This document shows positions 1-64,000 of a DNA stretch of 64,000 nucleotides, piece after piece. The DNA lies in contig JALQPE010002459.1 in the NCBI GenBank assembly GCA_030407315.1, forward strand, positions 18,147 to 82,146, read 5' to 3'. Position 1 is the stretch's first letter. The number at the start of each line of letters is the position of its first letter. The notes under the pieces are model-generated. The model searched no databases. It was not told the DNA's origin and saw only the letters and a list, made by a program, of their open reading frames with translations. Source of the stretch: Asparagopsis taxiformis (lineage: Eukaryota > Rhodophyta > Florideophyceae > Bonnemaisoniales > Bonnemaisoniaceae). The position numbers and the translations under genes were made by a program.

Positions 1-1089
1 TTGGCGGGCAGTTGCAGTGGAGTCTGTGCAGGGGAACCCGGAAGAGAACGCGGTGGATAGGGACGAAAACACTTTTTCGAGTGCTTTATGAAGAATATCA
101 ATTTTGCGAGCGCGACTAGCAGAACTAGAGGTTGTCGGCATTTCATCACCGAACAAGGCGTTGGACGAAGGGTTAACAATGTACGGAAGATACCCGACGA
201 TGGTGAGGCCGGTACGGATGCAGTGGCGACGGAGGGGGGCGGAGAAGTTGAGCAGTGTGACGTGTATGGGGTATGCGACGATTGCGGAGCTCTTGAGGCT
301 TGTGCTGCTCTTGTCGGAGTACACTTGGAGGAGGCCGGCAAAGGAGGAAGGTGTGGGATCAGTTTCCTCTGCCCATACGACCTGTGGATCTTCCGAGAGC
401 TGCACGCGCTGTCTAGTAACCTGGTGCAGCGTTTTCGCGAATTCTGTGTGTAGGGGATGAGAAAATATTGCGGTGCCGTCTGGGGCGGTCTGTGGGGAGG
501 GGTGGAAGAGAGTATTTTGGTCGTTAGCCAGTGCTAACTGCCTGCGGAGCATGTCGACTGGGTCGCGGAGGTACAGCTGTGCCGAGTACTTACCAGTTTT
601 GTCTGGAATGATGTGGCTCTTGTAACCTTCGGTGCGGAAATGTGTTTCGACCATGGAAGCGGTAACGTGGCGACATTCTTCTACGGTGCGAACGGCGCTG
701 TTGAACTTTTCTAGGGAGAATGCGGGGTCTTGTAGGATGGTGATGACTTCGCTCACGCGGCCAGCCCCGGCCTTGTACTCGAGGGTTGTGAGACTGGCGG
801 CGAGGGATTGCACGAGGAGGTCTGCGCGGGAGGGGGTTGAGGTTGGTGGCAGTGGAGCGTCACAGGGTGAGTCGCTGGAGGAAGCACGACCAGATTCTGG
901 GTCTGGGGAGCTGGGTTGCGGGGAATCATGGTCGCCGTTTCGAGCAGGCTCATGGGTGACGGCAGGGACACGAGCGTTGTTGAAATGTTGGGGAGAGGGG
1001 TTGAAACGGTAGCGACACGTTCGCTCATGCAGCGCGAGCGCATAAGCATCTACGCAGTAGTAGAAGCACCCTTCATACTTGCATTCCAT
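1..1089 (-). CDS. Plavaka/KDZ-type DNA transposase, N-terminal part (runs off left edge)
   Basis: On the minus strand one reading frame is open from an upstream stop near 1165 to base 1 without a stop. The chosen start is the ATG at 1089-1087, giving 363 codons of an incomplete gene. Residues 3-25 form a C-x4-C-x12-H-x3-C zinc-finger pattern (C3, C8, H21, C25). A low-complexity Pro/Ser stretch follows. Around residues 255-300 is a block with VYSDKSS (Asp259), AYPIHVTL and VGYLPY. This matches the SDK-T...AYPVY...GYLP signature of Plavaka transposases, where that Asp is thought to be catalytic. The family mobilises CACTA-like or KDZ DNA transposons in fungi and other eukaryotes. The C-terminal catalytic half lies outside the window, so intactness cannot be judged. 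Family call is from recalled motifs. Confidence 0.75.
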   Translation of the reverse strand, partial: MECKYEGCFYYCVDAYALALHERTCRYRFNPSPQHFNNARVPAVTHEPARNGDHDSPQPSSPDPESGRASSSDSPCDAPLPPTSTPSRADLLVQSLAASLTTLEYKAGAGRVSEVITILQDPAFSLEKFNSAVRTVEECRHVTASMVETHFRTEGYKSHIIPDKTGKYSAQLYLRDPVDMLRRQLALANDQNTLFHPSPQTAPDGTAIFSHPLHTEFAKTLHQVTRQRVQLSEDPQVVWAEETDPTPSSFAGLLQVYSDKSSTSLKSSAIVAYPIHVTLLNFSAPLRRHCIRTGLTIVGYLPYIVNPSSNALFGDEMPTTSSSASRARKIDILHKALEKVFSSLSTAFSSGFPCTDSTATARQ

Positions 1090-1680
1090 GTCGAGTTTTG
1101 ACGCAAAAGGGAGGATTGCGAGCTGAACAGGGGAGACTGTGCCGTCCAGATGCGACCAATTTTATTTTTGTGGTGCTTTCGAGACTTGGAATGTAACGTG
1201 TTCGTTCGTAGTTTTGTGGGTAGTAGTTTTGTGCTCACTCCAGCTGACATCCCAACGGTGGAATTTAACCGAGAGTTCAATCATTTCCAACTGTTACATC
1301 ACATTGCGTGCTGGCAACGTGTGCATGGAATGACGAACGACTGCCCTGAGAGATGAATTTTCAATTAATTCATTTGTAATAATAAACTTTTTTATTTCCA
1401 AACTTCGTGGAATCTGAATGTGCTTTACAGCGGATATGCCACGGATCATGTAAGGAAAGCAAATGGATTCTCATATATATGATTATATGTTTATATTCGT
1501 TGTTCTCGATCCGGATCTCATTGTTCGGGGAATCAGAGACCATGGCTTGGGCCATACTCAATCTCACTGCCGGCGATGATTTCGAGTATGCACAGCAAGA
1601 CTTAAGCGGACGCTGAAAGCTGTCCGGTCGACGCCGCAGGCTCCACTCCGCCCTCATCACCGACTGAGATTCTTTGACCG
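1090..1680. other. No gene recognised
   Basis: This stretch holds the presumed upstream region of the transposase and short AT-rich sequence. Reading frames of 60-140 codons occur on both strands, but none has recognisable domains or consistent composition. Confidence 0.4.
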
Positions 1681-1689
1681 CCTTTGCTT

Positions 1690-2640
1690 TGTTTAGTGTA
1701 GAGGATGGACGAAGGTACGTGCGCGAATCTTGAGGGTATGCATTGAGGGAAGCGTGGGTTTTGAGTTTGACTGTTTCCGTTGATGCGATATTTTTCATTG
1801 GAAGCCTGTTGACTCATGGTGTGTATTGAGCGGAGGATGGAAGAGAGGTACGTGAAGTTTTGAAAGTGTGCTGCGAGGGAAGGTTGGTTTTGAGTCTGAC
1901 TGTTGTAGTTGATTCCGATGTTGTGTAGATGATGCAGGAATGTTGATGACGGAAGGTAAGTTTCATTGAGTGCCAAGATGTGCTTTGCGAAGGTATGGAC
2001 TGCTGACTATGATTATTATTCATTGCAAGGTTTTTGGATCATGGTTTGTATTGTGTGTAGGATGGATGAGAGGTACATTTGCGAGTTCTCAGGGTATGTA
2101 GCGAGGGAAACGTTGGTTTCCAATCTGACTGTTGCGATTGATTCCGATGTTGCGTAGGTGATGGAGGAATAGTGATGACGGAAGGTAAGTCACATTGGGC
2201 GCCAAGACCGGTTGTGCGAAGATGCGGAATGCTGACTACTTTTCTTGGCTACACGATTACGTGACTTATGGTTTTTATTGTGTGCAGGATGGAACAGGTA
2301 AGGTAAGTGTGCGAGTTTTGAAAGTAAGCAGCGAGGGAAGGTTGGTTTTGGGTCTGACTGTTGTGGTTGATTCCGATGTTGTGTAGATGGTGCAGGAATG
2401 TTGATGACAGAAGGTAAGTTTCACTGAGCACCAAGACTTGTTTTGCGAAGATATGGACTGCTGACTTTGATTATTCATTGGAAGGTTTTTGGATCATGGT
2501 TTGTATTTTGTGTAGGATGGATGATTCACTCATCCTCTCGGAGAGGTAAGTAAGGGAGTTTCTAGGATATCTGTCGTGGTAAGCGTTGCTTTTGAATCTG
2601 ACTGTTGGGGTTGATGTTTTTGTATGTGATGCAGGAGTGG
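1690..2640 (+). repeat. Tandem repeat, about 226 bp, with splice-site-like borders
   Basis: About four diverged copies are spaced 225-228 bp apart, judged from the recurring GGATGG at 1835, 2060, 2287 and 2515. A partial copy lies at 1703. Each unit contains a 27-nt block (1929-1955, 2158-2184, 2387-2413) preceded by TGTAG or TGCGTAG and followed by GTAAGT. It also contains a 10-30-nt block (2061-2072, 2287-2296, 2516-2545) preceded by TGTAG or TGCAG and followed by GTACAT or GTAAGT-like sequence. CTGAC, like a branch point, precedes each AG. This looks like repeated tiny exons and introns, but no flanking gene was identified. Confidence 0.6.
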
Positions 2641-2984
2641 TGAAGCAGGAACGGCAGGACTGAAGGAGAGTGAAGAAGGGATCTAGGAAGATGGGGAATG
2701 AAGCTGTGAGGTGTTTCTGGTATGTGTATATTTTCGGGCATACGATAGAAGTGAGAGTGGGTTTCAAGTGGTGTAAGATTTTGCTGACCATGTTCGTGTT
2801 TGATGTCTTGATGATTTAATGGGCTGGGGTGGTGTCGAGGAAAGCGGGATGGAATTGGGAAGGAGCGGATTTTTTGTAATCAAGGTCGTGAGGGTTCTTG
2901 AAGTATGTGCGGATGGTGGTTCATGGCGTTCGGATGGTAGGGAGAACGCGATGGTGAGGGAGATGGGTGATCGACGATATGCTG

Positions 2985-3140
2985 ACAGGTATTTTGTATT
3001 CCGGCTGGATACGTATTTCATATTCTGGCTGGATACATATTCCGTATTCTGCGTGGATACGTATTTCCTATTCTAACCGGGTATTTATTTCCTATTCTGA
3101 CCAGATATGTATTTCCTATTCTAGAGAGACGTATTGTATA
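2985..3140. repeat. 24-bp tandem repeat, about six copies
   Basis: The unit resembles TATTCTGGCTGGATACGTAT and recurs every 24 bp from about 2997 (3003, 3027, 3051 and onward). Later copies diverge. Because 24 is a multiple of three, both strands show 8-residue periodic reading frames, which I treat as by-products. Confidence 0.75.
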
Positions 3141-3243
3141 CGAGCAGTTTCGTAAATGAGAGAATAAAATACGGTCCGATATGGGCCCTGAATTTACCAT
3201 CCGCTGTAATTTCTTCCCTCCCGGTTTTCGCTGATATATTGTA

Positions 3244-3470
3244 TACTGGACGTCGGGTCCTAGTATTCCGCCATATGTACTAGAGAAAGTGGATGTCGGG
3301 TCCTAGTATTCCGCCAAACGTACTAGAGAAAGTGGATGTCGGGCCCTAGTATTCCGCCAAACATTCTAGAGAAAGTGGATGTCGGGTCCTAGTATTCCGC
3401 CATATGTACTAGAGAAAGTGGATGTCGGGCCCTAGTATTCCGCCATATGTACTAGAGAAAGTGGACGTCC
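3244..3470. repeat. 43-bp tandem repeat, five to six copies
   Basis: GTCGGG (or GTCCGC in the last copy) recurs at 3252, 3295, 3338, 3381, 3424 and 3467, an exact 43-bp period. The unit includes ACTAGAGAAAGTGGATGTCG and TAGTATTCCGCCATATGT. The array ends at the hairpin that abuts the 3' end of the 710-codon gene. Confidence 0.9.
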
Positions 3471-3512
3471 GCATCCAAAAATTTTTTATTTTTTTTTGGA
3501 CGCGGACGTTCA
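3465..3512. repeat. Imperfect inverted repeat at the end of the 43-bp array
   Basis: ACGTCCGCATCC is followed by an A/T-rich loop and then GGACGCGGACGT, giving a stem of about 12 bp with one G-T mismatch. A third copy, GGACGTCCGCGTCC, lies at about 3561-3575 inside the neighbouring reading frame. Confidence 0.6.
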
Positions 3513-3518
3513 TTTGTT

Positions 3519-5651
3519 CTAGTAAATCTCGGGGCCGACTAGGACCCGTACTAGAGAGACTGGACGTCCGCGTCCACTTCCGAAAACACAGACGGCCTTG
3601 CGCTCTAACGTCGCCTCGCGTCCAGCCGCGTCCTTAAGTGTTTTTTCAGCCTCGTGCACGAGACTCACCGCTTCGTCGCGCGTTGCGTTCGCTTTGCTAA
3701 GGCGCGCCGCAGCGTCGTCGCGCGCTTGCGCAATCGTCGTCACCCGTGCCACCGCCTCGTCACGGCTCTGCTCGACCGACGCCAGACGCGCCAGCGCTTC
3801 GCTGCGGCCCTCCACGGCGGAAGCCATTCGCGCCAAAGCGTCGTCGCGAGCTCCTTCGAGCAACACCACGCGCGCCAACGCCTCTTCCCGGCCCTTTTCG
3901 GCGGCGGCAAGCTGGCCCCGCAACACGTTCGCGTCTGATTCGGCCAAAACAGCACCCGCCTCGTTGACAGCAGTCGCCGCGTCACTTGCCGCCACGTTAT
4001 CATCCGTTGCCTCACCTGCGCCCGTGCGGCTGCCCGCAGCAGCACCGTCACCTGCGCCGCTTTTCGCCGCGCTGCTGACCGCCGCCCCGCCGTCGCCCGC
4101 ACTGCTGGACGCCGCAGCCCCGCCGTGCCCGGAAGACGCCGCTTTCAAGGCCTGCAACTCGTTGTACACCTTCACGTACTCCGCGCGCAGCGCCGCGTCG
4201 AGTCGCTCGACGTCGATAGGAGCGCGCGGTGGCTCGGAGAAAAGAGAATACCGGCCGTCTCGGAAGCGCCGACGCTCGATCGCCAACAACGCCGCCATGC
4301 CAAGGTACTGCGCATACTCGCGCGAATCGGTCGCGCGCATAACGTGCAGTTCGTTAGTTGATAGCGCGGATAACACGGCATCAACGGTAACGACATCGCG
4401 CGCTTCTAAATTCGCAAACGCGTCGCGCGACGGATTGCGCGGCGACTTGAGAAGGAGATGTGGAATTTCAGTATGCCGGTGAACGCCAAGCGAACCATGC
4501 GCCCAGTCGACGACGCCGTGCTCCGCGCTCCAGGGCAACCATTGCCCGCCCTCCTTGAAGTCCATGCCAGGCGCGAGATCGAAAACCGGAGTTTCGTCCC
4601 ACGCGCACGCGCGATGCTCCGTCAGGAGACTCTCGAGGTGCGCCGCCGTATACGTTCCGCCCCGCACGATCGCCGAAACGCCGACGCGCTCGATTCCCGC
4701 GATCAGTTTTTCGTTTAAGCGCAAGAAGCGGCGCTCGACGTAAGCGACGTGAAGCCACGCGGCGGCAACCATCACCACCCACTCGCTCAGAGCAATAGCC
4801 CAGAAATACGAACGAGCCTCGACCGGAACGTCGCGCCCGAGCAGTACCGACGGCGCGTAATGGAACACGCAGGGAAGCGGCACCGACAACGAGTCGGGCG
4901 CTTCCGGCCAATCGCGCGCATCGTAACGCGGGAAGAAAGCGGCGACGCGGTCATCAGGAAACTCGCGAAATTCGATATCGCGATACGTAACGAAGTAGCC
5001 CGACGTGCGCCGCAAACGCAACTCGCGCCGCGCTTCCGGGCGCATATCCGCGTTCAGGAACCATGGCACGCTCGCCTCCCCTTCGTGCTCGACGTCGTTC
5101 CACGGAACGCCGCCGTCAAGTAAGAAGCCCGCACTGGGCGCCGCGGCCCATGGATCGACTCGCGCAAATTCGTCGCGACGCATCACGCGCAACCGGGCCA
5201 AGTGGCGTACGAGTCGTTCGTCGGCTTCGTCTTCGAGAAAATACGCGTCGCACGGTAAGTTCGCGGGGACCGCCAAATCGCACAACGCCGATTCGCGCCG
5301 CGCGTCCCACACCGCTTGCGCATCCTTATGGCCGGGTAACACGGCATAGCGTGACACATCAGCGATGCGCGTCCACTGGAAGCGCTGCGGGTAGAAGTGG
5401 CGACGGCCCAATTCCGCCCACGTCGGCATAGGGCGTGGCATGAAACGGAACGCGATCGGGTCGTCGTAGCGCGCGCGGAATCGACTCGGGAGCGTCTTGC
5501 GCGACCGACGGAAGCGAAACGGACGCAGGCGCAGGAACCGAACGAAGCGGGACGCCGCTCCCAGAACGCGCAGCAGACGCAGAAGTTGGAGTCGCGGTCG
5601 CATCCACCGTAGCGACAACGTCAGACGACGCGACGACGCCACTGCCGCCAC
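3519..5651 (-). CDS. Hypothetical 710-codon protein with C-terminal 14-residue coiled-coil repeats
   Basis: This is a long GC-rich reading frame I do not recognise. Residues 1-60 are Arg/Leu-rich and probably out of frame (see the upstream feature). Residues about 66-500 look like a folded domain, with DPIAFRF, PTWAELGRRHFYPQRFQW and many Trp/Asp residues, plus one possible membrane segment at 283-304 (WAIALSEWVVMVAAAWL). Residues 504-583 are a Gly/Ala/Ser linker. Residues 585-682 are seven consecutive 14-residue units (EKGREEALARVVLL-like), two heptads each, so a coiled coil. The last 28 residues run into the 43-bp repeat side and may be junk. GC content and codon use differ strongly from the transposons. 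It could be a host gene or a gag-like protein of an unknown element; no RT, protease or integrase lies nearby. Confidence 0.6.
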   Translation of the reverse strand: MAAVASSRRLTLSLRWMRPRLQLLRLLRVLGAASRFVRFLRLRPFRFRRSRKTLPSRFRARYDDPIAFRFMPRPMPTWAELGRRHFYPQRFQWTRIADVSRYAVLPGHKDAQAVWDARRESALCDLAVPANLPCDAYFLEDEADERLVRHLARLRVMRRDEFARVDPWAAAPSAGFLLDGGVPWNDVEHEGEASVPWFLNADMRPEARRELRLRRTSGYFVTYRDIEFREFPDDRVAAFFPRYDARDWPEAPDSLSVPLPCVFHYAPSVLLGRDVPVEARSYFWAIALSEWVVMVAAAWLHVAYVERRFLRLNEKLIAGIERVGVSAIVRGGTYTAAHLESLLTEHRACAWDETPVFDLAPGMDFKEGGQWLPWSAEHGVVDWAHGSLGVHRHTEIPHLLLKSPRNPSRDAFANLEARDVVTVDAVLSALSTNELHVMRATDSREYAQYLGMAALLAIERRRFRDGRYSLFSEPPRAPIDVERLDAALRAEYVKVYNELQALKAASSGHGGAAASSSAGDGGAAVSSAAKSGAGDGAAAGSRTGAGEATDDNVAASDAATAVNEAGAVLAESDANVLRGQLAAAEKGREEALARVVLLEGARDDALARMASAVEGRSEALARLASVEQSRDEAVARVTTIAQARDDAAARLSKANATRDEAVSLVHEAEKTLKDAAGREATLERKAVCVFGSGRGRPVSLVRVLVGPEIY
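3606..3899 (-). repeat. 42-bp coding tandem repeat (seven 14-residue units)
   Basis: Residues 585-682 of the 710-codon frame divide exactly into seven 14-mers with the pattern x-x-x-R-[DES]-[DE]-A-[LVA]-[AS]-[RL]. The DNA copies are diverged, so the array is old and held in frame by selection on the coiled coil. Confidence 0.85.
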
Positions 5652-5850
5652 GGCCGCTCGCGGTTACGGGTACGGTTGAGGAGGATGCTTGCGCCATGGA
5701 CATGTAATAGGGACTCTCCGGGCTTGAAAGAGAAGGAAACGCGATGCGCGCAGGGCGAGGAGACGCGTTCGTGGGCGTCGACGGTTCGTCGCGAAGCGCA
5801 GCGCCGGCGCGAAGCCAACTCGGCAGAGCGTTATTATCGCGCGACATCAC
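5359..5850 (-). other. Probable true N-terminal frame of the 710-codon gene, shifted by one base
   Basis: A 163-codon minus-strand frame starts at 5850 (MMSRDNNALPSWLRAG) and overlaps the first 98 codons of the downstream frame. Its Ala/Ser/Pro/Val-rich composition looks like a disordered N-terminus. The overlapping part of the other frame (Arg/Leu-rich, residues 1-60) looks like an out-of-frame translation. Passing from this frame to the main one needs a +1 shift, or a small intron, near 5470-5560. Whether this is a mutation, a sequencing error or splicing cannot be told here. Confidence 0.45.
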
Positions 5851-6981
5851 GAAGCGCGAGCGCGTGTGGCGTTAACGGAGCGAACGCGCGCGGGATGGAG
5901 AAGAAGGATGGAATGGAGACAGAAGGATGGAAGAGAAGCAGAAGGATGGAAGAGAAGAAGAAGATTGGAAGAGGAGAACAAGACAGAAGAGAGCTGAAGG
6001 TGTGCACAAGAACGTTTCGCGCGAGGACGCACTGTGAAGTTAGTCGGGGGGAGTGTGGCGCAATTTAAGTTGGTCGATGGAACCGATGCGAGCGCGCGCG
6101 TTTACGTTAGTCCGCAAACATCCGTTTGAGTTAGTTTAGTAAGCGAGCGTACGCGTGGCGCCTTGATTACGTGTCACGGAGCGTCAATGCGAGCGCGGGC
6201 GCGCGTACGTTGCCACGAAACCGCAAGCCGCGCCACGTGTAGCGATTTCCGCGAATTTCCCTTTATTTCCCTTTTTGGGTTTTTTATGACGAAAGTCTTT
6301 TTCCCAAAATATTTCCCTTTTTGCGTGCGAGCGTGCGGCGGCCGCCGGCCGGCCACACAAGGACAGTCTGTCCCAAGTAAGTTAGCTATTAGTGGTCGCA
6401 TGGCTTCGCACCCTACCAATAAACAGTCAGCACTTTCGCAGCTACGAGTTAAGCGTTGAGCGCGTCGCGAGGACCGATTGTGTTACGACGTTGCGTGCGG
6501 ATTGCTCACGATCGCCGACGTACGTGCGCGCGCGCCGCGTTTACCGACCGTCGAATTGCGTCGCACCGCGAGACCGCGCGTTGCGTCGCATACCGCTAGG
6601 CCAGGGATTTACGGCCCCTGCGTGGATCGTGTTGAGCTCGAGTTTACTCGGTGATCTCACTCTGAGATCACGGCTTGCGCCGGCCCGCGAATCCCGTGTT
6701 GCGATCGACCCTGCGCGTTCCGCCGTTGTACCACCCGATCGCCTCCGCGACCGAGCGACGTGCGAAACGCAAGTTCACGAGCGCGTTACGGTTCAACACG
6801 CCCTGACAAGGCAAGCGATTCTAGAACTCTCTTAGTGACCGCCATCCCGGCTGGTCCTACATACACCTCACGAGGAAGATAATATTTCTTGTGTTCCGAT
6901 CAATCACCCTTGCTCGCGTTTGGTCTCTCTATCTGCTGGGAAGTCTAGCCATAAGGTGTAAGTTTGTTTAAACAAAAAAAT
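5851..6981. other. GC-rich intergenic region; presumed promoter side of the 710-codon gene
   Basis: No convincing gene was found. A 147-codon plus-strand frame at 6392-6835 is Arg-rich and looks like a by-product of GC-rich DNA. A perfect hairpin lies at 6651-6671. Confidence 0.4.
6651..6671. repeat. Perfect 9-bp hairpin
   Basis: GTGATCTCA, loop CTC, then TGAGATCAC. No run of T follows that would suggest an RNA polymerase III end. Role unknown. Confidence 0.6.
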
Positions 6982-7089
6982 ACCTGGCTGGTTGACAAGC
7001 TCCACATCGACGTGAGGAATTCCACTGTGGAATTGCACACGTCGATGTGGAGGTCGTCAACTTGTCTCATCTCGACTTGCCAGCCAGGT
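6982..7089. repeat. Foldback (inverted-repeat) element, 108 bp
   Basis: The ends are exact inverted copies: ACCTGGCTGG at 6982-6991 and CCAGCCAGGT at 7080-7089. Inside, CTCCACATCGACGTG pairs with CACGTCGATGTGGAG, and GGAATTCCAC pairs imperfectly near the centre. It could be a tiny foldback transposon or MITE, or a structured RNA. No clear target-site duplication was seen. Confidence 0.65.
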
Positions 7090-7821
7090 AACAGCATTTC
7101 TTTTTGTGTGCTTCCTAGGACAAGTGTCCTACTCTCGTTTCTGTCACGATTTCGTTCTGTTCGTCACACTTCTTAAAGTCGAACATGAACAAACCGATTT
7201 CTGCAACAAACTCACCGCCGCCGCTACTTTTTCAGAAACATTTCACATTTGAACCGTGAACAGAACTGTTCACAACTTGACCCCTGGATACTATTCTTGG
7301 AATATGTGGTGCCTGCTGAATCGCTGAGCTACAAAATACCGTAAAAATTCCTACTTTGGCTTTTTCCAAAACCCTCTAGTGTAACTCGTTGCACTGCCGA
7401 AATGATGGCGGGAAGGCTATATTGATTGGATGTCAAAATATAACAGTGCTATTTATAAAAAGAAGTAGTCTACTCAAACGCGTTGGACATGAGCCATCTC
7501 GCGGAGGCGAAAGCCGGTTGCAACGGATAAACTTACAGAACCATTAACACAAATCGGAACCGTTTCACGCGACCAACTATCAAATCCCGCAGACGAACGA
7601 ATAGTCGTGCAAGAAATTGAATTGACATCCACCGCATTGGAAGCAGCAAGCGCATCGTCCAACCAACCAATCACTCTCATATCGCAACGACACAAACGCC
7701 TCAAACACTCCGATCATCCATCCATCCATCCAACCGAGGCACATGCGAATATAACACACACACGCACGCAGGCACACCCGTCGCCTCATCTCCGCGGCTC
7801 GAAAAACCAGCCCCATCAACG

Positions 7822-8277
7822 ATGCGCCGTCTCATCGCGACGCTACATCTGCTGCTACTGCTGCACGCCGCGCTGTGCACACGGGCGCTCGGCAGGGAAG
7901 TGCCGGCGGCGCGTTGCACGCGCGCGCGCATCCGGGCGGATCTGGGCTGCGCGTGCTATCTGACGTGGCGCGGGCTGTTTGAAAGCGCGAATGCGGACGC
8001 GTTACTGCGCGTGTGTCGCGAGGCATTCCGACCGGCGTTTGCGCACACGCGTCCGATGCGTCTGCGAAGGTTTTGTGCACGATATGTGCGCGAGGATGGC
8101 GTGCTGGATCGCGACGTCGCGCAGAGAAGGATTGTGCGCACGGCGCGCATTTGTCGCGATGGTATGGTGGTTGGCGACGCGGTGCGACGCGGGGAAGAGC
8201 TGTTATGCGCGCGTGGTGCGCGTGTGTCCGTGCGCAGGGTTTTGGGCGTTTTGCAGCGCTGGGAGAGGCCTAGTTGA
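7822..8277 (+). CDS. Small secreted cysteine-rich protein (family member 1)
   Basis: A 151-residue GC-rich gene. Residues 1-23 are a signal peptide (MRRLIATLHLLLLLHAALC, then a cut near Ala22/Gly24), so the product is probably exported. The mature part has cysteines at 32, 43, 45, 65, 85, 111 and 129. The core GCACYLTWRGLF (42-53) is shared with the genes at 8503-8937, 34890-35408 and 40123-40641; in particular the third and fourth cysteines are exactly 19 residues apart in all of them. It is strongly basic (many Arg). An AT-rich TATAAC lies about 70 bp upstream. I do not recognise the family; function unknown, possibly an extracellular disulfide-bonded protein. Confidence 0.7.
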   Translation: MRRLIATLHLLLLLHAALCTRALGREVPAARCTRARIRADLGCACYLTWRGLFESANADALLRVCREAFRPAFAHTRPMRLRRFCARYVREDGVLDRDVAQRRIVRTARICRDGMVVGDAVRRGEELLCARGARVSVRRVLGVLQRWERPS

Positions 8278-8502
8278 GTTAGTTTTGTTTTGTTCGTTGG
8301 TGTAAATGAGTGTTTGTTGGATCGGGTTGGGAGGACAGAGGTGTACTGGCGCGCATTGATGGCAAGTTGGACATATTGTTAGGGTTGTGATGACACGTGT
8401 ACTGGGTAAGAATGGTGCTTTACTTCACGTCACGTAGCGCATGCATCCCTTGCGACCCGCTGGTGCGCCACACTGCAAGTGTAGTCGGCTAGACGCGCGA
8501 CG

Positions 8503-8937
8503 TTAGAAATCTCGGCACACTAGCGGCTGTGCTCGGTTGAATTCGTTTCTGATAAATCGGCGGCTTCCTCCGCAACGCGTGAGGATGCGCGTCACATTGC
8601 GCAGATTTCGGCGAATGGCAAACACCGATCGGCGTCCAACCGTGCAGAAACTCGCTAGTTCTGGTAATGTCACCCCGAAAGCTCGGCTGCATAGATCGAT
8701 CTCGCGCTCCAGCTCCCGCGGTCGTAGCACCCCGATGAACCGCAGATAGCACAGACATCCCGTGGCGTCTCTCAGATTGGCGCGACAAAACTCATCTCGA
8801 TCGGTCGTCATTCGCATTCCTGAAGACCCTATCTTCGACACCTCTTCCACTTGCGTGCCGGATGATGCTTGTGCATGACTAGCTATCCCGATCATGACTA
8901 TGCTCAAAATCACATACCTGCTCATATCGCCCCTCAT
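8503..8937 (-). CDS. Small secreted cysteine-rich protein (family member 2)
   Basis: A 144-residue gene convergent with the neighbour at 7822-8277. The second ATG (residue 5) starts a good signal peptide, MSRYVILSIVMIGIASHAQA, cut before Ser-Ser. Cysteines at 51, 61, 63, 83, 98, 122 and 141 follow the family spacing (C-x9-C-x-C-x19-C-x14-C-x23-C-x18-C). The core GCLCYLRFIGVL replaces RGLF. A TATA-like TATAAAG lies 84-90 bp upstream of the first ATG. Base composition is much less GC-rich than its neighbour although both belong to one family, so they are not recent duplicates. Function unknown. Confidence 0.7.
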   Translation of the reverse strand: MRGDMSRYVILSIVMIGIASHAQASSGTQVEEVSKIGSSGMRMTTDRDEFCRANLRDATGCLCYLRFIGVLRPRELEREIDLCSRAFGVTLPELASFCTVGRRSVFAIRRNLRNVTRILTRCGGSRRFIRNEFNRAQPLVCRDF

Positions 8938-9020
8938 TTTCTTGCCGTCTGCTTGGATGGTTTCCCTCTGCCTCGGCTTGTCCTGCTTGTCTGTGGATGG
9001 GATTGTGCGATTATGCAGAG

Positions 9021-9027
9021 CTTTATA
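9021..9027 (-). promoter_or_regulatory. TATA box of the secreted gene at 8503-8937
   Basis: TATAAAG on the minus strand, 84-90 bp upstream of the first ATG; expected transcription start near 8995. Confidence 0.5.
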
Positions 9028-9029
9028 GA

Positions 9030-11870
9030 TGTTCTTTGATTCTGAAATGTCCAGCGTCTACCTGTCTTCGTTGTCTTTGCGTCAAATCAAGAGCAGGAGA
9101 TGTGGCCAAGCGTTGGGTTTTCTACGCCGACACGCGTTTGACCCGTCCTTGCGAATCTTGGATGCATAGTGGATGGTGTGCGTGTAGTAGACAATGGCTG
9201 CTCTAAATTGCAGCAAACGCGCAGTCGGTTTTCAGAAGAGCACGCATGGCGACCGCCTCGTCGCCAGCCGTGTCAGCGCGTCGAAAAATTTGATACCTGC
9301 CTAAAAATATGTCGCGTGCACACAGGCCAGGTGTCGATCCTCTTCTAGGGAATATCTGCTTGCGGATAATTGGTAGTGATGGCGACGAATCCTCCCACCT
9401 GCGTTTGGATCGCGGTTGCGGAATGTCTTCAATCGGGTTCAGGGGCACGCAACGTTTTGGCGACGATCTGACACATGCAATTCAAGACCTACATCAGTGG
9501 AAAAGTCGGTAGACGCGTTGATAAACATACTATGCTTCGCTGTGCATCACAAGGTGACAACTGGTTTTAATCCCGTTTGGTTCACTGTCTGCTGGGAGTT
9601 GCACAGTTATATGCTCGGTTAGTTTTGTGTCTGGTATCGTTCAATATAGCAGCGTCTTACTAGTTGAAAGGCCTATCCTCAAGAGGGTAAGTCGTACGAG
9701 TAACGGTTGCTATTCAGAATCTGGGTTTGCACATTCGATATGTGCCTGAATTTCAAATCCAAGCACCTCATCAGTGAATCTCTCCGGCAATTGTTTCTCT
9801 GTGATGTCATGGGCACAACGTGGTTACACGATTTACGGAGCGAAAAAGCGGAACCTCTTACGAAATCTGGTGAACGCAACTGTAATTGCCCAGCCGCACG
9901 GTCAGGAATACATGATGAATCCCGGTTGAAATTGTGAAACAGAATGCGATGCGGTTGAAGCAGTGACGTGGGGAGTGCTGGACGGGAATGTCAAGGGAAC
10001 TATAGAGTTGTCACGGCAGGAAGAGATGCTTGACAGCGTGCTTGAACCTTTTGTTCTATTCTTATCTCTGCATCAGGAATGAATTTGAAACTGGCCCCGG
10101 CAGACTTGCAGTCGTCAGGAACGCAGCAGCCAGGACTCAAAGGCACCAATACGGCATCTTACGGCGCAGGAACGCATGATTTACAGAAACGGGAGTTGCA
10201 TCTACGTGAGGTTGGCCGTTCCAGCGCCAGTTTGGTCGTTGCAAGACTTGGCATCACCATCTCCGCGGTGGAGATGGAAGAACGGCAGAAAGTGCCGTTT
10301 CAGAAATTAGCAAAGTTGGAGATGAATTGGGCGTCATTTCATCTCATCGCACCACGTCACATAAACTGCAAGTACGGAGGGTACTCATGTAATTCGGCCG
10401 AGCGCGATGCGACGCGGCGCGGCGCAGGATGAGCAGGGCTTGGCGACGGAGGAGGTCCCCGATGGGACTGCAGTTGTGCACCATGCGGCGTCGATGTGGC
10501 GGAAACTGTGGGTGAGCAATGTAGACTCATGTCGAGCTGGACGGCTCAAGTCCTTGCAAGCACGGGTTTGGTTTTCTCCAATCCACACAGGAAATCTGAC
10601 GAGGCGCGGCGGTGATTGCTTGCGTGACCGTTAAACATGGCTTAGTGTCCTAGCGGGATTGGTGCGGCTTGGAGTTGAAGCAGCCGACTTGTATGCCACC
10701 AACGGACTTTTCGTTTCACAGCTGTTGTATTTCACACTCTGCTTTTTTCAGCTTTTATTGCAAACTGAATTAAATTTAGTAACAGTCGAGCTATGTGATG
10801 AAATTTATTCGACGACATCATTGAGTAATCGCTTTTGCGCAGACAATTCATCCGCTCGTTGGCGCTACTCGCGTCGAGCATCTTTGTCATTGGTCCCTTC
10901 CATCCACCCACTCTCGAAAGCGTCGTTCATATCGGTGACGAGATGCAATGGACACTCGTGTTTGTTCAGATGGATGGCGCAACGATTCTAATGCGACATT
11001 CCTCTTTTGCACTGGCGGCACTGACCGCAAACATGTTTAATCTCAACTCGTATCCTCTGTGTCCTTGCAGGTTCTCTGTTATTCAACACTCGCGACATCA
11101 TTAATGCTCGTCTATTTCTTGCCAAGATCGTACCCTGTGTAGACTTCTGCTCTTTTGAATCGTTGCACTATGAGTTGTTTTAGCTGACAACAGTGGAAGC
11201 TAACATAACATTATCTTCTCACCTTTACTGCGCCTCTTGCGTTTACCGCCCACCCCAATTGTCTCCGTGTATAAGGCGCAATCCTGGTGCGAAACATGCA
11301 ATGCTCGCGACTGTGTTGTCTTCATGCTGTCATACTGGCTCGCTTCAGAGAAACAACTGCGAAGAAAACACTGCCCCGTGCTCCAAGAAAGGCGTCCATG
11401 GTATAATGTAGCAACCACATCTTCCATCACTGTCATGCAACATTACATTGGATGCTGTGATTCACTCTTCTTCTCCGGAGCCTCCTTTCGCTACGCGTAT
11501 GTACACCGGTAATCATGTTCCAAAGTAGGAGGATCCTTGGGCAAAGGCGGGGGGAAAATTACACGGCTCATGCTGGTACATGCGTTGCATTCCCAAAGCA
11601 AGAAGGCCGTAAATGCCATTTCATTTCCGCACTAGCGCTCGTCTCGAGCCTTACGTCATTTGACGAAAATTGCTGTCGATCGCATCATCACGCTGCACAT
11701 AATACGCCAACATCTTTTTTTCTTGTGTCCCAACACGAGAAAACATGCCACCTGCTGGACATTGATGCGTTGGGTGCGCTGTGCAACTTTTGTGCTGATC
11801 GTCCAAACACTTTTCCAGGAATGCTTTGCGTTGACGCAGCAACCACTACAGTGCCCAAGCGCACCCGGCG
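9030..11870. other. No gene recognised
   Basis: Many 60-130-codon frames occur on both strands without domains. A 133-codon plus-strand frame at 11515-11916 is Cys/His-rich but has no supporting feature. Confidence 0.4.
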
Positions 11871-11877
11871 CGATGTG

Positions 11878-11884
11878 TATATAG
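11878..11884 (+). promoter_or_regulatory. TATA-like box of micro-protein copy 1
   Basis: TATATAG lies 107-113 bp upstream of the ATG at 11991. Confidence 0.4.
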
Positions 11885-11990
11885 CTGTCGCATGGGGCTG
11901 TTTCATACGGCTGTAGGTCGCAACCATCTCAACGATCAGCCGGGTCTGAAAAAAAGTTTTTGGCAAGTATCGCAAGCGACGTTTCACGCA

Positions 11991-12119
11991 ATGGACAGCA
12001 CGTTTCCCGCAACCGGTGCCGATTTTCAAGCGATTTCCTCCGCATCATTCATGGACGCTTTTATGGACTTTCGCAGATCCAAGGACAAGAACACTTCTAA
12101 TGCCACACAAGCCGCATAG
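11991..12119 (+). CDS. Micro-protein with conserved NTSNATQAA C-terminus, copy 1 (42 residues)
   Basis: A 42-residue frame beginning MDSTFPATGA and ending DFRRSKDKNTSNATQAA, then TAG. The last 17 residues match copies at 20778-20915 and 48843-48968 almost exactly and the other four copies closely. The codons differ between copies mostly at third positions, which argues for selection on the protein. There is no signal peptide or membrane segment. NTS and NAT are N-glycosylation-type triplets, meaningful only if the protein is secreted. An in-frame ATG at 11892 would give 75 residues; the shorter start is preferred because copy lengths agree (41-50). Function unknown. Confidence 0.5.
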   Translation: MDSTFPATGADFQAISSASFMDAFMDFRRSKDKNTSNATQAA

Positions 12120-14838
12120 CTTCCCGCATACCTCATGTGCAAGACTTTTAACTCTTGGGTTTTCGCCCGCCACTAATTTGCAAAGCACAACTGTTAACAG
12201 ACTAACTAGACATTAAAGTAACTGCACAGTATACTTTTCTGGGCACAGAAGAGGTACGAAACGTTTGGCATCTTGGTAATAAACGCGTTCTTTCCGCTAA
12301 GGGTTACTCCCTTGGCGTTCAAAACTACTGCTCCCAAGTAGTGCAAATGAACAAGTCAATGCGGATGGTTTGATTATCAAAGCAACAAGAGGTAGATATA
12401 GTTGCAATGGTTGTCAATTTGAAAGCCACCCTGAAAATCATTTCAAACACAAAGTACAAATGAAGCAGCGCAATGACACAATATTCTCCAATAGAACGCG
12501 AATAACATAGAAGGGTGAAGTGGCAGTGTGTGATGGCAGTTTAATTGCCCGATTTAGAAGCATAGTTGTCGCTTGACGAACACCACAAGTCAGGAATTAC
12601 AAGAGCGGCAGCATTGCTGTTCTGCATGGAAAGAATGAACGACGAGGAATGGTGCTTTTCAAACTTGTCAAGCAGCTGTAAATCGCGGAGGCATGACTGT
12701 TATGCACAAAATCTGCCAACTTGCTCGCTATCTCTCCAATCGGACATGGACGGAACGCTATGCTCGTTCCGGTAGGCGTGTTAAATTTGCATGTCTGCGC
12801 ATTGCATAGCTGGACGCTGGTAGCTCGGCGTGTTTTCCCCTTACGAAATGGATACGAGCACACCGGTGAGGACCTTGATAGTACACATCGCAACTCGGTG
12901 TGTATCTCGATATGGCGAAGATTTGGTGGTGCCTGACTACTGCTGGGGAAGGCAGTTTTGTCGATATAATCTGGCATGATGAAAAATATTTTTCAAAACT
13001 TCAAATATTTTGGAATATTCCGATAAATCAACAATTTCGAGAAAACTTTGATCCGCGCGACTCCTGCCAGCAATGTTTTAGACAGTACGACGTGGACCAA
13101 TCGGACGCGCCGAATGGAGTAGGAAAAAATGGACTGAATTCAGATTGATAAGTCGTTCGAAAACTTGCAACGACTTGACGTCGATGGTCGGCACGACGAT
13201 AGACACCTCCGCACACCCATACCTTGTTGTGCAATTCGCTCTCATTGTCGCAACGATGTGAAGTGGCCTCTCCTATTTGCACCACATCACGATATCTCTA
13301 AATCTATCTGACAATTCTTCTCCGTGACACTATACCCGCATGCGCTACGTTATGTCATCTCCATGCACGCGCGCATGGCTGGTTTTGTATTCGCGGTGCT
13401 TCTTGTCGGGTTGCCATCGGTTTTTAGTGAGCCACATCCCAGCTTGATGGCGCTTGTCCTGTCGGCTAGACGGTGCCTGCTATTCCCGCGCCCAGTATGG
13501 AGAAATCCCCTTTGGTGTGGAAACACGAGACGCCAAGATTTTCCGTTAATTTAAAAATATTTTGCGCGTACTCGCAACTGGCGAGCTCTGGGACACGACT
13601 GGGAGCATACCTCTCGAGCGATGCACGTTCCTCACTCGTCTCTGCTCTCCAAGAAACAGCTCGGCGAATTACAATCATGATGAGTATTGTCTGTGCTACA
13701 TCTCTTTCCACGCATTGGTTCATATGCGGTGGCTTGCCGCCGGGTTGCCCCAAAAATTGAGCCCAATTCACACCTTTCATACTTGGGACAAACTGCATCA
13801 TTCGATACTGCTTTGTTTGAACGTGTCGTTCACCGTAAATGCCCACTCACACTCCATGCCAACTCAGCATTCAAAGCCTCGTGTTGGACTGCTAGCCAGT
13901 ATCTCACCATGCTGTTCCCGTGCTTCATCGTCACACTTGTTCCCAGCCAGAATAGTTCACGCTCACCAGATCGTTCTGCTCTGTTGGTTTTATATACAAC
14001 GATGAACGACGTTCCAGTGATGATGGGCGCAAAGAAAGGGGCTCATGTCCAACAAAACATTCTCTCTTCATACACAAGTATTCATCGGTGTATCGTTCAT
14101 ATAGATGGTATCACGTTGTAGTTGTACTGGAATCTTTCTCAACGTGGCATTGAACAGCTAAGCACAAATCCGTCTGGTCCAGTGCTCATTCATCTGAGAT
14201 TCTGGCAATTGAACTTGTTGGATATTCGAGTTGATTCCACCGTTCTCCAGAAATAGTCTTCTCCTATCAATCCATTCCTTTCGGAGTCTGTTGTCGATGG
14301 ATGTTTATGAGAGAGAAATCATCTATTCATTGATGGAGATGGTAATGCAGGCTCACCCTCAGCCAGTTGCTCATCACATCTACTTTTCTATATTCAATCT
14401 TCTGCACACCTCAAAGAGCAACCATCTAATCTCGAAAACAAACAGGAAATGAACTCGCTCTAGACACATTTGTATGGTGGAAAGTTAATGTGCGAGCGAC
14501 CAAATTACAATGCCCCACACTGGTAGCACTGTCCCAGCAAACCGTATCCACTATCACATTTCTAAAACCTACCAAATGCTATTGTATGCCATTTCATGAA
14601 GTGCGAGCTTCCTAACTTTCCCAATTGACCATTAGAGGTGGGTGTTCCGATAGCATTGTAACCATCCAGAATCTATTCGAGCCGGTGAGTAAGCAGATAC
14701 CCTAAAAATAAAGTCTCGTAGCAAAAGTCTGAGAACGGGTCAATGATTAATTTTGGAAGGACCATGCCATGTTCAATTCTTTATTTTGGATTAGCTCAAC
14801 TGTTAGCTGTTATTAGATGGAACAAGTGTCATGAGTTA
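12120..14838. other. No clear gene; possible signal-peptide remnant at 13378-13554
   Basis: At 13378 a 58-codon plus-strand frame begins MAGFVFAVLLVGLPSVFS, a strong secretion signal, but it ends at 13554 without a recognisable mature domain. A different frame at 13562-14005 contains YCLCYISF, vaguely like the secreted family core. This may be a broken family member or chance. Confidence 0.25.
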
Positions 14839-14843
14839 GGTAT
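14839..14843 (+). repeat. Target-site duplication GGTAT, left copy
   Basis: Matches 20717-20721. Confidence 0.9.
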
Positions 14844-15466
14844 TGTGCAATAGCTGATCGATCTAGATGTATTGCATGCGCAATAGCTGGTCGATCCAGA
14901 TGTGCTGCAATCTGGATATTGGCTTACTGCTATCCAGACGAACAGATTGATGCAGCAGCAGCAAGTGATGGAGGCCAATGATTGGCCGAGCACATACAGT
15001 GGAAATAGAGCCATCACAGCGAAAGTGTATCGAATGATCGATATATGCTATTATATAGCAGCACTGCATTACGTAAGACTGTATTATTAATTATGATACA
15101 GAGGCATCCTCATTGGATGAAGACATGGATCTTCAGCTTGAGGATAGAGCAAAGTGATGTATTCCATGATGGAAGCATCACAGCTACAGGTTCACTCTGA
15201 TAGAGAGCTTCCACTAGTACGATGACTAGGTTAGGGTTAGAGTGGAACCTGTTGTTTGTTGGCACTTTAGAAGTACCTGCAGCGTGCGGCATCTGCCTAT
15301 AAATAGTGCGACAAGATGTCGTGCAAGGGGAGGAGAGGGCAAGCAAGAAGCAACGAGCAAACCCAAGCATCTCCAGAAACCCGGCCTTTGTGGCTTCCTG
15401 TTATCGCCTCTAGTATTTCTCTCTATTCCTTGGGTGTCCATGTCGACAAAGCCATTTTATTCCACA
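14844..15466 (+). repeat. Copia-1 5' LTR
   Basis: Begins TGTGCAATAGCTGATCGATC and ends TTATTCCACA. The first 65 bp are two diverged copies of a 33-bp unit (GCAATAGCTG[AG]TCGATC...). TATAAATA at 15298-15305 is the likely promoter. A short GGTTAGGGTTAG lies at about 15229-15240. Confidence 0.95.
15298..15305 (+). promoter_or_regulatory. TATA box in Copia-1 LTR
   Basis: TATAAATA; a start near 15328 would define the U3/R border. The same box is at 20548-20555 in the 3' LTR. Confidence 0.6.
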
Positions 15467-15479
15467 GTTATGGGCCCAG
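15467..15479 (+). promoter_or_regulatory. Copia-1 primer-binding site matching the initiator tRNA-Met anticodon arm
   Basis: GTTATGGGCCCAG immediately follows the 5' LTR. It is the exact complement of CUGGGCCCAUAAC in the anticodon arm of eukaryotic initiator tRNA-Met. Drosophila copia is known to prime from a cleaved half of this tRNA at the same site, so half-tRNA priming is inferred here. Confidence 0.85.
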
Positions 15480-15599
15480 GAGGCATGGCCCCGAAGAAAG
15501 CGCTTGAGGAAATGAACGCAAAGCCCATCACTACAGGATCCACCCCCGCTTCGTCCCGGTCAAGATCGCCAGAAATGGCGAAGAGATGTCAACTCTTGG

Positions 15600-16703
15600 A
15601 TGGCCTATATCACCAGGCGAGCATCTGTTGGTGAGAAAAAGTCACTTGCAACCCAGGCAACGCTGTGTTACGAGCTGTACAATGCCTTGGACGCAAGTTA
15701 TCAGAGTGTAATCGATCATGCTAAAATCAACAAGTCAATTTCATTTGATGTTGAGCCGCACCAACAGGAAGAAGCAGTGCTGAAGATTGTATCGCTAATT
15801 GGCGCTGATACATCACTGGAAATTATCGATCGAGCCCTGAATGCTTACAAGAATGTATATATGTGTATAAGATCCAACTCAGAACAGCCTTCCGAATTTG
15901 CAACTCGTTTTCGGGGGCTTGTTTCACAGTATATGTCACTTATTGGTATCAGTGTCACTGAGACAGAGTCACAGCTCATGGCAATGATAATGTTGCAGAA
16001 TTCTCGTCTGCCACATGACACTCAAAACGCAGTGAAGTTATTACTTGTCACTCAAGTGCAGCAGAAAAGAGCTTCAAAGATAACTAAGGCAGTGAAGCTA
16101 TCTGTGCATGATACAGAGAATCTCAAGAATTACGTACGAGACGCAAGTGACATATACGGCAAAGCAGACAGCATAGAAGTTCCAGGCAATAATGGACAGA
16201 GTGAACAACGTAGGACGTTGTCTGAAGCAGATCTGTCTAGATTAATTGACATTGCGACAAACATGACGCATTTGTTGCAATGTGTCACTCGTGAAGGGGA
16301 CTCTGGCCATGATATATACGTTGATGATGTATTTAACGCACTGCAGTCCTTGGATTCCGATCCATCGCATCAAAAACATCACAACAGCACTTCGAAGAGG
16401 CCCAGTGGAGATGATTTTCATGCCGCCGTTCAAAAGGCGACAATGATGGCTATTCAAAATCAAAGAGAATCCTCTATTGGAGCACTAACTATGCAACCGC
16501 GACGTCAGTCGACAAAACTGACAGAAAGAAAGATGAACAGTCGATGTCATCGCTGTAAGCGTAAAGGACATTGGAAGGGAGACGCAGAATGCCCCATGAC
16601 AAAGCGTCGTAAAATAAGCAGTGTCTCTCCTAAAGACGGAGAGGCTGGTGAGGCCATTGAAAAGCCTGCGGAAAATGAAGACAGACTACATTTTCAGAAG
16701 TAG
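15600..16703 (+). CDS. gag: Copia-1 Gag (capsid/nucleocapsid polyprotein)
   Basis: This 367-residue frame encodes the RNA-packaging protein. Residues about 20-180 are helical capsid-like sequence. A zinc knuckle lies at 316-331 (C-x2-C-x4-H-x6-C, two residues longer than the usual last gap), followed by a basic KRRK. The frame is open only from 15516, and the ATG at 15600 is probably internal. A better start, ATG at 15485 (MAPKKALEEMNAKPITT), sits in another frame that stops at 15634, so a one-base change between 15520 and 15600 has probably split the N-terminus. The stop TAG at 16701-16703 is buried in a perfect hairpin. Confidence 0.85.
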   Translation: MAYITRRASVGEKKSLATQATLCYELYNALDASYQSVIDHAKINKSISFDVEPHQQEEAVLKIVSLIGADTSLEIIDRALNAYKNVYMCIRSNSEQPSEFATRFRGLVSQYMSLIGISVTETESQLMAMIMLQNSRLPHDTQNAVKLLLVTQVQQKRASKITKAVKLSVHDTENLKNYVRDASDIYGKADSIEVPGNNGQSEQRRTLSEADLSRLIDIATNMTHLLQCVTREGDSGHDIYVDDVFNALQSLDSDPSHQKHHNSTSKRPSGDDFHAAVQKATMMAIQNQRESSIGALTMQPRRQSTKLTERKMNSRCHRCKRKGHWKGDAECPMTKRRKISSVSPKDGEAGEAIEKPAENEDRLHFQK

Positions 16704-19700
16704 GGTCAGATGAGCTCCGATCTGACCCTAACCCACTGTTAGACAGCGGAGCACCGCACAGCATCGGTGGCACAGAAAGTGCTGCAGCACTTTGCAATGC
16801 TATTGGAATTCGGTTGATATTTAAACCTCCTAAAGAGCAATTCATGCATGGTTGGGGGCCGAATATGCTCGATGCAAAACCAGTATATTGTTTATGGAGT
16901 CTGCCTGTCAGAGACATAGGCGGCATTACAGGGTACCTGCATTTCCACTTAGTTGCCGGTACCGAGCCGTTGTTGATCGGGGATGATGTGCTGAAATGTT
17001 CGATGACTGATAACATGTCTGATCGTCTGCATTTATTCCAACCAGATGGCACGCGTCTGACCTACCATACATACTGCAGCCAGGGTGGGAATCGCCGACG
17101 CCTGTCAGTTGTACCGCCACCACAGGATTTTGAGCTTGAGTTGTCATCTGACATGCGTTCTTACATGTCTAGCCATATCAGATATCTCAATAAGCATGGT
17201 CCGATGAAGTTTGCACAGCGGTTACACAACTACTCACATGCGACAAGTGATGACATGAAGCGAATATGCAAGATGGCAAATATATTAGACAGACGTTTAC
17301 AGAAATGCATTGACAATGTGCACTCCGCATGTCATGTATGTTGCCGTACCGGCCGACCGAAAACGTCAAGAAAGGTGTCATTGAGTCATATAGCCTCGAC
17401 GTTTAACCAATCAGTGCAGGTCGATTTCTTTTTCCCAACGATTCGTGGTATACGTCGTACGTTGCTGCACATGCGCGATCGCGGTACAGGATACTCCGAG
17501 ATGGAGGCTTTACCGTCACGGGATCTCGATGACGCTGCAGTATCACTTGATTACACCTGGCTATCCCGTCATGGTGCACCTGGCACCATTAGCGGTGATC
17601 AAGAGTTCAACAAAGGGCCGTTCAAACGCCTTCTAAAGGCTCATGACATATTATTTGAAGCGCGCCCCGCCCGTAGACACAACAAGGTTGGCTCTGTTGA
17701 AAGAAAAAACGCTGTGCTACGTGTCATACTAGATCGTATTGCGCAAGACTGTGACGAACTCACAGTGTCATCTGTGATTGCCAGAGCGAGCTTTCTAAGC
17801 AATTTGTTCAGTGGTTCCAAGCTGGCCAGCTCATTTGAACAAGCAAGAGGATATACTCCTGGAATTTGTGGCTTGCGTGGTGCGTTGGTGTCACCTGAAT
17901 TAATACGCGCTCACGAGGAGAGAGTCGCACAACGTGCACTACACCGTCTACTGTCGTCAAAATCACCCAAAGTCCTGTCACCCCATATATTACCGAAGGG
18001 TACAAAGATATACGCGCTCCTGCAGAAAGGTGACTGGGAACCTCTGACAGTTTTTGAAGCACAGCCACATATTGTGCTAGCCCGACGTAATGACCGTGGA
18101 CCAAACATAGCCGTTGCGTATGAGGACGTTCGCATCGCACCATCACAGGATATAAACAAGTCATTGGTGCATATTGACGTCACGAACACGGACAGATCGG
18201 AGGATGAGGGGGGTGAGATGGACTCCGTTGCAAGCTTCGACAAGTCAAATGCATTGTCTGCAGATCATCCTACTCCTGTCCAGAAAAATATACCTTCCAT
18301 GCTTACACATCGTCGAAGTATAGGCGATGCATCGCGAGATGTCGGTCAATACATCGCCACAACCCCTCCTCATCCGGGCACGCTTCTGGAGACCAATGAG
18401 CAACAAGTTCTTGAAAAGATCAAATCTGTCATTGGCAATGCACAAGTTACTGTCAGCAAACTCAGCTTTGCACCTGAGTGGGCAGTACAGAATGCTTTTA
18501 ATGCAGAGCTGGAAAACTGGAAGGGAGTCTATAGTGAAATGCCTGAGTCTGAAGTGGCATTGAATGCCAACGTCATCAGATCACACACGGTGTACAAGAT
18601 TAAGTCTGATGAGCAAGCAAAACTGAAGCTAAAGGCGCGTATTGTTGCGCATGGAAATGAGGACAAGGACCGTGATGCAGTCCGAAAAGACTCTGCCGCT
18701 GCGCAGTTTGTTATAATTAGGCTGCTGCTTTCCACAGCCGCACTGCGAGGCTTCCGGCTAGGAAAAATTGACGTCAAGAAAGCTTACTTACAAAGTGGTC
18801 CTATTAAGCGCGAGATATACGTCAGGCCGCCTCGAGAATGGAATTCCGCGTCGGATGCATACCCAAAAAGGGGTATATTATGGAAGCTTCTGAAGCTTCC
18901 ATACGGAATTGTAGAGGCTGGCCGCCAGTGGCAACTGGTGGCAGAATCATGGCTACTTGAGCAGATGATGTTTGAAAGAGTCCCTGGCCTGTCACAGATA
19001 TTTACTAAGCGTGACAAGAACGGCCATATTACAGTCATGCTGACTAAAGTCATTGATGACTTCCTAGTAGCTGGCAGTGTGTCAGACATCTCAAGTTTCG
19101 TCCAGAGTGCAAAGCAACAGTTCGAGATTGGTTGCGTTGTCATCGATGACAACATCAAGTATAATGGCACAGAAATCGAGCAAGCATCTACCGGTAGCAT
19201 TAAGCTATCTATGCATGAGTACTGTGGCCGCATTACACCAATCCCGCTTACCCCATCCAGAAGGAAAAACCGCAATTCCCCCGCCACGCCTGAAGAGCAC
19301 ACACAGTACCTACGTCTTGCAGGATTGCTCAATTTTTTGGGCAAAGGTGCGCTTCCATGTGCGTCATTTGTAACAAGTCATATGTTACAGAAGTCAGGAA
19401 GACTGAACGTGGCTGCCATAGTCGAAGCAAATTCGATGCAAAAGGAGATCTCCAAGCTGTCACCCGTCATCTCATTTGTCGCCCCAGCGTCCAATGACAA
19501 AGTGCACCCATTCCTTTGTTCCTTCTCTGATGCATCTTTTAATATCTCCTCAAAGCAATCATATGGTCAGACTGGTATTTTCTGTGGTCTTGCCATCCCG
19601 CAACGAAATAGTGTTTTACTGCATCCTATTGAATGGTCGTCATCAAAGCAACACAGAGTTACATACTCATCTTTTGGCGCTGAAATAATTGCTTGCGCAG

Positions 19701-20050
19701 CAGCTGATGACCGTGCCTACTACCTACGACAAGGTGTTCGCGCTTTGCTGGATGACAGTTCGATCAAGTCACACATTAACATTGACTCTCGTGGTTTATT
19801 CGACACATTGACAACATTGCATGACGGTCGCGACTATCGTTTACGACAAACGGTGCAGAGAATAAGAGACAGCTTCGATGGTAATGACATTGATGTACTG
19901 CGATGGATCCGAGGATCTGACAATGGCGCTGATGCCTTGACCAAAAGAAACATTGTTTTATACCGCTTACTCAACGACATATGTGTTGATGGCACGTTGC
20001 ATATAGCTCTCGACCAGGGATACGAACTGGACAGTCATGAATGGAAGTAG
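16679..20050 (+). CDS. pol: Copia-1 Pol (protease, integrase, reverse transcriptase, RNase H)
   Basis: This frame is -1 to gag, open from 16679, with no ATG near its beginning, so it is expected as a Gag-Pol fusion. A retropepsin active site LLDSGAPHSIGG is encoded at 16736-16771. Counting from the Leu codon at 16814: integrase HHCC zinc site H138, H142, C173, C176; integrase triad D204, D262, E296 (GSVERKNAVLR); RT with D653 (KIDVKKAYLQS) and the active-site pair D748-D749 (VIDDFL, in place of the usual YVDD); RNase H D906, E957, D991, D1040. The frame has no internal stop and looks functional. Confidence 0.93.
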   Translation, partial: RQTTFSEVGSDELRSDPNPLLDSGAPHSIGGTESAAALCNAIGIRLIFKPPKEQFMHGWGPNMLDAKPVYCLWSLPVRDIGGITGYLHFHLVAGTEPLLIGDDVLKCSMTDNMSDRLHLFQPDGTRLTYHTYCSQGGNRRRLSVVPPPQDFELELSSDMRSYMSSHIRYLNKHGPMKFAQRLHNYSHATSDDMKRICKMANILDRRLQKCIDNVHSACHVCCRTGRPKTSRKVSLSHIASTFNQSVQVDFFFPTIRGIRRTLLHMRDRGTGYSEMEALPSRDLDDAAVSLDYTWLSRHGAPGTISGDQEFNKGPFKRLLKAHDILFEARPARRHNKVGSVERKNAVLRVILDRIAQDCDELTVSSVIARASFLSNLFSGSKLASSFEQARGYTPGICGLRGALVSPELIRAHEERVAQRALHRLLSSKSPKVLSPHILPKGTKIYALLQKGDWEPLTVFEAQPHIVLARRNDRGPNIAVAYEDVRIAPSQDINKSLVHIDVTNTDRSEDEGGEMDSVASFDKSNALSADHPTPVQKNIPSMLTHRRSIGDASRDVGQYIATTPPHPGTLLETNEQQVLEKIKSVIGNAQVTVSKLSFAPEWAVQNAFNAELENWKGVYSEMPESEVALNANVIRSHTVYKIKSDEQAKLKLKARIVAHGNEDKDRDAVRKDSAAAQFVIIRLLLSTAALRGFRLGKIDVKKAYLQSGPIKREIYVRPPREWNSASDAYPKRGILWKLLKLPYGIVEAGRQWQLVAESWLLEQMMFERVPGLSQIFTKRDKNGHITVMLTKVIDDFLVAGSVSDISSFVQSAKQQFEIGCVVIDDNIKYNGTEIEQASTGSIKLSMHEYCGRITPIPLTPSRRKNRNSPATPEEHTQYLRLAGLLNFLGKGALPCASFVTSHMLQKSGRLNVAAIVEANSMQKEISKLSPVISFVAPASNDKVHPFLCSFSDASFNISSKQSYGQTGIFCGLAIPQRNSVLLHPIEWSSSKQHRVTYSSFGAEIIACAAADDRAYYLRQGVRALLDDSSIKSHINIDSRGLFDTLTTLHDGRDYRLRQTVQRIRDSFDGNDIDVLRWIRGSDNGADALTKRNIVLYRLLNDICVDGTLHIALDQGYELDSHEWK
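16701..16730 (+). promoter_or_regulatory. Hairpin over the Copia-1 gag stop codon; candidate -1 frameshift stimulator
   Basis: TAGGGTCAGAT (16701-16711), an 8-base loop, then ATCTGACCCTA (16720-16730): an 11-bp perfect stem that includes the gag stop. A TTTT run (16691-16694) lies 6 bases before the stem, and the pol frame is -1 relative to gag and open only from 16679. The layout fits programmed -1 shifting, although the slip site is not a standard X-XXY-YYZ heptamer. Confidence 0.55.
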
Positions 20051-20081
20051 CCAGTTGGCATTCAAATTGTATTGTTCATGC

Positions 20082-20093
20082 CAATGGGGGGTG
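20082..20093 (+). promoter_or_regulatory. Copia-1 polypurine tract
   Basis: AATGGGGGGTG directly precedes the 3' LTR and would prime plus-strand synthesis. Confidence 0.75.
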
Positions 20094-20716
20094 TGTGCAA
20101 TAGCTGATCGATCTAGATGTATTGCATGCGCAATAGCTGGTCGATCCAGATGTGCTGCAATCTGGATATTGGCTTACTGCTATCCAGACGAACAGATTGA
20201 TGCAGCAGCAGCAAGTGATGGAGGCCAATGATTGGCCGAGCACATACAGTGGAAATAGAGCCATCACAGCGAAAGTGTATCGAATGATCGATATATGCTA
20301 TTATATAGCAGCACTGCATTACGTAAGACTGTATTATTAATTATGATACAGAGGCATCCTCATTGGATGAAGACATGGATCTTCAGCTTGAGGATAGAGC
20401 AAAGTGATGTATTCCATGATGGAAGCATCACAGCTACAGGTTCACTCTGATAGAGAGCTTCCACTAGTACGATGACTAGGTTAGGGTTAGAGTGGAACCT
20501 GTTGTTTGTTGGCACTTTAGAAGTACCTGCAGCGTGCGGCATCTGCCTATAAATAGTGCGACAAGATGTCGTGCAAGGGGAGGAGAGGGCAAGCAAGAAG
20601 CAACGAGCAAACCCAAGCATCTCCAGAAACCCGGCCTTTGTGGCTTCCTGTTATCGCCTCTAGTATTTCTCTCTATTCCTTGGGTGTCCATGTCGACAAA
20701 GCCATTTTATTCCACA
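20094..20716 (+). repeat. Copia-1 3' LTR
   Basis: Same 623 bp as the 5' LTR, offset by 5250; no difference was seen where I compared the two. Confidence 0.95.
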
Positions 20717-20721
20717 GGTAT
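20717..20721 (+). repeat. Target-site duplication GGTAT, right copy
   Basis: Matches 14839-14843. Confidence 0.9.
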
Positions 20722-20777
20722 ACTGGCAGAATACAAAAACCATGTGATCGATCAGTTAGTGCCTGTGTCGGCTTGCC

Positions 20778-20915
20778 TTATGCAGCTTGGGTCGCATTAG
20801 ATGTATTCTTGTCCTTCGATCTGCGGAAGTTGACAGAAACGTCTGAGAATTGATGGGAAGAAACTGCTCTGCAGTCCAAAAAAGGGGAAGAAAGTTCGTT
20901 GTTGAAGGAGACCAT
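20778..20915 (-). CDS. Micro-protein with conserved NTSNATQAA C-terminus, copy 2 (45 residues)
   Basis: Minus-strand frame MVSFNNELSSPFLDC... ending NFRRSKDKNTSNATQAA, then TAA. It shares PFL and an S-x-x-F-x-D-x-x-V-[DN]-F block with copy 7 (63577-63711), upstream of the tail. TATATAAG lies on the minus strand at 21061-21068, about 150 bp upstream of the ATG. Copia-1 sits just downstream of the stop, leaving the gene intact. Function unknown. Confidence 0.5.
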   Translation of the reverse strand: MVSFNNELSSPFLDCRAVSSHQFSDVSVNFRRSKDKNTSNATQAA

Positions 20916-21060
20916 TTCAGGAAGTGTGGCTCGACGGATGAAATTGAGAAACTTTGAGAATCAGTGAAGAGTGCTTGAAGGTCCTGAAGATGTAGAGAGA
21001 AGAGGTGTGTCGCTTGATGCCTGTCCCAAAGAAATGGGAAAAGAGTGAGGTAAGTGATGG

Positions 21061-21068
21061 CTTATATA
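21061..21068 (-). promoter_or_regulatory. TATA box of micro-protein copy 2
   Basis: TATATAAG on the minus strand, 146-153 bp upstream of the ATG at 20915. Confidence 0.45.
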
Positions 21069-22631
21069 CCGAGGGAATGTTACATTCATCAAGTGCGTCG
21101 CGGGCTTGCCCAGCAAAGCATGGGCAAGAAGTAACTTTTATCTGCCCAGTCATGCAGATGAAGCTGCGCTGTTACTCATCATCTTTCCTTGCTCTATTGG
21201 AAGAGAACACTGGCTACGACAAATTGTGCTCGTTATGTCCTAGAACCATAAAGTTGTTTTCAATAAAATAGGACTCGGTAGTGCTAACCAGGCTACTTAT
21301 CTAATGAAAATTTGGGAATTTAGTTTTTGTGTAATTTGATGCAGACAATATGCGTACACGTCAGATATTCCACGCGGGTACATCGTTTCAATAGGACACG
21401 GACGTATGTCTGATTCAAGTAAGGTTTTGTTCTTGAGGAGGCTCGGGCACGTTGAGCTGATCAGTTTACTTAATTACAGATGAGAATCACGCATGAGTAT
21501 GCTCACAATGTTGTCGTCTACTTTGTTGTTGACTCTGGAAAAGCAAATTGATCCCAAACTTCCTTTCCCATTCCTTGCGCTGTGTCGAATTGCCGCTTGT
21601 ATTTCTGAAACCGATGCCACCCATGAGTGCCGTTGTTGTCAGCAGTTCATCAAGCTTGGTGACGGCGATGGCGTGCTAGTGTCGGCAGATGTTCGTGAGA
21701 TGGATAGAGTCACCAAAATGGGCACAAGTTGCCTTACTGAACTTGGTTGTTCGAATGACAAAGACACATTGTGGAAAATATCAAGTCTCTAGAGCAAGGA
21801 CAGACTGCCTCGAATCACGGTCGTTTTGGTATCGCATGTTCAAGGACGGCGCCAAATTGTTCATTAACCGCTGTGTAGTGTCAATTTGTTTTCCTCGTTG
21901 TGAATTGTAATCCAACGTGACCTGAGCGTTCCGCAACAATTCAATTAATTTCAGAACAGTATACATTTTTTTGAAAAAGTACAGCTTTTAAACAAATATC
22001 GGAATCTGTCGGAACGATGAGGATCGCCTACCTCCTCTACTTTTATAGAATTTCAAGACGCGCAGAAAATATTTTTAACATGAAAACGATAGTGCAGGCA
22101 CGATGAGTAGCTGGCGGGGCCTCTTTCTATATCGGGTACAGTATGCAACCCAAAATTGGAGGAGCATCCCCTGTACCGGGGCTAGGTTGGGATTGATTCA
22201 ATCACGGCTGACGCTGCAGTGCCAATTACCGACGGCGACATAACAGGACTGAGGCAATCGCCAAGCAGCGCCCGATCACTAACGCCAGGTCAAGGAGCAA
22301 GCAGACTCGCCTCCCAGCTCCAACGAACCAGACTGCATCGCACTTTCCCCCATACATCAGTCTCCGTTTCCGTTGAAAACCCTCCCTCCATCCCGCTGAC
22401 CTTGTAGAATTCCATTTTCTACATGCGCAGGCAGGGTTACACCTGAAGGACTACAGCACTCCTACCCTCCAGGTTTGGCTAGGTGAATTTCCCGCAAACC
22501 TTGCAGTAAAACTGCATTCTTTAATTCCTTCGTCTCAATGTGTCAAGTGGTGTTCTGGGCCGAGAACGGTATTGGTAAGGATGTTAAAGTCTATTGTTCA
22601 CTATTGGTGTTGTTGCTGTAGGTTTTGCTGA
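21069..22631. other. No gene recognised
   Basis: Scattered short frames only. A 99-codon frame at 21493-21792 is Cys-rich but unsupported. Confidence 0.4.
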
Positions 22632-22636
22632 CACTG

Positions 22637-23063
22637 TGTGGTTGTCTTGGTAGAGCGTTGTGTTGATGGTGGATGTTCCATACCTTTTTACTGAATAGCA
22701 AAGTTACTTGCGGACTAAATACTAATCAGGGCATGGCTATGCGGTCGTTGCCGTCGTCAATGATTTGACCTAGTTGGCGACGAGACGAAGCATCTATTGG
22801 CTCTGTCAATACTGTCTCTGATCGAAAGTTAATCTAAGCCTAGTATATGTCGCTCTGTTGCAACGTGTGGCACTGTCTCCGCGAGACAGTGCTATTTCCA
22901 GCATCCGTAACAACTAACTTACATCGGTGTCGCCGATGTGACAACTCGTCATCAAGAACATCACTCGCTGTTCCTGACATTCTCCTTGGGGGAGCGTTTG
23001 ACCGATGACACCATTATTGTCGCTGGTTGCTCAAGTATGATAGTAGTTCTATAATACGCTACA
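22637..23063 (-). repeat. Gypsy-1 3' LTR
   Basis: The coding strand begins TGTAGCGTATTATAG. It is preceded by the purine-rich GAGAAAGGGGTG (23064-23077), the likely polypurine tract. Confidence 0.92.
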
Positions 23064-23073
23064 CACCCCTTTC

Positions 23074-23625
23074 TCAGAGGTCAAGCGCTTCCTTTGCCTC
23101 TGCTACCAACCCACGGGGTACCGAAGCTCGAGCAAGCAGTCGCTCAACAAGTCTCGGCACGTCTTCGTAGGCCTTTTGTAAAGGCTCTAAAGTGTCGTCG
23201 TTAGGTGATAGGCCTTTCCATCGGACATGCACCATTAACCCATCCTTAGTCTTTTCGAGACCCATCAGTCTTGCAACCTGCATGCCTGTCTCTGAACTCA
23301 GGACGTGTGGAAAGACTGCAGTAGTGTCCAAAGCGGAATCCGAATAGAATCGAAGTCTGCATGCGTGTACATCTTCACAGACGCCATTCCGTAGATCTTC
23401 AACTTTGTAAACATAATCAGATAGTGCTTTCACTATGCGTCGGGGACCTCTCCAACGCAAGCTTAGTTTCTCGCCAGCAGGGAATTCTTCCCTAGCGACG
23501 AGCACGTAATCTCCTTCAGAAAAGTTAGGAAGTTTTCCTTTTGAAACTGCTATGCGGGCACGCTGCCGATTTGACATTAAATAATCATGAACAAGTGGGT
23601 GCAACTCAAAGAGCTTCTCTTGCAC
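23074..23625 (-). CDS. pol: Gypsy-1 Pol C-terminus with chromodomain (separated by a frameshift)
   Basis: This 183-codon frame overlaps the end of the pol frame, shifted by one base. It contains the post-integrase GDYVLVA...LRWRGPRRI region and a chromodomain (QVARLMGLEKTKDGLMVHV, then RWKGLSPNDDTLEP). In chromoviruses this domain steers integration to modified chromatin. The ATG at 23625 is probably not a real start: the reading frame continues upstream as NAQEELQRSLSSVQEK and belongs to pol. The break lies in an A-run near 23660-23670. Confidence 0.85.
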   Translation of the reverse strand: MQEKLFELHPLVHDYLMSNRQRARIAVSKGKLPNFSEGDYVLVAREEFPAGEKLSLRWRGPRRIVKALSDYVYKVEDLRNGVCEDVHACRLRFYSDSALDTTAVFPHVLSSETGMQVARLMGLEKTKDGLMVHVRWKGLSPNDDTLEPLQKAYEDVPRLVERLLARASVPRGLVAEAKEALDL

Positions 23626-26600
23626 GGACGAAAGGCTTCTTTGCAGCTCCTCTTGAGCGTTTTCTTAACGTAATGATCGCTCCGGTAGACGAACTCTTGA
23701 ATGTGCAGACTGGTGTAGTCGGATTTAAGCCGCAGAAAATAGTAATTGGGGCCATGTTGTGACGTTGTGGCGAGGGAGCGTTGTTTAGAGCACTCTGTAC
23801 AATTGGAGCTAGGTCTGGCCATTCTTCAGGCCGTAGACGAAGTTCCGATAGTATGGATCGAAAAGCTCGCAGGACTTCTTTCCCAAGCCTCTCAACACTC
23901 CCATTACTCCAAGGTGTGTAGGGGAGTGTGAAATGGTGTGGAGCCTTCAGACCTTTGCATACCCGACGAATTGTTTCGTTCTTAAAATGACTACCCCCGT
24001 CAGACATCAGTCCCTTTGGAATAGTAAATGTACTGGCCCATTCTATGACAGCGTCAGCGGCATTCTCCGCGTTGGCGGAAGCGAATGGTATGAGCCAGCA
24101 GTATGACGAAAAGTCATCACGAAGGAGAAGAATATACTTGCATCCACTTTTGCTCGGCGCCATCTCCAAGTAGTCGAACTGTAGTAAGTCGTTCGGTGCG
24201 GTGCCATGGAGGGCAGCACCTAATGGGCGTGGCTGTTTGTCTCCCTTGGTTGTGGAGATGCAATGAATACAAGACTGGACAAACGTCTTGATATCGGCTT
24301 TCATTGTGGACCAGAAGAAATGCCGACGGATGGCTCTTTCGGTTGCATCTCGGCCACGATGGCCACCACAACTGGTGTGAGCTGCTATGCATATGCGGAG
24401 GTGGAGGTCATCCACGTCATCCGGTATCCATATGATCCCATCCTTATTCTTCCATATTCCTTCTACGCACCTTACGCCAGCTGGTCGTGAATCTGCATGC
24501 TTCTGTTGTAGACGCATGATTTCAGAGTCCGAAGGCCAGTCAAATTCCGAGTCTTGACTAGAAACTAGAGGCGGTATATGGATTAGGCGGCGAAGTGTCG
24601 GTGGGGCAGACCATCTGCCTAATAGATCGGCCCATACGTTATCCTCACCCTTGATGTGAATACATACATAGTTGTACATACTCATCCGTACTGCCCATCG
24701 CAGAACTTTCTTGATAGAGCTTTGAGCGAGGTCTGGAAGAAGTGACAGGGGGTCAAAGATGAATATTATGTTGTTGTGATCGGTGTAGAGATCAAATCCA
24801 GCGGGTGTAGCAACGAGCCAGTGCATCCGTTCGAGTGTTGCAAGAATCGCGAATGACTCTTTTTCTAGAGTAGACCATCTCAATTGAGTATCATTGAAAC
24901 GTCCAGAGAGGAATGCGAGGGGTTCGTGCTGCTGTTCCGCGTGTGGTTTCCACATTTCAGAGTGGTGAACTTGTGTGATGATGCCTGACCAAAGTTCGTC
25001 AGACGCGTCGGTGTAAACGCACAAGCGTTTCTGCGAATCTCTATGGCTGACGGTGACTTGCGATGCCAGTGCTTGCTTGCAGTGTTCAAAAGCTCTGTGC
25101 ATATCTTCTCCCCATCCGAGAGAAGCCAGTGTGATTCGCGAGAGAGAAGATTTGGTGCGTTTTGGGGCGTGTGAGTATACTTTCTGTAAGAAGTCATGCA
25201 GTGACTTCGTAATAGTAGAAAAACACGGTATGCAACATTTCACCCATTGCATTGCGCAAAGGAATTGTTGCAGATGCGCGCCGGTGGTAGGCGGAGCCAT
25301 GGTGCGAAGTGCATCCAATCGTCGCGGGTCAAAGCGTATGCCGTGTTTTGAGATGAGACGGCCGCACCAAGTGATTGATGTTGCAAACAAGTTGCACTTG
25401 CCCGGGTGCAAGTGAATGCGGTGCTTCTTAAACATTGTAAATATGTCTTCAATCGTGTCCAATAATGACTCGACCGATGTGTGATGGCTTAATATATCGT
25501 CAAGCCATATGAGAACATGAGAATGGAGGTTGGTTGGAATGGTGGAAGTGAGAGCTGACTGCAGATGCGCGACAGCGTTTGTGGTGCCGTGCAGCACTCT
25601 AGTAGGAGAGTAAACATTATCTGGAGTCAAGAATGACTGACATTCTTGGCTGTCAGGATGTAAAGGAAGTTGCCAATATCCTGTAGACAGATCGAATGTA
25701 GCATAGAACTTTGAATTGACCAACTTAGACATCGCGTGTTCTAGGTTCGGCATAGGAAACTGGTGTTTCACCGTGAATTTGTTCACAGGTCGTAAATCAA
25801 CTGTGAATCTGAATCTTGCAGGGCCCGGTTTTGGCACAAGAAGGGGAGCCGCCGCCCAAGCTGCAGTCGGATTTGGGTATGCTAATCCGTTTTGGACTAA
25901 CTTCTGCACAAATTCCGTCAAGAATTCACGCTGCGCTTGCGAGTAGTTGCGCAGTTTTATCTTCGTCGGCCGGGCGTCCTTCGTGAGGGCAATTCGCAGG
26001 GGTGGCAAGTCCGCCGGAGGTCCAGAGGACAGGCCAGTGCGAAAAATGTCAAAGTTTGAATACACGATTGACTGTAGTTTCCGGTGGTATTTTTCAGGAA
26101 GACCGGAATTGTGAGCGCGAGTAAGCATGTCGGAAACAGATTTTTCTATGTCACTCTGCTGCTCGCTGTCTGTTGGATCCAACAAGGATGGATCCGGAAA
26201 AGGGTCGGACTCATTCTTGAGGTTAAAGTAGTCGAGCCTTTTCCTATTATCAACAGGTTGTGCTGTAGGCTTGCGTGCATCTTCAGCAATCTCTGAGTTA
26301 TGAACTTGATTGATCCGTGCCACCATTAGGCGGCTGAGCTTGCCGCCACCTTTCGGGATCGTTGGATTCCCAACGGGCGCGCAATCTGCTCCGTCAAGCG
26401 CGGTGCGGTGCATTTCAAGCAATGTTTGAGAATCTATGCGCAAGTGGCGTAGAATGGGCTGTCCAAGCAACAGCTCCTCACAGGCTAACTCATCATCTGG
26501 CACCAAAAAAGATGTGTTAAGTAGTGCAAGTGGGCCTGAGGAAAGGTTTAGAACCGTTCGCGGCACTTTCCATATTTTTAAAAACTTGAATGTCGCGGCA

Positions 26601-27463
26601 CGCTTTCCTTTTCGTAAAGCGACCTGCAGTGTGACGGGCTTGATGTCCAGGAATGTACCAATTCCTATCGCTACCGCTCTCTCTGCAACGCTGCGAGAAG
26701 CCAGGCTGTCGTCACTACCATCATCGCAGCGTCCTCGGGTTTCTATCGATGAGATTCCGTTGGAAATGGTAATTCGGCATCCTGTCCTATCTCGTGGTTT
26801 TGACTCAAGCCGGTTGCTAAGACGTCCCGACACAGCTTTTCTATCTTGTTCTCTTGATGCATTGCGAGCTCTTGTTGACTGTGCAGGCCCGTCTCGAGCC
26901 TTTCGCTCAGCCAATTCGCGACGCATTTCTTGTTTTTGTTCTGCGTTGGACGCAGGGCAGTACTGTATGTAGTGACGTTTCCCGTGGGGCACACACAGTT
27001 TGAATGGGCATAGAGGGACAAATCGCGCAAGCTTGCTCGCTTTTGACGCTGTCTTGCTCTCTTTCCCCTTTTCTGCTGCTTTGTTTGACTTTTTAGAGAC
27101 AGGTGTATCCTGCTCGTTAATCGGCGAGCTGCGGCCAGTATCGATAAGTTGGAATGCTTCCGCTAATCGCAATGCGTGTTCCATAAATCCTTTAAAGTCT
27201 TTCTTAAGCCGGCAGTGCGCAAAAGACAGGTCGTCTTTTAGACGGCTCTGCATAGTTTTAGGCCGAATGGCTGACAATACATGATGTACTGCCACCTTTG
27301 GTGACGTATCCATCACCCACAATAAGCCATTTTGTCGTAATAAAGTGTGATACGACACAAACAACGATTGCATCCGCGATACCGCAGATGAGTCTTGCAT
27401 GTCCATTTTTAGATTTTGGACACAAAGTTGTCCAGCGAAGACAACGTTGCTGATTCTTTGCAT
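23606..27463 (-). CDS. pol: Gypsy-1 Gag C-terminus and Pol
   Basis: 1285 codons. Gag zinc knuckle C152-x4-C157-x6-H164-x4-C169. Protease-like site D247-D-G-S-D, with Asp where Ser or Thr normally stands. RT D591 and W-L-D655-D656. RNase H D819, E867 or E869, D895, D946. Integrase H1029, H1035, C1065, C1068 and triad D1097, D1155, E1191 (exactly 35 residues between the last two). The Met at 27463 is internal: the frame joins the gag frame at 27409-27420 by a -1 step. The last residues (KSSSTGAIITLRKRSRG onward) are out of frame after the 3' break. Confidence 0.9.
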   Translation of the reverse strand: MQRISNVVFAGQLCVQNLKMDMQDSSAVSRMQSLFVSYHTLLRQNGLLWVMDTSPKVAVHHVLSAIRPKTMQSRLKDDLSFAHCRLKKDFKGFMEHALRLAEAFQLIDTGRSSPINEQDTPVSKKSNKAAEKGKESKTASKASKLARFVPLCPFKLCVPHGKRHYIQYCPASNAEQKQEMRRELAERKARDGPAQSTRARNASREQDRKAVSGRLSNRLESKPRDRTGCRITISNGISSIETRGRCDDGSDDSLASRSVAERAVAIGIGTFLDIKPVTLQVALRKGKRAATFKFLKIWKVPRTVLNLSSGPLALLNTSFLVPDDELACEELLLGQPILRHLRIDSQTLLEMHRTALDGADCAPVGNPTIPKGGGKLSRLMVARINQVHNSEIAEDARKPTAQPVDNRKRLDYFNLKNESDPFPDPSLLDPTDSEQQSDIEKSVSDMLTRAHNSGLPEKYHRKLQSIVYSNFDIFRTGLSSGPPADLPPLRIALTKDARPTKIKLRNYSQAQREFLTEFVQKLVQNGLAYPNPTAAWAAAPLLVPKPGPARFRFTVDLRPVNKFTVKHQFPMPNLEHAMSKLVNSKFYATFDLSTGYWQLPLHPDSQECQSFLTPDNVYSPTRVLHGTTNAVAHLQSALTSTIPTNLHSHVLIWLDDILSHHTSVESLLDTIEDIFTMFKKHRIHLHPGKCNLFATSITWCGRLISKHGIRFDPRRLDALRTMAPPTTGAHLQQFLCAMQWVKCCIPCFSTITKSLHDFLQKVYSHAPKRTKSSLSRITLASLGWGEDMHRAFEHCKQALASQVTVSHRDSQKRLCVYTDASDELWSGIITQVHHSEMWKPHAEQQHEPLAFLSGRFNDTQLRWSTLEKESFAILATLERMHWLVATPAGFDLYTDHNNIIFIFDPLSLLPDLAQSSIKKVLRWAVRMSMYNYVCIHIKGEDNVWADLLGRWSAPPTLRRLIHIPPLVSSQDSEFDWPSDSEIMRLQQKHADSRPAGVRCVEGIWKNKDGIIWIPDDVDDLHLRICIAAHTSCGGHRGRDATERAIRRHFFWSTMKADIKTFVQSCIHCISTTKGDKQPRPLGAALHGTAPNDLLQFDYLEMAPSKSGCKYILLLRDDFSSYCWLIPFASANAENAADAVIEWASTFTIPKGLMSDGGSHFKNETIRRVCKGLKAPHHFTLPYTPWSNGSVERLGKEVLRAFRSILSELRLRPEEWPDLAPIVQSALNNAPSPQRHNMAPITIFCGLNPTTPVCTFKSSSTGAIITLRKRSRGAAKKPFVRAREAL

Positions 27464-27801
27464 TCTTCTGCTTTTTTGTCTAGAAAAGCACGCAAAGTGG
27501 TATCATCCAATTGTCTGTATGACAAGACACCTGGGATAAATCCCAAGGCGATGGCAGACTCCAGGTATTCTGGTTCTACGCAAAATTTTAAGTCAACAGG
27601 ATTTCCTGCTTCCGCTGGTTGTTCAGAACCGGATAGCTGTAAAGCTCTGGCCAATACTTCGTTGGTGTATTGGTCGTATAACCGTAGGAAAATACGTATC
27701 GAATTTGGGTCTTGTTTCACCAAGCGCGGGTGATCAACAGTAGCAGACATAGTGACGTTTTTTCGTGTATCTCTGCCCGTGGCTCCAGATTCGGCTGACA
27801 T
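27409..27801 (-). CDS. gag: Gypsy-1 Gag N-terminus
   Basis: 130 codons from ATG 27801 (MSAESGATGRDTRKNV) to a stop at 27409, overlapping the pol frame. It aligns in position with residues about 1-120 of the intact Gag-Pol at 52373: AEECKESATLSSLDNFVSK corresponds to the EEIKLESISLEDLESAI region. The stop occurs at AAAATCTAAAAATGG, where a -1 step restores the frame. Because the related elements have one continuous frame, a mutation is more likely than programmed shifting. Confidence 0.8.
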   Translation of the reverse strand: MSAESGATGRDTRKNVTMSATVDHPRLVKQDPNSIRIFLRLYDQYTNEVLARALQLSGSEQPAEAGNPVDLKFCVEPEYLESAIALGFIPGVLSYRQLDDTTLRAFLDKKAEECKESATLSSLDNFVSKI

Positions 27802-27950
27802 GTAATATCACACAATATCGATGCGTGAACTGTCCCACACTGAAAGTTCTGAATGTCCTTTCCAGTATGTTGGTACGTATACGCGTGATAGTCTTACCGC
27901 TCGGCTTCCAACGGCGTGTTTCGCTCTTCAAAGGCAGATGAAGTGATCAC

Positions 27951-28376
27951 TGTGGTTGTCTTGGTAGAGCGTTGTGTTGATGGTGGATGTTCCATACCTT
28001 TTTACTGAATAGCAAAGTTACTTGCGGACTAAATACTAATCAGGGCATGGCTATGCGGTCGTTGCCGTCGTCAATGATTTGACCTAGTTGGCGACGAGAC
28101 GAAGCATCTATTGGCTCTGTCAATACTGTCTCTGATCGAAAGTTAATCTAAGCCTAGTATATGTCGCTCTGTTGCAACGTGTGGCACTGTCTCCGCGAGA
28201 CAGTGCTATTTCCAGCATCCGTAACAACTAACTTAATCGGTGTCGCCGATGTGACAACTCGTCATCAAGAACATCACTCGCTGTTCCTGACATTCTCCTT
28301 GGGGGAGCGTTTGACCGATGACACCATTATTGTCGCTGGTTGCTCAAGTATGATAGTAGTTCTATAATACGCTACA
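27951..28376 (-). repeat. Gypsy-1 5' LTR
   Basis: The sequence directly internal to it on the coding strand is GTGATCACTTCATC, the probable primer site; it shares GTGATCACTT with the Gypsy elements at 52-63 kb. Confidence 0.92.
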
Positions 28377-28381
28377 CACTG

Positions 28382-28889
28382 TTGGTTGCAATTATTTCGT
28401 CGCATGAGTTACCATCCTGACCGAATCTACCAGCTCCCTGAGACTTGCAAAACTGCACCACACCAGCTCTGTGGTCTGATAAAATCACCAATAGACGCAC
28501 TCTGGCAGGATTGCCAAGATTCTATGGCGAGATCCGCAATTGAAGCGGAGGAAACCCCGTATCCTATCGCGCTAGAACCATCATAAACACTTCAATCGAT
28601 ACTTACTGTTTCGCAGTTCACATTTCAAAACTTAATCCATTAGACCACTTTTCCACAATGACTTAAGTAGTTCTATGACAAAAGGGGGTTTGTCCAAGAT
28701 CAATTCATCATTCTCTTGGAATTGGGGCGCTATCTACTCAAACTCATTTTCAAGCAATTGGATAAACATAGATTTGTTTAGCTCCGATCGTAATGCTTTA
28801 CCCCTCAAGTAATATCTGCTGCTGCGAGCAGCTCTTCAAAACAGATGTAATAACTAAAGATACAACTCTGCTATCATTTTGAGATCAAG
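28382..28889. other. Short spacer between Gypsy-1 and Copia-2; nothing recognised
   Basis: One 66-codon frame at 28386-28586 without features. Confidence 0.4.
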
Positions 28890-28893
28890 TGGA

Positions 28894-29443
28894 TGTCGAA
28901 AATGATAGAATATATTAGGTATCAATATAACCTTATATCGATTATACAATACACGTTACAATCACGACACGTGTGTCGAGGAGTGGTCGTCAGTATTGCA
29001 GTTCAATATACGCGATTTCTGGCAAGCCGTAAGAGGTGGGCCTTGGTGTCGGGTATATCGGTTCTCTTACCAATTGTAAGTTGATGCAACCGTATACAGG
29101 GAGGTGCCTGTTGCGGGGTTCTAACAGACTCGTGGTCGAGCTGTAGCCTTTAGGCTACACTGTCTCCAGCCTTCAACGAAGTAGTTGGACTAGCAAAATA
29201 CCTTGCTAGGATTTAGAAGATGTTGTTCTGTTGTTTTTCGTCTGTGTGTTGCTAACGTATCCTGGATGGCATCTATGATGTCTATATGTACTAAATATGA
29301 GTACCTCTCCGTTTGAAACTACTACTAAATTATTTCTGAAACCACTCTCCTGATTTCGTGTCAGTCGCATTTTTGCGCCTCGTAATCGTTATGAGATAAT
29401 TTCAAGACATTGTTATGCATCAGTGACTGCAAAGAATTCCACA
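28894..29443 (-). repeat. Copia-2 3' LTR
   Basis: The coding strand begins TGTGGAATTC and ends TTTTCGACA. A purine-rich GTGAAAAAGAAAAACC lies just upstream on the coding strand. Confidence 0.92.
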
Positions 29444-29483
29444 CTCAGAGGTTTTTCTTTTTCACAGTAGAGGCATAAATTTG

Positions 29484-30281
29484 CTAATTATCGTCTGTTT
29501 TCGATTCAACCCAGCCACTCGGTTGCAAACTGAGCTTATTTGTTACCATAAGTTTCCATAAAGAATGTGAAGAGTCAATTAAGCCCTTTGTTAGGCCGTC
29601 AGATATGTTTTCGTAACTTGGTATCCATGCCAAGTATCGGAGCTCTCCTCTCTTATGACTCTCACGTATTGCGTGCACATCAATTTGAAGACGTTTCTCA
29701 AGAGTCATACTGCTTTTGGCGACGACATTGAAAACTGTTCGTGAATCCACATACGCATCCAAATCCACTTTTCGACCTATAATGTCTGAAAGTATTTCCC
29801 TTACAACATAGGCTTGATCAAATCCATAAACTAATCCTTGTAATTCAGCTGTCATTACAGATCGAGCAACTCGTTTGCAAGTAGTGCTTCCATAATGAAG
29901 TATATTAGCATTGCCATTGTGATCAGAGATAACCAAAACGAATCCCAACTGGGATTTGAGCTTGTCAGCATTTGCAAATGATGCGTCTGTGAACAATGAA
30001 AGTCTAATTGATTCTATATCCAATGGAATATATTTGATACCCACTCCAGCCGTCTCCCGACACCAATTAGTAATCGTTTCCATGTCTTTGAACGTCTTTT
30101 CTGAAGGGTTACAGACGTTGGATGCCATCAATTGCACGGGAGAGCAGAGGTCAGGTCTTGTGCATGATCCAATGTATTGAATCTTTGCTCTAGTGCTTAT
30201 CAGATCCTCTTGATTGGTGGGTGGCAGCATTTGTCGAAGCTTCTCTGATTGGGAAATAGTGTAAGCTCCATCCGTGTCCAT
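29484..30281 (-). CDS. pol: Copia-2 Pol C-terminus: end of RT and RNase H
   Basis: 265 codons carrying the RNase H catalytic residues D99 (LFTDASFANAD), E146 (TAELQGL), D179 (YVDSRT) and D228 (NISDGLTKGL). The frame continues upstream without an ATG to about 30310 and joins the main frame by a -1 step at GCTCTTTTAATGG. The Met at 30281 is internal, not a real start. Confidence 0.88.
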   Translation of the reverse strand: MDTDGAYTISQSEKLRQMLPPTNQEDLISTRAKIQYIGSCTRPDLCSPVQLMASNVCNPSEKTFKDMETITNWCRETAGVGIKYIPLDIESIRLSLFTDASFANADKLKSQLGFVLVISDHNGNANILHYGSTTCKRVARSVMTAELQGLVYGFDQAYVVREILSDIIGRKVDLDAYVDSRTVFNVVAKSSMTLEKRLQIDVHAIRESHKRGELRYLAWIPSYENISDGLTKGLIDSSHSLWKLMVTNKLSLQPSGWVESKTDDN

Positions 30282-33200
30282 TGAGATATTACATCCATTA
30301 AAAGAGCTGAGTCTCCTGGCGATAGTAGTTTGCGCGGCTTACATTGAAATCGTTTTGATTCAGCTTCCTCCTTCTCGAGGAATTCTGCTGTTCCATGCCC
30401 GAAAGAATCGTCTACTTGTAAGATAGTGACACCCGTGAGTCGACTGTCATCGGTTTTGTACAATACGCATACATCTCCCTTGGATGCCTTCATTCCAAGT
30501 TTTTCAATGTGATGTGATTGGTATGTTGCAAACCAGTGCAATCCACTTTCTGGTATACCATACAACGGCTTCTTCACCAAAAGAATTTCGTTATGAGATA
30601 AATTCATCTCCTCCGGTGGCTTAATATATATCATGCGTTCCAGGTTGGATTCGGATTGTATGTACGCCTGTGATATGTCCCTCACGTATGATTTGTGATG
30701 CGGAAACATTGCAGCCGTAGCAATTGCAATCCGCTGGCCCATACGGCTCACTGTAGGTGACTTTGTTGCAATTTCCGTCGCTCCCTTATCTCTGAAGTTC
30801 TGTGCAACCAACCTTGACTTTTTGACAGTCATTCCATTGACTTCCTTCACAGTATCAACCCATCTAGATCCATATATGCGTGTACGTGGTGGTACAGAGC
30901 TCATTGGAACAATTTCAAATGTTTCTCTTGCCTGTAGTCCGTTCAATTCACTTCGTCTACTGGAAGAGAATTCTCGGTAATTGTCGCTAATGTGGTATGC
31001 ATATTGTGTGTAATTCATATCACACCAGGTTTCTCTGTTCTCAGAGCTGTTAGCAGACTTCACTACGTTTGATCGGAATATCTTACGTCCATGAGGTAGC
31101 TGGACAACAACTGTCCGTCCTGATATATGAACGAGGGGATATGGCCCTTCCCATTTCTTTGTACCTTGGCGGTACACAAGAACGGGAGCTCCAGAGGGAA
31201 GAAGAGACAGCTGTTCTTCTTGTTCCTGAGCTTTTGGACTACTGGGGTGCCTTAGGGCAAATGCGATACGCCTCTTAGACTGCTCCTTCAGTACAGCATC
31301 CATTGCTAAATCCAGTGTCTTAGCTCTTTGGATCTGTGTGTCGGCCGGTGTACGTCGCGGAGGTCTCGGAAGTGTACCATACACCAGAACAGTGGGGCAC
31401 AGGCCCTCTGGTCCAATTGTATCATTAACAGCTTTAACTGCTAGTTGCAGACATTCAGTATCATTCTCAGAACGTGGTAAAGCATCCCTTATCTTGTTGT
31501 AAGCTGCACGGAGAGGTGCATGGTACCTTTCAACGTGGGACATTGTGTTTGGGCATTCGATTGGTGCTTCGAGTATCGAAATTCCATCTGCATCGGCGGA
31601 GTCGCGAAAGTGTTTCGCAACAAAGTTAGATCCCTGGTCAATCCGCAAGTAGTCGGGTGGTCCAAGGTAAACACGGGACCAGCAGCGCAGTAAAGATTTC
31701 CACGTCTCTTCTGCTGTGTTATTCCTCATGAAGGTTGCTGCTGTATAGTGAGTGGCTTCATCTACAGTATGGAGCACATTTTTCCCTGCTAACATCATGA
31801 TATCAATTGCAACGATGTGATTAAATCGTAGATCATTAGAACCAACGGATATTTTGAAGCGTCGTGGCTTGGATGAAAACCTTTTGCAGGTATTACACAT
31901 GTTGGTTATCTGCTCGATGCTTTTCCTAACTTCTGCTGTGAACTCATTCGGATTGGCATTGCGAAGTAGTTTTCCAAGAGCAGTGACCGTAGGGTGACCA
32001 AAAACACGATGTAGTCTTCGAAGTTCCTTTTCAGTGTATAATGCATAGGATGTATCCTTCGGACTCCACTTGTGTTTGAGGAAATCATTCTCAAAAGTCA
32101 AGCTCTGTATGTTATGTTTGAATGAGATAGTTTTGTCTTGTATGCTTATGTCCAGTCCATTCTCTATCATGTCTTTGAGCGAGAGAAGTGTAGGGCAGTT
32201 GTCACGCAGTATTTTGAATTTGACATCAATGATAATGTTCAGATCAGCAAATGGAATGGGAACTATTGCAGTTCCAATGACGGTAGTAGAACCACCTATT
32301 CCAACAATGCTATGCCTGTCAGAGTAGTCTATCCGCATAGGGACCATAAATTCAGAACAATAGGCGCGGTACTGGTTTAGACACATTGCTGATCTTCTGT
32401 TTGCACCAGTATCCAATATGACACCCTTAAAATTGGAATCTGATTCGCCTGCGAGTAGCAAAGCGTGCATCTCGTCCATTCGATAAGCTAGGTCAGATTG
32501 AAATGTCCTGCAAGATATTCCGTGAAGGAATGACTTGTTTGCAAGATATATTTCATGCATATGACCAATATTCTCGTCACTTGTTTCATCAATGATATTA
32601 GCTTCAGACTCGCTGCTATCGCTGTCTGAGTCGACATCATCTGATATAGACATGTATAATGCTTGGATCTCATCAATATCTTCCACAGTAAATAATACTG
32701 ATGGCTTTTTCTTCTTGATATCATTCAAAGCTTTCATAACATCTTCGGATGGGTGATGGTCACGCGCACGGTGTGGCTTTCCACATACCCAACAGCCTTT
32801 GATTGATGCAAGTGATGTTCTTGAATTGTTCTTATTTCTCTTGAAAGAGGATCCCTTCAGGCTCTTACGAGCTTGTCCGCCATATCTATTTCCAAGACCA
32901 TAATTGATTTCATCACGACCTTCGTGGATGCAATTTGCGCCTGCTGACTTCGGCTCGGATGAAAGCAGAGTTGCAATACGTTGCATAGCTTCTTGTGCAG
33001 TTTTAGGTATCTTTTCGATGAGAGAGCGGCGCAAATGTGGTAGATCAGCTGCAATTAGAAGCTGATCGCGAAGAAAACGGGGGTCGTGGTAAGAGCGATG
33101 TAATTGGTGCTGGATCTTAGTTAGCTGGTCAGTTACATTGCGAAATACCTCAAGTTCACTCTTCTCCGGTTCTTTTTCCATTGATCGGAGCAGTGATGGA

Positions 33201-34177
33201 CGCTGCCATGACTGTAGCAAGCGGTATCTCTGTTCTTCACTCGTGTACCAAGCTCTAAATTCATCAACAAGTTCCGGATACCTTAAGAATTTCTTTGCGT
33301 AGTTCCTTGTGTAATGTGAGAATGCAGACCCTGTAAGCATTATTGGGAATCCTTTGGACATGTCTTCTTCACTCAAATCGCATAGAGCTGCGAGTGTTTC
33401 GTACTGTTCTATAGCTCCATCGAAATCATCCGTAAAAGATCCTGCAAACTTAGTACGATGAGCGTAAGCTTTCATCAATGAATCAATTCCATTTCGATTT
33501 TTGCCATTCTTTCCTTCATTTGCAAGGGATCCACTAGAATTACTCCCCTTTCCATAAGTTGGTTCAGTATCCGATAAGGAAACGATATTTTTCAAAGTGA
33601 CAGGCTTCTCATTTGATGCAGGTAATGTATTTCTATTAACATTCGTCTTATCATCTCCATCCTGCACACTGGTCTCTCCCAGCTCTCTTGAGCAGTCGAT
33701 TTCATCCTTCAGTACCTTTGGTGGACTAGATCCATGGAACGGAATGAAATGTTCTGCCAGTAAACAATTTCGCAGAGTTTTCCACCTTGCTAAGCCCCTC
33801 TTTTGTTCCACAAATACTCCATTTTCTCTGAGGAATCGAGACCAAGCGACGTGCTGAGCGGCTGTCATTACTTTGATTGAGCTCTCACGAAAAGTACAAG
33901 TGAATTCAAGCCATAGTTCCTTCCCTGTGACGTTTGCTTTCTTCAAACATTCCAGCATTTCTGCAGAGTATATTTTCACATCATAGGCATATGCTATTTT
34001 ATCCTCTGTAGATGCATTATTCTTTGGTGGGTTCGGGTCACCCAAACCGATATCATCATTACCAGTACCGTTATAGGCAATATTCTCGTCCATCATCTCT
34101 TGCTCATATTGGAGGTTTGCTGCCTGGCCGATTGTCATCTGATTTATGTTCTCCGGTTCATCCTCGGCACTCGCCAT
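30200..34177 (-). CDS. gag-pol: Copia-2 Gag-Pol: Gag, protease, integrase, RT
   Basis: 1325 codons from ATG 34177. Zinc knuckle variant C462-x2-C465-x3-H469-x4-H474 (His in place of the last Cys). Acidic linker about 512-536. Protease D589-T-G-A-N. Integrase H723, H728, C761, C764 and triad D792, D847, E883 (35 residues between the last two). Residues 996-1042 carry KKWEGPYPLVHISGRTVVV, like the GPY/F module behind integrases. RT D1167 (RDISQAYIQS) and V-D1256-D1257. After about residue 1291 the sequence is out of frame; the true continuation is the 265-codon frame downstream. Confidence 0.92.
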   Translation of the reverse strand: MASAEDEPENINQMTIGQAANLQYEQEMMDENIAYNGTGNDDIGLGDPNPPKNNASTEDKIAYAYDVKIYSAEMLECLKKANVTGKELWLEFTCTFRESSIKVMTAAQHVAWSRFLRENGVFVEQKRGLARWKTLRNCLLAEHFIPFHGSSPPKVLKDEIDCSRELGETSVQDGDDKTNVNRNTLPASNEKPVTLKNIVSLSDTEPTYGKGSNSSGSLANEGKNGKNRNGIDSLMKAYAHRTKFAGSFTDDFDGAIEQYETLAALCDLSEEDMSKGFPIMLTGSAFSHYTRNYAKKFLRYPELVDEFRAWYTSEEQRYRLLQSWQRPSLLRSMEKEPEKSELEVFRNVTDQLTKIQHQLHRSYHDPRFLRDQLLIAADLPHLRRSLIEKIPKTAQEAMQRIATLLSSEPKSAGANCIHEGRDEINYGLGNRYGGQARKSLKGSSFKRNKNNSRTSLASIKGCWVCGKPHRARDHHPSEDVMKALNDIKKKKPSVLFTVEDIDEIQALYMSISDDVDSDSDSSESEANIIDETSDENIGHMHEIYLANKSFLHGISCRTFQSDLAYRMDEMHALLLAGESDSNFKGVILDTGANRRSAMCLNQYRAYCSEFMVPMRIDYSDRHSIVGIGGSTTVIGTAIVPIPFADLNIIIDVKFKILRDNCPTLLSLKDMIENGLDISIQDKTISFKHNIQSLTFENDFLKHKWSPKDTSYALYTEKELRRLHRVFGHPTVTALGKLLRNANPNEFTAEVRKSIEQITNMCNTCKRFSSKPRRFKISVGSNDLRFNHIVAIDIMMLAGKNVLHTVDEATHYTAATFMRNNTAEETWKSLLRCWSRVYLGPPDYLRIDQGSNFVAKHFRDSADADGISILEAPIECPNTMSHVERYHAPLRAAYNKIRDALPRSENDTECLQLAVKAVNDTIGPEGLCPTVLVYGTLPRPPRRTPADTQIQRAKTLDLAMDAVLKEQSKRRIAFALRHPSSPKAQEQEEQLSLLPSGAPVLVYRQGTKKWEGPYPLVHISGRTVVVQLPHGRKIFRSNVVKSANSSENRETWCDMNYTQYAYHISDNYREFSSSRRSELNGLQARETFEIVPMSSVPPRTRIYGSRWVDTVKEVNGMTVKKSRLVAQNFRDKGATEIATKSPTVSRMGQRIAIATAAMFPHHKSYVRDISQAYIQSESNLERMIYIKPPEEMNLSHNEILLVKKPLYGIPESGLHWFATYQSHHIEKLGMKASKGDVCVLYKTDDSRLTGVTILQVDDSFGHGTAEFLEKEEAESKRFQCKPRKLLSPGDSALLMDVISQWTRMELTLFPNQRSFDKCCHPPIKRI

Positions 34178-34234
34178 ATTTTCGGGTTATATCTATCCAA
34201 GACTTGTTGCAGCTGCTTCCGGGACAGTTATAAC

Positions 34235-34785
34235 TGTCGAAAATGATAGAATATATTAGGTATCAATATAACCTTATATCGATTATACAATACACGTTAC
34301 AATCACGACACGTGTGTCGAGGAGTGGTCGTCAGTATTGCAGTTCAATATACGCGATTTCTGGCAAGCCGTAAGAGGTGGGCCTTGGTGTCGGGTATATC
34401 GGTTCTCTTACCAATTGTAAGTTGATGCAACCGTATACAGGGAGGTGCCTGTTGCGGGGTTCTAACAGACTCGTGGTCGAGCTGTAGCCTTTAGGCTACA
34501 CTGTCTCCAGCCTTCAACGAAGTAGTTGGACTAGCAAAATACCTTGCTAGGATTTAGAAGATGTTGTTCTGTTGTTTTTCGTCTGTGTGTTGCTAACGTA
34601 TCCTGGATGGCATCTATGATGTCTATATGTACTAAATATGAGTACCTCTCCGTTTGAAACTACTACTAAATTATTTCTGAAACCACTCTCCTGATTTCGT
34701 GTCAGTCGCATTTTTTGCGCCTCGTAATCGTTATGAGATAATTTCAAGACATTGTTATGCATCAGTGACTGCAAAGAATTCCACA
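34235..34785 (-). repeat. Copia-2 5' LTR
   Basis: Internal to it on the coding strand is GTTATAACTGTCCCGG, the primer-site position. It shares only GTTAT with the Copia-1 site, and I could not assign a tRNA. Confidence 0.92.
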
Positions 34786-34837
34786 TGGATGATTTTGGAC
34801 TGGAAAAAACATGCCCATACTCCTATCTACACTCAAC

Positions 34838-37293
34838 CTCACATTCTTCACTCATTTCAACTTCATCTGCACTGTTCATTCATCATCGCCTATCCACTCG
34901 CATCAACCTCACCACTCCCCAACACAGAATCCGCAATCGAGTCCATATCGTCCCCACTCATGTCCATGTTATCCACATTCCCATCATCATCCTCTTCACG
35001 TTCGCTGATCTCATCCATCTCTGTCCTCGGAATCAACATCCGGGACGCAGACCGACGCAGACACACTCGGAGCGTGAATTGGATTCCAGCCACTGCACGG
35101 GGTATACTGATGATTCTAGGTCGTACAAAGTATGGCCTGCAGTTGAGTCCGAGTCGATTCAAACTGATCGGCGCGAACGTCCTGATGCAGGCCCTCACGA
35201 GGCCGATAGGATCGTTGGTCGGGAACAGGCCGCGATTGGCTAGGAAGCACAAACAGGCAAGGTCTCGTGCAACTCGGCGGCGAGAGCAGCGTGCGGACTG
35301 GTGCTCAGATGTGGAGACTTGTGTGGCGGCTTGTTTTGCTGGAGTAGCAGAACAGAGCAGTGCTGAGCAGAGGAGGGCGAGGAGCAGGGTGAAGAATGTG
35401 GTCTTCATGGTGATTTGAGATGGGTGTGTGTAGAAGGTAGGATTGGTTGTATTGCGGAGAGGATTTGTTGAGAGAGAGTGTGTGTTGTTTGTTGAGTGTG
35501 GGGTGTGTGGAGAGGTGATGAAGGGGGATGGGTGAGGAATTTATAGGAAAGGGGAAGGGTGAATCTGTGATATCGGACGGGGGTGGGGTGAGTGTATGAA
35601 GTGTATGGAGGGGAAGTTTAGGATGTGAGGAGAGTATTGGAGGAAGAATGACGCACATGCACAAGTATGAGCACGTGTGTGAATATGTGTATGTGTATGG
35701 GTGTGAGCAAGTTTGTGAGAAAGTGTGCATGTGTGTGCGAGTTTGCGTGTGTATATGGGTGTGTGCGTGTATATGAAGAGTTGGATTGGGTCAGAAAGAC
35801 ATAGTGACTGTTACTGTTGTCGCTGTTGAGATTGAGGATGGGAATAGAATGGAAAGAGATGTGGAAAGTGAGTGATGCGAGTGGGAAGAGCGGTGATGGA
35901 CTGAAGGGATGGGAGAAAAGGAGACGAAATGGACAGCAATGGAGGGTTTTCTGAGTGGGGGAGGGGAATTGGCGCAGGGAGATATGGAAGAAGAGGAGGA
36001 ATGAGACAATTACAACTACTGAATGACTGATCAGGTAGAGAAGGCAAAGAAATTAGATGGGATAGAGGGAGCAATCATGTTTGACTGGTATATGGTTGGA
36101 ACAGGAGTACTGACGAAACTGTGTAGGAACTAAATTAATTTAGGTTTGCGTCATACTACTGAAGGATGAGATGAATTTATATGAAAGGTTCCGACAGAGT
36201 TGCGGCTTGCTGGTAACACTTGGTTAGATGATGGCAATTTTTACTCGTATTCTAAGCTTATTCTATCATTGCTGCCATCCACTGGCATTTTTGTAGCCCT
36301 CTGCAAAACAAATATACCATCTGGCAGAAGTTTCACCATGTTTCCGGTCACGAAACTACGGAACTGCACTGATCTAAAGAAATATTTTTGGCCCACAAGC
36401 GGAGAGGCCCGTAGACAGGTTCTCTTTGTTTCATCTCTTATCATGCACGTAATGTGTAGTATTTTGTACGTCATTTAGACCACAGCATAGAGTCCTTTTC
36501 CTGCCAACTAAGAGTCTCTAGTACTGACTACCACTGATTTTATCCGCTTTCTCTGATTTACCTTGAGAAGGCAGGAAAAGTTAACAAAACGAAGAGTCGA
36601 AACTCTATCGAGTTGCACCATGTCTTGCAGTTGCTGACTGTCGCTTACACAACTGAAGATAAGTCACTGACAAATGCCCGAACGGATAAACAGCTCGACA
36701 GGACAATTGCGTTTCCTCTTTTGCAACCCGCTCGAGTACAGGAAGAAACATGTTTCTGGTATAACGAGGACAGCGTTAATAGGGTGACTGCCGTGGCACT
36801 CTCGATGCGTAAAACGCAATCCAGATATAGAAAACAATAATCCTGAAATATAAAGCTTACAAGATCTTCCTCTCAGCGCGTGACATGTGTCGTTCGTCTG
36901 TAAGTCTATGTCGAAAAGGGTATCTACACTTGATGTAAGTCAGAAGTGTGGAAGGCTTCCACCACATATCAACCGGGCGCTGCTCGGTGAAGGGTTTCTC
37001 TTGTTCAGAACCCTGAAATTAGTGCATGCCAACTTGGTAAATCAAAAGACAACCTAAATTTATCGCGCAACCTACACGACAAGGAATGTGTGTATTATGC
37101 TCACCAGAACAAAATATATCCTGTACGAACCACACGAAATTGTGTTTCCGTATGTCTCTGCACTTGTATATCTCTGATAGCCAATATCTATCGGCGCTGA
37201 ACGCTCGCGCGAAGTAATTGTTGCCTTTTCCCTATCATCACCAGCAACAATGAGAGTGCTGTCCTCTCCCCACACTGACCAATGGGTGCGAAT
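34838..37293. repeat. Left arm of a 2.46-kb inverted repeat
   Basis: Positions pair with the right arm so that coordinates sum to 75530-75531. Sampled stretches are identical apart from one C in a C-run (near 35960 and 39565). Identity fades over the outermost 30 bp and stops abruptly at the inner edge (GTGCGAAT, 37286-37293). Confidence 0.93.
34890..35408 (-). CDS. Small secreted cysteine-rich protein (family member 3, left-arm copy)
   Basis: Encodes the same 172 residues as the gene at 40123-40641, on the opposite strand, as part of the inverted repeat. Signal peptide 1-21, six cysteines in the family spacing, acidic C-terminal tail. The TATA box TATAAATT is at 35538-35545 on the minus strand, 130-137 bp upstream. 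Both copies keep promoter and frame, so both may be expressed. Confidence 0.75.
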   Translation of the reverse strand: MKTTFFTLLLALLCSALLCSATPAKQAATQVSTSEHQSARCSRRRVARDLACLCFLANRGLFPTNDPIGLVRACIRTFAPISLNRLGLNCRPYFVRPRIISIPRAVAGIQFTLRVCLRRSASRMLIPRTEMDEISEREEDDDGNVDNMDMSGDDMDSIADSVLGSGEVDASG

Positions 37294-38236
37294 TGGTCAT
37301 GGAATGAGACAATTACAACTTCTGAATAACTGATCGAGTAATAATGGAAAGAAAATGAAAACAAGGGTTTTTCCTCTGGTCTGGGAGAATTTCCGTGTAT
37401 CTGTGTGCATGTGTGTGAAATAGATATCTCAGAATGAACCCATGGCAGAGTGAGGCTTTGAGCTCTGGACAGAGAGAGTGGTGAGCTTGTAGAAATAAAA
37501 TTGGAGGTGTGTGCAAGTGACATTGAAATAGTATGGAGGACGGAGAAGATGCCATTCTCAGTTTTACCTATAGATGTTTGTATTGTGATGTGGCCATTTT
37601 CGTAAAGATTCTGAGAAGTGATACCTCTCGCCTACAGGTCCCATGTGACGAGTGCGGATACTATAGAATTCCGAATACGTCCTAGTATAAAATCGCCTCA
37701 GGAATAGTGGCTTAATATGGAGAATTTGGATCAGTTGGTCCCGGCTTTTTGAGGTCACATACCACACTCCAACTTGTGAAAAGATGAAAGAGTCCAGTGG
37801 AAATGATTGTCTTTACAGCTATTTTGCAGGTGTAGGGTATTTGGTTTTCATGAAGAAAATTCAGGTTGAAGCTGGACGTCCCATCCTCTTGGCTGAGTGC
37901 AGTTTGGTCAAGAAATACAATATATATTACGTAAAAAACAGTAAGTTTTAAACGTGAATCCAGATATACTAAACGTATGATTTCGGGTACTGACAGGAAT
38001 GAAATGGGCTCCATACTCTTGAAATGACATCATTTCTGAGAGGGGTGACATCGTTGCCCGAGCGGAACTTGAGAAATTGGCCAGAAACAGAAAGAGCCCA
38101 GATTCATGATATAAATGAATCCTAGACAGCCATGAGGGGAGGACATTGAGCACACCCTTTTGTGGGGTTTCTTGAATACAGAACAAACTATATGAAATGG
38201 CTGAGTCCTATGGACCTTTTCAGATAGCAATGACTA
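37294..38236. other. 943-bp spacer of the inverted repeat
   Basis: No gene. Near its left edge (37302-37336) it has a partial third copy of a sequence from the arms: GAATGAGACAATTACAACT, also near 36000. This hints at earlier, smaller rearrangements. Confidence 0.5.
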
Positions 38237-39985
38237 ATTCGCACCCATTGGTCAGTGTGGGGAGAGGACAGCACTCTCATTGTTGCTGGTGATGATAGGG
38301 AAAAGGCAACAATTACTTCGCGCGAGCGTTCAGCGCCGATAGATATTGGCTATCAGAGATATACAAGTGCAGAGACATACGGAAACACAATTTCGTGTGG
38401 TTCGTACAGGATATATTTTGTTCTGGTGAGCATAATACACACATTCCTTGTCGTGTAGGTTGCGCGATAAATTTAGGTTGTCTTTTGATTTACCAAGTTG
38501 GCATGCACTAATTTCAGGGTTCTGAACAAGAGAAACCCTTCACCGAGCAGCGCCCGGTTGATATGTGGTGGAAGCCTTCCACACTTCTGACTTACATCAA
38601 GTGTAGATACCCTTTTCGACATAGACTTACAGACGAACGACACATGTCACGCGCTGAGAGGAAGATCTTGTAAGCTTTATATTTCAGGATTATTGTTTTC
38701 TATATCTGGATTGCGTTTTACGCATCGAGAGTGCCACGGCAGTCACCCTATTAACGCTGTCCTCGTTATACCAGAAACATGTTTCTTCCTGTACTCGAGC
38801 GGGTTGCAAAAGAGGAAACGCAATTGTCCTGTCGAGCTGTTTATCCGTTCGGGCATTTGTCAGTGACTTATCTTCAGTTGTGTAAGCGACAGTCAGCAAC
38901 TGCAAGACATGGTGCAACTCGATAGAGTTTCGACTCTTCGTTTTGTTAACTTTTCCTGCCTTCTCAAGGTAAATCAGAGAAAGCGGATAAAATCAGTGGT
39001 AGTCAGTACTAGAGACTCTTAGTTGGCAGGAAAAGGACTCTATGCTGTGGTCTAAATGACGTACAAAATACTACACATTACGTGCATGATAAGAGATGAA
39101 ACAAAGAGAACCTGTCTACGGGCCTCTCCGCTTGTGGGCCAAAAATATTTCTTTAGATCAGTGCAGTTCCGTAGTTTCGTGACCGGAAACATGGTGAAAC
39201 TTCTGCCAGATGGTATATTTGTTTTGCAGAGGGCTACAAAAATGCCAGTGGATGGCAGCAATGATAGAATAAGCTTAGAATACGAGTAAAAATTGCCATC
39301 ATCTAACCAAGTGTTACCAGCAAGCCGCAACTCTGTCGGAACCTTTCATATAAATTCATCTCATCCTTCAGTAGTATGACGCAAACCTAAATTAATTTAG
39401 TTCCTACACAGTTTCGTCAGTACTCCTGTTCCAACCATATACCAGTCAAACATGATTGCTCCCTCTATCCCATCTAATTTCTTTGCCTTCTCTACCTGAT
39501 CAGTCATTCAGTAGTTGTAATTGTCTCATTCCTCCTCTTCTTCCATATCTCCCTGCGCCAATTCCCCCTCCCCCACTCAGAAAACCCTCCATTGCTGTCC
39601 ATTTCGTCTCCTTTTCTCCCATCCCTTCAGTCCATCACCGCTCTTCCCACTCGCATCACTCACTTTCCACATCTCTTTCCATTCTATTCCCATCCTCAAT
39701 CTCAACAGCGACAACAGTAACAGTCACTATGTCTTTCTGACCCAATCCAACTCTTCATATACACGCACACACCCATATACACACGCAAACTCGCACACAC
39801 ATGCACACTTTCTCACAAACTTGCTCACACCCATACACATACACATATTCACACACGTGCTCATACTTGTGCATGTGCGTCATTCTTCCTCCAATACTCT
39901 CCTCACATCCTAAACTTCCCCTCCATACACTTCATACACTCACCCCACCCCCGTCCGATATCACAGATTCACCCTTCCCCTTTCC

Positions 39986-39993
39986 TATAAATT
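39986..39993 (+). promoter_or_regulatory. TATA box of the secreted gene at 40123
   Basis: TATAAATT, 130-137 bp upstream of the ATG, followed by a pyrimidine/CA-rich leader. Confidence 0.6.
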
Positions 39994-40122
39994 CCTCACC
40001 CATCCCCCTTCATCACCTCTCCACACACCCCACACTCAACAAACAACACACACTCTCTCTCAACAAATCCTCTCCGCAATACAACCAATCCTACCTTCTA
40101 CACACACCCATCTCAAATCACC

Positions 40123-40641
40123 ATGAAGACCACATTCTTCACCCTGCTCCTCGCCCTCCTCTGCTCAGCACTGCTCTGTTCTGCTACTCCAGCAAAACAA
40201 GCCGCCACACAAGTCTCCACATCTGAGCACCAGTCCGCACGCTGCTCTCGCCGCCGAGTTGCACGAGACCTTGCCTGTTTGTGCTTCCTAGCCAATCGCG
40301 GCCTGTTCCCGACCAACGATCCTATCGGCCTCGTGAGGGCCTGCATCAGGACGTTCGCGCCGATCAGTTTGAATCGACTCGGACTCAACTGCAGGCCATA
40401 CTTTGTACGACCTAGAATCATCAGTATACCCCGTGCAGTGGCTGGAATCCAATTCACGCTCCGAGTGTGTCTGCGTCGGTCTGCGTCCCGGATGTTGATT
40501 CCGAGGACAGAGATGGATGAGATCAGCGAACGTGAAGAGGATGATGATGGGAATGTGGATAACATGGACATGAGTGGGGACGATATGGACTCGATTGCGG
40601 ATTCTGTGTTGGGGAGTGGTGAGGTTGATGCGAGTGGATAG
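40123..40641 (+). CDS. Small secreted cysteine-rich protein (family member 3, right-arm copy)
   Basis: 172 residues. Signal peptide MKTTFFTLLLALLCSALLCS, cut near Ala21. Mature cysteines C41, C52, C54, C74, C90, C116: C-x10-C-x-C-x19-C-x15-C-x25-C, matching the genes at 7822 and 8503. The core is DLACLCFLANRGLF (49-62), nearest to member 1 (DLGCACYLTWRGLF). Residues 130-172 form an Asp/Glu/Ser-rich tail missing from the other two members, which instead carry a seventh Cys. ATG context ATCACCATGA. The product is probably secreted. Function unknown. Confidence 0.75.
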   Translation: MKTTFFTLLLALLCSALLCSATPAKQAATQVSTSEHQSARCSRRRVARDLACLCFLANRGLFPTNDPIGLVRACIRTFAPISLNRLGLNCRPYFVRPRIISIPRAVAGIQFTLRVCLRRSASRMLIPRTEMDEISEREEDDDGNVDNMDMSGDDMDSIADSVLGSGEVDASG

Positions 40642-40693
40642 GCGATGATGAATGAACAGTGCAGATGAATTTGAAATGAGAGGAGGATGTGAG

Positions 40694-42154
40694 ATATAAA
40701 GTAGCTACAGGTGCGATATATCTCCTAAAAAGCTGCTAGCTGCAGAATAAATAGAAGTATACTGTGGTCAACTCTGTATGAACAATTTCAATGCAAGCTG
40801 CCGTCTGCTCGATATGATCGTGAAATGACAGCGAGGATAACAGTAGATAGCAGTCTCTCGCCGTGTGGAAGTTCAGCAGAGATCGAAATAAAGAATTTCA
40901 TCTGGGGGTTAAAGACGATGTGAAATCAAACAGAGGATTCATACTTCAATGCATTGTTTAGACCTGAAGCATGACTTTCAAGTCACGGTGATATCCATGC
41001 TAGTGAAACCAATCATTTGCTGTTATGATATTCCCACTATGACATGAATACGGGATATTTGGCGAGAGGAGTAGAGTGTTTGTATTTGGCAGATGCTGTT
41101 CTGAGCTAGCATGAAGGGCAGGAATCAACAAAGCAGGACGGAGGGTTGCAGGGGGAATCTAAAACCATACTTTAGAATGTTTTCAGAGTGAGTCACATAA
41201 ACGAAAGTGTTTATCCGCTTTGTTGCCAATGGGGTGTCTTACGGAGTCCATCAGGAGGAAATAGAGGACTGCGCTGTTGATCCGTATAATGGATTTTGAT
41301 GTTCGGCTACGTATGCGGTATGAATACAATTTATTTTGTGACAGCTCTTGAAGGAAACGGCAGATGTCGAGTTGACGGGAAGGGAAAAGTCACATTGTGT
41401 TGAGATATATCTTGGATGTGTCCAATGATAAAACGAGACGAATACATCGTTGTGAGAGGCGGTGCTACAGAAAGGTAGAGGTGTGCTACTCCGGGGAAGA
41501 TGATGTCGATTTCATATGTTTCCATCTAGGCCGATACGTGTCGGAGATGGAATTAGGATTGTACACGTGTAGCCATTTGTGGCTTGAAGCGATACAAGCT
41601 ACAAAATATTTGCAGAATGCAAATAACAGACAACTTGAACTACCGTTGAAATAATTAGATAGAATACTTCAGACATATCACAAACGGATAGATAATGTTG
41701 ATAACAATCAACATTGACTCCACAAACAACATTTAAGTGGAGATGAAATGCCCTCTAATAGAGAGAGAGCCATCATCAGAGGAGACAATATCAGATCATC
41801 ATCTGAAATGATCAACTTTGACCAGGATCAAAAACTCTGGTCATAAACAAAAATTAAACTAACTCCACAGTGTATCGAATATTGTCAAGAAAGGTCACAG
41901 GATATTGCGAAGAGAGGAACAAAGATTTGCTACACACGTCACAGAGTCACAGATAGAGTGAGAAAAAACTTATGTTCATAATTGCTGAACTATAATTTTG
42001 TAGTGTTTCGTCCGAGCCGATAAGTTCTGATCAGTCCTCAAGACATATATCTAGATACATGGTTGGAGCGGAGTGGACTGGTCAGGGAGAATTGTGATAC
42101 CCAAACAAAATTAATAGCGATACACTCGTCAAAGAGTGGTGTCCAAAAATTTCC
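40694..42154. other. AT-rich intergenic region; nothing recognised
   Basis: Only short frames with no features. Confidence 0.4.
42146..42150 (-). terminator. RNA polymerase III terminator of the tRNA gene
   Basis: TTTTT on the minus strand, five bases past the tRNA 3' end. Confidence 0.7.
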
Positions 42155-42248
42155 CACCTCCCGCGGGGCTCGAACCCGCGACCAACAGATGCCACTCGCC
42201 GACAGGCCAGGTAAGAGTCTGTCGCTCTACCGACTGAGCTAGGGAGGC
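42155..42248 (-). tRNA. tRNA-Lys (CUU anticodon) with a 21-nt intron
   Basis: On the minus strand: acceptor GCCTCCC pairs with GGGAGGT (one G-T pair), D arm GCTC...GAGC, anticodon stem ACAGA/TCTGT with loop CTCTTA|A, and T arm CGCGGGTTCGAGCCCCGCG. The discriminator base is G. The intron (42191-42211) interrupts after position 37, the standard eukaryotic site. A T-run follows at 42146-42150 (TTTTT), a polymerase III terminator. Confidence 0.95.
42191..42211 (-). other. tRNA-Lys intron
   Basis: 21 nt between A37 and A38 of the anticodon loop. Removing it gives a standard seven-base loop CUCUUAA. Confidence 0.88.
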
Positions 42249-42660
42249 CGATTAATTCTGTAGACGGCGCTGCGTCGTGCTGGAATTCAAATTATCTCAA
42301 ATGCGCAAACTGAAGACTGACCTTACCAACAGCTCAAGATGAACCAATTTTATTTTCATTAAATCAAAGGTACTTTAGCAGCCATTACGAGATATTTTCT
42401 GAAGGTTAAGTACGGAAAAGCAAGGATCCAGGTAGAGTGTCAAGGACTGTGACAGCATATCTTCTGCAACCATGCCTGCAGCAGACATCACACCGGATAC
42501 GTGGTGTATCTGGTTTTACAAGGACGATGCAAAATGGGGAGATAACTTATATTTTACATGATCCGTTCTGAAATCGGAATAACCGAGCTAAATTTGCATG
42601 TTGACCTTCTCAGCATAAACTGGACCGCATTCCCCATTTTCGTGATTCCAGACAAACGTA

Positions 42661-42813
42661 TTATGCGGCTTGAGTCGCATCCGACGTATCTTCGTCTTTT
42701 GATTTTCCACAGTCAACGGCACCAACGAGAGCTATTGTTGGTGAAGAAGCGGATTGAAGATATGGAATAGAAATGGAGATCTCGTTCACGTAAGATTGGC
42801 ATGAATACATCAT
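42661..42813 (-). CDS. Micro-protein with conserved C-terminus, copy 3 (49-50 residues)
   Basis: Begins MMYSCQSYVN and ends CGKSKDEDTSDATQAA, then TAA. Both Asn of the tail are Asp here. A minus-strand TATATATA at 42896-42903 lies about 85 bp upstream. A longer in-frame start at 43017 exists, but the short form fits the size of the other copies. Confidence 0.4.
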   Translation of the reverse strand: MMYSCQSYVNEISISIPYLQSASSPTIALVGAVDCGKSKDEDTSDATQAA

Positions 42814-42903
42814 TCGTTTGTCCAAAGTGGGATTCGGACGCATGTCTGCTGAGACTGGGCCTGGGGTTATGCGAGTTTTCAATAAATTTGCCGAGTATAT
42901 ATA

Positions 42904-44065
42904 TGTGAAAGAGTTCACCAAGAAATGTGCTCTTTCGAAATTCCCACGCTTTACTTTGTGGAAACCCAGTAGAGAAGATTGGCTCATGGAGGACCTCCCG
43001 GGATGTGAACAAATCATCTTGATGCCTCAGTTCGCATACACCACTCATTCAGCACGTTTCATTCGCATTCTTTGGGCAATGTTACGTAAGGGAAGCAGAA
43101 AGTACGGATGGTAAGGATGGAACGGGCTCGAAAGAAATAAGTCTTCGTTAAACGTGTGTGTACGCAACGAGACAGGATGATACCTTGAGTTTGATTTGCT
43201 ATGCGAATAAAACATGATCTGAATTCCCAGATGACTTTTTCGAACGCGAACGTTGCTTTACTATATCAATGGACGGACTCTTCGCGAGCCTATGAACGAA
43301 TTACACCCTGGATCTGTGTTGCAGAATCGTCTAAAATTAAGTAGAAGGAATGGAAGGTGTCGATTGATACGACTGCGGAAAGAAAATTGTTTTGCGGACG
43401 AACACATACACTTGTGGAAACAGCGCAGCTATTTCTGTATCAAGCACATCTACTGTGCGCTGTCTATGAAGGGAAGACAGTAATTGGCGCATCTATGGTT
43501 GGACTACTGATGTCATCATCAACGCGGACAGGGGGATTTAGGCTTGGAACGAATTGCCGGCATTGGGTCGAGTATTGAAAACGTCGTCTACGAGTACAAT
43601 TCAAGAGTGCAATGCGTTTCTAATTTCTTCTCTAAAATAGATGAACACACGCGCGCGTGCAGGACTCGAAACCGGCACATCCTCTACAAATTATTGACAA
43701 AAGTAGGCTTACAGTTGATGTTTTTTATCTCATATTGACGCCTATTTCCGCTCGCTACACTATATCTTCATTACACTATCGAAAAGTGACACGTTTACAT
43801 TTTAGCATTTGGAAAAAATAATTAATAATGTAACTCGCAAATAAATATCTTTGTGACAAGGACTTGTCCATTTGAGCAGCAAATGATATACATCCACATG
43901 GATTCCAAATAGCCTTCGAAAATGGCGATTTTTTTGAACAGCCAAGTCGTTGAAGCGTGCCGTCTGTCGACAAGAAGAATCGTGATCCCATGTGAAGAAG
44001 ACTAGCCCACCTCAGCGTGTGTTATATTGGAACACATGCGTACGACGCATCAACACCAAACGTCT
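42904..44065. other. No gene recognised
   Basis: Contains TTTCGAGTCC-like sequence near 43660 (minus strand) resembling a tRNA T-loop box, but without pairing stems. Confidence 0.35.
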
Positions 44066-44206
44066 TTATGCAGCACTCGTCGCATTAGATGTATCTTTGT
44101 CCTTGTCTTTGTCCTTGTTCCAATCTGCAAATTCTGGGCCTGTATAATGCCACGAGGAAACTCGTGAACACTTCATGGAGGCACCTTGCGTGATCATGCA
44201 CTCCAT
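44066..44206 (-). CDS. Micro-protein with conserved C-terminus, copy 4 (43-46 residues)
   Basis: Begins MECMITQGASMKCSRVSSWH and ends KDKDKDTSNATSAA, then TAA. The KD pair is repeated four times. The frame extends upstream to an ATG at 44416 (116 residues), so the start is uncertain; the short start is chosen for agreement with other copies. TATATG on either strand near 44348-44353 is a weak promoter candidate. Confidence 0.4.
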   Translation of the reverse strand: MECMITQGASMKCSRVSSWHYTGPEFADWNKDKDKDKDTSNATSAA

Positions 44207-44689
44207 TCCATTCAATTCCCTTCTCAAATGATGCACACCTTCAAAGGTCTCAAACCTAATTGTGATGATGGTAAAATCAGCGGAGACTGAGTCGCGAGAT
44301 TCGGACGCGCACAACCTTTGTTCCCTTAAACCATGCCCTACACCATAATGTTTGCTGTATATGTACGCATTCTTGGCTTTCACATCGTATCCTTTCATTG
44401 TAGACGTAGCATGCATACCCTCCCATCAACAATGACAACATGGATGTATGCTTCGGCTCACCTCACAGCTTCCTCGACGATGACGTCCTTTGTTGTGCTC
44501 ATATACCAGATATAAATCTTCACATGTTGGGAAAGCAGGGCACGTAACATGATGTCAGCGTTCAATTCACTAGTTGGCTCAACGTCAATCTCGTTGCTTC
44601 TCTATGCTACGAGAGCAGAAGAGCACACGTTGACGTGGAAACTGTTTCAGCGCCGTATATATCTACAATGGCGACGGACAGCACCCATT

Positions 44690-45088
44690 TCAAGCCAACT
44701 GTTTGCTGTAGAATGCTTGTGAATAGACATGCGACGTGCACGCTCTCCAGATCCAATTACTGCCATCTGAAAGAAGGCATGCAAACCCTCTTTCTGGTGT
44801 AAATAACACAGATGTAAGCTTAGCTCCCCACACAGCTTTCTCGCAATTGTTCGTTCCGATAAACACTGCCAAACCATTGAGGTGATGCTCATACACTCCT
44901 TCAGGGCACTCGCTTTCTGCAGCGCAGAGAATCGCCCACTCAAGATCACATTTCGCAGCAAGAATGCCCACGGTGGGAGAGCAGACGATTGCAGCATGGT
45001 GATACAGTGAGCAGGCGTACAATGCGTTTTCCGGGCTCTGCGCTTGCCATGTGGCATGCTTGTTGACGTGCATGCAGTACTTTAACAC
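44690..45088 (-). CDS. Hypothetical protein, uncertain
   Basis: 132-codon frame (or 127 from the second ATG) with a minus-strand TATATAC about 35 bp upstream of the first ATG. It has nine cysteines but no signal peptide and no known motif. A block EGVYEHHLNGLAVFI weakly resembles EGVHHLRRELNGMECMI in the long version of the frame at 44066-44416. I cannot exclude chance. Confidence 0.2.
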   Translation of the reverse strand: MLKYCMHVNKHATWQAQSPENALYACSLYHHAAIVCSPTVGILAAKCDLEWAILCAAESECPEGVYEHHLNGLAVFIGTNNCEKAVWGAKLTSVLFTPERGFACLLSDGSNWIWRACTSHVYSQAFYSKQLA

Positions 45089-45127
45089 TTTCTAGACCGT
45101 TTCGCATTCAGGTGGCGTATGTATATA

Positions 45128-48100
45128 GCTTCCTTTTTATGCTGGAAATATTCCCGCATGCTTGCGCTCACCACGCCGCTTTTTTCCACGAGGGCGGCTC
45201 GTGTGGTACATGCTGAACAGGAAAGGCAATATCCGAGCATTGAGAAAGAGGCTTCGTATTGTGCTGATAGAGTTTAGTTCATTGCTGTAGTTCATGGATG
45301 AAACTGCACAATTTCACACTACTCATTTTGTCGCTGATGCAAGAGTAGACGATCGAGTATCAAAAGGACGTGAGCAGGCCAGCGCTATGCGTTTCGTGAG
45401 ATTGAAACGGAATGACATAGATGCGATGAATACAGTGCATTTCATTCGTGCGACGCGCGAAGTGTTAGAGCATTCTGAATCTTGATCAAAATCGTAAGCT
45501 TTCTGTATAAACGTGGCCTACATTTTCTGACAATGATAACAAGATAACCGCGTGAGCTCACCACTCAGCATCGGCTGTTATATACGAAAAACAAACAAAT
45601 AGTATCCAAGAAGCGCGAGCACCGTTTGGTTTGAGACATACCACTAGAGTTCATTGTTGTCCACACGAAAAGGCTGACGTCCCTATGTCGGAGGAGCAGG
45701 CGAATGAGCGTTACGCAAGTAGACGCGTTGCGAACATACCGTACGGTAAAACCGCTCAATCTCGTCTACAAACATAGCCGTCCTCTCAGCTCACCGTCGA
45801 ACACACCATTTGTACGCAGCGCGCAACTTGGTGTGGATGGATATGCTTCGTTTGCAGGTGCAGACGTGAATTACGACGACTTTTCCACGGAGATAACCCT
45901 GGGTTATGCGGATGCTGATGTCACCTTCGATACTTACCGAAAAAAAACATATATCTTTTAGACTGCGAATGTGTGGAGGGAGGTCGTTTCAGATATTCAT
46001 AACATTCAACTTTTCATTTCTAAACATACCATAAAGTGAAGAAAAATTCGGATTTGATTTTTTTGTTTATTCAATTGTACAAGACATAGCAAGGCAAACT
46101 CAGACCCAACGGGACTGGCCGTTTGGAAAAGGTGGAATATCTTTTAGAACAAACGCAAACTCTTCTTCTTTGCAAGTTTAATAACGTATCTCCTAAACCT
46201 TGGCTTTAGTTAAGCAGAAACAAAAGTTTCCATACTCAAAATCGGTCCGAAACAAAGCATACAAAAGCAATCACCATGACCACATTCACCGCCTCCATAA
46301 CAGCCTGCTGTTCACTTTCCTCCCTGGTATTCACACACCCTTTCGTCGAAATGAGCAAAGAAGCCCAACTGTCTCTACCCGTCGTGCCTCTTGAAATTTT
46401 CGTCATGGTCATAGCTTCTCCAAGCATACGAGACGCCCCCGTGGACAACAATTTCTCGAATCGCGTTCGTTCTTCACAGAGATAAAGCCGCCAATATTCC
46501 ACCATAGTTATCACTTTCCTTGCTTGATGAAGGGGCGTACGAATATCAAGAATGAAACTCAACGGCAGACTGCTCTGGCGGTGGTAAATGTACTCATGAG
46601 GATAGTCCTGAAATATTGTCTTGCCTGACTCTGACTTTGGAACTTGTTCCCGGTTCGAAGGTTCACTTTATCTTGCACATGGAGTGAAGAAAAGTTGAAA
46701 CAAGCTCCAAGAATAATCGAGACTTGAAAGTATGCGATCACACTCGAAGATATAGAAATTTACTTTGCGTCTCACGCGTGGAATTCTCCGTCACTTTTCG
46801 AGGGTGTTACAACTGTAGTCACGCATTTCAAGAAGGGGAACAATGCGCACTTCGTGATTCGCCTAATTTGTATGAGGTACCATTATTCACAAAGCCACGT
46901 CGGCAGTCAGATTACATCAGCAGCTTAGGATTGTGTGTGCCTAATTTCGGCATGAACATGTCATACGCTACTACCTGGTAGGTTCAATATCGCCATCTCA
47001 GAAATCTTGTGCCTACGCGCACGCAAAGAACAGCTATTCAACTGTATGGCTGATACTCATGAAGGAAATTGGAGTCCTATTTCTTGAACTAACCTTGCAA
47101 GACAACGTGATTGCGGGCAGAAAACAATGGGCGCGGTGTACATTGTGCAGGCAAAATCCTCTGTGGGCATCGTTCTAGACCGCATGCTACAGTTTCCAGC
47201 GAAGAAATAAGTTGGCCGGGAGAGAATACTCCATAATCCACTAGTTGTCTCAGCATTTTCGAGAATAGGGGGCACCTCCTCGTTCTGGCTTTGAGGGAAT
47301 TATCATAACACAGATATGGGCAGAGGAAAAATAGAAGGAATAATATCGGAAATGGGCCGTATATGGCATACGAAACGTGTGATTTTCAAATCGACTAGCT
47401 CAGCAGTCCTATCAGCTCGAGGCATTGAAGAAGCTGCGAAATTATAAGTAGAATATTCAATCTCCTGCTTTCGATTCCATGAATCACAACTGATTTCGAG
47501 CTGACTTCAGCAATTCACCATTGAAAAAAATATGGACAAGACCTCTCATCGCACGTTGGCGGGGCAATTTGACGTTGCCGGTGTTGACTACATCATTCCA
47601 TTGATATGACCAAACCAAATCTTCATCTCATCTCTCGCATGCTTTGCACAGATTGTTTCCGTCATTATTGCCGTCACACAAGGATCCTGTGACTTCAAGT
47701 TCCACGTGGGGTAGACACTTCTCGTAGTTACACTGCATTGGTACTGCCGGCAGGTTCCATAATTGCAATAGAGTTGTTTCACTTTAGTTCATTTGTAATT
47801 GAGGTTCTGTACTGATCAACTTCAGCCATGGTCCTTTCGAGCCCTTGCCGACGGCAAAGTCCCCATCGACACAGTGATACACGTGTGCACTACAGAAGAC
47901 CTGAATTACAGTTCTTTGGTTCTGTAATTCATCCACAAATCAGCCGAATTTCAAACTAGATCGGGCGAATCATGTTTGATTGCTACATTGTTGTTGTACA
48001 CGTGTCGATTAAGGACACGTCGGGACCACAGCAGTTGGTTACACTGGCGCATTGCGCCAGTGCAAGCAATACCCGTGCCGCCTGGTGGCTATCTTGCTGT

Positions 48101-48689
48101 ACATGTACATCCCTTTCGAGTATGGCTGCATATGATCGTGCCATCGAGTCCGTCAGCCGTTACGCAGGGCATCCACACACCACCTTCCAGTCTCGCGTGT
48201 ATGGCTTGAGTTTTCATTTCGAGAAGAAACGCATCGTTCCTCGTTGACGCGCCGTGCAGCCCGACAACCTCTCAAAACGGAATATGGCATAGCACAGCTC
48301 TGCAAGCTCGACGAGTGAGAGGTCCTTTCCCTGCTGATGTTTTGATCCTTTCGATCTACTTTATTGTCTTGCAAGTATTTTCCAATCTCTTCCACCCATC
48401 CAGCTCATGCACAGCAAGGAAAGTAACATCTATGTCGTCATGTGCTTGAAACATTCCAGGTCTTCTGACGTAATACATTTGTAAGTTCCAACGTGACATC
48501 TAGATGATTTCGCTCCGTATCCACAAATCCTACACGCACTGGTGGTTCCAGAAAACACTACCCATGTGACGCGCAAAGAAGTATTATACGCTTCGTTGGA
48601 GGAGGAGATTTCTCTGCTGTGATGTAAAGCGAAATTGCTCTTGAATATATGATGATCTGTACAGAAATACGCGCCCTTGTCGAAAACAG
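45128..48689. other. No gene recognised
   Basis: Short frames only. A near-perfect palindrome ACTGGCGCA-T-TGCGCCAGT lies at about 48044-48062. Confidence 0.4.
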
Positions 48690-48696
48690 TATATAT
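48690..48696 (+). promoter_or_regulatory. TATA-like box of micro-protein copy 5
   Basis: TATATAT, 147-153 bp upstream of the ATG at 48843. Confidence 0.35.
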
Positions 48697-48842
48697 GAAG
48701 CGCTTTCCTTCCCGGTTTTGCGACCTTGCCACCATCAGCTCCCGCACCTGTTCTATCTGTCTCAGCAGACCCTCCAGCAACTGTTTCACAAACCCCGCTG
48801 CAAACACTTCAAGACCCTTTACCACAACTCTGCACTTTCGAA

Positions 48843-48968
48843 ATGATTACGTTCACTTCTTCATCCTCGCGACACGGGCGTGTGTCCCGCTTCACCTTCG
48901 AGCATGGGCTCATTGATTTCCGAAGATCAAAAGATAGGAACACTTCTAACGCAACACAGGCTGCGTAA
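48843..48968 (+). CDS. Micro-protein with conserved NTSNATQAA C-terminus, copy 5 (41 residues)
   Basis: Begins MITFTSSSSRHGRVSRF and ends DFRRSKDRNTSNATQAA, then TAA. The 17-residue tail differs from copy 1 by one residue (K to R) while many codon third bases differ. Same length class as the other copies. Function unknown. Confidence 0.5.
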   Translation: MITFTSSSSRHGRVSRFTFEHGLIDFRRSKDRNTSNATQAA

Positions 48969-50348
48969 TATCGGCCTTCCACCGGCATTGTTTGCGATAA
49001 ACATTCGCAAACGAGTTCACCTGTATTATTGCAATGTAATTGGCTCCAAGCTCCAATGTGTACATATCCGCCACAAGAAATACCTTCTCACCCCACACAT
49101 ATCAAGCTATGTGTATCGGCGTCACGTTCAAAATTAAATGATGCGACAGCATACCCTGGGCTCTAGTTAGGCGTCTGTCCTACCTCAAACCGGAATTCAC
49201 TTCGCAATTATCATTCGTTATCGTAGAGCACGCTGCTCTCACGCATTATTGTTCTTTCCTTGCTGCGAATCCAAAATATTTCGACATATATGCGGGACTA
49301 TCTTGGCCGTAAAGGACCAACACTCCTCGCCAAGATTTTCATATCAAACAAGTTTAGTTTGATTCTTTACTGATCCGAGAGGATATCAGTCATCCAGTTC
49401 AGTCTTACCGGAACTTTCGAGCGATGTAGGGTCGATTGTAGATTTCAAGAATAAAAACCATTTCACTAGTTCTCGTTCCTCGGAAAGCTTGCGAAACTGC
49501 AGACATCGGCAATACTCAATAACACTATGATGTTAGAACATTCAGACTAGACCATTACAAGTGGATGACAATGCGCGTTTTCTCTCTTGCGGATGAGCGT
49601 TGTTTACGTTGAAGTTTTTCTTCGGAGGCAGTCTGGACCAGACACCCATTGTTTCCACACTACCAAGATCAAATCGTGCTCGAAATTCCACCTTCATGGA
49701 ATGTCAGCGATTCATCGAGAGCACACCGTGAACATTTCATGGAAAAAACCAATCACGAGTGACGTGTCATCACATTGTGTCCCAAAAAAGGTGAATCATC
49801 TTGGTGGTAAACAAGAGTCAGCAAGCAATTCTTTTTTTAGAGACTTTTCTCACGTCTATGAGTCTGTAATATCCTATTGTGCTGCTGTTTCTTTGTAGAG
49901 AAACTATTTTCCGTGTAGCATAGTATGATGAATTTATTATACTGTCTACGCTTTGCTTTTGCTTTGCTTTCTAACGTGAATATGTAGAGGACAATTTAAC
50001 AGCATATCTAGAATAAAATCCAAGCTTTCTTTCAATCCTGACTAGTATTGTCATTCAATCGGACACTTTCATATTGCCACGGTGTTCAGAGGAGAGCAGA
50101 AGAATGCCATCGAAGCGGTCTGCTGGACATTTGCCCTTCCCTCCTCGTCCTCTGGAATCCATTCTTCAGCACATTCGTGGCAAAGTTATTCTTGCCATAA
50201 TATCAAACAGCTCCCTATGAGTAGTACATATACGTTTTAATATCTCCTATGGGCAAATCTATAGCTTAAACCGACCCATTGATTCGCAGCTATCTTTCTG
50301 CACTACAACTTCTACAACTTTTCTTATCCGTAAGCTGAGCGACAAACT
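48969..50348. other. No gene recognised
   Basis: Short frames only; a 103-codon frame at 49587-49898 has no recognisable feature. Confidence 0.35.
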
Positions 50349-50492
50349 ATGCCGCCTGTCAAGAACAAAGGTTCAGGAGACAAACGTCCCGGGCCGTCAA
50401 AGCCTGTTATTGTGTGGAAATTGAAAGTCAAACCCATGGATTTCAGTAGAGGTCCGAACAAGAGCACCTCTGATGCCACTCCGGCTGTATAA
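50349..50492 (+). CDS. Micro-protein with diverged C-terminus, copy 6 (47 residues)
   Basis: Begins MPPVKNKGSGDKRPGPSKPV and ends MDFSRGPNKSTSDATPAV, then TAA. The tail keeps DF, N/K, TS-D-AT-x-A at the same distance from the stop. The N-terminal half is basic and Pro-rich, unlike the other copies. TATAGC lies about 85 bp upstream, a weak promoter candidate. This is the most distant copy. Confidence 0.35.
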   Translation: MPPVKNKGSGDKRPGPSKPVIVWKLKVKPMDFSRGPNKSTSDATPAV

Positions 50493-51951
50493 TGGAGTGG
50501 TATGAGACAGAATGCTTCTCGCCGACAGCGAGGCGGAAGCTTTGTTCGCATTGCGTTCATCATCCTGGATTCTGCAGAATATTCTAGGATAGTAGAAGGG
50601 AAATTGAGGTCACGGTTGAAGATATGGTTTCATGTTTGTCACCGGACATGAATCTATGAGATGGTGTGATTTTAGTTAGAATAGCCGTTCTCTTCTCCAT
50701 TGGTGAAATATGTGAGAGTTGTTGGGAGCACCAAACTGTCGTTCACTGATGAAAAGTAAAGAAAGTCGGTCATGTGTGGTCTGAAATCGGGTGTACAACA
50801 ACGATCACATGCGCAGCGATGATGTTTCAACAGGATTTGATATTGCCAAAATTTGTGACTGAAAGAACCGACGTGCCTAAGAACTGTGACGAGAATCAAT
50901 CGATCACCACCTCTATCATTTGGATAAGCGTTCACTGCTGAAATGATTATGATTAACTAGGCTATTTGGCGGCAAAATGCGAGGATGCTATTATTGGCAG
51001 GTGTGTTCCACGCCATCTCATAACAGAGAGGAAGCACACATCAAATCCAGTGAACAAAATGAACGAGTTTGTCAGTCAAATGCGTCATACGCGTTGCCAC
51101 CATGTTGGCATGATATTTACACATGCCACGTCAACGCACGATTCAGCCTCAAATGGTCCTTGAAGGCGCGAATGCTTCACGGCATGAGGACCAAATTAGC
51201 GGCGCACGGAAAACTAAATTACATGAGAGAGAATCCATTGGCCAGTGTTGAAATTTACCAAAAAACATTTTATCAATTTTAATCCATGGGTTGGAATCAA
51301 AGACGCAAGATGCAGAGTCCAATCACTGCAGTGACTCCAATCGCGTCCAACGGAATCGTTAGGGATGCAACAGACATGTAACTGTCTGTTTTGGCGTGGC
51401 CGATGCGTTGGTTTCGAAGATGCTTGGCCAGTTACCGCTATTCATCGATATCGACGCTGAGAGATTTTCATTGCTTGGGATGGTGGCGCACAGCAGGCAT
51501 GATTCGATTCATGCTTGGCGCATTGGCTACGAGCGGAACTCCAGGCCGCTCTGGTGCAAGTCAAACAATTCTAATCCGTTGCGTGGCGCGAGCTCACCGC
51601 CATGACATGATAATAGCTGACCTCGCGAGGGAGCCTCCTTGACGATAATTCGTAGAGCAGTCCATGTGGTCTGACGCGGAACGATTTTGAAAAATATGCC
51701 AAATTTACTCGTGCGTAGCGTTCAGATAGCTCCCCTTTTGACCAAACAGTTGTCGTAGTACCCAGCAACACTAAAATGTTTCATAGTGGCTGCTCCAACT
51801 CCAGCAACGCCATATTTTCCAACTTTGCTTATCTCAGTACTGACGTCAGCGTTCCAGTAAGTACCATAATTGCTATTCGGAAATGATCGATGGCTCATCC
51901 GCTCTTTTTTCAGTGTCTCAGTACGGATATCGTGATACAGTGCGAGCCTAA
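50493..51951. other. No gene recognised
   Basis: Several 60-100-codon frames without features. Confidence 0.35.
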
Positions 51952-51964
51952 CAAAGGAGAGAAG
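51952..51964 (+). other. Polypurine-tract copy outside the Gypsy-2A 5' LTR
   Basis: CAAAGGAGAGAAG, identical to the 13 bases preceding the 3' LTR (57157-57169). The bases before it are not element-like. Confidence 0.7.
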
Positions 51965-52301
51965 TGGTGCACGCACGCGAAGACAGTACGTATCACCGTC
52001 TGCAATATATTGTGCACTTTCCCCGGCTACCATTATTACTGATTAATAGTGGTACGCACTGATTACAGTACAGAAGTGAACGTTCCGGGAGTCTTGTGAT
52101 TGAATCACTGCGATATCGATACATCGAACCTTTAGAGAGAAAGGATGAGCGGCATCGTCACTAGTGGAATTTCTACTGATGTGGTACAAGAATCCGGATT
52201 AGAAAGGAGGTCATGATGTACATATAATCCGACTGGCAGGGGAAATAAACAAAAGGAGCCAGCACACTAGCGGCAGTTTACTATTGCCCTACTGTTAGCC
52301 A
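51965..52301 (+). repeat. Gypsy-2A 5' LTR
   Basis: Followed directly by AAGTGATCACTT (52302-52313), a perfect 12-bp palindrome at the primer-site position. ATATAATC near the end of the LTR is a promoter candidate. Confidence 0.93.
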
Positions 52302-52313
52302 AAGTGATCACTT
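52302..52313 (+). promoter_or_regulatory. Palindromic putative primer-binding site
   Basis: AAGTGATCACTT. Gypsy-1 has GTGATCACTT at the same position. It does not begin TGG as sites for tRNA 3' ends do. Confidence 0.45.
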
Positions 52314-52372
52314 AGCTTCTGAGCAATCATCGTGAGGCCTATCTGAGCTTCATCTCTCTTAAGCTCTCTAGT

Positions 52373-55300
52373 ATGGACGATCAAGGTACATCGTCATCTA
52401 CTGGGCAACCAGTTTTCATGCCAATTGCACACCCGGAGCTGAAGAAACTTGGACGCAAAGCCATCCACACCTTCCTCCGGAACCGTGAAAACTATCTACT
52501 GCGTATACAAGATGCAAATTCTTCAGGGAGCAATATGAAGCCGGTATCGATAATCTCATCTGTCGATCGTGATCTTCTGCTATCCTTAATTGCATTTGAG
52601 ACATTTCCAGGTGTATCCGAGTTCAAGGAATTGACAGATGATATACTGGAAGAATTTCTAAAGAGCAAAGAAGAAATAAAGCTGGAGTCCATATCGCTAG
52701 AGGACCTCGAGTCAGCGATAAAGACGTCAGTCAAGATCAATGTAAATGAACCAGATCCAGAACTTCGAATTCAAGCTCTGTTTACCGACTATCAAACTTT
52801 GCTGAGGAACAAGAAATGGGAAAGGCTGATTGAAGACAAACCAGCTCTCTCTATTCGACATATATGCGAAATGCTGAAGCCCAATGTCCTGAAGACCAGG
52901 ATACAGCAAGATCTTGAACTAGGAATACACGATCTGGAAGATAATTGGATGAAGTTTTACAAGCAGGTTATGAAACGTGCTGTAGCTTGTGAAGAGTACG
53001 TCCCGATAAAGTCCACGCCACCTCATCAGCATGAAAAAAGCAAACCACAAAGACGCGATAATGTCACTGTAAGGAGTTCTATGAATTCTCCTTGCGTACC
53101 TCCGAACTCCAGCACGCACAAGAATAAGGATACTTCTGAGAAGGCTTCTCATGTATCTTCAGTCTCTTGCTCGCCATCCAAAGCACTGCCAGACTGTCTC
53201 AATCCGTCCTGTAGCGGCAAACATTATATAAGATCATGTCCAAACACTTCCCAGGAGGAAAAGGATAGGTATTTGAAGCTATACCGAGACAAAAAGACCA
53301 AGAGCGGACGGCTTAGTATGTTAAACGAATCCATCACTAGCTCTAGTCGATTGAATGATTCTACTCGAGAAATCCCGGCAGGGCGGTTCAAGGCCTTACT
53401 GGCAGACAAGGTACTGGTTACTGTCAATGGCGACTATGGATCAGATCATGCCTCGCTCTCTGGGAGACATTTGGAAGAGTTATATCAAGCTGGTGTGTTT
53501 ATCAATGTTTTACCGCTCGCAGAACCAATTTCTATGGGCCTTGCTCTGAACGAACGTGACGAGGTGGGGAAAGAGAAGTTGTATACTGCGAAACGTAAGG
53601 CACGTATATCTACTACAATCCATTTGCTTACAGGACCTTTACGGCTACGGAATGTTGAGTATCTCGTGTTTGATGAAGATATGGATGAGGTTTTACTTTC
53701 GCGCCCCTTGCTCCAATCCATAGGATTCGATTTGGAGAATCACCTTTCTACAGTAAGGCACCTCTATCATGATGCGGACTTCTCACACATAGGTTTCAAT
53801 GGGATAGAAGACAGTTTTCATGGCCAAGAAACGGGGGCAGAGAAGGGAAAACTGGCTGAATTGCTTCTTACACCGACGGATCAGAGTAGTGATACACTAC
53901 CAATTGATGAATGCCCTGAATATTCTGTTGACAAGGTGGTAGTATCTAAAATCCACAAGAGTTCAGATTATGCAAAGTCTATGGACGATGGTTCGGAGCA
54001 CAGCCTACCTGTGGGTGTAGATAATGACAAGGAATCGGCAGATGGAATTTCTTTGATGCTGGAAGACTGCATAAAAGAGGGCTTACCAGAAGAGTATCAT
54101 AATGATATGTCTGCTCTTGTTCGAGAATACTCAGATATTTTTCGAACCAAGCTTGGTGCAGATCCACCGGCACGTCTTCCTCCTATGAAGGTTCTCCTAA
54201 AGGAAGACGCAAAACCAGTAAGGGTTCGAGTCCGACGCTATTCAGAACAACAAACTGAATTTTTAAGACGGAAGGTGGATGAACTGTTACAATTGGGACT
54301 AATATTCCCTAACAATAGCAGTCAATGGGCTTGCGCACCATTGGTTGTTCCCAAGACAGGACCAGAGGGCTTCCGCTTCACGGTTGATCTCAGACCGGTC
54401 AATTCACAGACAATTCCGTTCGTCTGGCCAATGCCAGACCTGGAATCTTGCACTGCGAAACTAACCAATGACACCTGTTTTGCCACTTTAGACTTGTGTC
54501 AAGGGTATTGGCAATTACCACTGGACCCTAGTTCACAAGAATGCCAAAGTTTCATTACAGCCGATGGAGTATTCACACCTACACGAGTAATGCATGGGCA
54601 AACAAATGCAGTGTCATACCTGCAAAGCAATGTACAGATTCTTTGCCGAGATATTCGCGACTCTCTGCTACAATGGCTAGATGACATACTGATTCACTGT
54701 AGAACAGTAGTTCAACTACTCACTATTCTTCGCACTTTTTTTGGTATCTGCAGAGAGCACAATTTGAAACTGCATGCGAAAAAGTGTAGACTTTATCTGG
54801 AGACAGTGCGTTGGTGTGGCCGCTCAATAAGCAAGGATGGAATTCGAATGGACCCAAACCGTCTAAACGGCCTTCTGAATATGTCTCACCCCATCACTGG
54901 TGCAGACCTGCAACAGTTCCTGTGTGCAGCAACATGGATGAAACATTCGATTCCATCATTCACTACAGTTGTAGCATCACTTCATGCGACTCTTGAGGAT
55001 GTGTACAAGATGGCGGGCAAGCGCACGAGGCACGCGGTTGCCAAAATTAAGCTTGATAGCTTGTGGGGTGATGACCAGCGAAAGGCATTTCAGAATGTCA
55101 AGGATTCTCTATTACATTCCACTACGCTCGCTCACCCTGACTCCTGTAAGCTTCTATGCCTTTATACAGACGCTTCAGAGTTTCATTGGTCGGGTGTGCT
55201 CACTCAAATTCCTGCGGTTGATATTGATGCTGACTTTGTCGACCAGAGACATCAGCCGTTGGCCTTTTTATCAGGCTCTTTCACTGGATCGCGCTCTCGT

Positions 55301-57148
55301 TGGTCGACTGCAGAAAAGGAGGCTTTCGCAATAATCGAGTCGGTATTGCGCCTGGACTACCTCCTTCTTCGCCCGGAAGGATTTTTCCTGTTTACCGACC
55401 ATAAGAACTTGGTATTCATATTTGATCCCTTATCTTCACGCCAGTCGATGGGTAAGCACACTACAAGCAAGATTTCGAGATGGGCTATGAGGCTTTCAGC
55501 ATTCCGTTACACCATAATCCATATTCCCGGGCCCGAAAACTGTTGGGCGGACTTGATGTCCCGCTGGGGAGCCCCCACAGTGGTACAAAATCACGGTGCA
55601 TCAGTCCGTGCTAAACTATCGGCACTTTTCGTTGCTCCAGTGGCACCCGACTTGGATTCAGATTTCAAGTGGCCTTCGTCAGTCGATATCATAACGGCAC
55701 AGAAGGCAGCCTCTGGAAATGAAGAGGGACTCCCACCAAAGAGGAAAAAGAAGGGAATGGCAGTCACCAAGTCAGGATCAATCTGGATTCCTTCCCATGC
55801 TGTGGAACTTCAACTACGCATATGCATTATAGGACATTGCGGAAGAAGTGGACACCGTGGAGCAGATACTACACTCAAAACAATTTCCGAGATGTTTTAT
55901 TGGAAAAATATGGATTCCGACATTCAGTCGTTCTGTAGGTCTTGTCTACACTGCCTGGCGACTACTGGAGGCCACAGGATTCCAAGACCGCTATCACATG
56001 CTCTGCATTCTGATAAACCCAATGAAGTGTTGCACTTTGATTACCTTTTCATGGGACAAAGTTTCATTGGTCACCAGTACGTGCTCATCTTAAAAGATGA
56101 CGCGTCTTCATTCGTATGGCTTGAGCCAACAGCAGTGGCAGATGCCGCAACAGCGGTAGAAGTACTTTGTCGATGGTTCGCATCCTTTGGCGTATCCTAT
56201 ACTTGGGTGAGCGATCAAGGCAGTCATTTCTGCAATACAATTATGCGTCAACTTAATAGAGAGTTGCATACGCGACACCACTTCACGACAGCATATTGTC
56301 CACAGTCCAATGGAACAGTGGAAAGCATGTGTAAGGAGGTTCTTCGAGCTGCAAGAGCTCTGCTTTCGGAATTTCGTATGGATACCAAGGATTGGCCCAA
56401 ATTAATTCGTCTGATTCAGACAATACTGAATCACTCTAAGCGCCCCTCTCTGGGTAATATCGCTCCAATCACGGCTTTCACTGGACAACCCGCAGACAGC
56501 CCACTTCTTTCTATCGTTCCACCTTCAGTTCCAGAACCTCGCTCTTTATCATTCATACAGGCGCAAAAGATTGCTGGTATCAAATCGTTGCTCCAAGCAT
56601 CTGATGATTTACACAAAGAAGTCTCTTTCCGTCGAACAAAGAAAAGACAACAATCTATCGCAGCTCACAACGCTAGAACAAATGTGAGCGAGATTAATTT
56701 CACAGTTGGTGACTATGTACTAGTCGCGCAGAGGCTTAAAAATAATGGCAACAAGCTTAGGATCAAATGGCGTGGGCCTCAACGTATCACAAGAGCCGAT
56801 TCTGACGTTGTTTATGAGGTGGAAGATCTCCTTTCAGGACTTTTAACTTTGGTTCATGCTAATCGGTTGAAGTTTTATGCTGATTCCAGTCTCAATGTGA
56901 CCGAGACACTATTGGACACTGTTGCAAATAATAATCCACATTATAACAAGGCGGAGCAGTTGCTCGACCTGCGCTATAACAATGAGCTGGCCAGGTATGA
57001 GGTACAAGTGAAATGGGAAGGGTTTGATCATGAGGATCCCACATGGGAGCCAATGGAAAACTTACGAGAAGACATTCCCAAAATGCTTGAAAGCTTCATG
57101 TCCTCGCATCATGATGTTGAGATGGTACAGCAAGCACTCGCATTGTGA
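52373..57148 (+). CDS. gag-pol: Gypsy-2A Gag-Pol polyprotein with chromodomain
   Basis: 1591 codons in one frame. Gag with zinc knuckle C275-x4-C280-x3-H284-x4-C289. Protease-like site G-D354-Y-G-S-D, with Tyr where Ser or Thr is expected. RT D707 (FATLDLCQGYWQL) and W-L-D770-D771. RNase H D933, E983, D1009, D1060. Basic KRKKK at about 1123. Integrase H1155, H1161, C1191, C1194 and triad D1223, D1281, E1317 with exactly 35 residues between the last two. GDYVLVA and KWRGPQRI near 1446-1471. Chromodomain about 1525-1575 (KWEGFDHEDPTWEP). No break seen; probably able to transpose. Confidence 0.95.
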   Translation: MDDQGTSSSTGQPVFMPIAHPELKKLGRKAIHTFLRNRENYLLRIQDANSSGSNMKPVSIISSVDRDLLLSLIAFETFPGVSEFKELTDDILEEFLKSKEEIKLESISLEDLESAIKTSVKINVNEPDPELRIQALFTDYQTLLRNKKWERLIEDKPALSIRHICEMLKPNVLKTRIQQDLELGIHDLEDNWMKFYKQVMKRAVACEEYVPIKSTPPHQHEKSKPQRRDNVTVRSSMNSPCVPPNSSTHKNKDTSEKASHVSSVSCSPSKALPDCLNPSCSGKHYIRSCPNTSQEEKDRYLKLYRDKKTKSGRLSMLNESITSSSRLNDSTREIPAGRFKALLADKVLVTVNGDYGSDHASLSGRHLEELYQAGVFINVLPLAEPISMGLALNERDEVGKEKLYTAKRKARISTTIHLLTGPLRLRNVEYLVFDEDMDEVLLSRPLLQSIGFDLENHLSTVRHLYHDADFSHIGFNGIEDSFHGQETGAEKGKLAELLLTPTDQSSDTLPIDECPEYSVDKVVVSKIHKSSDYAKSMDDGSEHSLPVGVDNDKESADGISLMLEDCIKEGLPEEYHNDMSALVREYSDIFRTKLGADPPARLPPMKVLLKEDAKPVRVRVRRYSEQQTEFLRRKVDELLQLGLIFPNNSSQWACAPLVVPKTGPEGFRFTVDLRPVNSQTIPFVWPMPDLESCTAKLTNDTCFATLDLCQGYWQLPLDPSSQECQSFITADGVFTPTRVMHGQTNAVSYLQSNVQILCRDIRDSLLQWLDDILIHCRTVVQLLTILRTFFGICREHNLKLHAKKCRLYLETVRWCGRSISKDGIRMDPNRLNGLLNMSHPITGADLQQFLCAATWMKHSIPSFTTVVASLHATLEDVYKMAGKRTRHAVAKIKLDSLWGDDQRKAFQNVKDSLLHSTTLAHPDSCKLLCLYTDASEFHWSGVLTQIPAVDIDADFVDQRHQPLAFLSGSFTGSRSRWSTAEKEAFAIIESVLRLDYLLLRPEGFFLFTDHKNLVFIFDPLSSRQSMGKHTTSKISRWAMRLSAFRYTIIHIPGPENCWADLMSRWGAPTVVQNHGASVRAKLSALFVAPVAPDLDSDFKWPSSVDIITAQKAASGNEEGLPPKRKKKGMAVTKSGSIWIPSHAVELQLRICIIGHCGRSGHRGADTTLKTISEMFYWKNMDSDIQSFCRSCLHCLATTGGHRIPRPLSHALHSDKPNEVLHFDYLFMGQSFIGHQYVLILKDDASSFVWLEPTAVADAATAVEVLCRWFASFGVSYTWVSDQGSHFCNTIMRQLNRELHTRHHFTTAYCPQSNGTVESMCKEVLRAARALLSEFRMDTKDWPKLIRLIQTILNHSKRPSLGNIAPITAFTGQPADSPLLSIVPPSVPEPRSLSFIQAQKIAGIKSLLQASDDLHKEVSFRRTKKRQQSIAAHNARTNVSEINFTVGDYVLVAQRLKNNGNKLRIKWRGPQRITRADSDVVYEVEDLLSGLLTLVHANRLKFYADSSLNVTETLLDTVANNNPHYNKAEQLLDLRYNNELARYEVQVKWEGFDHEDPTWEPMENLREDIPKMLESFMSSHHDVEMVQQALAL

Positions 57149-57169
57149 CCTCTCTTCAAAGGAGAGAAG

Positions 57170-57506
57170 TGGTGCACGCACGCGAAGACAGTACGTATCA
57201 CCGTCTGCAATATATTGTGCACTTTCCCCGGCTACCATTATTACTGATTAATAGTGGTACGCACTGATTACAGTACAGAAGTGAACGTTCCGGGAGTCTT
57301 GTGATTGAATCACTGCGATATCGATACATCGAACCTTTAGAGAGAAAGGATGAGCGGCATCGTCACTAGTGGAATTTCTACTGATGTGGTACAAGAATCC
57401 GGATTAGAAAGGAGGTCATGATGTACATATAACCCGACTGGCAGGGGAAATAAACAAAAGGAGCCAGCACACTAGCGGCAGTTTACTATTGCCCTACTGT
57501 TAGCCA
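57170..57506 (+). repeat. Gypsy-2A 3' LTR
   Basis: Preceded by the polypurine tract CAAAGGAGAGAAG (57157-57169). Confidence 0.93.
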
Positions 57507-57513
57507 ATGTTTT
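57507..57513. other. 7-bp junction between the two inverted Gypsy elements
   Basis: ATGTTTT separates LTR ends ...GTTAGCCA and TGGCTAAC..., forming the centre of an 11-kb palindrome. Confidence 0.9.
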
Positions 57514-57850
57514 TGGCTAACAGTAGGGCAATAGTAAACTGCCGCTAGTGTGCTGGCTCCTTTTGTTTATTTCCCCTGCCAGTCGGATTATATGTACATC
57601 ATGACCTCCTTTCTAATCCGGATTCTTGTACCACATCAGTAGAAATTCCACTAGTGACGATGCCGCTCATCCTTTCTCTCTAAAGGTTCGATGTATCGAT
57701 ATCGCAGTGATTCAATCACAAGACTCCCGGAACGTTCACTTCTGTACTGTAATCAGTGCGTACCACTATTAATCAGTAATAATGGTAGCCGGGGAAAGTG
57801 CACAATATATTGCAGACGGTGATACGTACTGTCTTCGCGTGCGTGCACCA
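57514..57850 (-). repeat. Gypsy-2B 3' LTR
   Basis: Inverted copy of the Gypsy-2A LTR; the polypurine tract is at 57851-57863 on the minus strand. Confidence 0.93.
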
Positions 57851-57871
57851 CTTCTCTCCTTTGAAGAGAGG

Positions 57872-60800
57872 TCACAATGCGAGTGCTTGCTGTACCATCT
57901 CAACATCATGATGCGAGGACATGAAGCTTTCAAGCATTTTGGGAATGTCTTCTCGTAAGTTTTCCATTGGCTCCCATGTGGGATCCTCATGATCAAACCC
58001 TTCCCATTTCACTTGTACCTCATACCTGGCCAGCTCATTGTTATAGCGCAGGTCGAGCAACTGCTCCGCCTTGTTATAATGTGGATTATTATTTGCAACA
58101 GTGTCCAATAGTGTCTCGGTCACATTGAGACTGGAATCAGCATAAAACTTCAACCGATTAGCATGAACCAAAGTTAAAAGTCCTGAAAGGAGATCTTCCA
58201 CCTCATAAACAACGTCAGAATCGGCTCTTGTGATACGTTGAGGCCCACGCCATTTGATCCTAAGCTTGTTGCCATTATTTTTAAGCCTCTGCGCGACTAG
58301 TACATAGTCACCAACTGTGAAATTAATCTCGCTCACATTTGTTCTAGCGTTGTGAGCTGCGATAGATTGTTGTCTTTTCTTTGTTCGACGGAAAGAGACT
58401 TCTTTGTGTAAATCATCAGATGCTTGGAGCAACGATTTGATACCAGCAATCTTTTGCGCCTGTATGAATGATAAAGAGCGAGGTTCTGGAACTGAAGGTG
58501 GAACGATAGAAAGAAGTGGGCTGTCTGCGGGTTGTCCAGTGAAAGCCGTGATTGGAGCGATATTACCCAGAGAGGGGCGCTTAGAGTGATTCAGTATTGT
58601 CTGAATCAGACGAATTAATTTGGGCCAATCCTTGGTATCCATACGAAATTCCGAAAGCAGAGCTCTTGCAGCTCGAAGAACCTCCTTACACATGCTTTCC
58701 ACTGTTCCATTGGACTGTGGACAATATGCTGTCGTGAAGTGGTGTCGCGTATGCAACTCTCTATTAAGTTGACGCATAATTGTATTGCAGAAATGACTGC
58801 CTTGATCGCTCACCCAAGTATAGGATACGCCAAAGGATGCGAACCATCGACAAAGTACTTCTACCGCTGTTGCGGCATCTGCCACTGCTGTTGGCTCAAG
58901 CCATACGAATGAAGACGCGTCATCTTTTAAGATGAGCACGTACTGGTGACCAATGAAACTTTGTCCCATGAAAAGGTAATCAAAGTGCAACACTTCATTG
59001 GGTTTATCAGAATGCAGAGCATGTGATAGCGGTCTTGGAATCCTGTGGCCTCCAGTAGTCGCCAGGCAGTGTAGACAAGACCTACAGAACGACTGAATGT
59101 CGGAATCCATATTTTTCCAATAAAACATCTCGGAAATTGTTTTGAGTGTAGTATCTGCTCCACGGTGTCCACTTCTTCCGCAATGTCCTATAATGCATAT
59201 GCGTAGTTGAAGTTCCACAGCATGGGAAGGAATCCAGATTGATCCTGACTTGGTGACTGCCATTCCCTTCTTTTTCCTCTTTGGTGGGAGTCCCTCTTCA
59301 TTTCCAGAGGCTGCCTTCTGTGCCGTTATGATATCGACTGACGAAGGCCACTTGAAATCTGAATCCAAGTCGGGTGCCACTGGAGCAACGAAAAGTGCCG
59401 ATAGTTTAGCACGGACTGATGCACCGTGATTTTGTACCACTGTGGGGGCTCCCCAGCGGGACATCAAGTCCGCCCAACAGTTTTCGGGCCCGGGAATATG
59501 GATTATGGTGTAACGGAATGCTGAAAGCCTCATAGCCCATCTCGAAATCTTGCTTGTAGTGTGCTTACCCATCGACTGGCGTGAAGATAAGGGATCAAAT
59601 ATGAATACCAAGTTCTTATGGTCGGTAAACAGCAAAAATCCTTCCGGGCGAAGAAGGAGGTAATCCAGGCGCAATACCGACTCGATTATTGCGAAAGCCT
59701 CCTTTTCTGCAGTCGACCAACGAGAGCGCGATCCAGTGAAAGAGCCTGATAAAAAGGCCAACGGCTGATGTCTCTGGTCGACAAAGTCAGCATCAATATC
59801 AACCGCAGGAATTTGAGTGAGCACACCCGACCAATGGAACTCTGAAGCGTCTGTATAAAGGCATAGAAGCTTACAGGAGTCAGGGTGAGCGAGCGTAGTG
59901 GAATGTAATAGAGAATCCTTGACATTCTGAAATGCCTTCCGCTGTTCATCACCCCACAAGCTATCAAGCTTAATTTTGGCAACCGCGTGCCTCGTGCGCT
60001 TGCCCGCCATCTTGTACACATCCTCAAGAGTCGCATGAAGTGATGCTACAACTGTAGTGAATGATGGAATCGAATGTTTCATCCATGTTGCTGCACACAG
60101 GAACTGTTGCAGATCTGCACCAGTGATGGGGTGAGACATATTCAGAAGGCCGTTTAGACGGTTTGGGTCCATTCGAATTCCATCCTTGCTTATTGAGCGG
60201 CCACACCAACGCACTGTCTCCAGATAAAGTCTACACTTTTTCGCATGCAGTTTCAAATTGTACTCTCTGCAGATACCAAAAAAAGTGCGAAGAATAGTGA
60301 GTAGTTGAACTACTGTTCTACAGTGAATCAGTATGTCATCTAGCCATTGTAGCAGAGAGTCGCGAATATCTCGGCAAAGAATCTGTACATTGCTTTGCAG
60401 GTATGACACTGCATTTGTTTGCCCATGCATTACTCGTGTAGGTGTGAATACTCCATCGGCTGTAATGAAACTTTGGCATTCTTGTGAACTAGGGTCCAGT
60501 GGTAATTGCCAATACCCTTGACACAAGTCTAAAGTGGCAAAACAGGTGTCATTGGTTAGTTTCGCAGTGCAAGATTCCAGGTCTGGCATTGGCCAGACGA
60601 ACGGAATTGTCTGTGAATTGACCGGTCTGAGATCAACCGTGAAGCGGAAGCCCTCTGGTCCTGTCTTGGGAACAACCAATGGTGCGCAAGCCCATTGACT
60701 GCTATTGTTAGGGAATATTAGTCCCAATTGTAACAGTTCATCCACCTTCCGTCTTAAAAATTCAGTTTGTTGTTCTGAATAGCGTCGGACTCGAACCCTT

Positions 60801-62647
60801 ACTGGTTTTGCGTCTTCCTTTAGGAGAACCTTCATAGGAGGAAGACGTGCCGGTGGATCTGCACCAAGCTTGGTTCGAAAAATATCTGAGTATTCTCGAA
60901 CAAGAGCAGACATATCATTATGATACTCTTCTGGTAAGCCCTCTTTTATGCAGTCTTCCAGCATCAAAGAAATTCCATCTGCCGATTCCTTGTCATTATC
61001 TACACCCACAGGTAGGCTGTGCTCCGAACCATCGTCCATTGACTTTGCATATTCTGAACTCTTGTGGATTTTAGATACTACCACCTTGTCAACAGAATAT
61101 TCAGGGCATTCATCAATTGGTAGTGTATCACTACTCTGATCCGTCGGTGTAAGAAGCAATTCAGCCAATTTTCCCTTCTCTGCCCCCGTTTCTTGGCCAT
61201 GAAAACTGTCTTCTATCCCATTGAAACCTATGTGTGAGAAGTCCGCATCATGATAGAGGTGCCTTACTGTAGAAAGGTGATTCTCCAAATCGAATCCTAT
61301 GGATTGGAGCAAGGGGCGCGAAAGTAAAACCTCATCCATATCTTCATCAAACACGAGATACTCAACATTCCGTAGCCGTAAAGGTCCTGTAAGCAAATGG
61401 ATTGTAGTAGATATACGTGCCTTACGTTTCGCAGTATACAACTTCTCTTTCCCCACCTCGTCACGTTCGTTCAGAGCAAGGCCCATAGAAATTGGTTCTG
61501 CGAGCGGTAAAACATTGATAAACACACCAGCTTGATATAACTCTTCCAAATGTCTCCCAGAGAGCGAGGCATGATCTGATCCATAGTCGCCATTGACAGT
61601 AACCAGTACCTTGTCTGCCAGTAAGGCCTTGAACCGCCCTGCCGGGATTTCTCGAGTAGAATCATTCAATCGACTAGAGCTAGTGATGGATTCGTTTAAC
61701 ATACTAAGCCGTCCGCTCTTGGTCTTTTTGTCTCGGTATAGCTTCAAATACCTATCCTTTTCCTCCTGGGAAGTGTTTGGACATGATCTTATATAATGTT
61801 TGCCGCTACAGGACGGATTGAGACAGTCTGGCAGTGCTTTGGATGGCGAGCAAGAGACTGAAGATACATGAGAAGCCTTCTCAGAAGTATCCTTATTCTT
61901 GTGCGTGCTGGAGTTCGGAGGTACGCAAGGAGAATTCATAGAACTCCTTACAGTGACATTATCGCGTCTTTGTGGTTTGCTTTTTTCATGCTGATGAGGT
62001 GGCGTGGACTTTATCGGGACGTACTCTTCACAAGCTACAGCACGTTTCATAACCTGCTTGTAAAACTTCATCCAATTATCTTCCAGATCGTGTATTCCTA
62101 GTTCAAGATCTTGCTGTATCCTGGTCTTCAGGACATTGGGCTTCAGCATTTCGCATATATGTCGAATAGAGAGAGCTGGTTTGTCTTCAATCAGCCTTTC
62201 CCATTTCTTGTTCCTCAGCAAAGTTTGATAGTCGGTAAACAGAGCTTGAATTCGAAGTTCTGGATCTGGTTCATTTACATTGATCTTGACTGACGTCTTT
62301 ATCGCTGACTCGAGGTCCTCTAGCGATATGGACTCCAGCTTTATTTCTTCTTTGCTCTTTAGAAATTCTTCCAGTATATCATCTGTCAATTCCTTGAACT
62401 CGGATACACCTGGAAATGTCTCAAATGCAATTAAGGATAGCAGAAGATCACGATCGACAGATGAGATTATCGATACCGGCTTCATATTGCTCCCTGAAGA
62501 ATTTGCATCTTGTATACGCAGTAGATAGTTTTCACGGTTCCGGAGGAAGGTGTGGATGGCTTTGCGTCCAAGTTTCTTCAGCTCCGGGTGTGCAATTGGC
62601 ATGAAAACTGGTTGCCCAGTAGATGACGATGTACCTTGATCGTCCAT
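57872..62647 (-). CDS. gag-pol: Gypsy-2B Gag-Pol polyprotein with chromodomain
   Basis: 1591 codons, same domains as 52373-57148. Differences found: D532 to E, H796 to Y, D901 to E and F1005 to L. None touches a catalytic residue. The few differences mean both copies descend from a very recent common source. Confidence 0.95.
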   Translation of the reverse strand: MDDQGTSSSTGQPVFMPIAHPELKKLGRKAIHTFLRNRENYLLRIQDANSSGSNMKPVSIISSVDRDLLLSLIAFETFPGVSEFKELTDDILEEFLKSKEEIKLESISLEDLESAIKTSVKINVNEPDPELRIQALFTDYQTLLRNKKWERLIEDKPALSIRHICEMLKPNVLKTRIQQDLELGIHDLEDNWMKFYKQVMKRAVACEEYVPIKSTPPHQHEKSKPQRRDNVTVRSSMNSPCVPPNSSTHKNKDTSEKASHVSSVSCSPSKALPDCLNPSCSGKHYIRSCPNTSQEEKDRYLKLYRDKKTKSGRLSMLNESITSSSRLNDSTREIPAGRFKALLADKVLVTVNGDYGSDHASLSGRHLEELYQAGVFINVLPLAEPISMGLALNERDEVGKEKLYTAKRKARISTTIHLLTGPLRLRNVEYLVFDEDMDEVLLSRPLLQSIGFDLENHLSTVRHLYHDADFSHIGFNGIEDSFHGQETGAEKGKLAELLLTPTDQSSDTLPIDECPEYSVDKVVVSKIHKSSEYAKSMDDGSEHSLPVGVDNDKESADGISLMLEDCIKEGLPEEYHNDMSALVREYSDIFRTKLGADPPARLPPMKVLLKEDAKPVRVRVRRYSEQQTEFLRRKVDELLQLGLIFPNNSSQWACAPLVVPKTGPEGFRFTVDLRPVNSQTIPFVWPMPDLESCTAKLTNDTCFATLDLCQGYWQLPLDPSSQECQSFITADGVFTPTRVMHGQTNAVSYLQSNVQILCRDIRDSLLQWLDDILIHCRTVVQLLTILRTFFGICREYNLKLHAKKCRLYLETVRWCGRSISKDGIRMDPNRLNGLLNMSHPITGADLQQFLCAATWMKHSIPSFTTVVASLHATLEDVYKMAGKRTRHAVAKIKLDSLWGDEQRKAFQNVKDSLLHSTTLAHPDSCKLLCLYTDASEFHWSGVLTQIPAVDIDADFVDQRHQPLAFLSGSFTGSRSRWSTAEKEAFAIIESVLRLDYLLLRPEGFLLFTDHKNLVFIFDPLSSRQSMGKHTTSKISRWAMRLSAFRYTIIHIPGPENCWADLMSRWGAPTVVQNHGASVRAKLSALFVAPVAPDLDSDFKWPSSVDIITAQKAASGNEEGLPPKRKKKGMAVTKSGSIWIPSHAVELQLRICIIGHCGRSGHRGADTTLKTISEMFYWKNMDSDIQSFCRSCLHCLATTGGHRIPRPLSHALHSDKPNEVLHFDYLFMGQSFIGHQYVLILKDDASSFVWLEPTAVADAATAVEVLCRWFASFGVSYTWVSDQGSHFCNTIMRQLNRELHTRHHFTTAYCPQSNGTVESMCKEVLRAARALLSEFRMDTKDWPKLIRLIQTILNHSKRPSLGNIAPITAFTGQPADSPLLSIVPPSVPEPRSLSFIQAQKIAGIKSLLQASDDLHKEVSFRRTKKRQQSIAAHNARTNVSEINFTVGDYVLVAQRLKNNGNKLRIKWRGPQRITRADSDVVYEVEDLLSGLLTLVHANRLKFYADSSLNVTETLLDTVANNNPHYNKAEQLLDLRYNNELARYEVQVKWEGFDHEDPTWEPMENLREDIPKMLESFMSSHHDVEMVQQALAL

Positions 62648-62718
62648 ACTAGAGAGCTTAAGAGAGATGAAGCTCAGATAGGCCTCACGATGATTGCTCA
62701 GAAGCTAAGTGATCACTT

Positions 62719-63055
62719 TGGCTAACAGTAGGGCAATAGTAAACTGCCGCTAGTGTGCTGGCTCCTTTTGTTTATTTCCCCTGCCAGTCGGATTATATGT
62801 ACATCATGACCTCCTTTCTAATCCAGATTCTTGTACCACATCAGTAGAAATTACACTAGTGACGATGCCGCTCATCCTTTCTCTCTAAAGGTTCGATGTA
62901 TCGATATCGCAGTGATTCAATCACAAGACTCCCGGAACGTTCACTTCTGTACTGTAATCAGTGCGTACCACTATTAATCAGTAATAATGGTAGCCGGGGA
63001 AAGTGCACAATATATTGCAGACGGTGATACGTACTGTCTTCGCGTGCGTGCACCA
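62719..63055 (-). repeat. Gypsy-2B 5' LTR
   Basis: The coding strand reads into the same palindromic AAGTGATCACTT (62707-62718) as in Gypsy-2A. Confidence 0.93.
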
Positions 63056-63479
63056 CCTGTTCACATCCTTCACTCCATCAGCTGATCATCTTCCGCACCA
63101 CACGTCCATATTCTTTCTCGCAGATTTCTGTTTTCCAACCCTATCCATAGTAAACTCTGCATTGACATCTTATCGACCATTCTCCCTGCAAAGTGCTCCA
63201 TAGCTCAATTCTTCTCACAGTTCTCCGAATGTAACGTCTGCGTTCCCCTTCAACTCGCCGCTATCTTTATTTGCATCTGCTGTCATCAGAAAAGCTCATC
63301 TCACTGGCTGCGAGGACATGCTTTCTGCTCATCCAGCCAACTGTTTCAACAATGCGTCCTCTCCAGGAGTAGGCTCCAACCCGATGTCGCTTCTATCACT
63401 CTGGCTGGAGAAATGGTCTCTTCTATTCACAGTCCTCTCTAGACGTGATCTTTGCTTTTGACATTTGTCAGTCGTTCTC
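63056..63479. other. No gene; right flank of the Gypsy pair
   Basis: Pyrimidine-rich unique sequence leading to the promoter of micro-protein copy 7. Confidence 0.4.
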
Positions 63480-63486
63480 TATAAAA
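63480..63486 (+). promoter_or_regulatory. TATA box of micro-protein copy 7
   Basis: TATAAAA, 91-97 bp upstream of the ATG at 63577. Confidence 0.55.
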
Positions 63487-63576
63487 CCCCGTCGCATACT
63501 TGCAGGTTTAGCATCATCCGACATTCAGACAACCCAAATTTCAATCCATCACTCAAAAAAGCTAGCGCTCTTCGAC

Positions 63577-63711
63577 ATGAACTGTTTTGTGACGTTTGCC
63601 CGACCCTTTCTTTCGCGTTCTTCATCCGAATTTATCGACTCGATTGTCGATTTTGCCGACAACAAGGAAAAGAAGGACAAGAATACTTCCAATGCAACGC
63701 AGGCTGCCTAG
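63577..63711 (+). CDS. Micro-protein with conserved NTSNATQAA C-terminus, copy 7 (44 residues)
   Basis: Begins MNCFVTFARPFLSRSSSEFI and ends KKDKNTSNATQAA, then TAG. It has the clearest promoter of the set. PFL, S-x-x-F-x-D and V-D-F align with copy 2, showing that similarity extends beyond the tail. A longer in-frame start at 63445 lies upstream of the TATA box and is therefore unlikely. Function unknown. Confidence 0.5.
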   Translation: MNCFVTFARPFLSRSSSEFIDSIVDFADNKEKKDKNTSNATQAA

Positions 63712-64000
63712 AGTCCCAAATTCAACACAACTCTGGACTGATATCGACGATGAACTGGACACAGCGCGACTTGGAGCATCCCAACGTATAGTGGCGAAGC
63801 ACTGTCAGGATGCTAATAAGAGGCAGCCTGTCGTAGAGACCGCTGCCGGTCACGAGATAGAAGATTATACTTAACCAACTGAGCAAACTGAATAAACTGA
63901 AGGAGGTACTCGCAAGAGACACTGTTCTAACAAGCACATCAAATTCGAAAATGTAAAATGTTCGACCGATTAAATAAAAAAACTACATTTTTCAAATCCA

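Follow-up and report, generated by a model that had tools for sequence, protein, structure and literature searches.

Several described systems combine a short coding region with one conserved segment. CLE/IDA/PIP-type hormone precursors of land plants are encoded by short genes, exist as several paralogues, and carry a conserved C-terminal motif on a variable body. Fungal CaaX pheromone precursors are short, leaderless, and clustered, and fungal MSDIN-type RiPP precursors are likewise leaderless and short, with a segment that is conserved while the rest varies. The usual signs of arrest peptides, as of conserved-peptide uORFs, are a C-terminus conserved to the stop codon and a variable N-terminus. 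The gene family of the red alga Asparagopsis taxiformis described here resembles each of these systems in those respects. However, it differs from the CLE/IDA/PIP type in having neither a signal-peptide-like hydrophobic core nor a Pfam match, and in belonging to a red alga rather than a land plant. Unlike CaaX precursors, its proteins have no C-terminal Cys-a-a-X (the last two residues are AA or AV in all 11) and their host is a red alga. No downstream main ORF in common was found for the 10 genes examined, in contrast to conserved-peptide uORFs. Compared to MSDIN-type precursors, there is only one conserved segment, which is C-terminal, and no modifying-enzyme gene was recognised among the ORFs scanned (25 of the 43 families listed; contigs C106, C1028, and C2333 in part).

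The window, a stretch of 64,000 nucleotides of A. taxiformis DNA, was originally predicted to contain seven short frames ending in the same block. Translations and coordinates of all seven were verified, and they are listed here with the retrotransposons between them; TATAWA positions are relative to the ATG.

11991..12119, + strand: gene a, 42 aa; tail DFRRSKDKNTSNATQAA then stop; TATAWA at -113 (11878)
14844..20721, no strand assigned: recent Copia-type LTR element between a and b; LTRs 99.8% identical, 6-bp target duplication, RVT_2 match
20778..20915, - strand: gene b, 45 aa; tail NFRRSKDKNTSNATQAA then stop; TATAWA at -153 (21068)
42661..42813, - strand: gene c, 50 aa; tail DCGKSKDEDTSDATQAA then stop; TATAWA at -90 (42903)
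44066..44206, - strand: gene d, 46 aa, in tandem with c; tail NKDKDKDKDTSNATSAA then stop; no TATAWA within 400 bp
48843..48968, + strand: gene e, 41 aa; tail DFRRSKDRNTSNATQAA then stop; TATAWA at -153 (48690)
50349..50492, + strand: gene f, 47 aa; tail NKSTSDATPAV then stop; no TATAWA within 400 bp
51950..63056, no strand assigned: inverted pair of Ty3-type copies separating f from g, with matches to RVT_1, RNase H, integrase, and chromo
63577..63711, + strand: gene g, 44 aa; tail ADNKEKKDKNTSNATQAA then stop; TATAWA at -97 (63480)

Each of the seven genes starts with ATG, has no internal stop, and ends its frame directly after the block; no further gene was returned when all six frames of the window were scanned for [NDS][TK][ST][ND]AT. 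When the whole 141.5-Mb assembly was searched, the tail pattern TS[ND]ATxA[AV]-stop gave 24 matches and the reversed control gave none. The seven frames are confirmed as real, far beyond chance. A second locus, on contig C106, adds four genes (i, h1, h2, and j), for 11 genes and 10 distinct proteins per single copy of both loci. The family had been described as dispersed, which did not hold: 23 of the 24 matches fall within the two loci and their haplotigs. In every one of the 11 genes the tail stands directly before the stop. One search pattern demanded a stop after the tail; protein searches and a looser pattern did not, and these added no C-terminally extended family member. The motif [DN][FC].[KR]SKD[KRE][ND]TS[ND]A[TA]QAA is matched by seven of them (a, b, c, e, h1, h2, and j). 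On visual comparison, d, f, g, and i have little in common beyond the last 8-12 residues. Gene f is the most divergent member, and a single R/G difference separates its copies on contigs C2333 and C1028.

Among the five genes compared (a, b, e, h1, and j), pN/pS was 0.07-0.09 over the last 15 codons and 0.53-0.65 upstream of them; only paralogues were compared, and their synonymous sites are close to saturated. Mean pairwise identity across the last 12 codons of all 11 genes was 0.82 at the first codon position, 0.89 at the second, and 0.43 at the third, and was 0.25, equal to chance, in the 60 nt 3' of the stop. Pooling five non-overlapping gene pairs, which were picked by the analyst, gave 29.3 synonymous changes at 41 sites and 8.7 non-synonymous changes at 139 sites (binomial P 4e-12). 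The coding sequences of the tandem copies h1 and h2 differ at four positions, all synonymous and all within the last eight codons, and their 3' flanks are unrelated, a pattern of partial gene conversion. For all other paralogues, DNA similarity lies within the coding sequence and ends no more than 6 bases from the stop codon. What is conserved in the tail is the protein sequence rather than the DNA. These results bear out the original prediction of purifying selection on a protein tail rather than a copied DNA repeat (tail pN/pS was not near 1, codon positions differed in identity, h1/h2 changes were synonymous, and the downstream flank was at chance), as well as that of a conserved extreme C-terminus on a variable body, which does change faster.

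A TATA-like box had been proposed upstream of most of the genes. In the window this was true of a, b, c, e, and g, with a strict TATAWA at -90 to -153, and not of d and f. Family-wide, TATAWA was found 90-153 bp 5' of the ATG in 9 of 11 genes. The same box precedes 77 of 2,533 ATGs outside the family and, among other window ORFs of 41-50 aa, 2 of 135. No shared promoter motif beyond TATA was detected as an excess of k-mers of 6-9 over shuffles in the 400 bp 5' of 10 genes.

Genes a and b are convergent, with 2.8 kb between them on each of haplotigs C2925 and C1028. The Copia-type element between them is missing from C2925, and the inverted Ty3-type pair is missing from C1028, where the f-g gap is still 17 kb despite its absence. 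Young retrotransposons explain part, not all, of the gene spacing in the window. Both kinds of element are surroundings, outside the microprotein family. On C2925 the N-terminal frame of gene b is shifted; because there are 80 gap openings in 8.6 kb between C2925 and the window, the shift is likely, although not proven, to be an assembly error. Apart from the peptides and the antisense shadow frames opposite them, ORF matches between the window and C106 were to retroelements, tandem repeats, or low-complexity sequence; short low-complexity matches aside, no non-transposon protein family besides the peptides was common to the stretches compared. One further related ORF pair is present on C106 (L052:3-1100 and L055:7696-8205, 31%), with no window match. 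A domain search with 105 selected ORFs from the window matched a single transposase, plus EGF once at a marginal level. A fungal host is rejected: a neighbour gene and a plastid gene indicate a red alga, most likely A. taxiformis lineage 6. An empty search for STE3 pheromone receptors counts for nothing here, as its controls gave no signal either.

Searching 5.8 billion proteins with the seven window proteins yielded 384 candidates, none of them a homologue at E up to 10. This protein set does contain a 97% relative of a neighbour gene; however, the result is soft because proteins of 40 residues are often not called in protein sets. With the ten proteins as queries, 10 candidate stretches came from viral contigs and 58 from prokaryote genomes, none of which was confirmed as a homologue. 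No family match was found in the PDB, none of the 10 distinct proteins matched Pfam-A at E up to 10, and literature searches for the tail letters or for such a red algal peptide family found nothing. Within these searches, the original statement that no such family had been described stands, and the family is apparently undescribed and may be lineage-restricted. A weak AlphaFold2 model (mean pLDDT 62.7, pTM 0.25) has a single helix at residues 16-33. In a simple hydropathy test, used in place of SignalP, the best 10-residue mean within the first 31 residues was 0.37-1.68 across the 10 distinct proteins, and none had a signal-peptide-like hydrophobic core.

In the best explanation, to which we give about an even chance, these are 11 separate single-exon genes, each driven by its own promoter, and they would encode lineage-restricted cytosolic microproteins that bind a common partner through a free C-terminal tail, with bodies that diverge. 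Each gene would produce a cytosolic protein of 41-50 residues, with a weak amphipathic helix ahead of a hydrophilic, lysine-rich tail; the tail and its free carboxyl end would be read by the shared partner, which may be a processing enzyme, an adaptor, or a degradation receptor, and the N-terminal body would determine the role of the individual member. The role first proposed for the tail, as a tag for sorting, binding, or processing, is only inferred.

Other explanations were considered. RiPP-like or hormone-like precursors, in which the tail would be a recognition segment for a modifying protease or the released mature peptide and the body a core or a discarded pro-region, are possible but unlikely. 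Small, clustered, single-exon genes with TATA boxes, a conserved tail, and a variable body are consistent with such precursors, as is the similar layout of CLE-type plant peptides. However, the 10 distinct proteins lack a hydrophobic signal-peptide core in the hydropathy test, the stretches compared between the two loci have no other non-transposon family in common apart from short low-complexity matches, and only a, b, e, h1, and h2 have RR ahead of the tail; RiPP modifying enzymes, for their part, need not be linked to precursor genes. Also unlikely is a reading in which leaderless precursors of 41-50 residues would have a 15-residue tail read by one enzyme or receptor, with promoter-plus-body cassettes swapped through gene conversion; the h1/h2 pattern suggests such an exchange between copies. 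A free N-terminus and a fixed C-terminus could also be explained by organelle import, if a plastid or mitochondrial presequence were cleaved off and the C-terminal 15-27 residues were left as the mature product. Red algal transit peptides follow a Phe rule, and Phe occurs at residues 2-8 in 6 of the 10 distinct proteins; among other window ORFs of 40-60 aa the count is 46 of 157. We regard organelle import as quite doubtful, since the Phe enrichment is weak and comes from six proteins that are related to each other, several N-termini contain acidic residues, and presequences of approximately 15-20 residues would be very short.

An immune role, as defence peptides or decoys acting with NLR-like receptors, is improbable: gene i lies approximately 1 kb 5' of, and on the same strand as, a locus with AAA_16, APAF1_C, WD40, and TIR matches, and a paper on A. 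taxiformis reports 391 potential pathogen receptors, including WD40 proteins, yet such a neighbour was found at only 1 of 11 genes within what was scanned, and two loci cannot show an association. We do not favour uORFs, in which the C-terminus would stall the ribosome at the stop codon and regulate a main ORF, and consider them very improbable. The C-terminus is conserved right up to the stop and the N-terminus is variable, and 9 of 10 genes examined (all but g, beyond which the contig ends) have a same-strand ATG ORF of at least 60 aa within 2.5 kb downstream. However, those ORFs begin 51 to more than 1,100 bases past the stop, are mutually dissimilar except where two peptides share one stretch, and are absent from the 1.5 kb examined for h1. 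A DNA-level repeat, transposon remnant, or set of chance ORFs might be suspected in so transposon-rich a region but has almost no chance of being correct; third positions are near saturation and flank identity is at chance, and the empty reversed control, the synonymous h1/h2 changes, and the position-specific identity rule it out.

Gene finders often miss very short genes, and to our knowledge little is known about red algal peptides. Asparagopsis is of practical interest because its bromoform lowers methane from cattle (PMC12115072). In this alga, the h1/h2 pair provides clean natural evidence of selection on the tail as protein. Because the tail is near-invariant across diverging bodies, a single tail-based pull-down could expose the partner.

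All seven short frames that the original prediction had placed in the window (genes a-g) were present at their predicted positions and open from ATG to stop, and in each the stop directly followed the block. Scanned in all six frames with a loose block expression, the window yielded the same seven frames and no others. Across the assembly (141,494,207 bases, 3,156 contigs), a degenerate DNA pattern for TS[ND]ATxA[AV]-stop had 24 exact matches versus 0 for the reversed pattern: 7 each on C2333 (the contig whose positions 18147-82146 make up the window) and C1028, 2 on C2925, 3 each on C106 and C154, and 1 each on C175 and C2015. From the stretches compared, C1028 and C2925 are haplotigs of C2333, and C154 and C175 are haplotigs of C106. 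The C2015 match, at the end of an open stretch of 19 residues without Met, was taken as chance. When the pattern was loosened and the stop dropped, matches numbered 29 versus 5 in the control; 23 were family members, and the remaining 6 were close to the control rate. Gene j, in which A replaces the second T of the block, was picked up by protein search and then read on its contig. The searches of the assembly added four genes at a second locus on C106 (i, h1, h2 and j). Querying it with the proteins of a, c, f, i and j revealed no additional loci. The family thus has at least 11 genes per single copy of both loci, a lower bound since protein searches may miss distant copies. The haplotig copy of gene b on C2925 (8639-8776 of stretch L041) has its N-terminal frame shifted, likely an assembly error because C2925 carries many small gaps.

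Over the last 12 codons of the 11 genes, mean pairwise identity was 0.82, 0.89 and 0.43 at codon positions 1, 2 and 3, and it was 0.25 over the 60 nt 3' of the stop. Pooled over all 55 pairs, which are non-independent, pS was 0.82 and pN 0.13; five non-overlapping pairs, taking in 10 of the 11 genes (f omitted), gave 0.72 and 0.06. Counted back from the stop in a, b, e, h1 and j, pN/pS was 0.07 for the last 11 codons, 0.09 for the preceding four, 0.53 for the 12 before these and 0.65 for the 11 before those, ratios that are approximate because synonymous sites are near saturation. Since c, d, f, g and i are harder to align before the tail, and h2 is a repeat of h1, these six were omitted from this alignment. 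The predicted protein-level constraint on the tail was borne out over the last 15 codons of the five genes aligned. These data show a protein-coding family strongly constrained at its C-terminus.

Genes h1 and h2 lie in tandem on C106 and encode an identical protein. Their DNA matches over 314 bp, from about -184 to 4 bases beyond the stop. Of the 7 mismatches in this span, two fall in the promoter region, four are synonymous changes within the final eight codons and one lies 3' of the stop. The coding sequences do not differ until +106, and the flanks are unrelated. The probability of all four coding changes being synonymous is about 0.006. We infer that promoter and body may have been converted between older copies, the tract ending within the tail.

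TATAWA stood 90-153 bp 5' of the ATG in 9 of the 11 genes (h1 and h2 being non-independent) versus 77 of 2,533 other window ATGs to which the same rule was applied, and 2 of 135 other window ORFs of 41-50 aa. Shared upstream k-mers did not exceed shuffle level. A hydropathy test found no signal-peptide-like core in the 10 distinct proteins, and an AlphaFold2 model gave a single helix (residues 16-33) at low confidence.

Tandem neighbors c-d, e-f, h1-h2 and h2-j were spaced 1.4-2.2 kb start to start, and on C2925 and C1028 the distance between a and b is 2.8 kb. Young elements in the window, with LTR or arm identities of 99.7-99.8%, were as follows.

14844-20721, Copia-type copy, absent from C2925
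22637-28379, Ty3-type copy
28894-34785, second Copia-type copy
51950-63056, inverted pair of Ty3-type copies, absent from C1028

On C1028, 17 kb separate f from g though the inverted pair is missing there, so other sequence must lie in between. The two copies of the pair together make up a near-perfect palindrome of 11.1 kb (99.7%), which is either a paired insertion of an unusual kind or a product of assembly. Inverted repeats at 34838-37300 and 38230-40693 (2.46 kb each, 99.8% identical, 0.93-kb spacer) resemble a young DNA transposon or paired insertion. Tandem repeats at 1600-2820 hold open frames on two strands that match each other, and a 710-codon frame with a GTG start and an alanine-rich repetitive end occupies 3519-5651 (minus strand), where GC is 0.64 over 4001-6000.

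Pfam searches of 105 ORFs selected from the window outside transposon regions returned a Plavaka transposase and a single marginal match to EGF. The C106 stretches encode an animal-type haem peroxidase (97% identity to an assembled protein; best named match Chondrus crispus, 47%), a chromate transporter, a Kelch protein, a GRDP-like protein and a GSDH-type exon. Two loci lie as follows.

1-1161, continuing in L056:8051-10000 beyond the left edge of the window, Plavaka-type transposase
L052:1701-6019 (C106), minus strand, NLR-like locus with gene i about 1 kb upstream of it, giving AAA_16, APAF1_C, WD40 and TIR matches in two overlapping frames, TIR in the later one

The plastid rpoC2 of the assembly was 100% identical to one database record and 98% identical to that of Asparagopsis taxiformis, the next named species among the best 120 matches listed being at 69%. 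PMC12115072 gives the A. taxiformis L6 genome as 142,472,235 bp in 3,308 gap-free contigs, about 71% repeats.

None of the 10 distinct proteins matched a Pfam family, no PDB chain matched, a protein database search found no homologue at E up to 10, and no locus was confirmed in viral and prokaryote contigs. No open-access paper searched contained the tail letters, and topical literature searches turned up no such family. The family is likely restricted to Asparagopsis, this assembly being the one eukaryotic genome covered. Alternatives to recognition of the protein end are that the proteins are peptide precursors, which is improbable, that they serve an organelle or immunity, more doubtful still, or that the frames encode arrest peptides, the least probable. 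End recognition is the best fit because constraint is limited to the last 15 residues and always stops at the stop codon; the tail and its free carboxyl group would form the contact to one partner that these proteins have in common.
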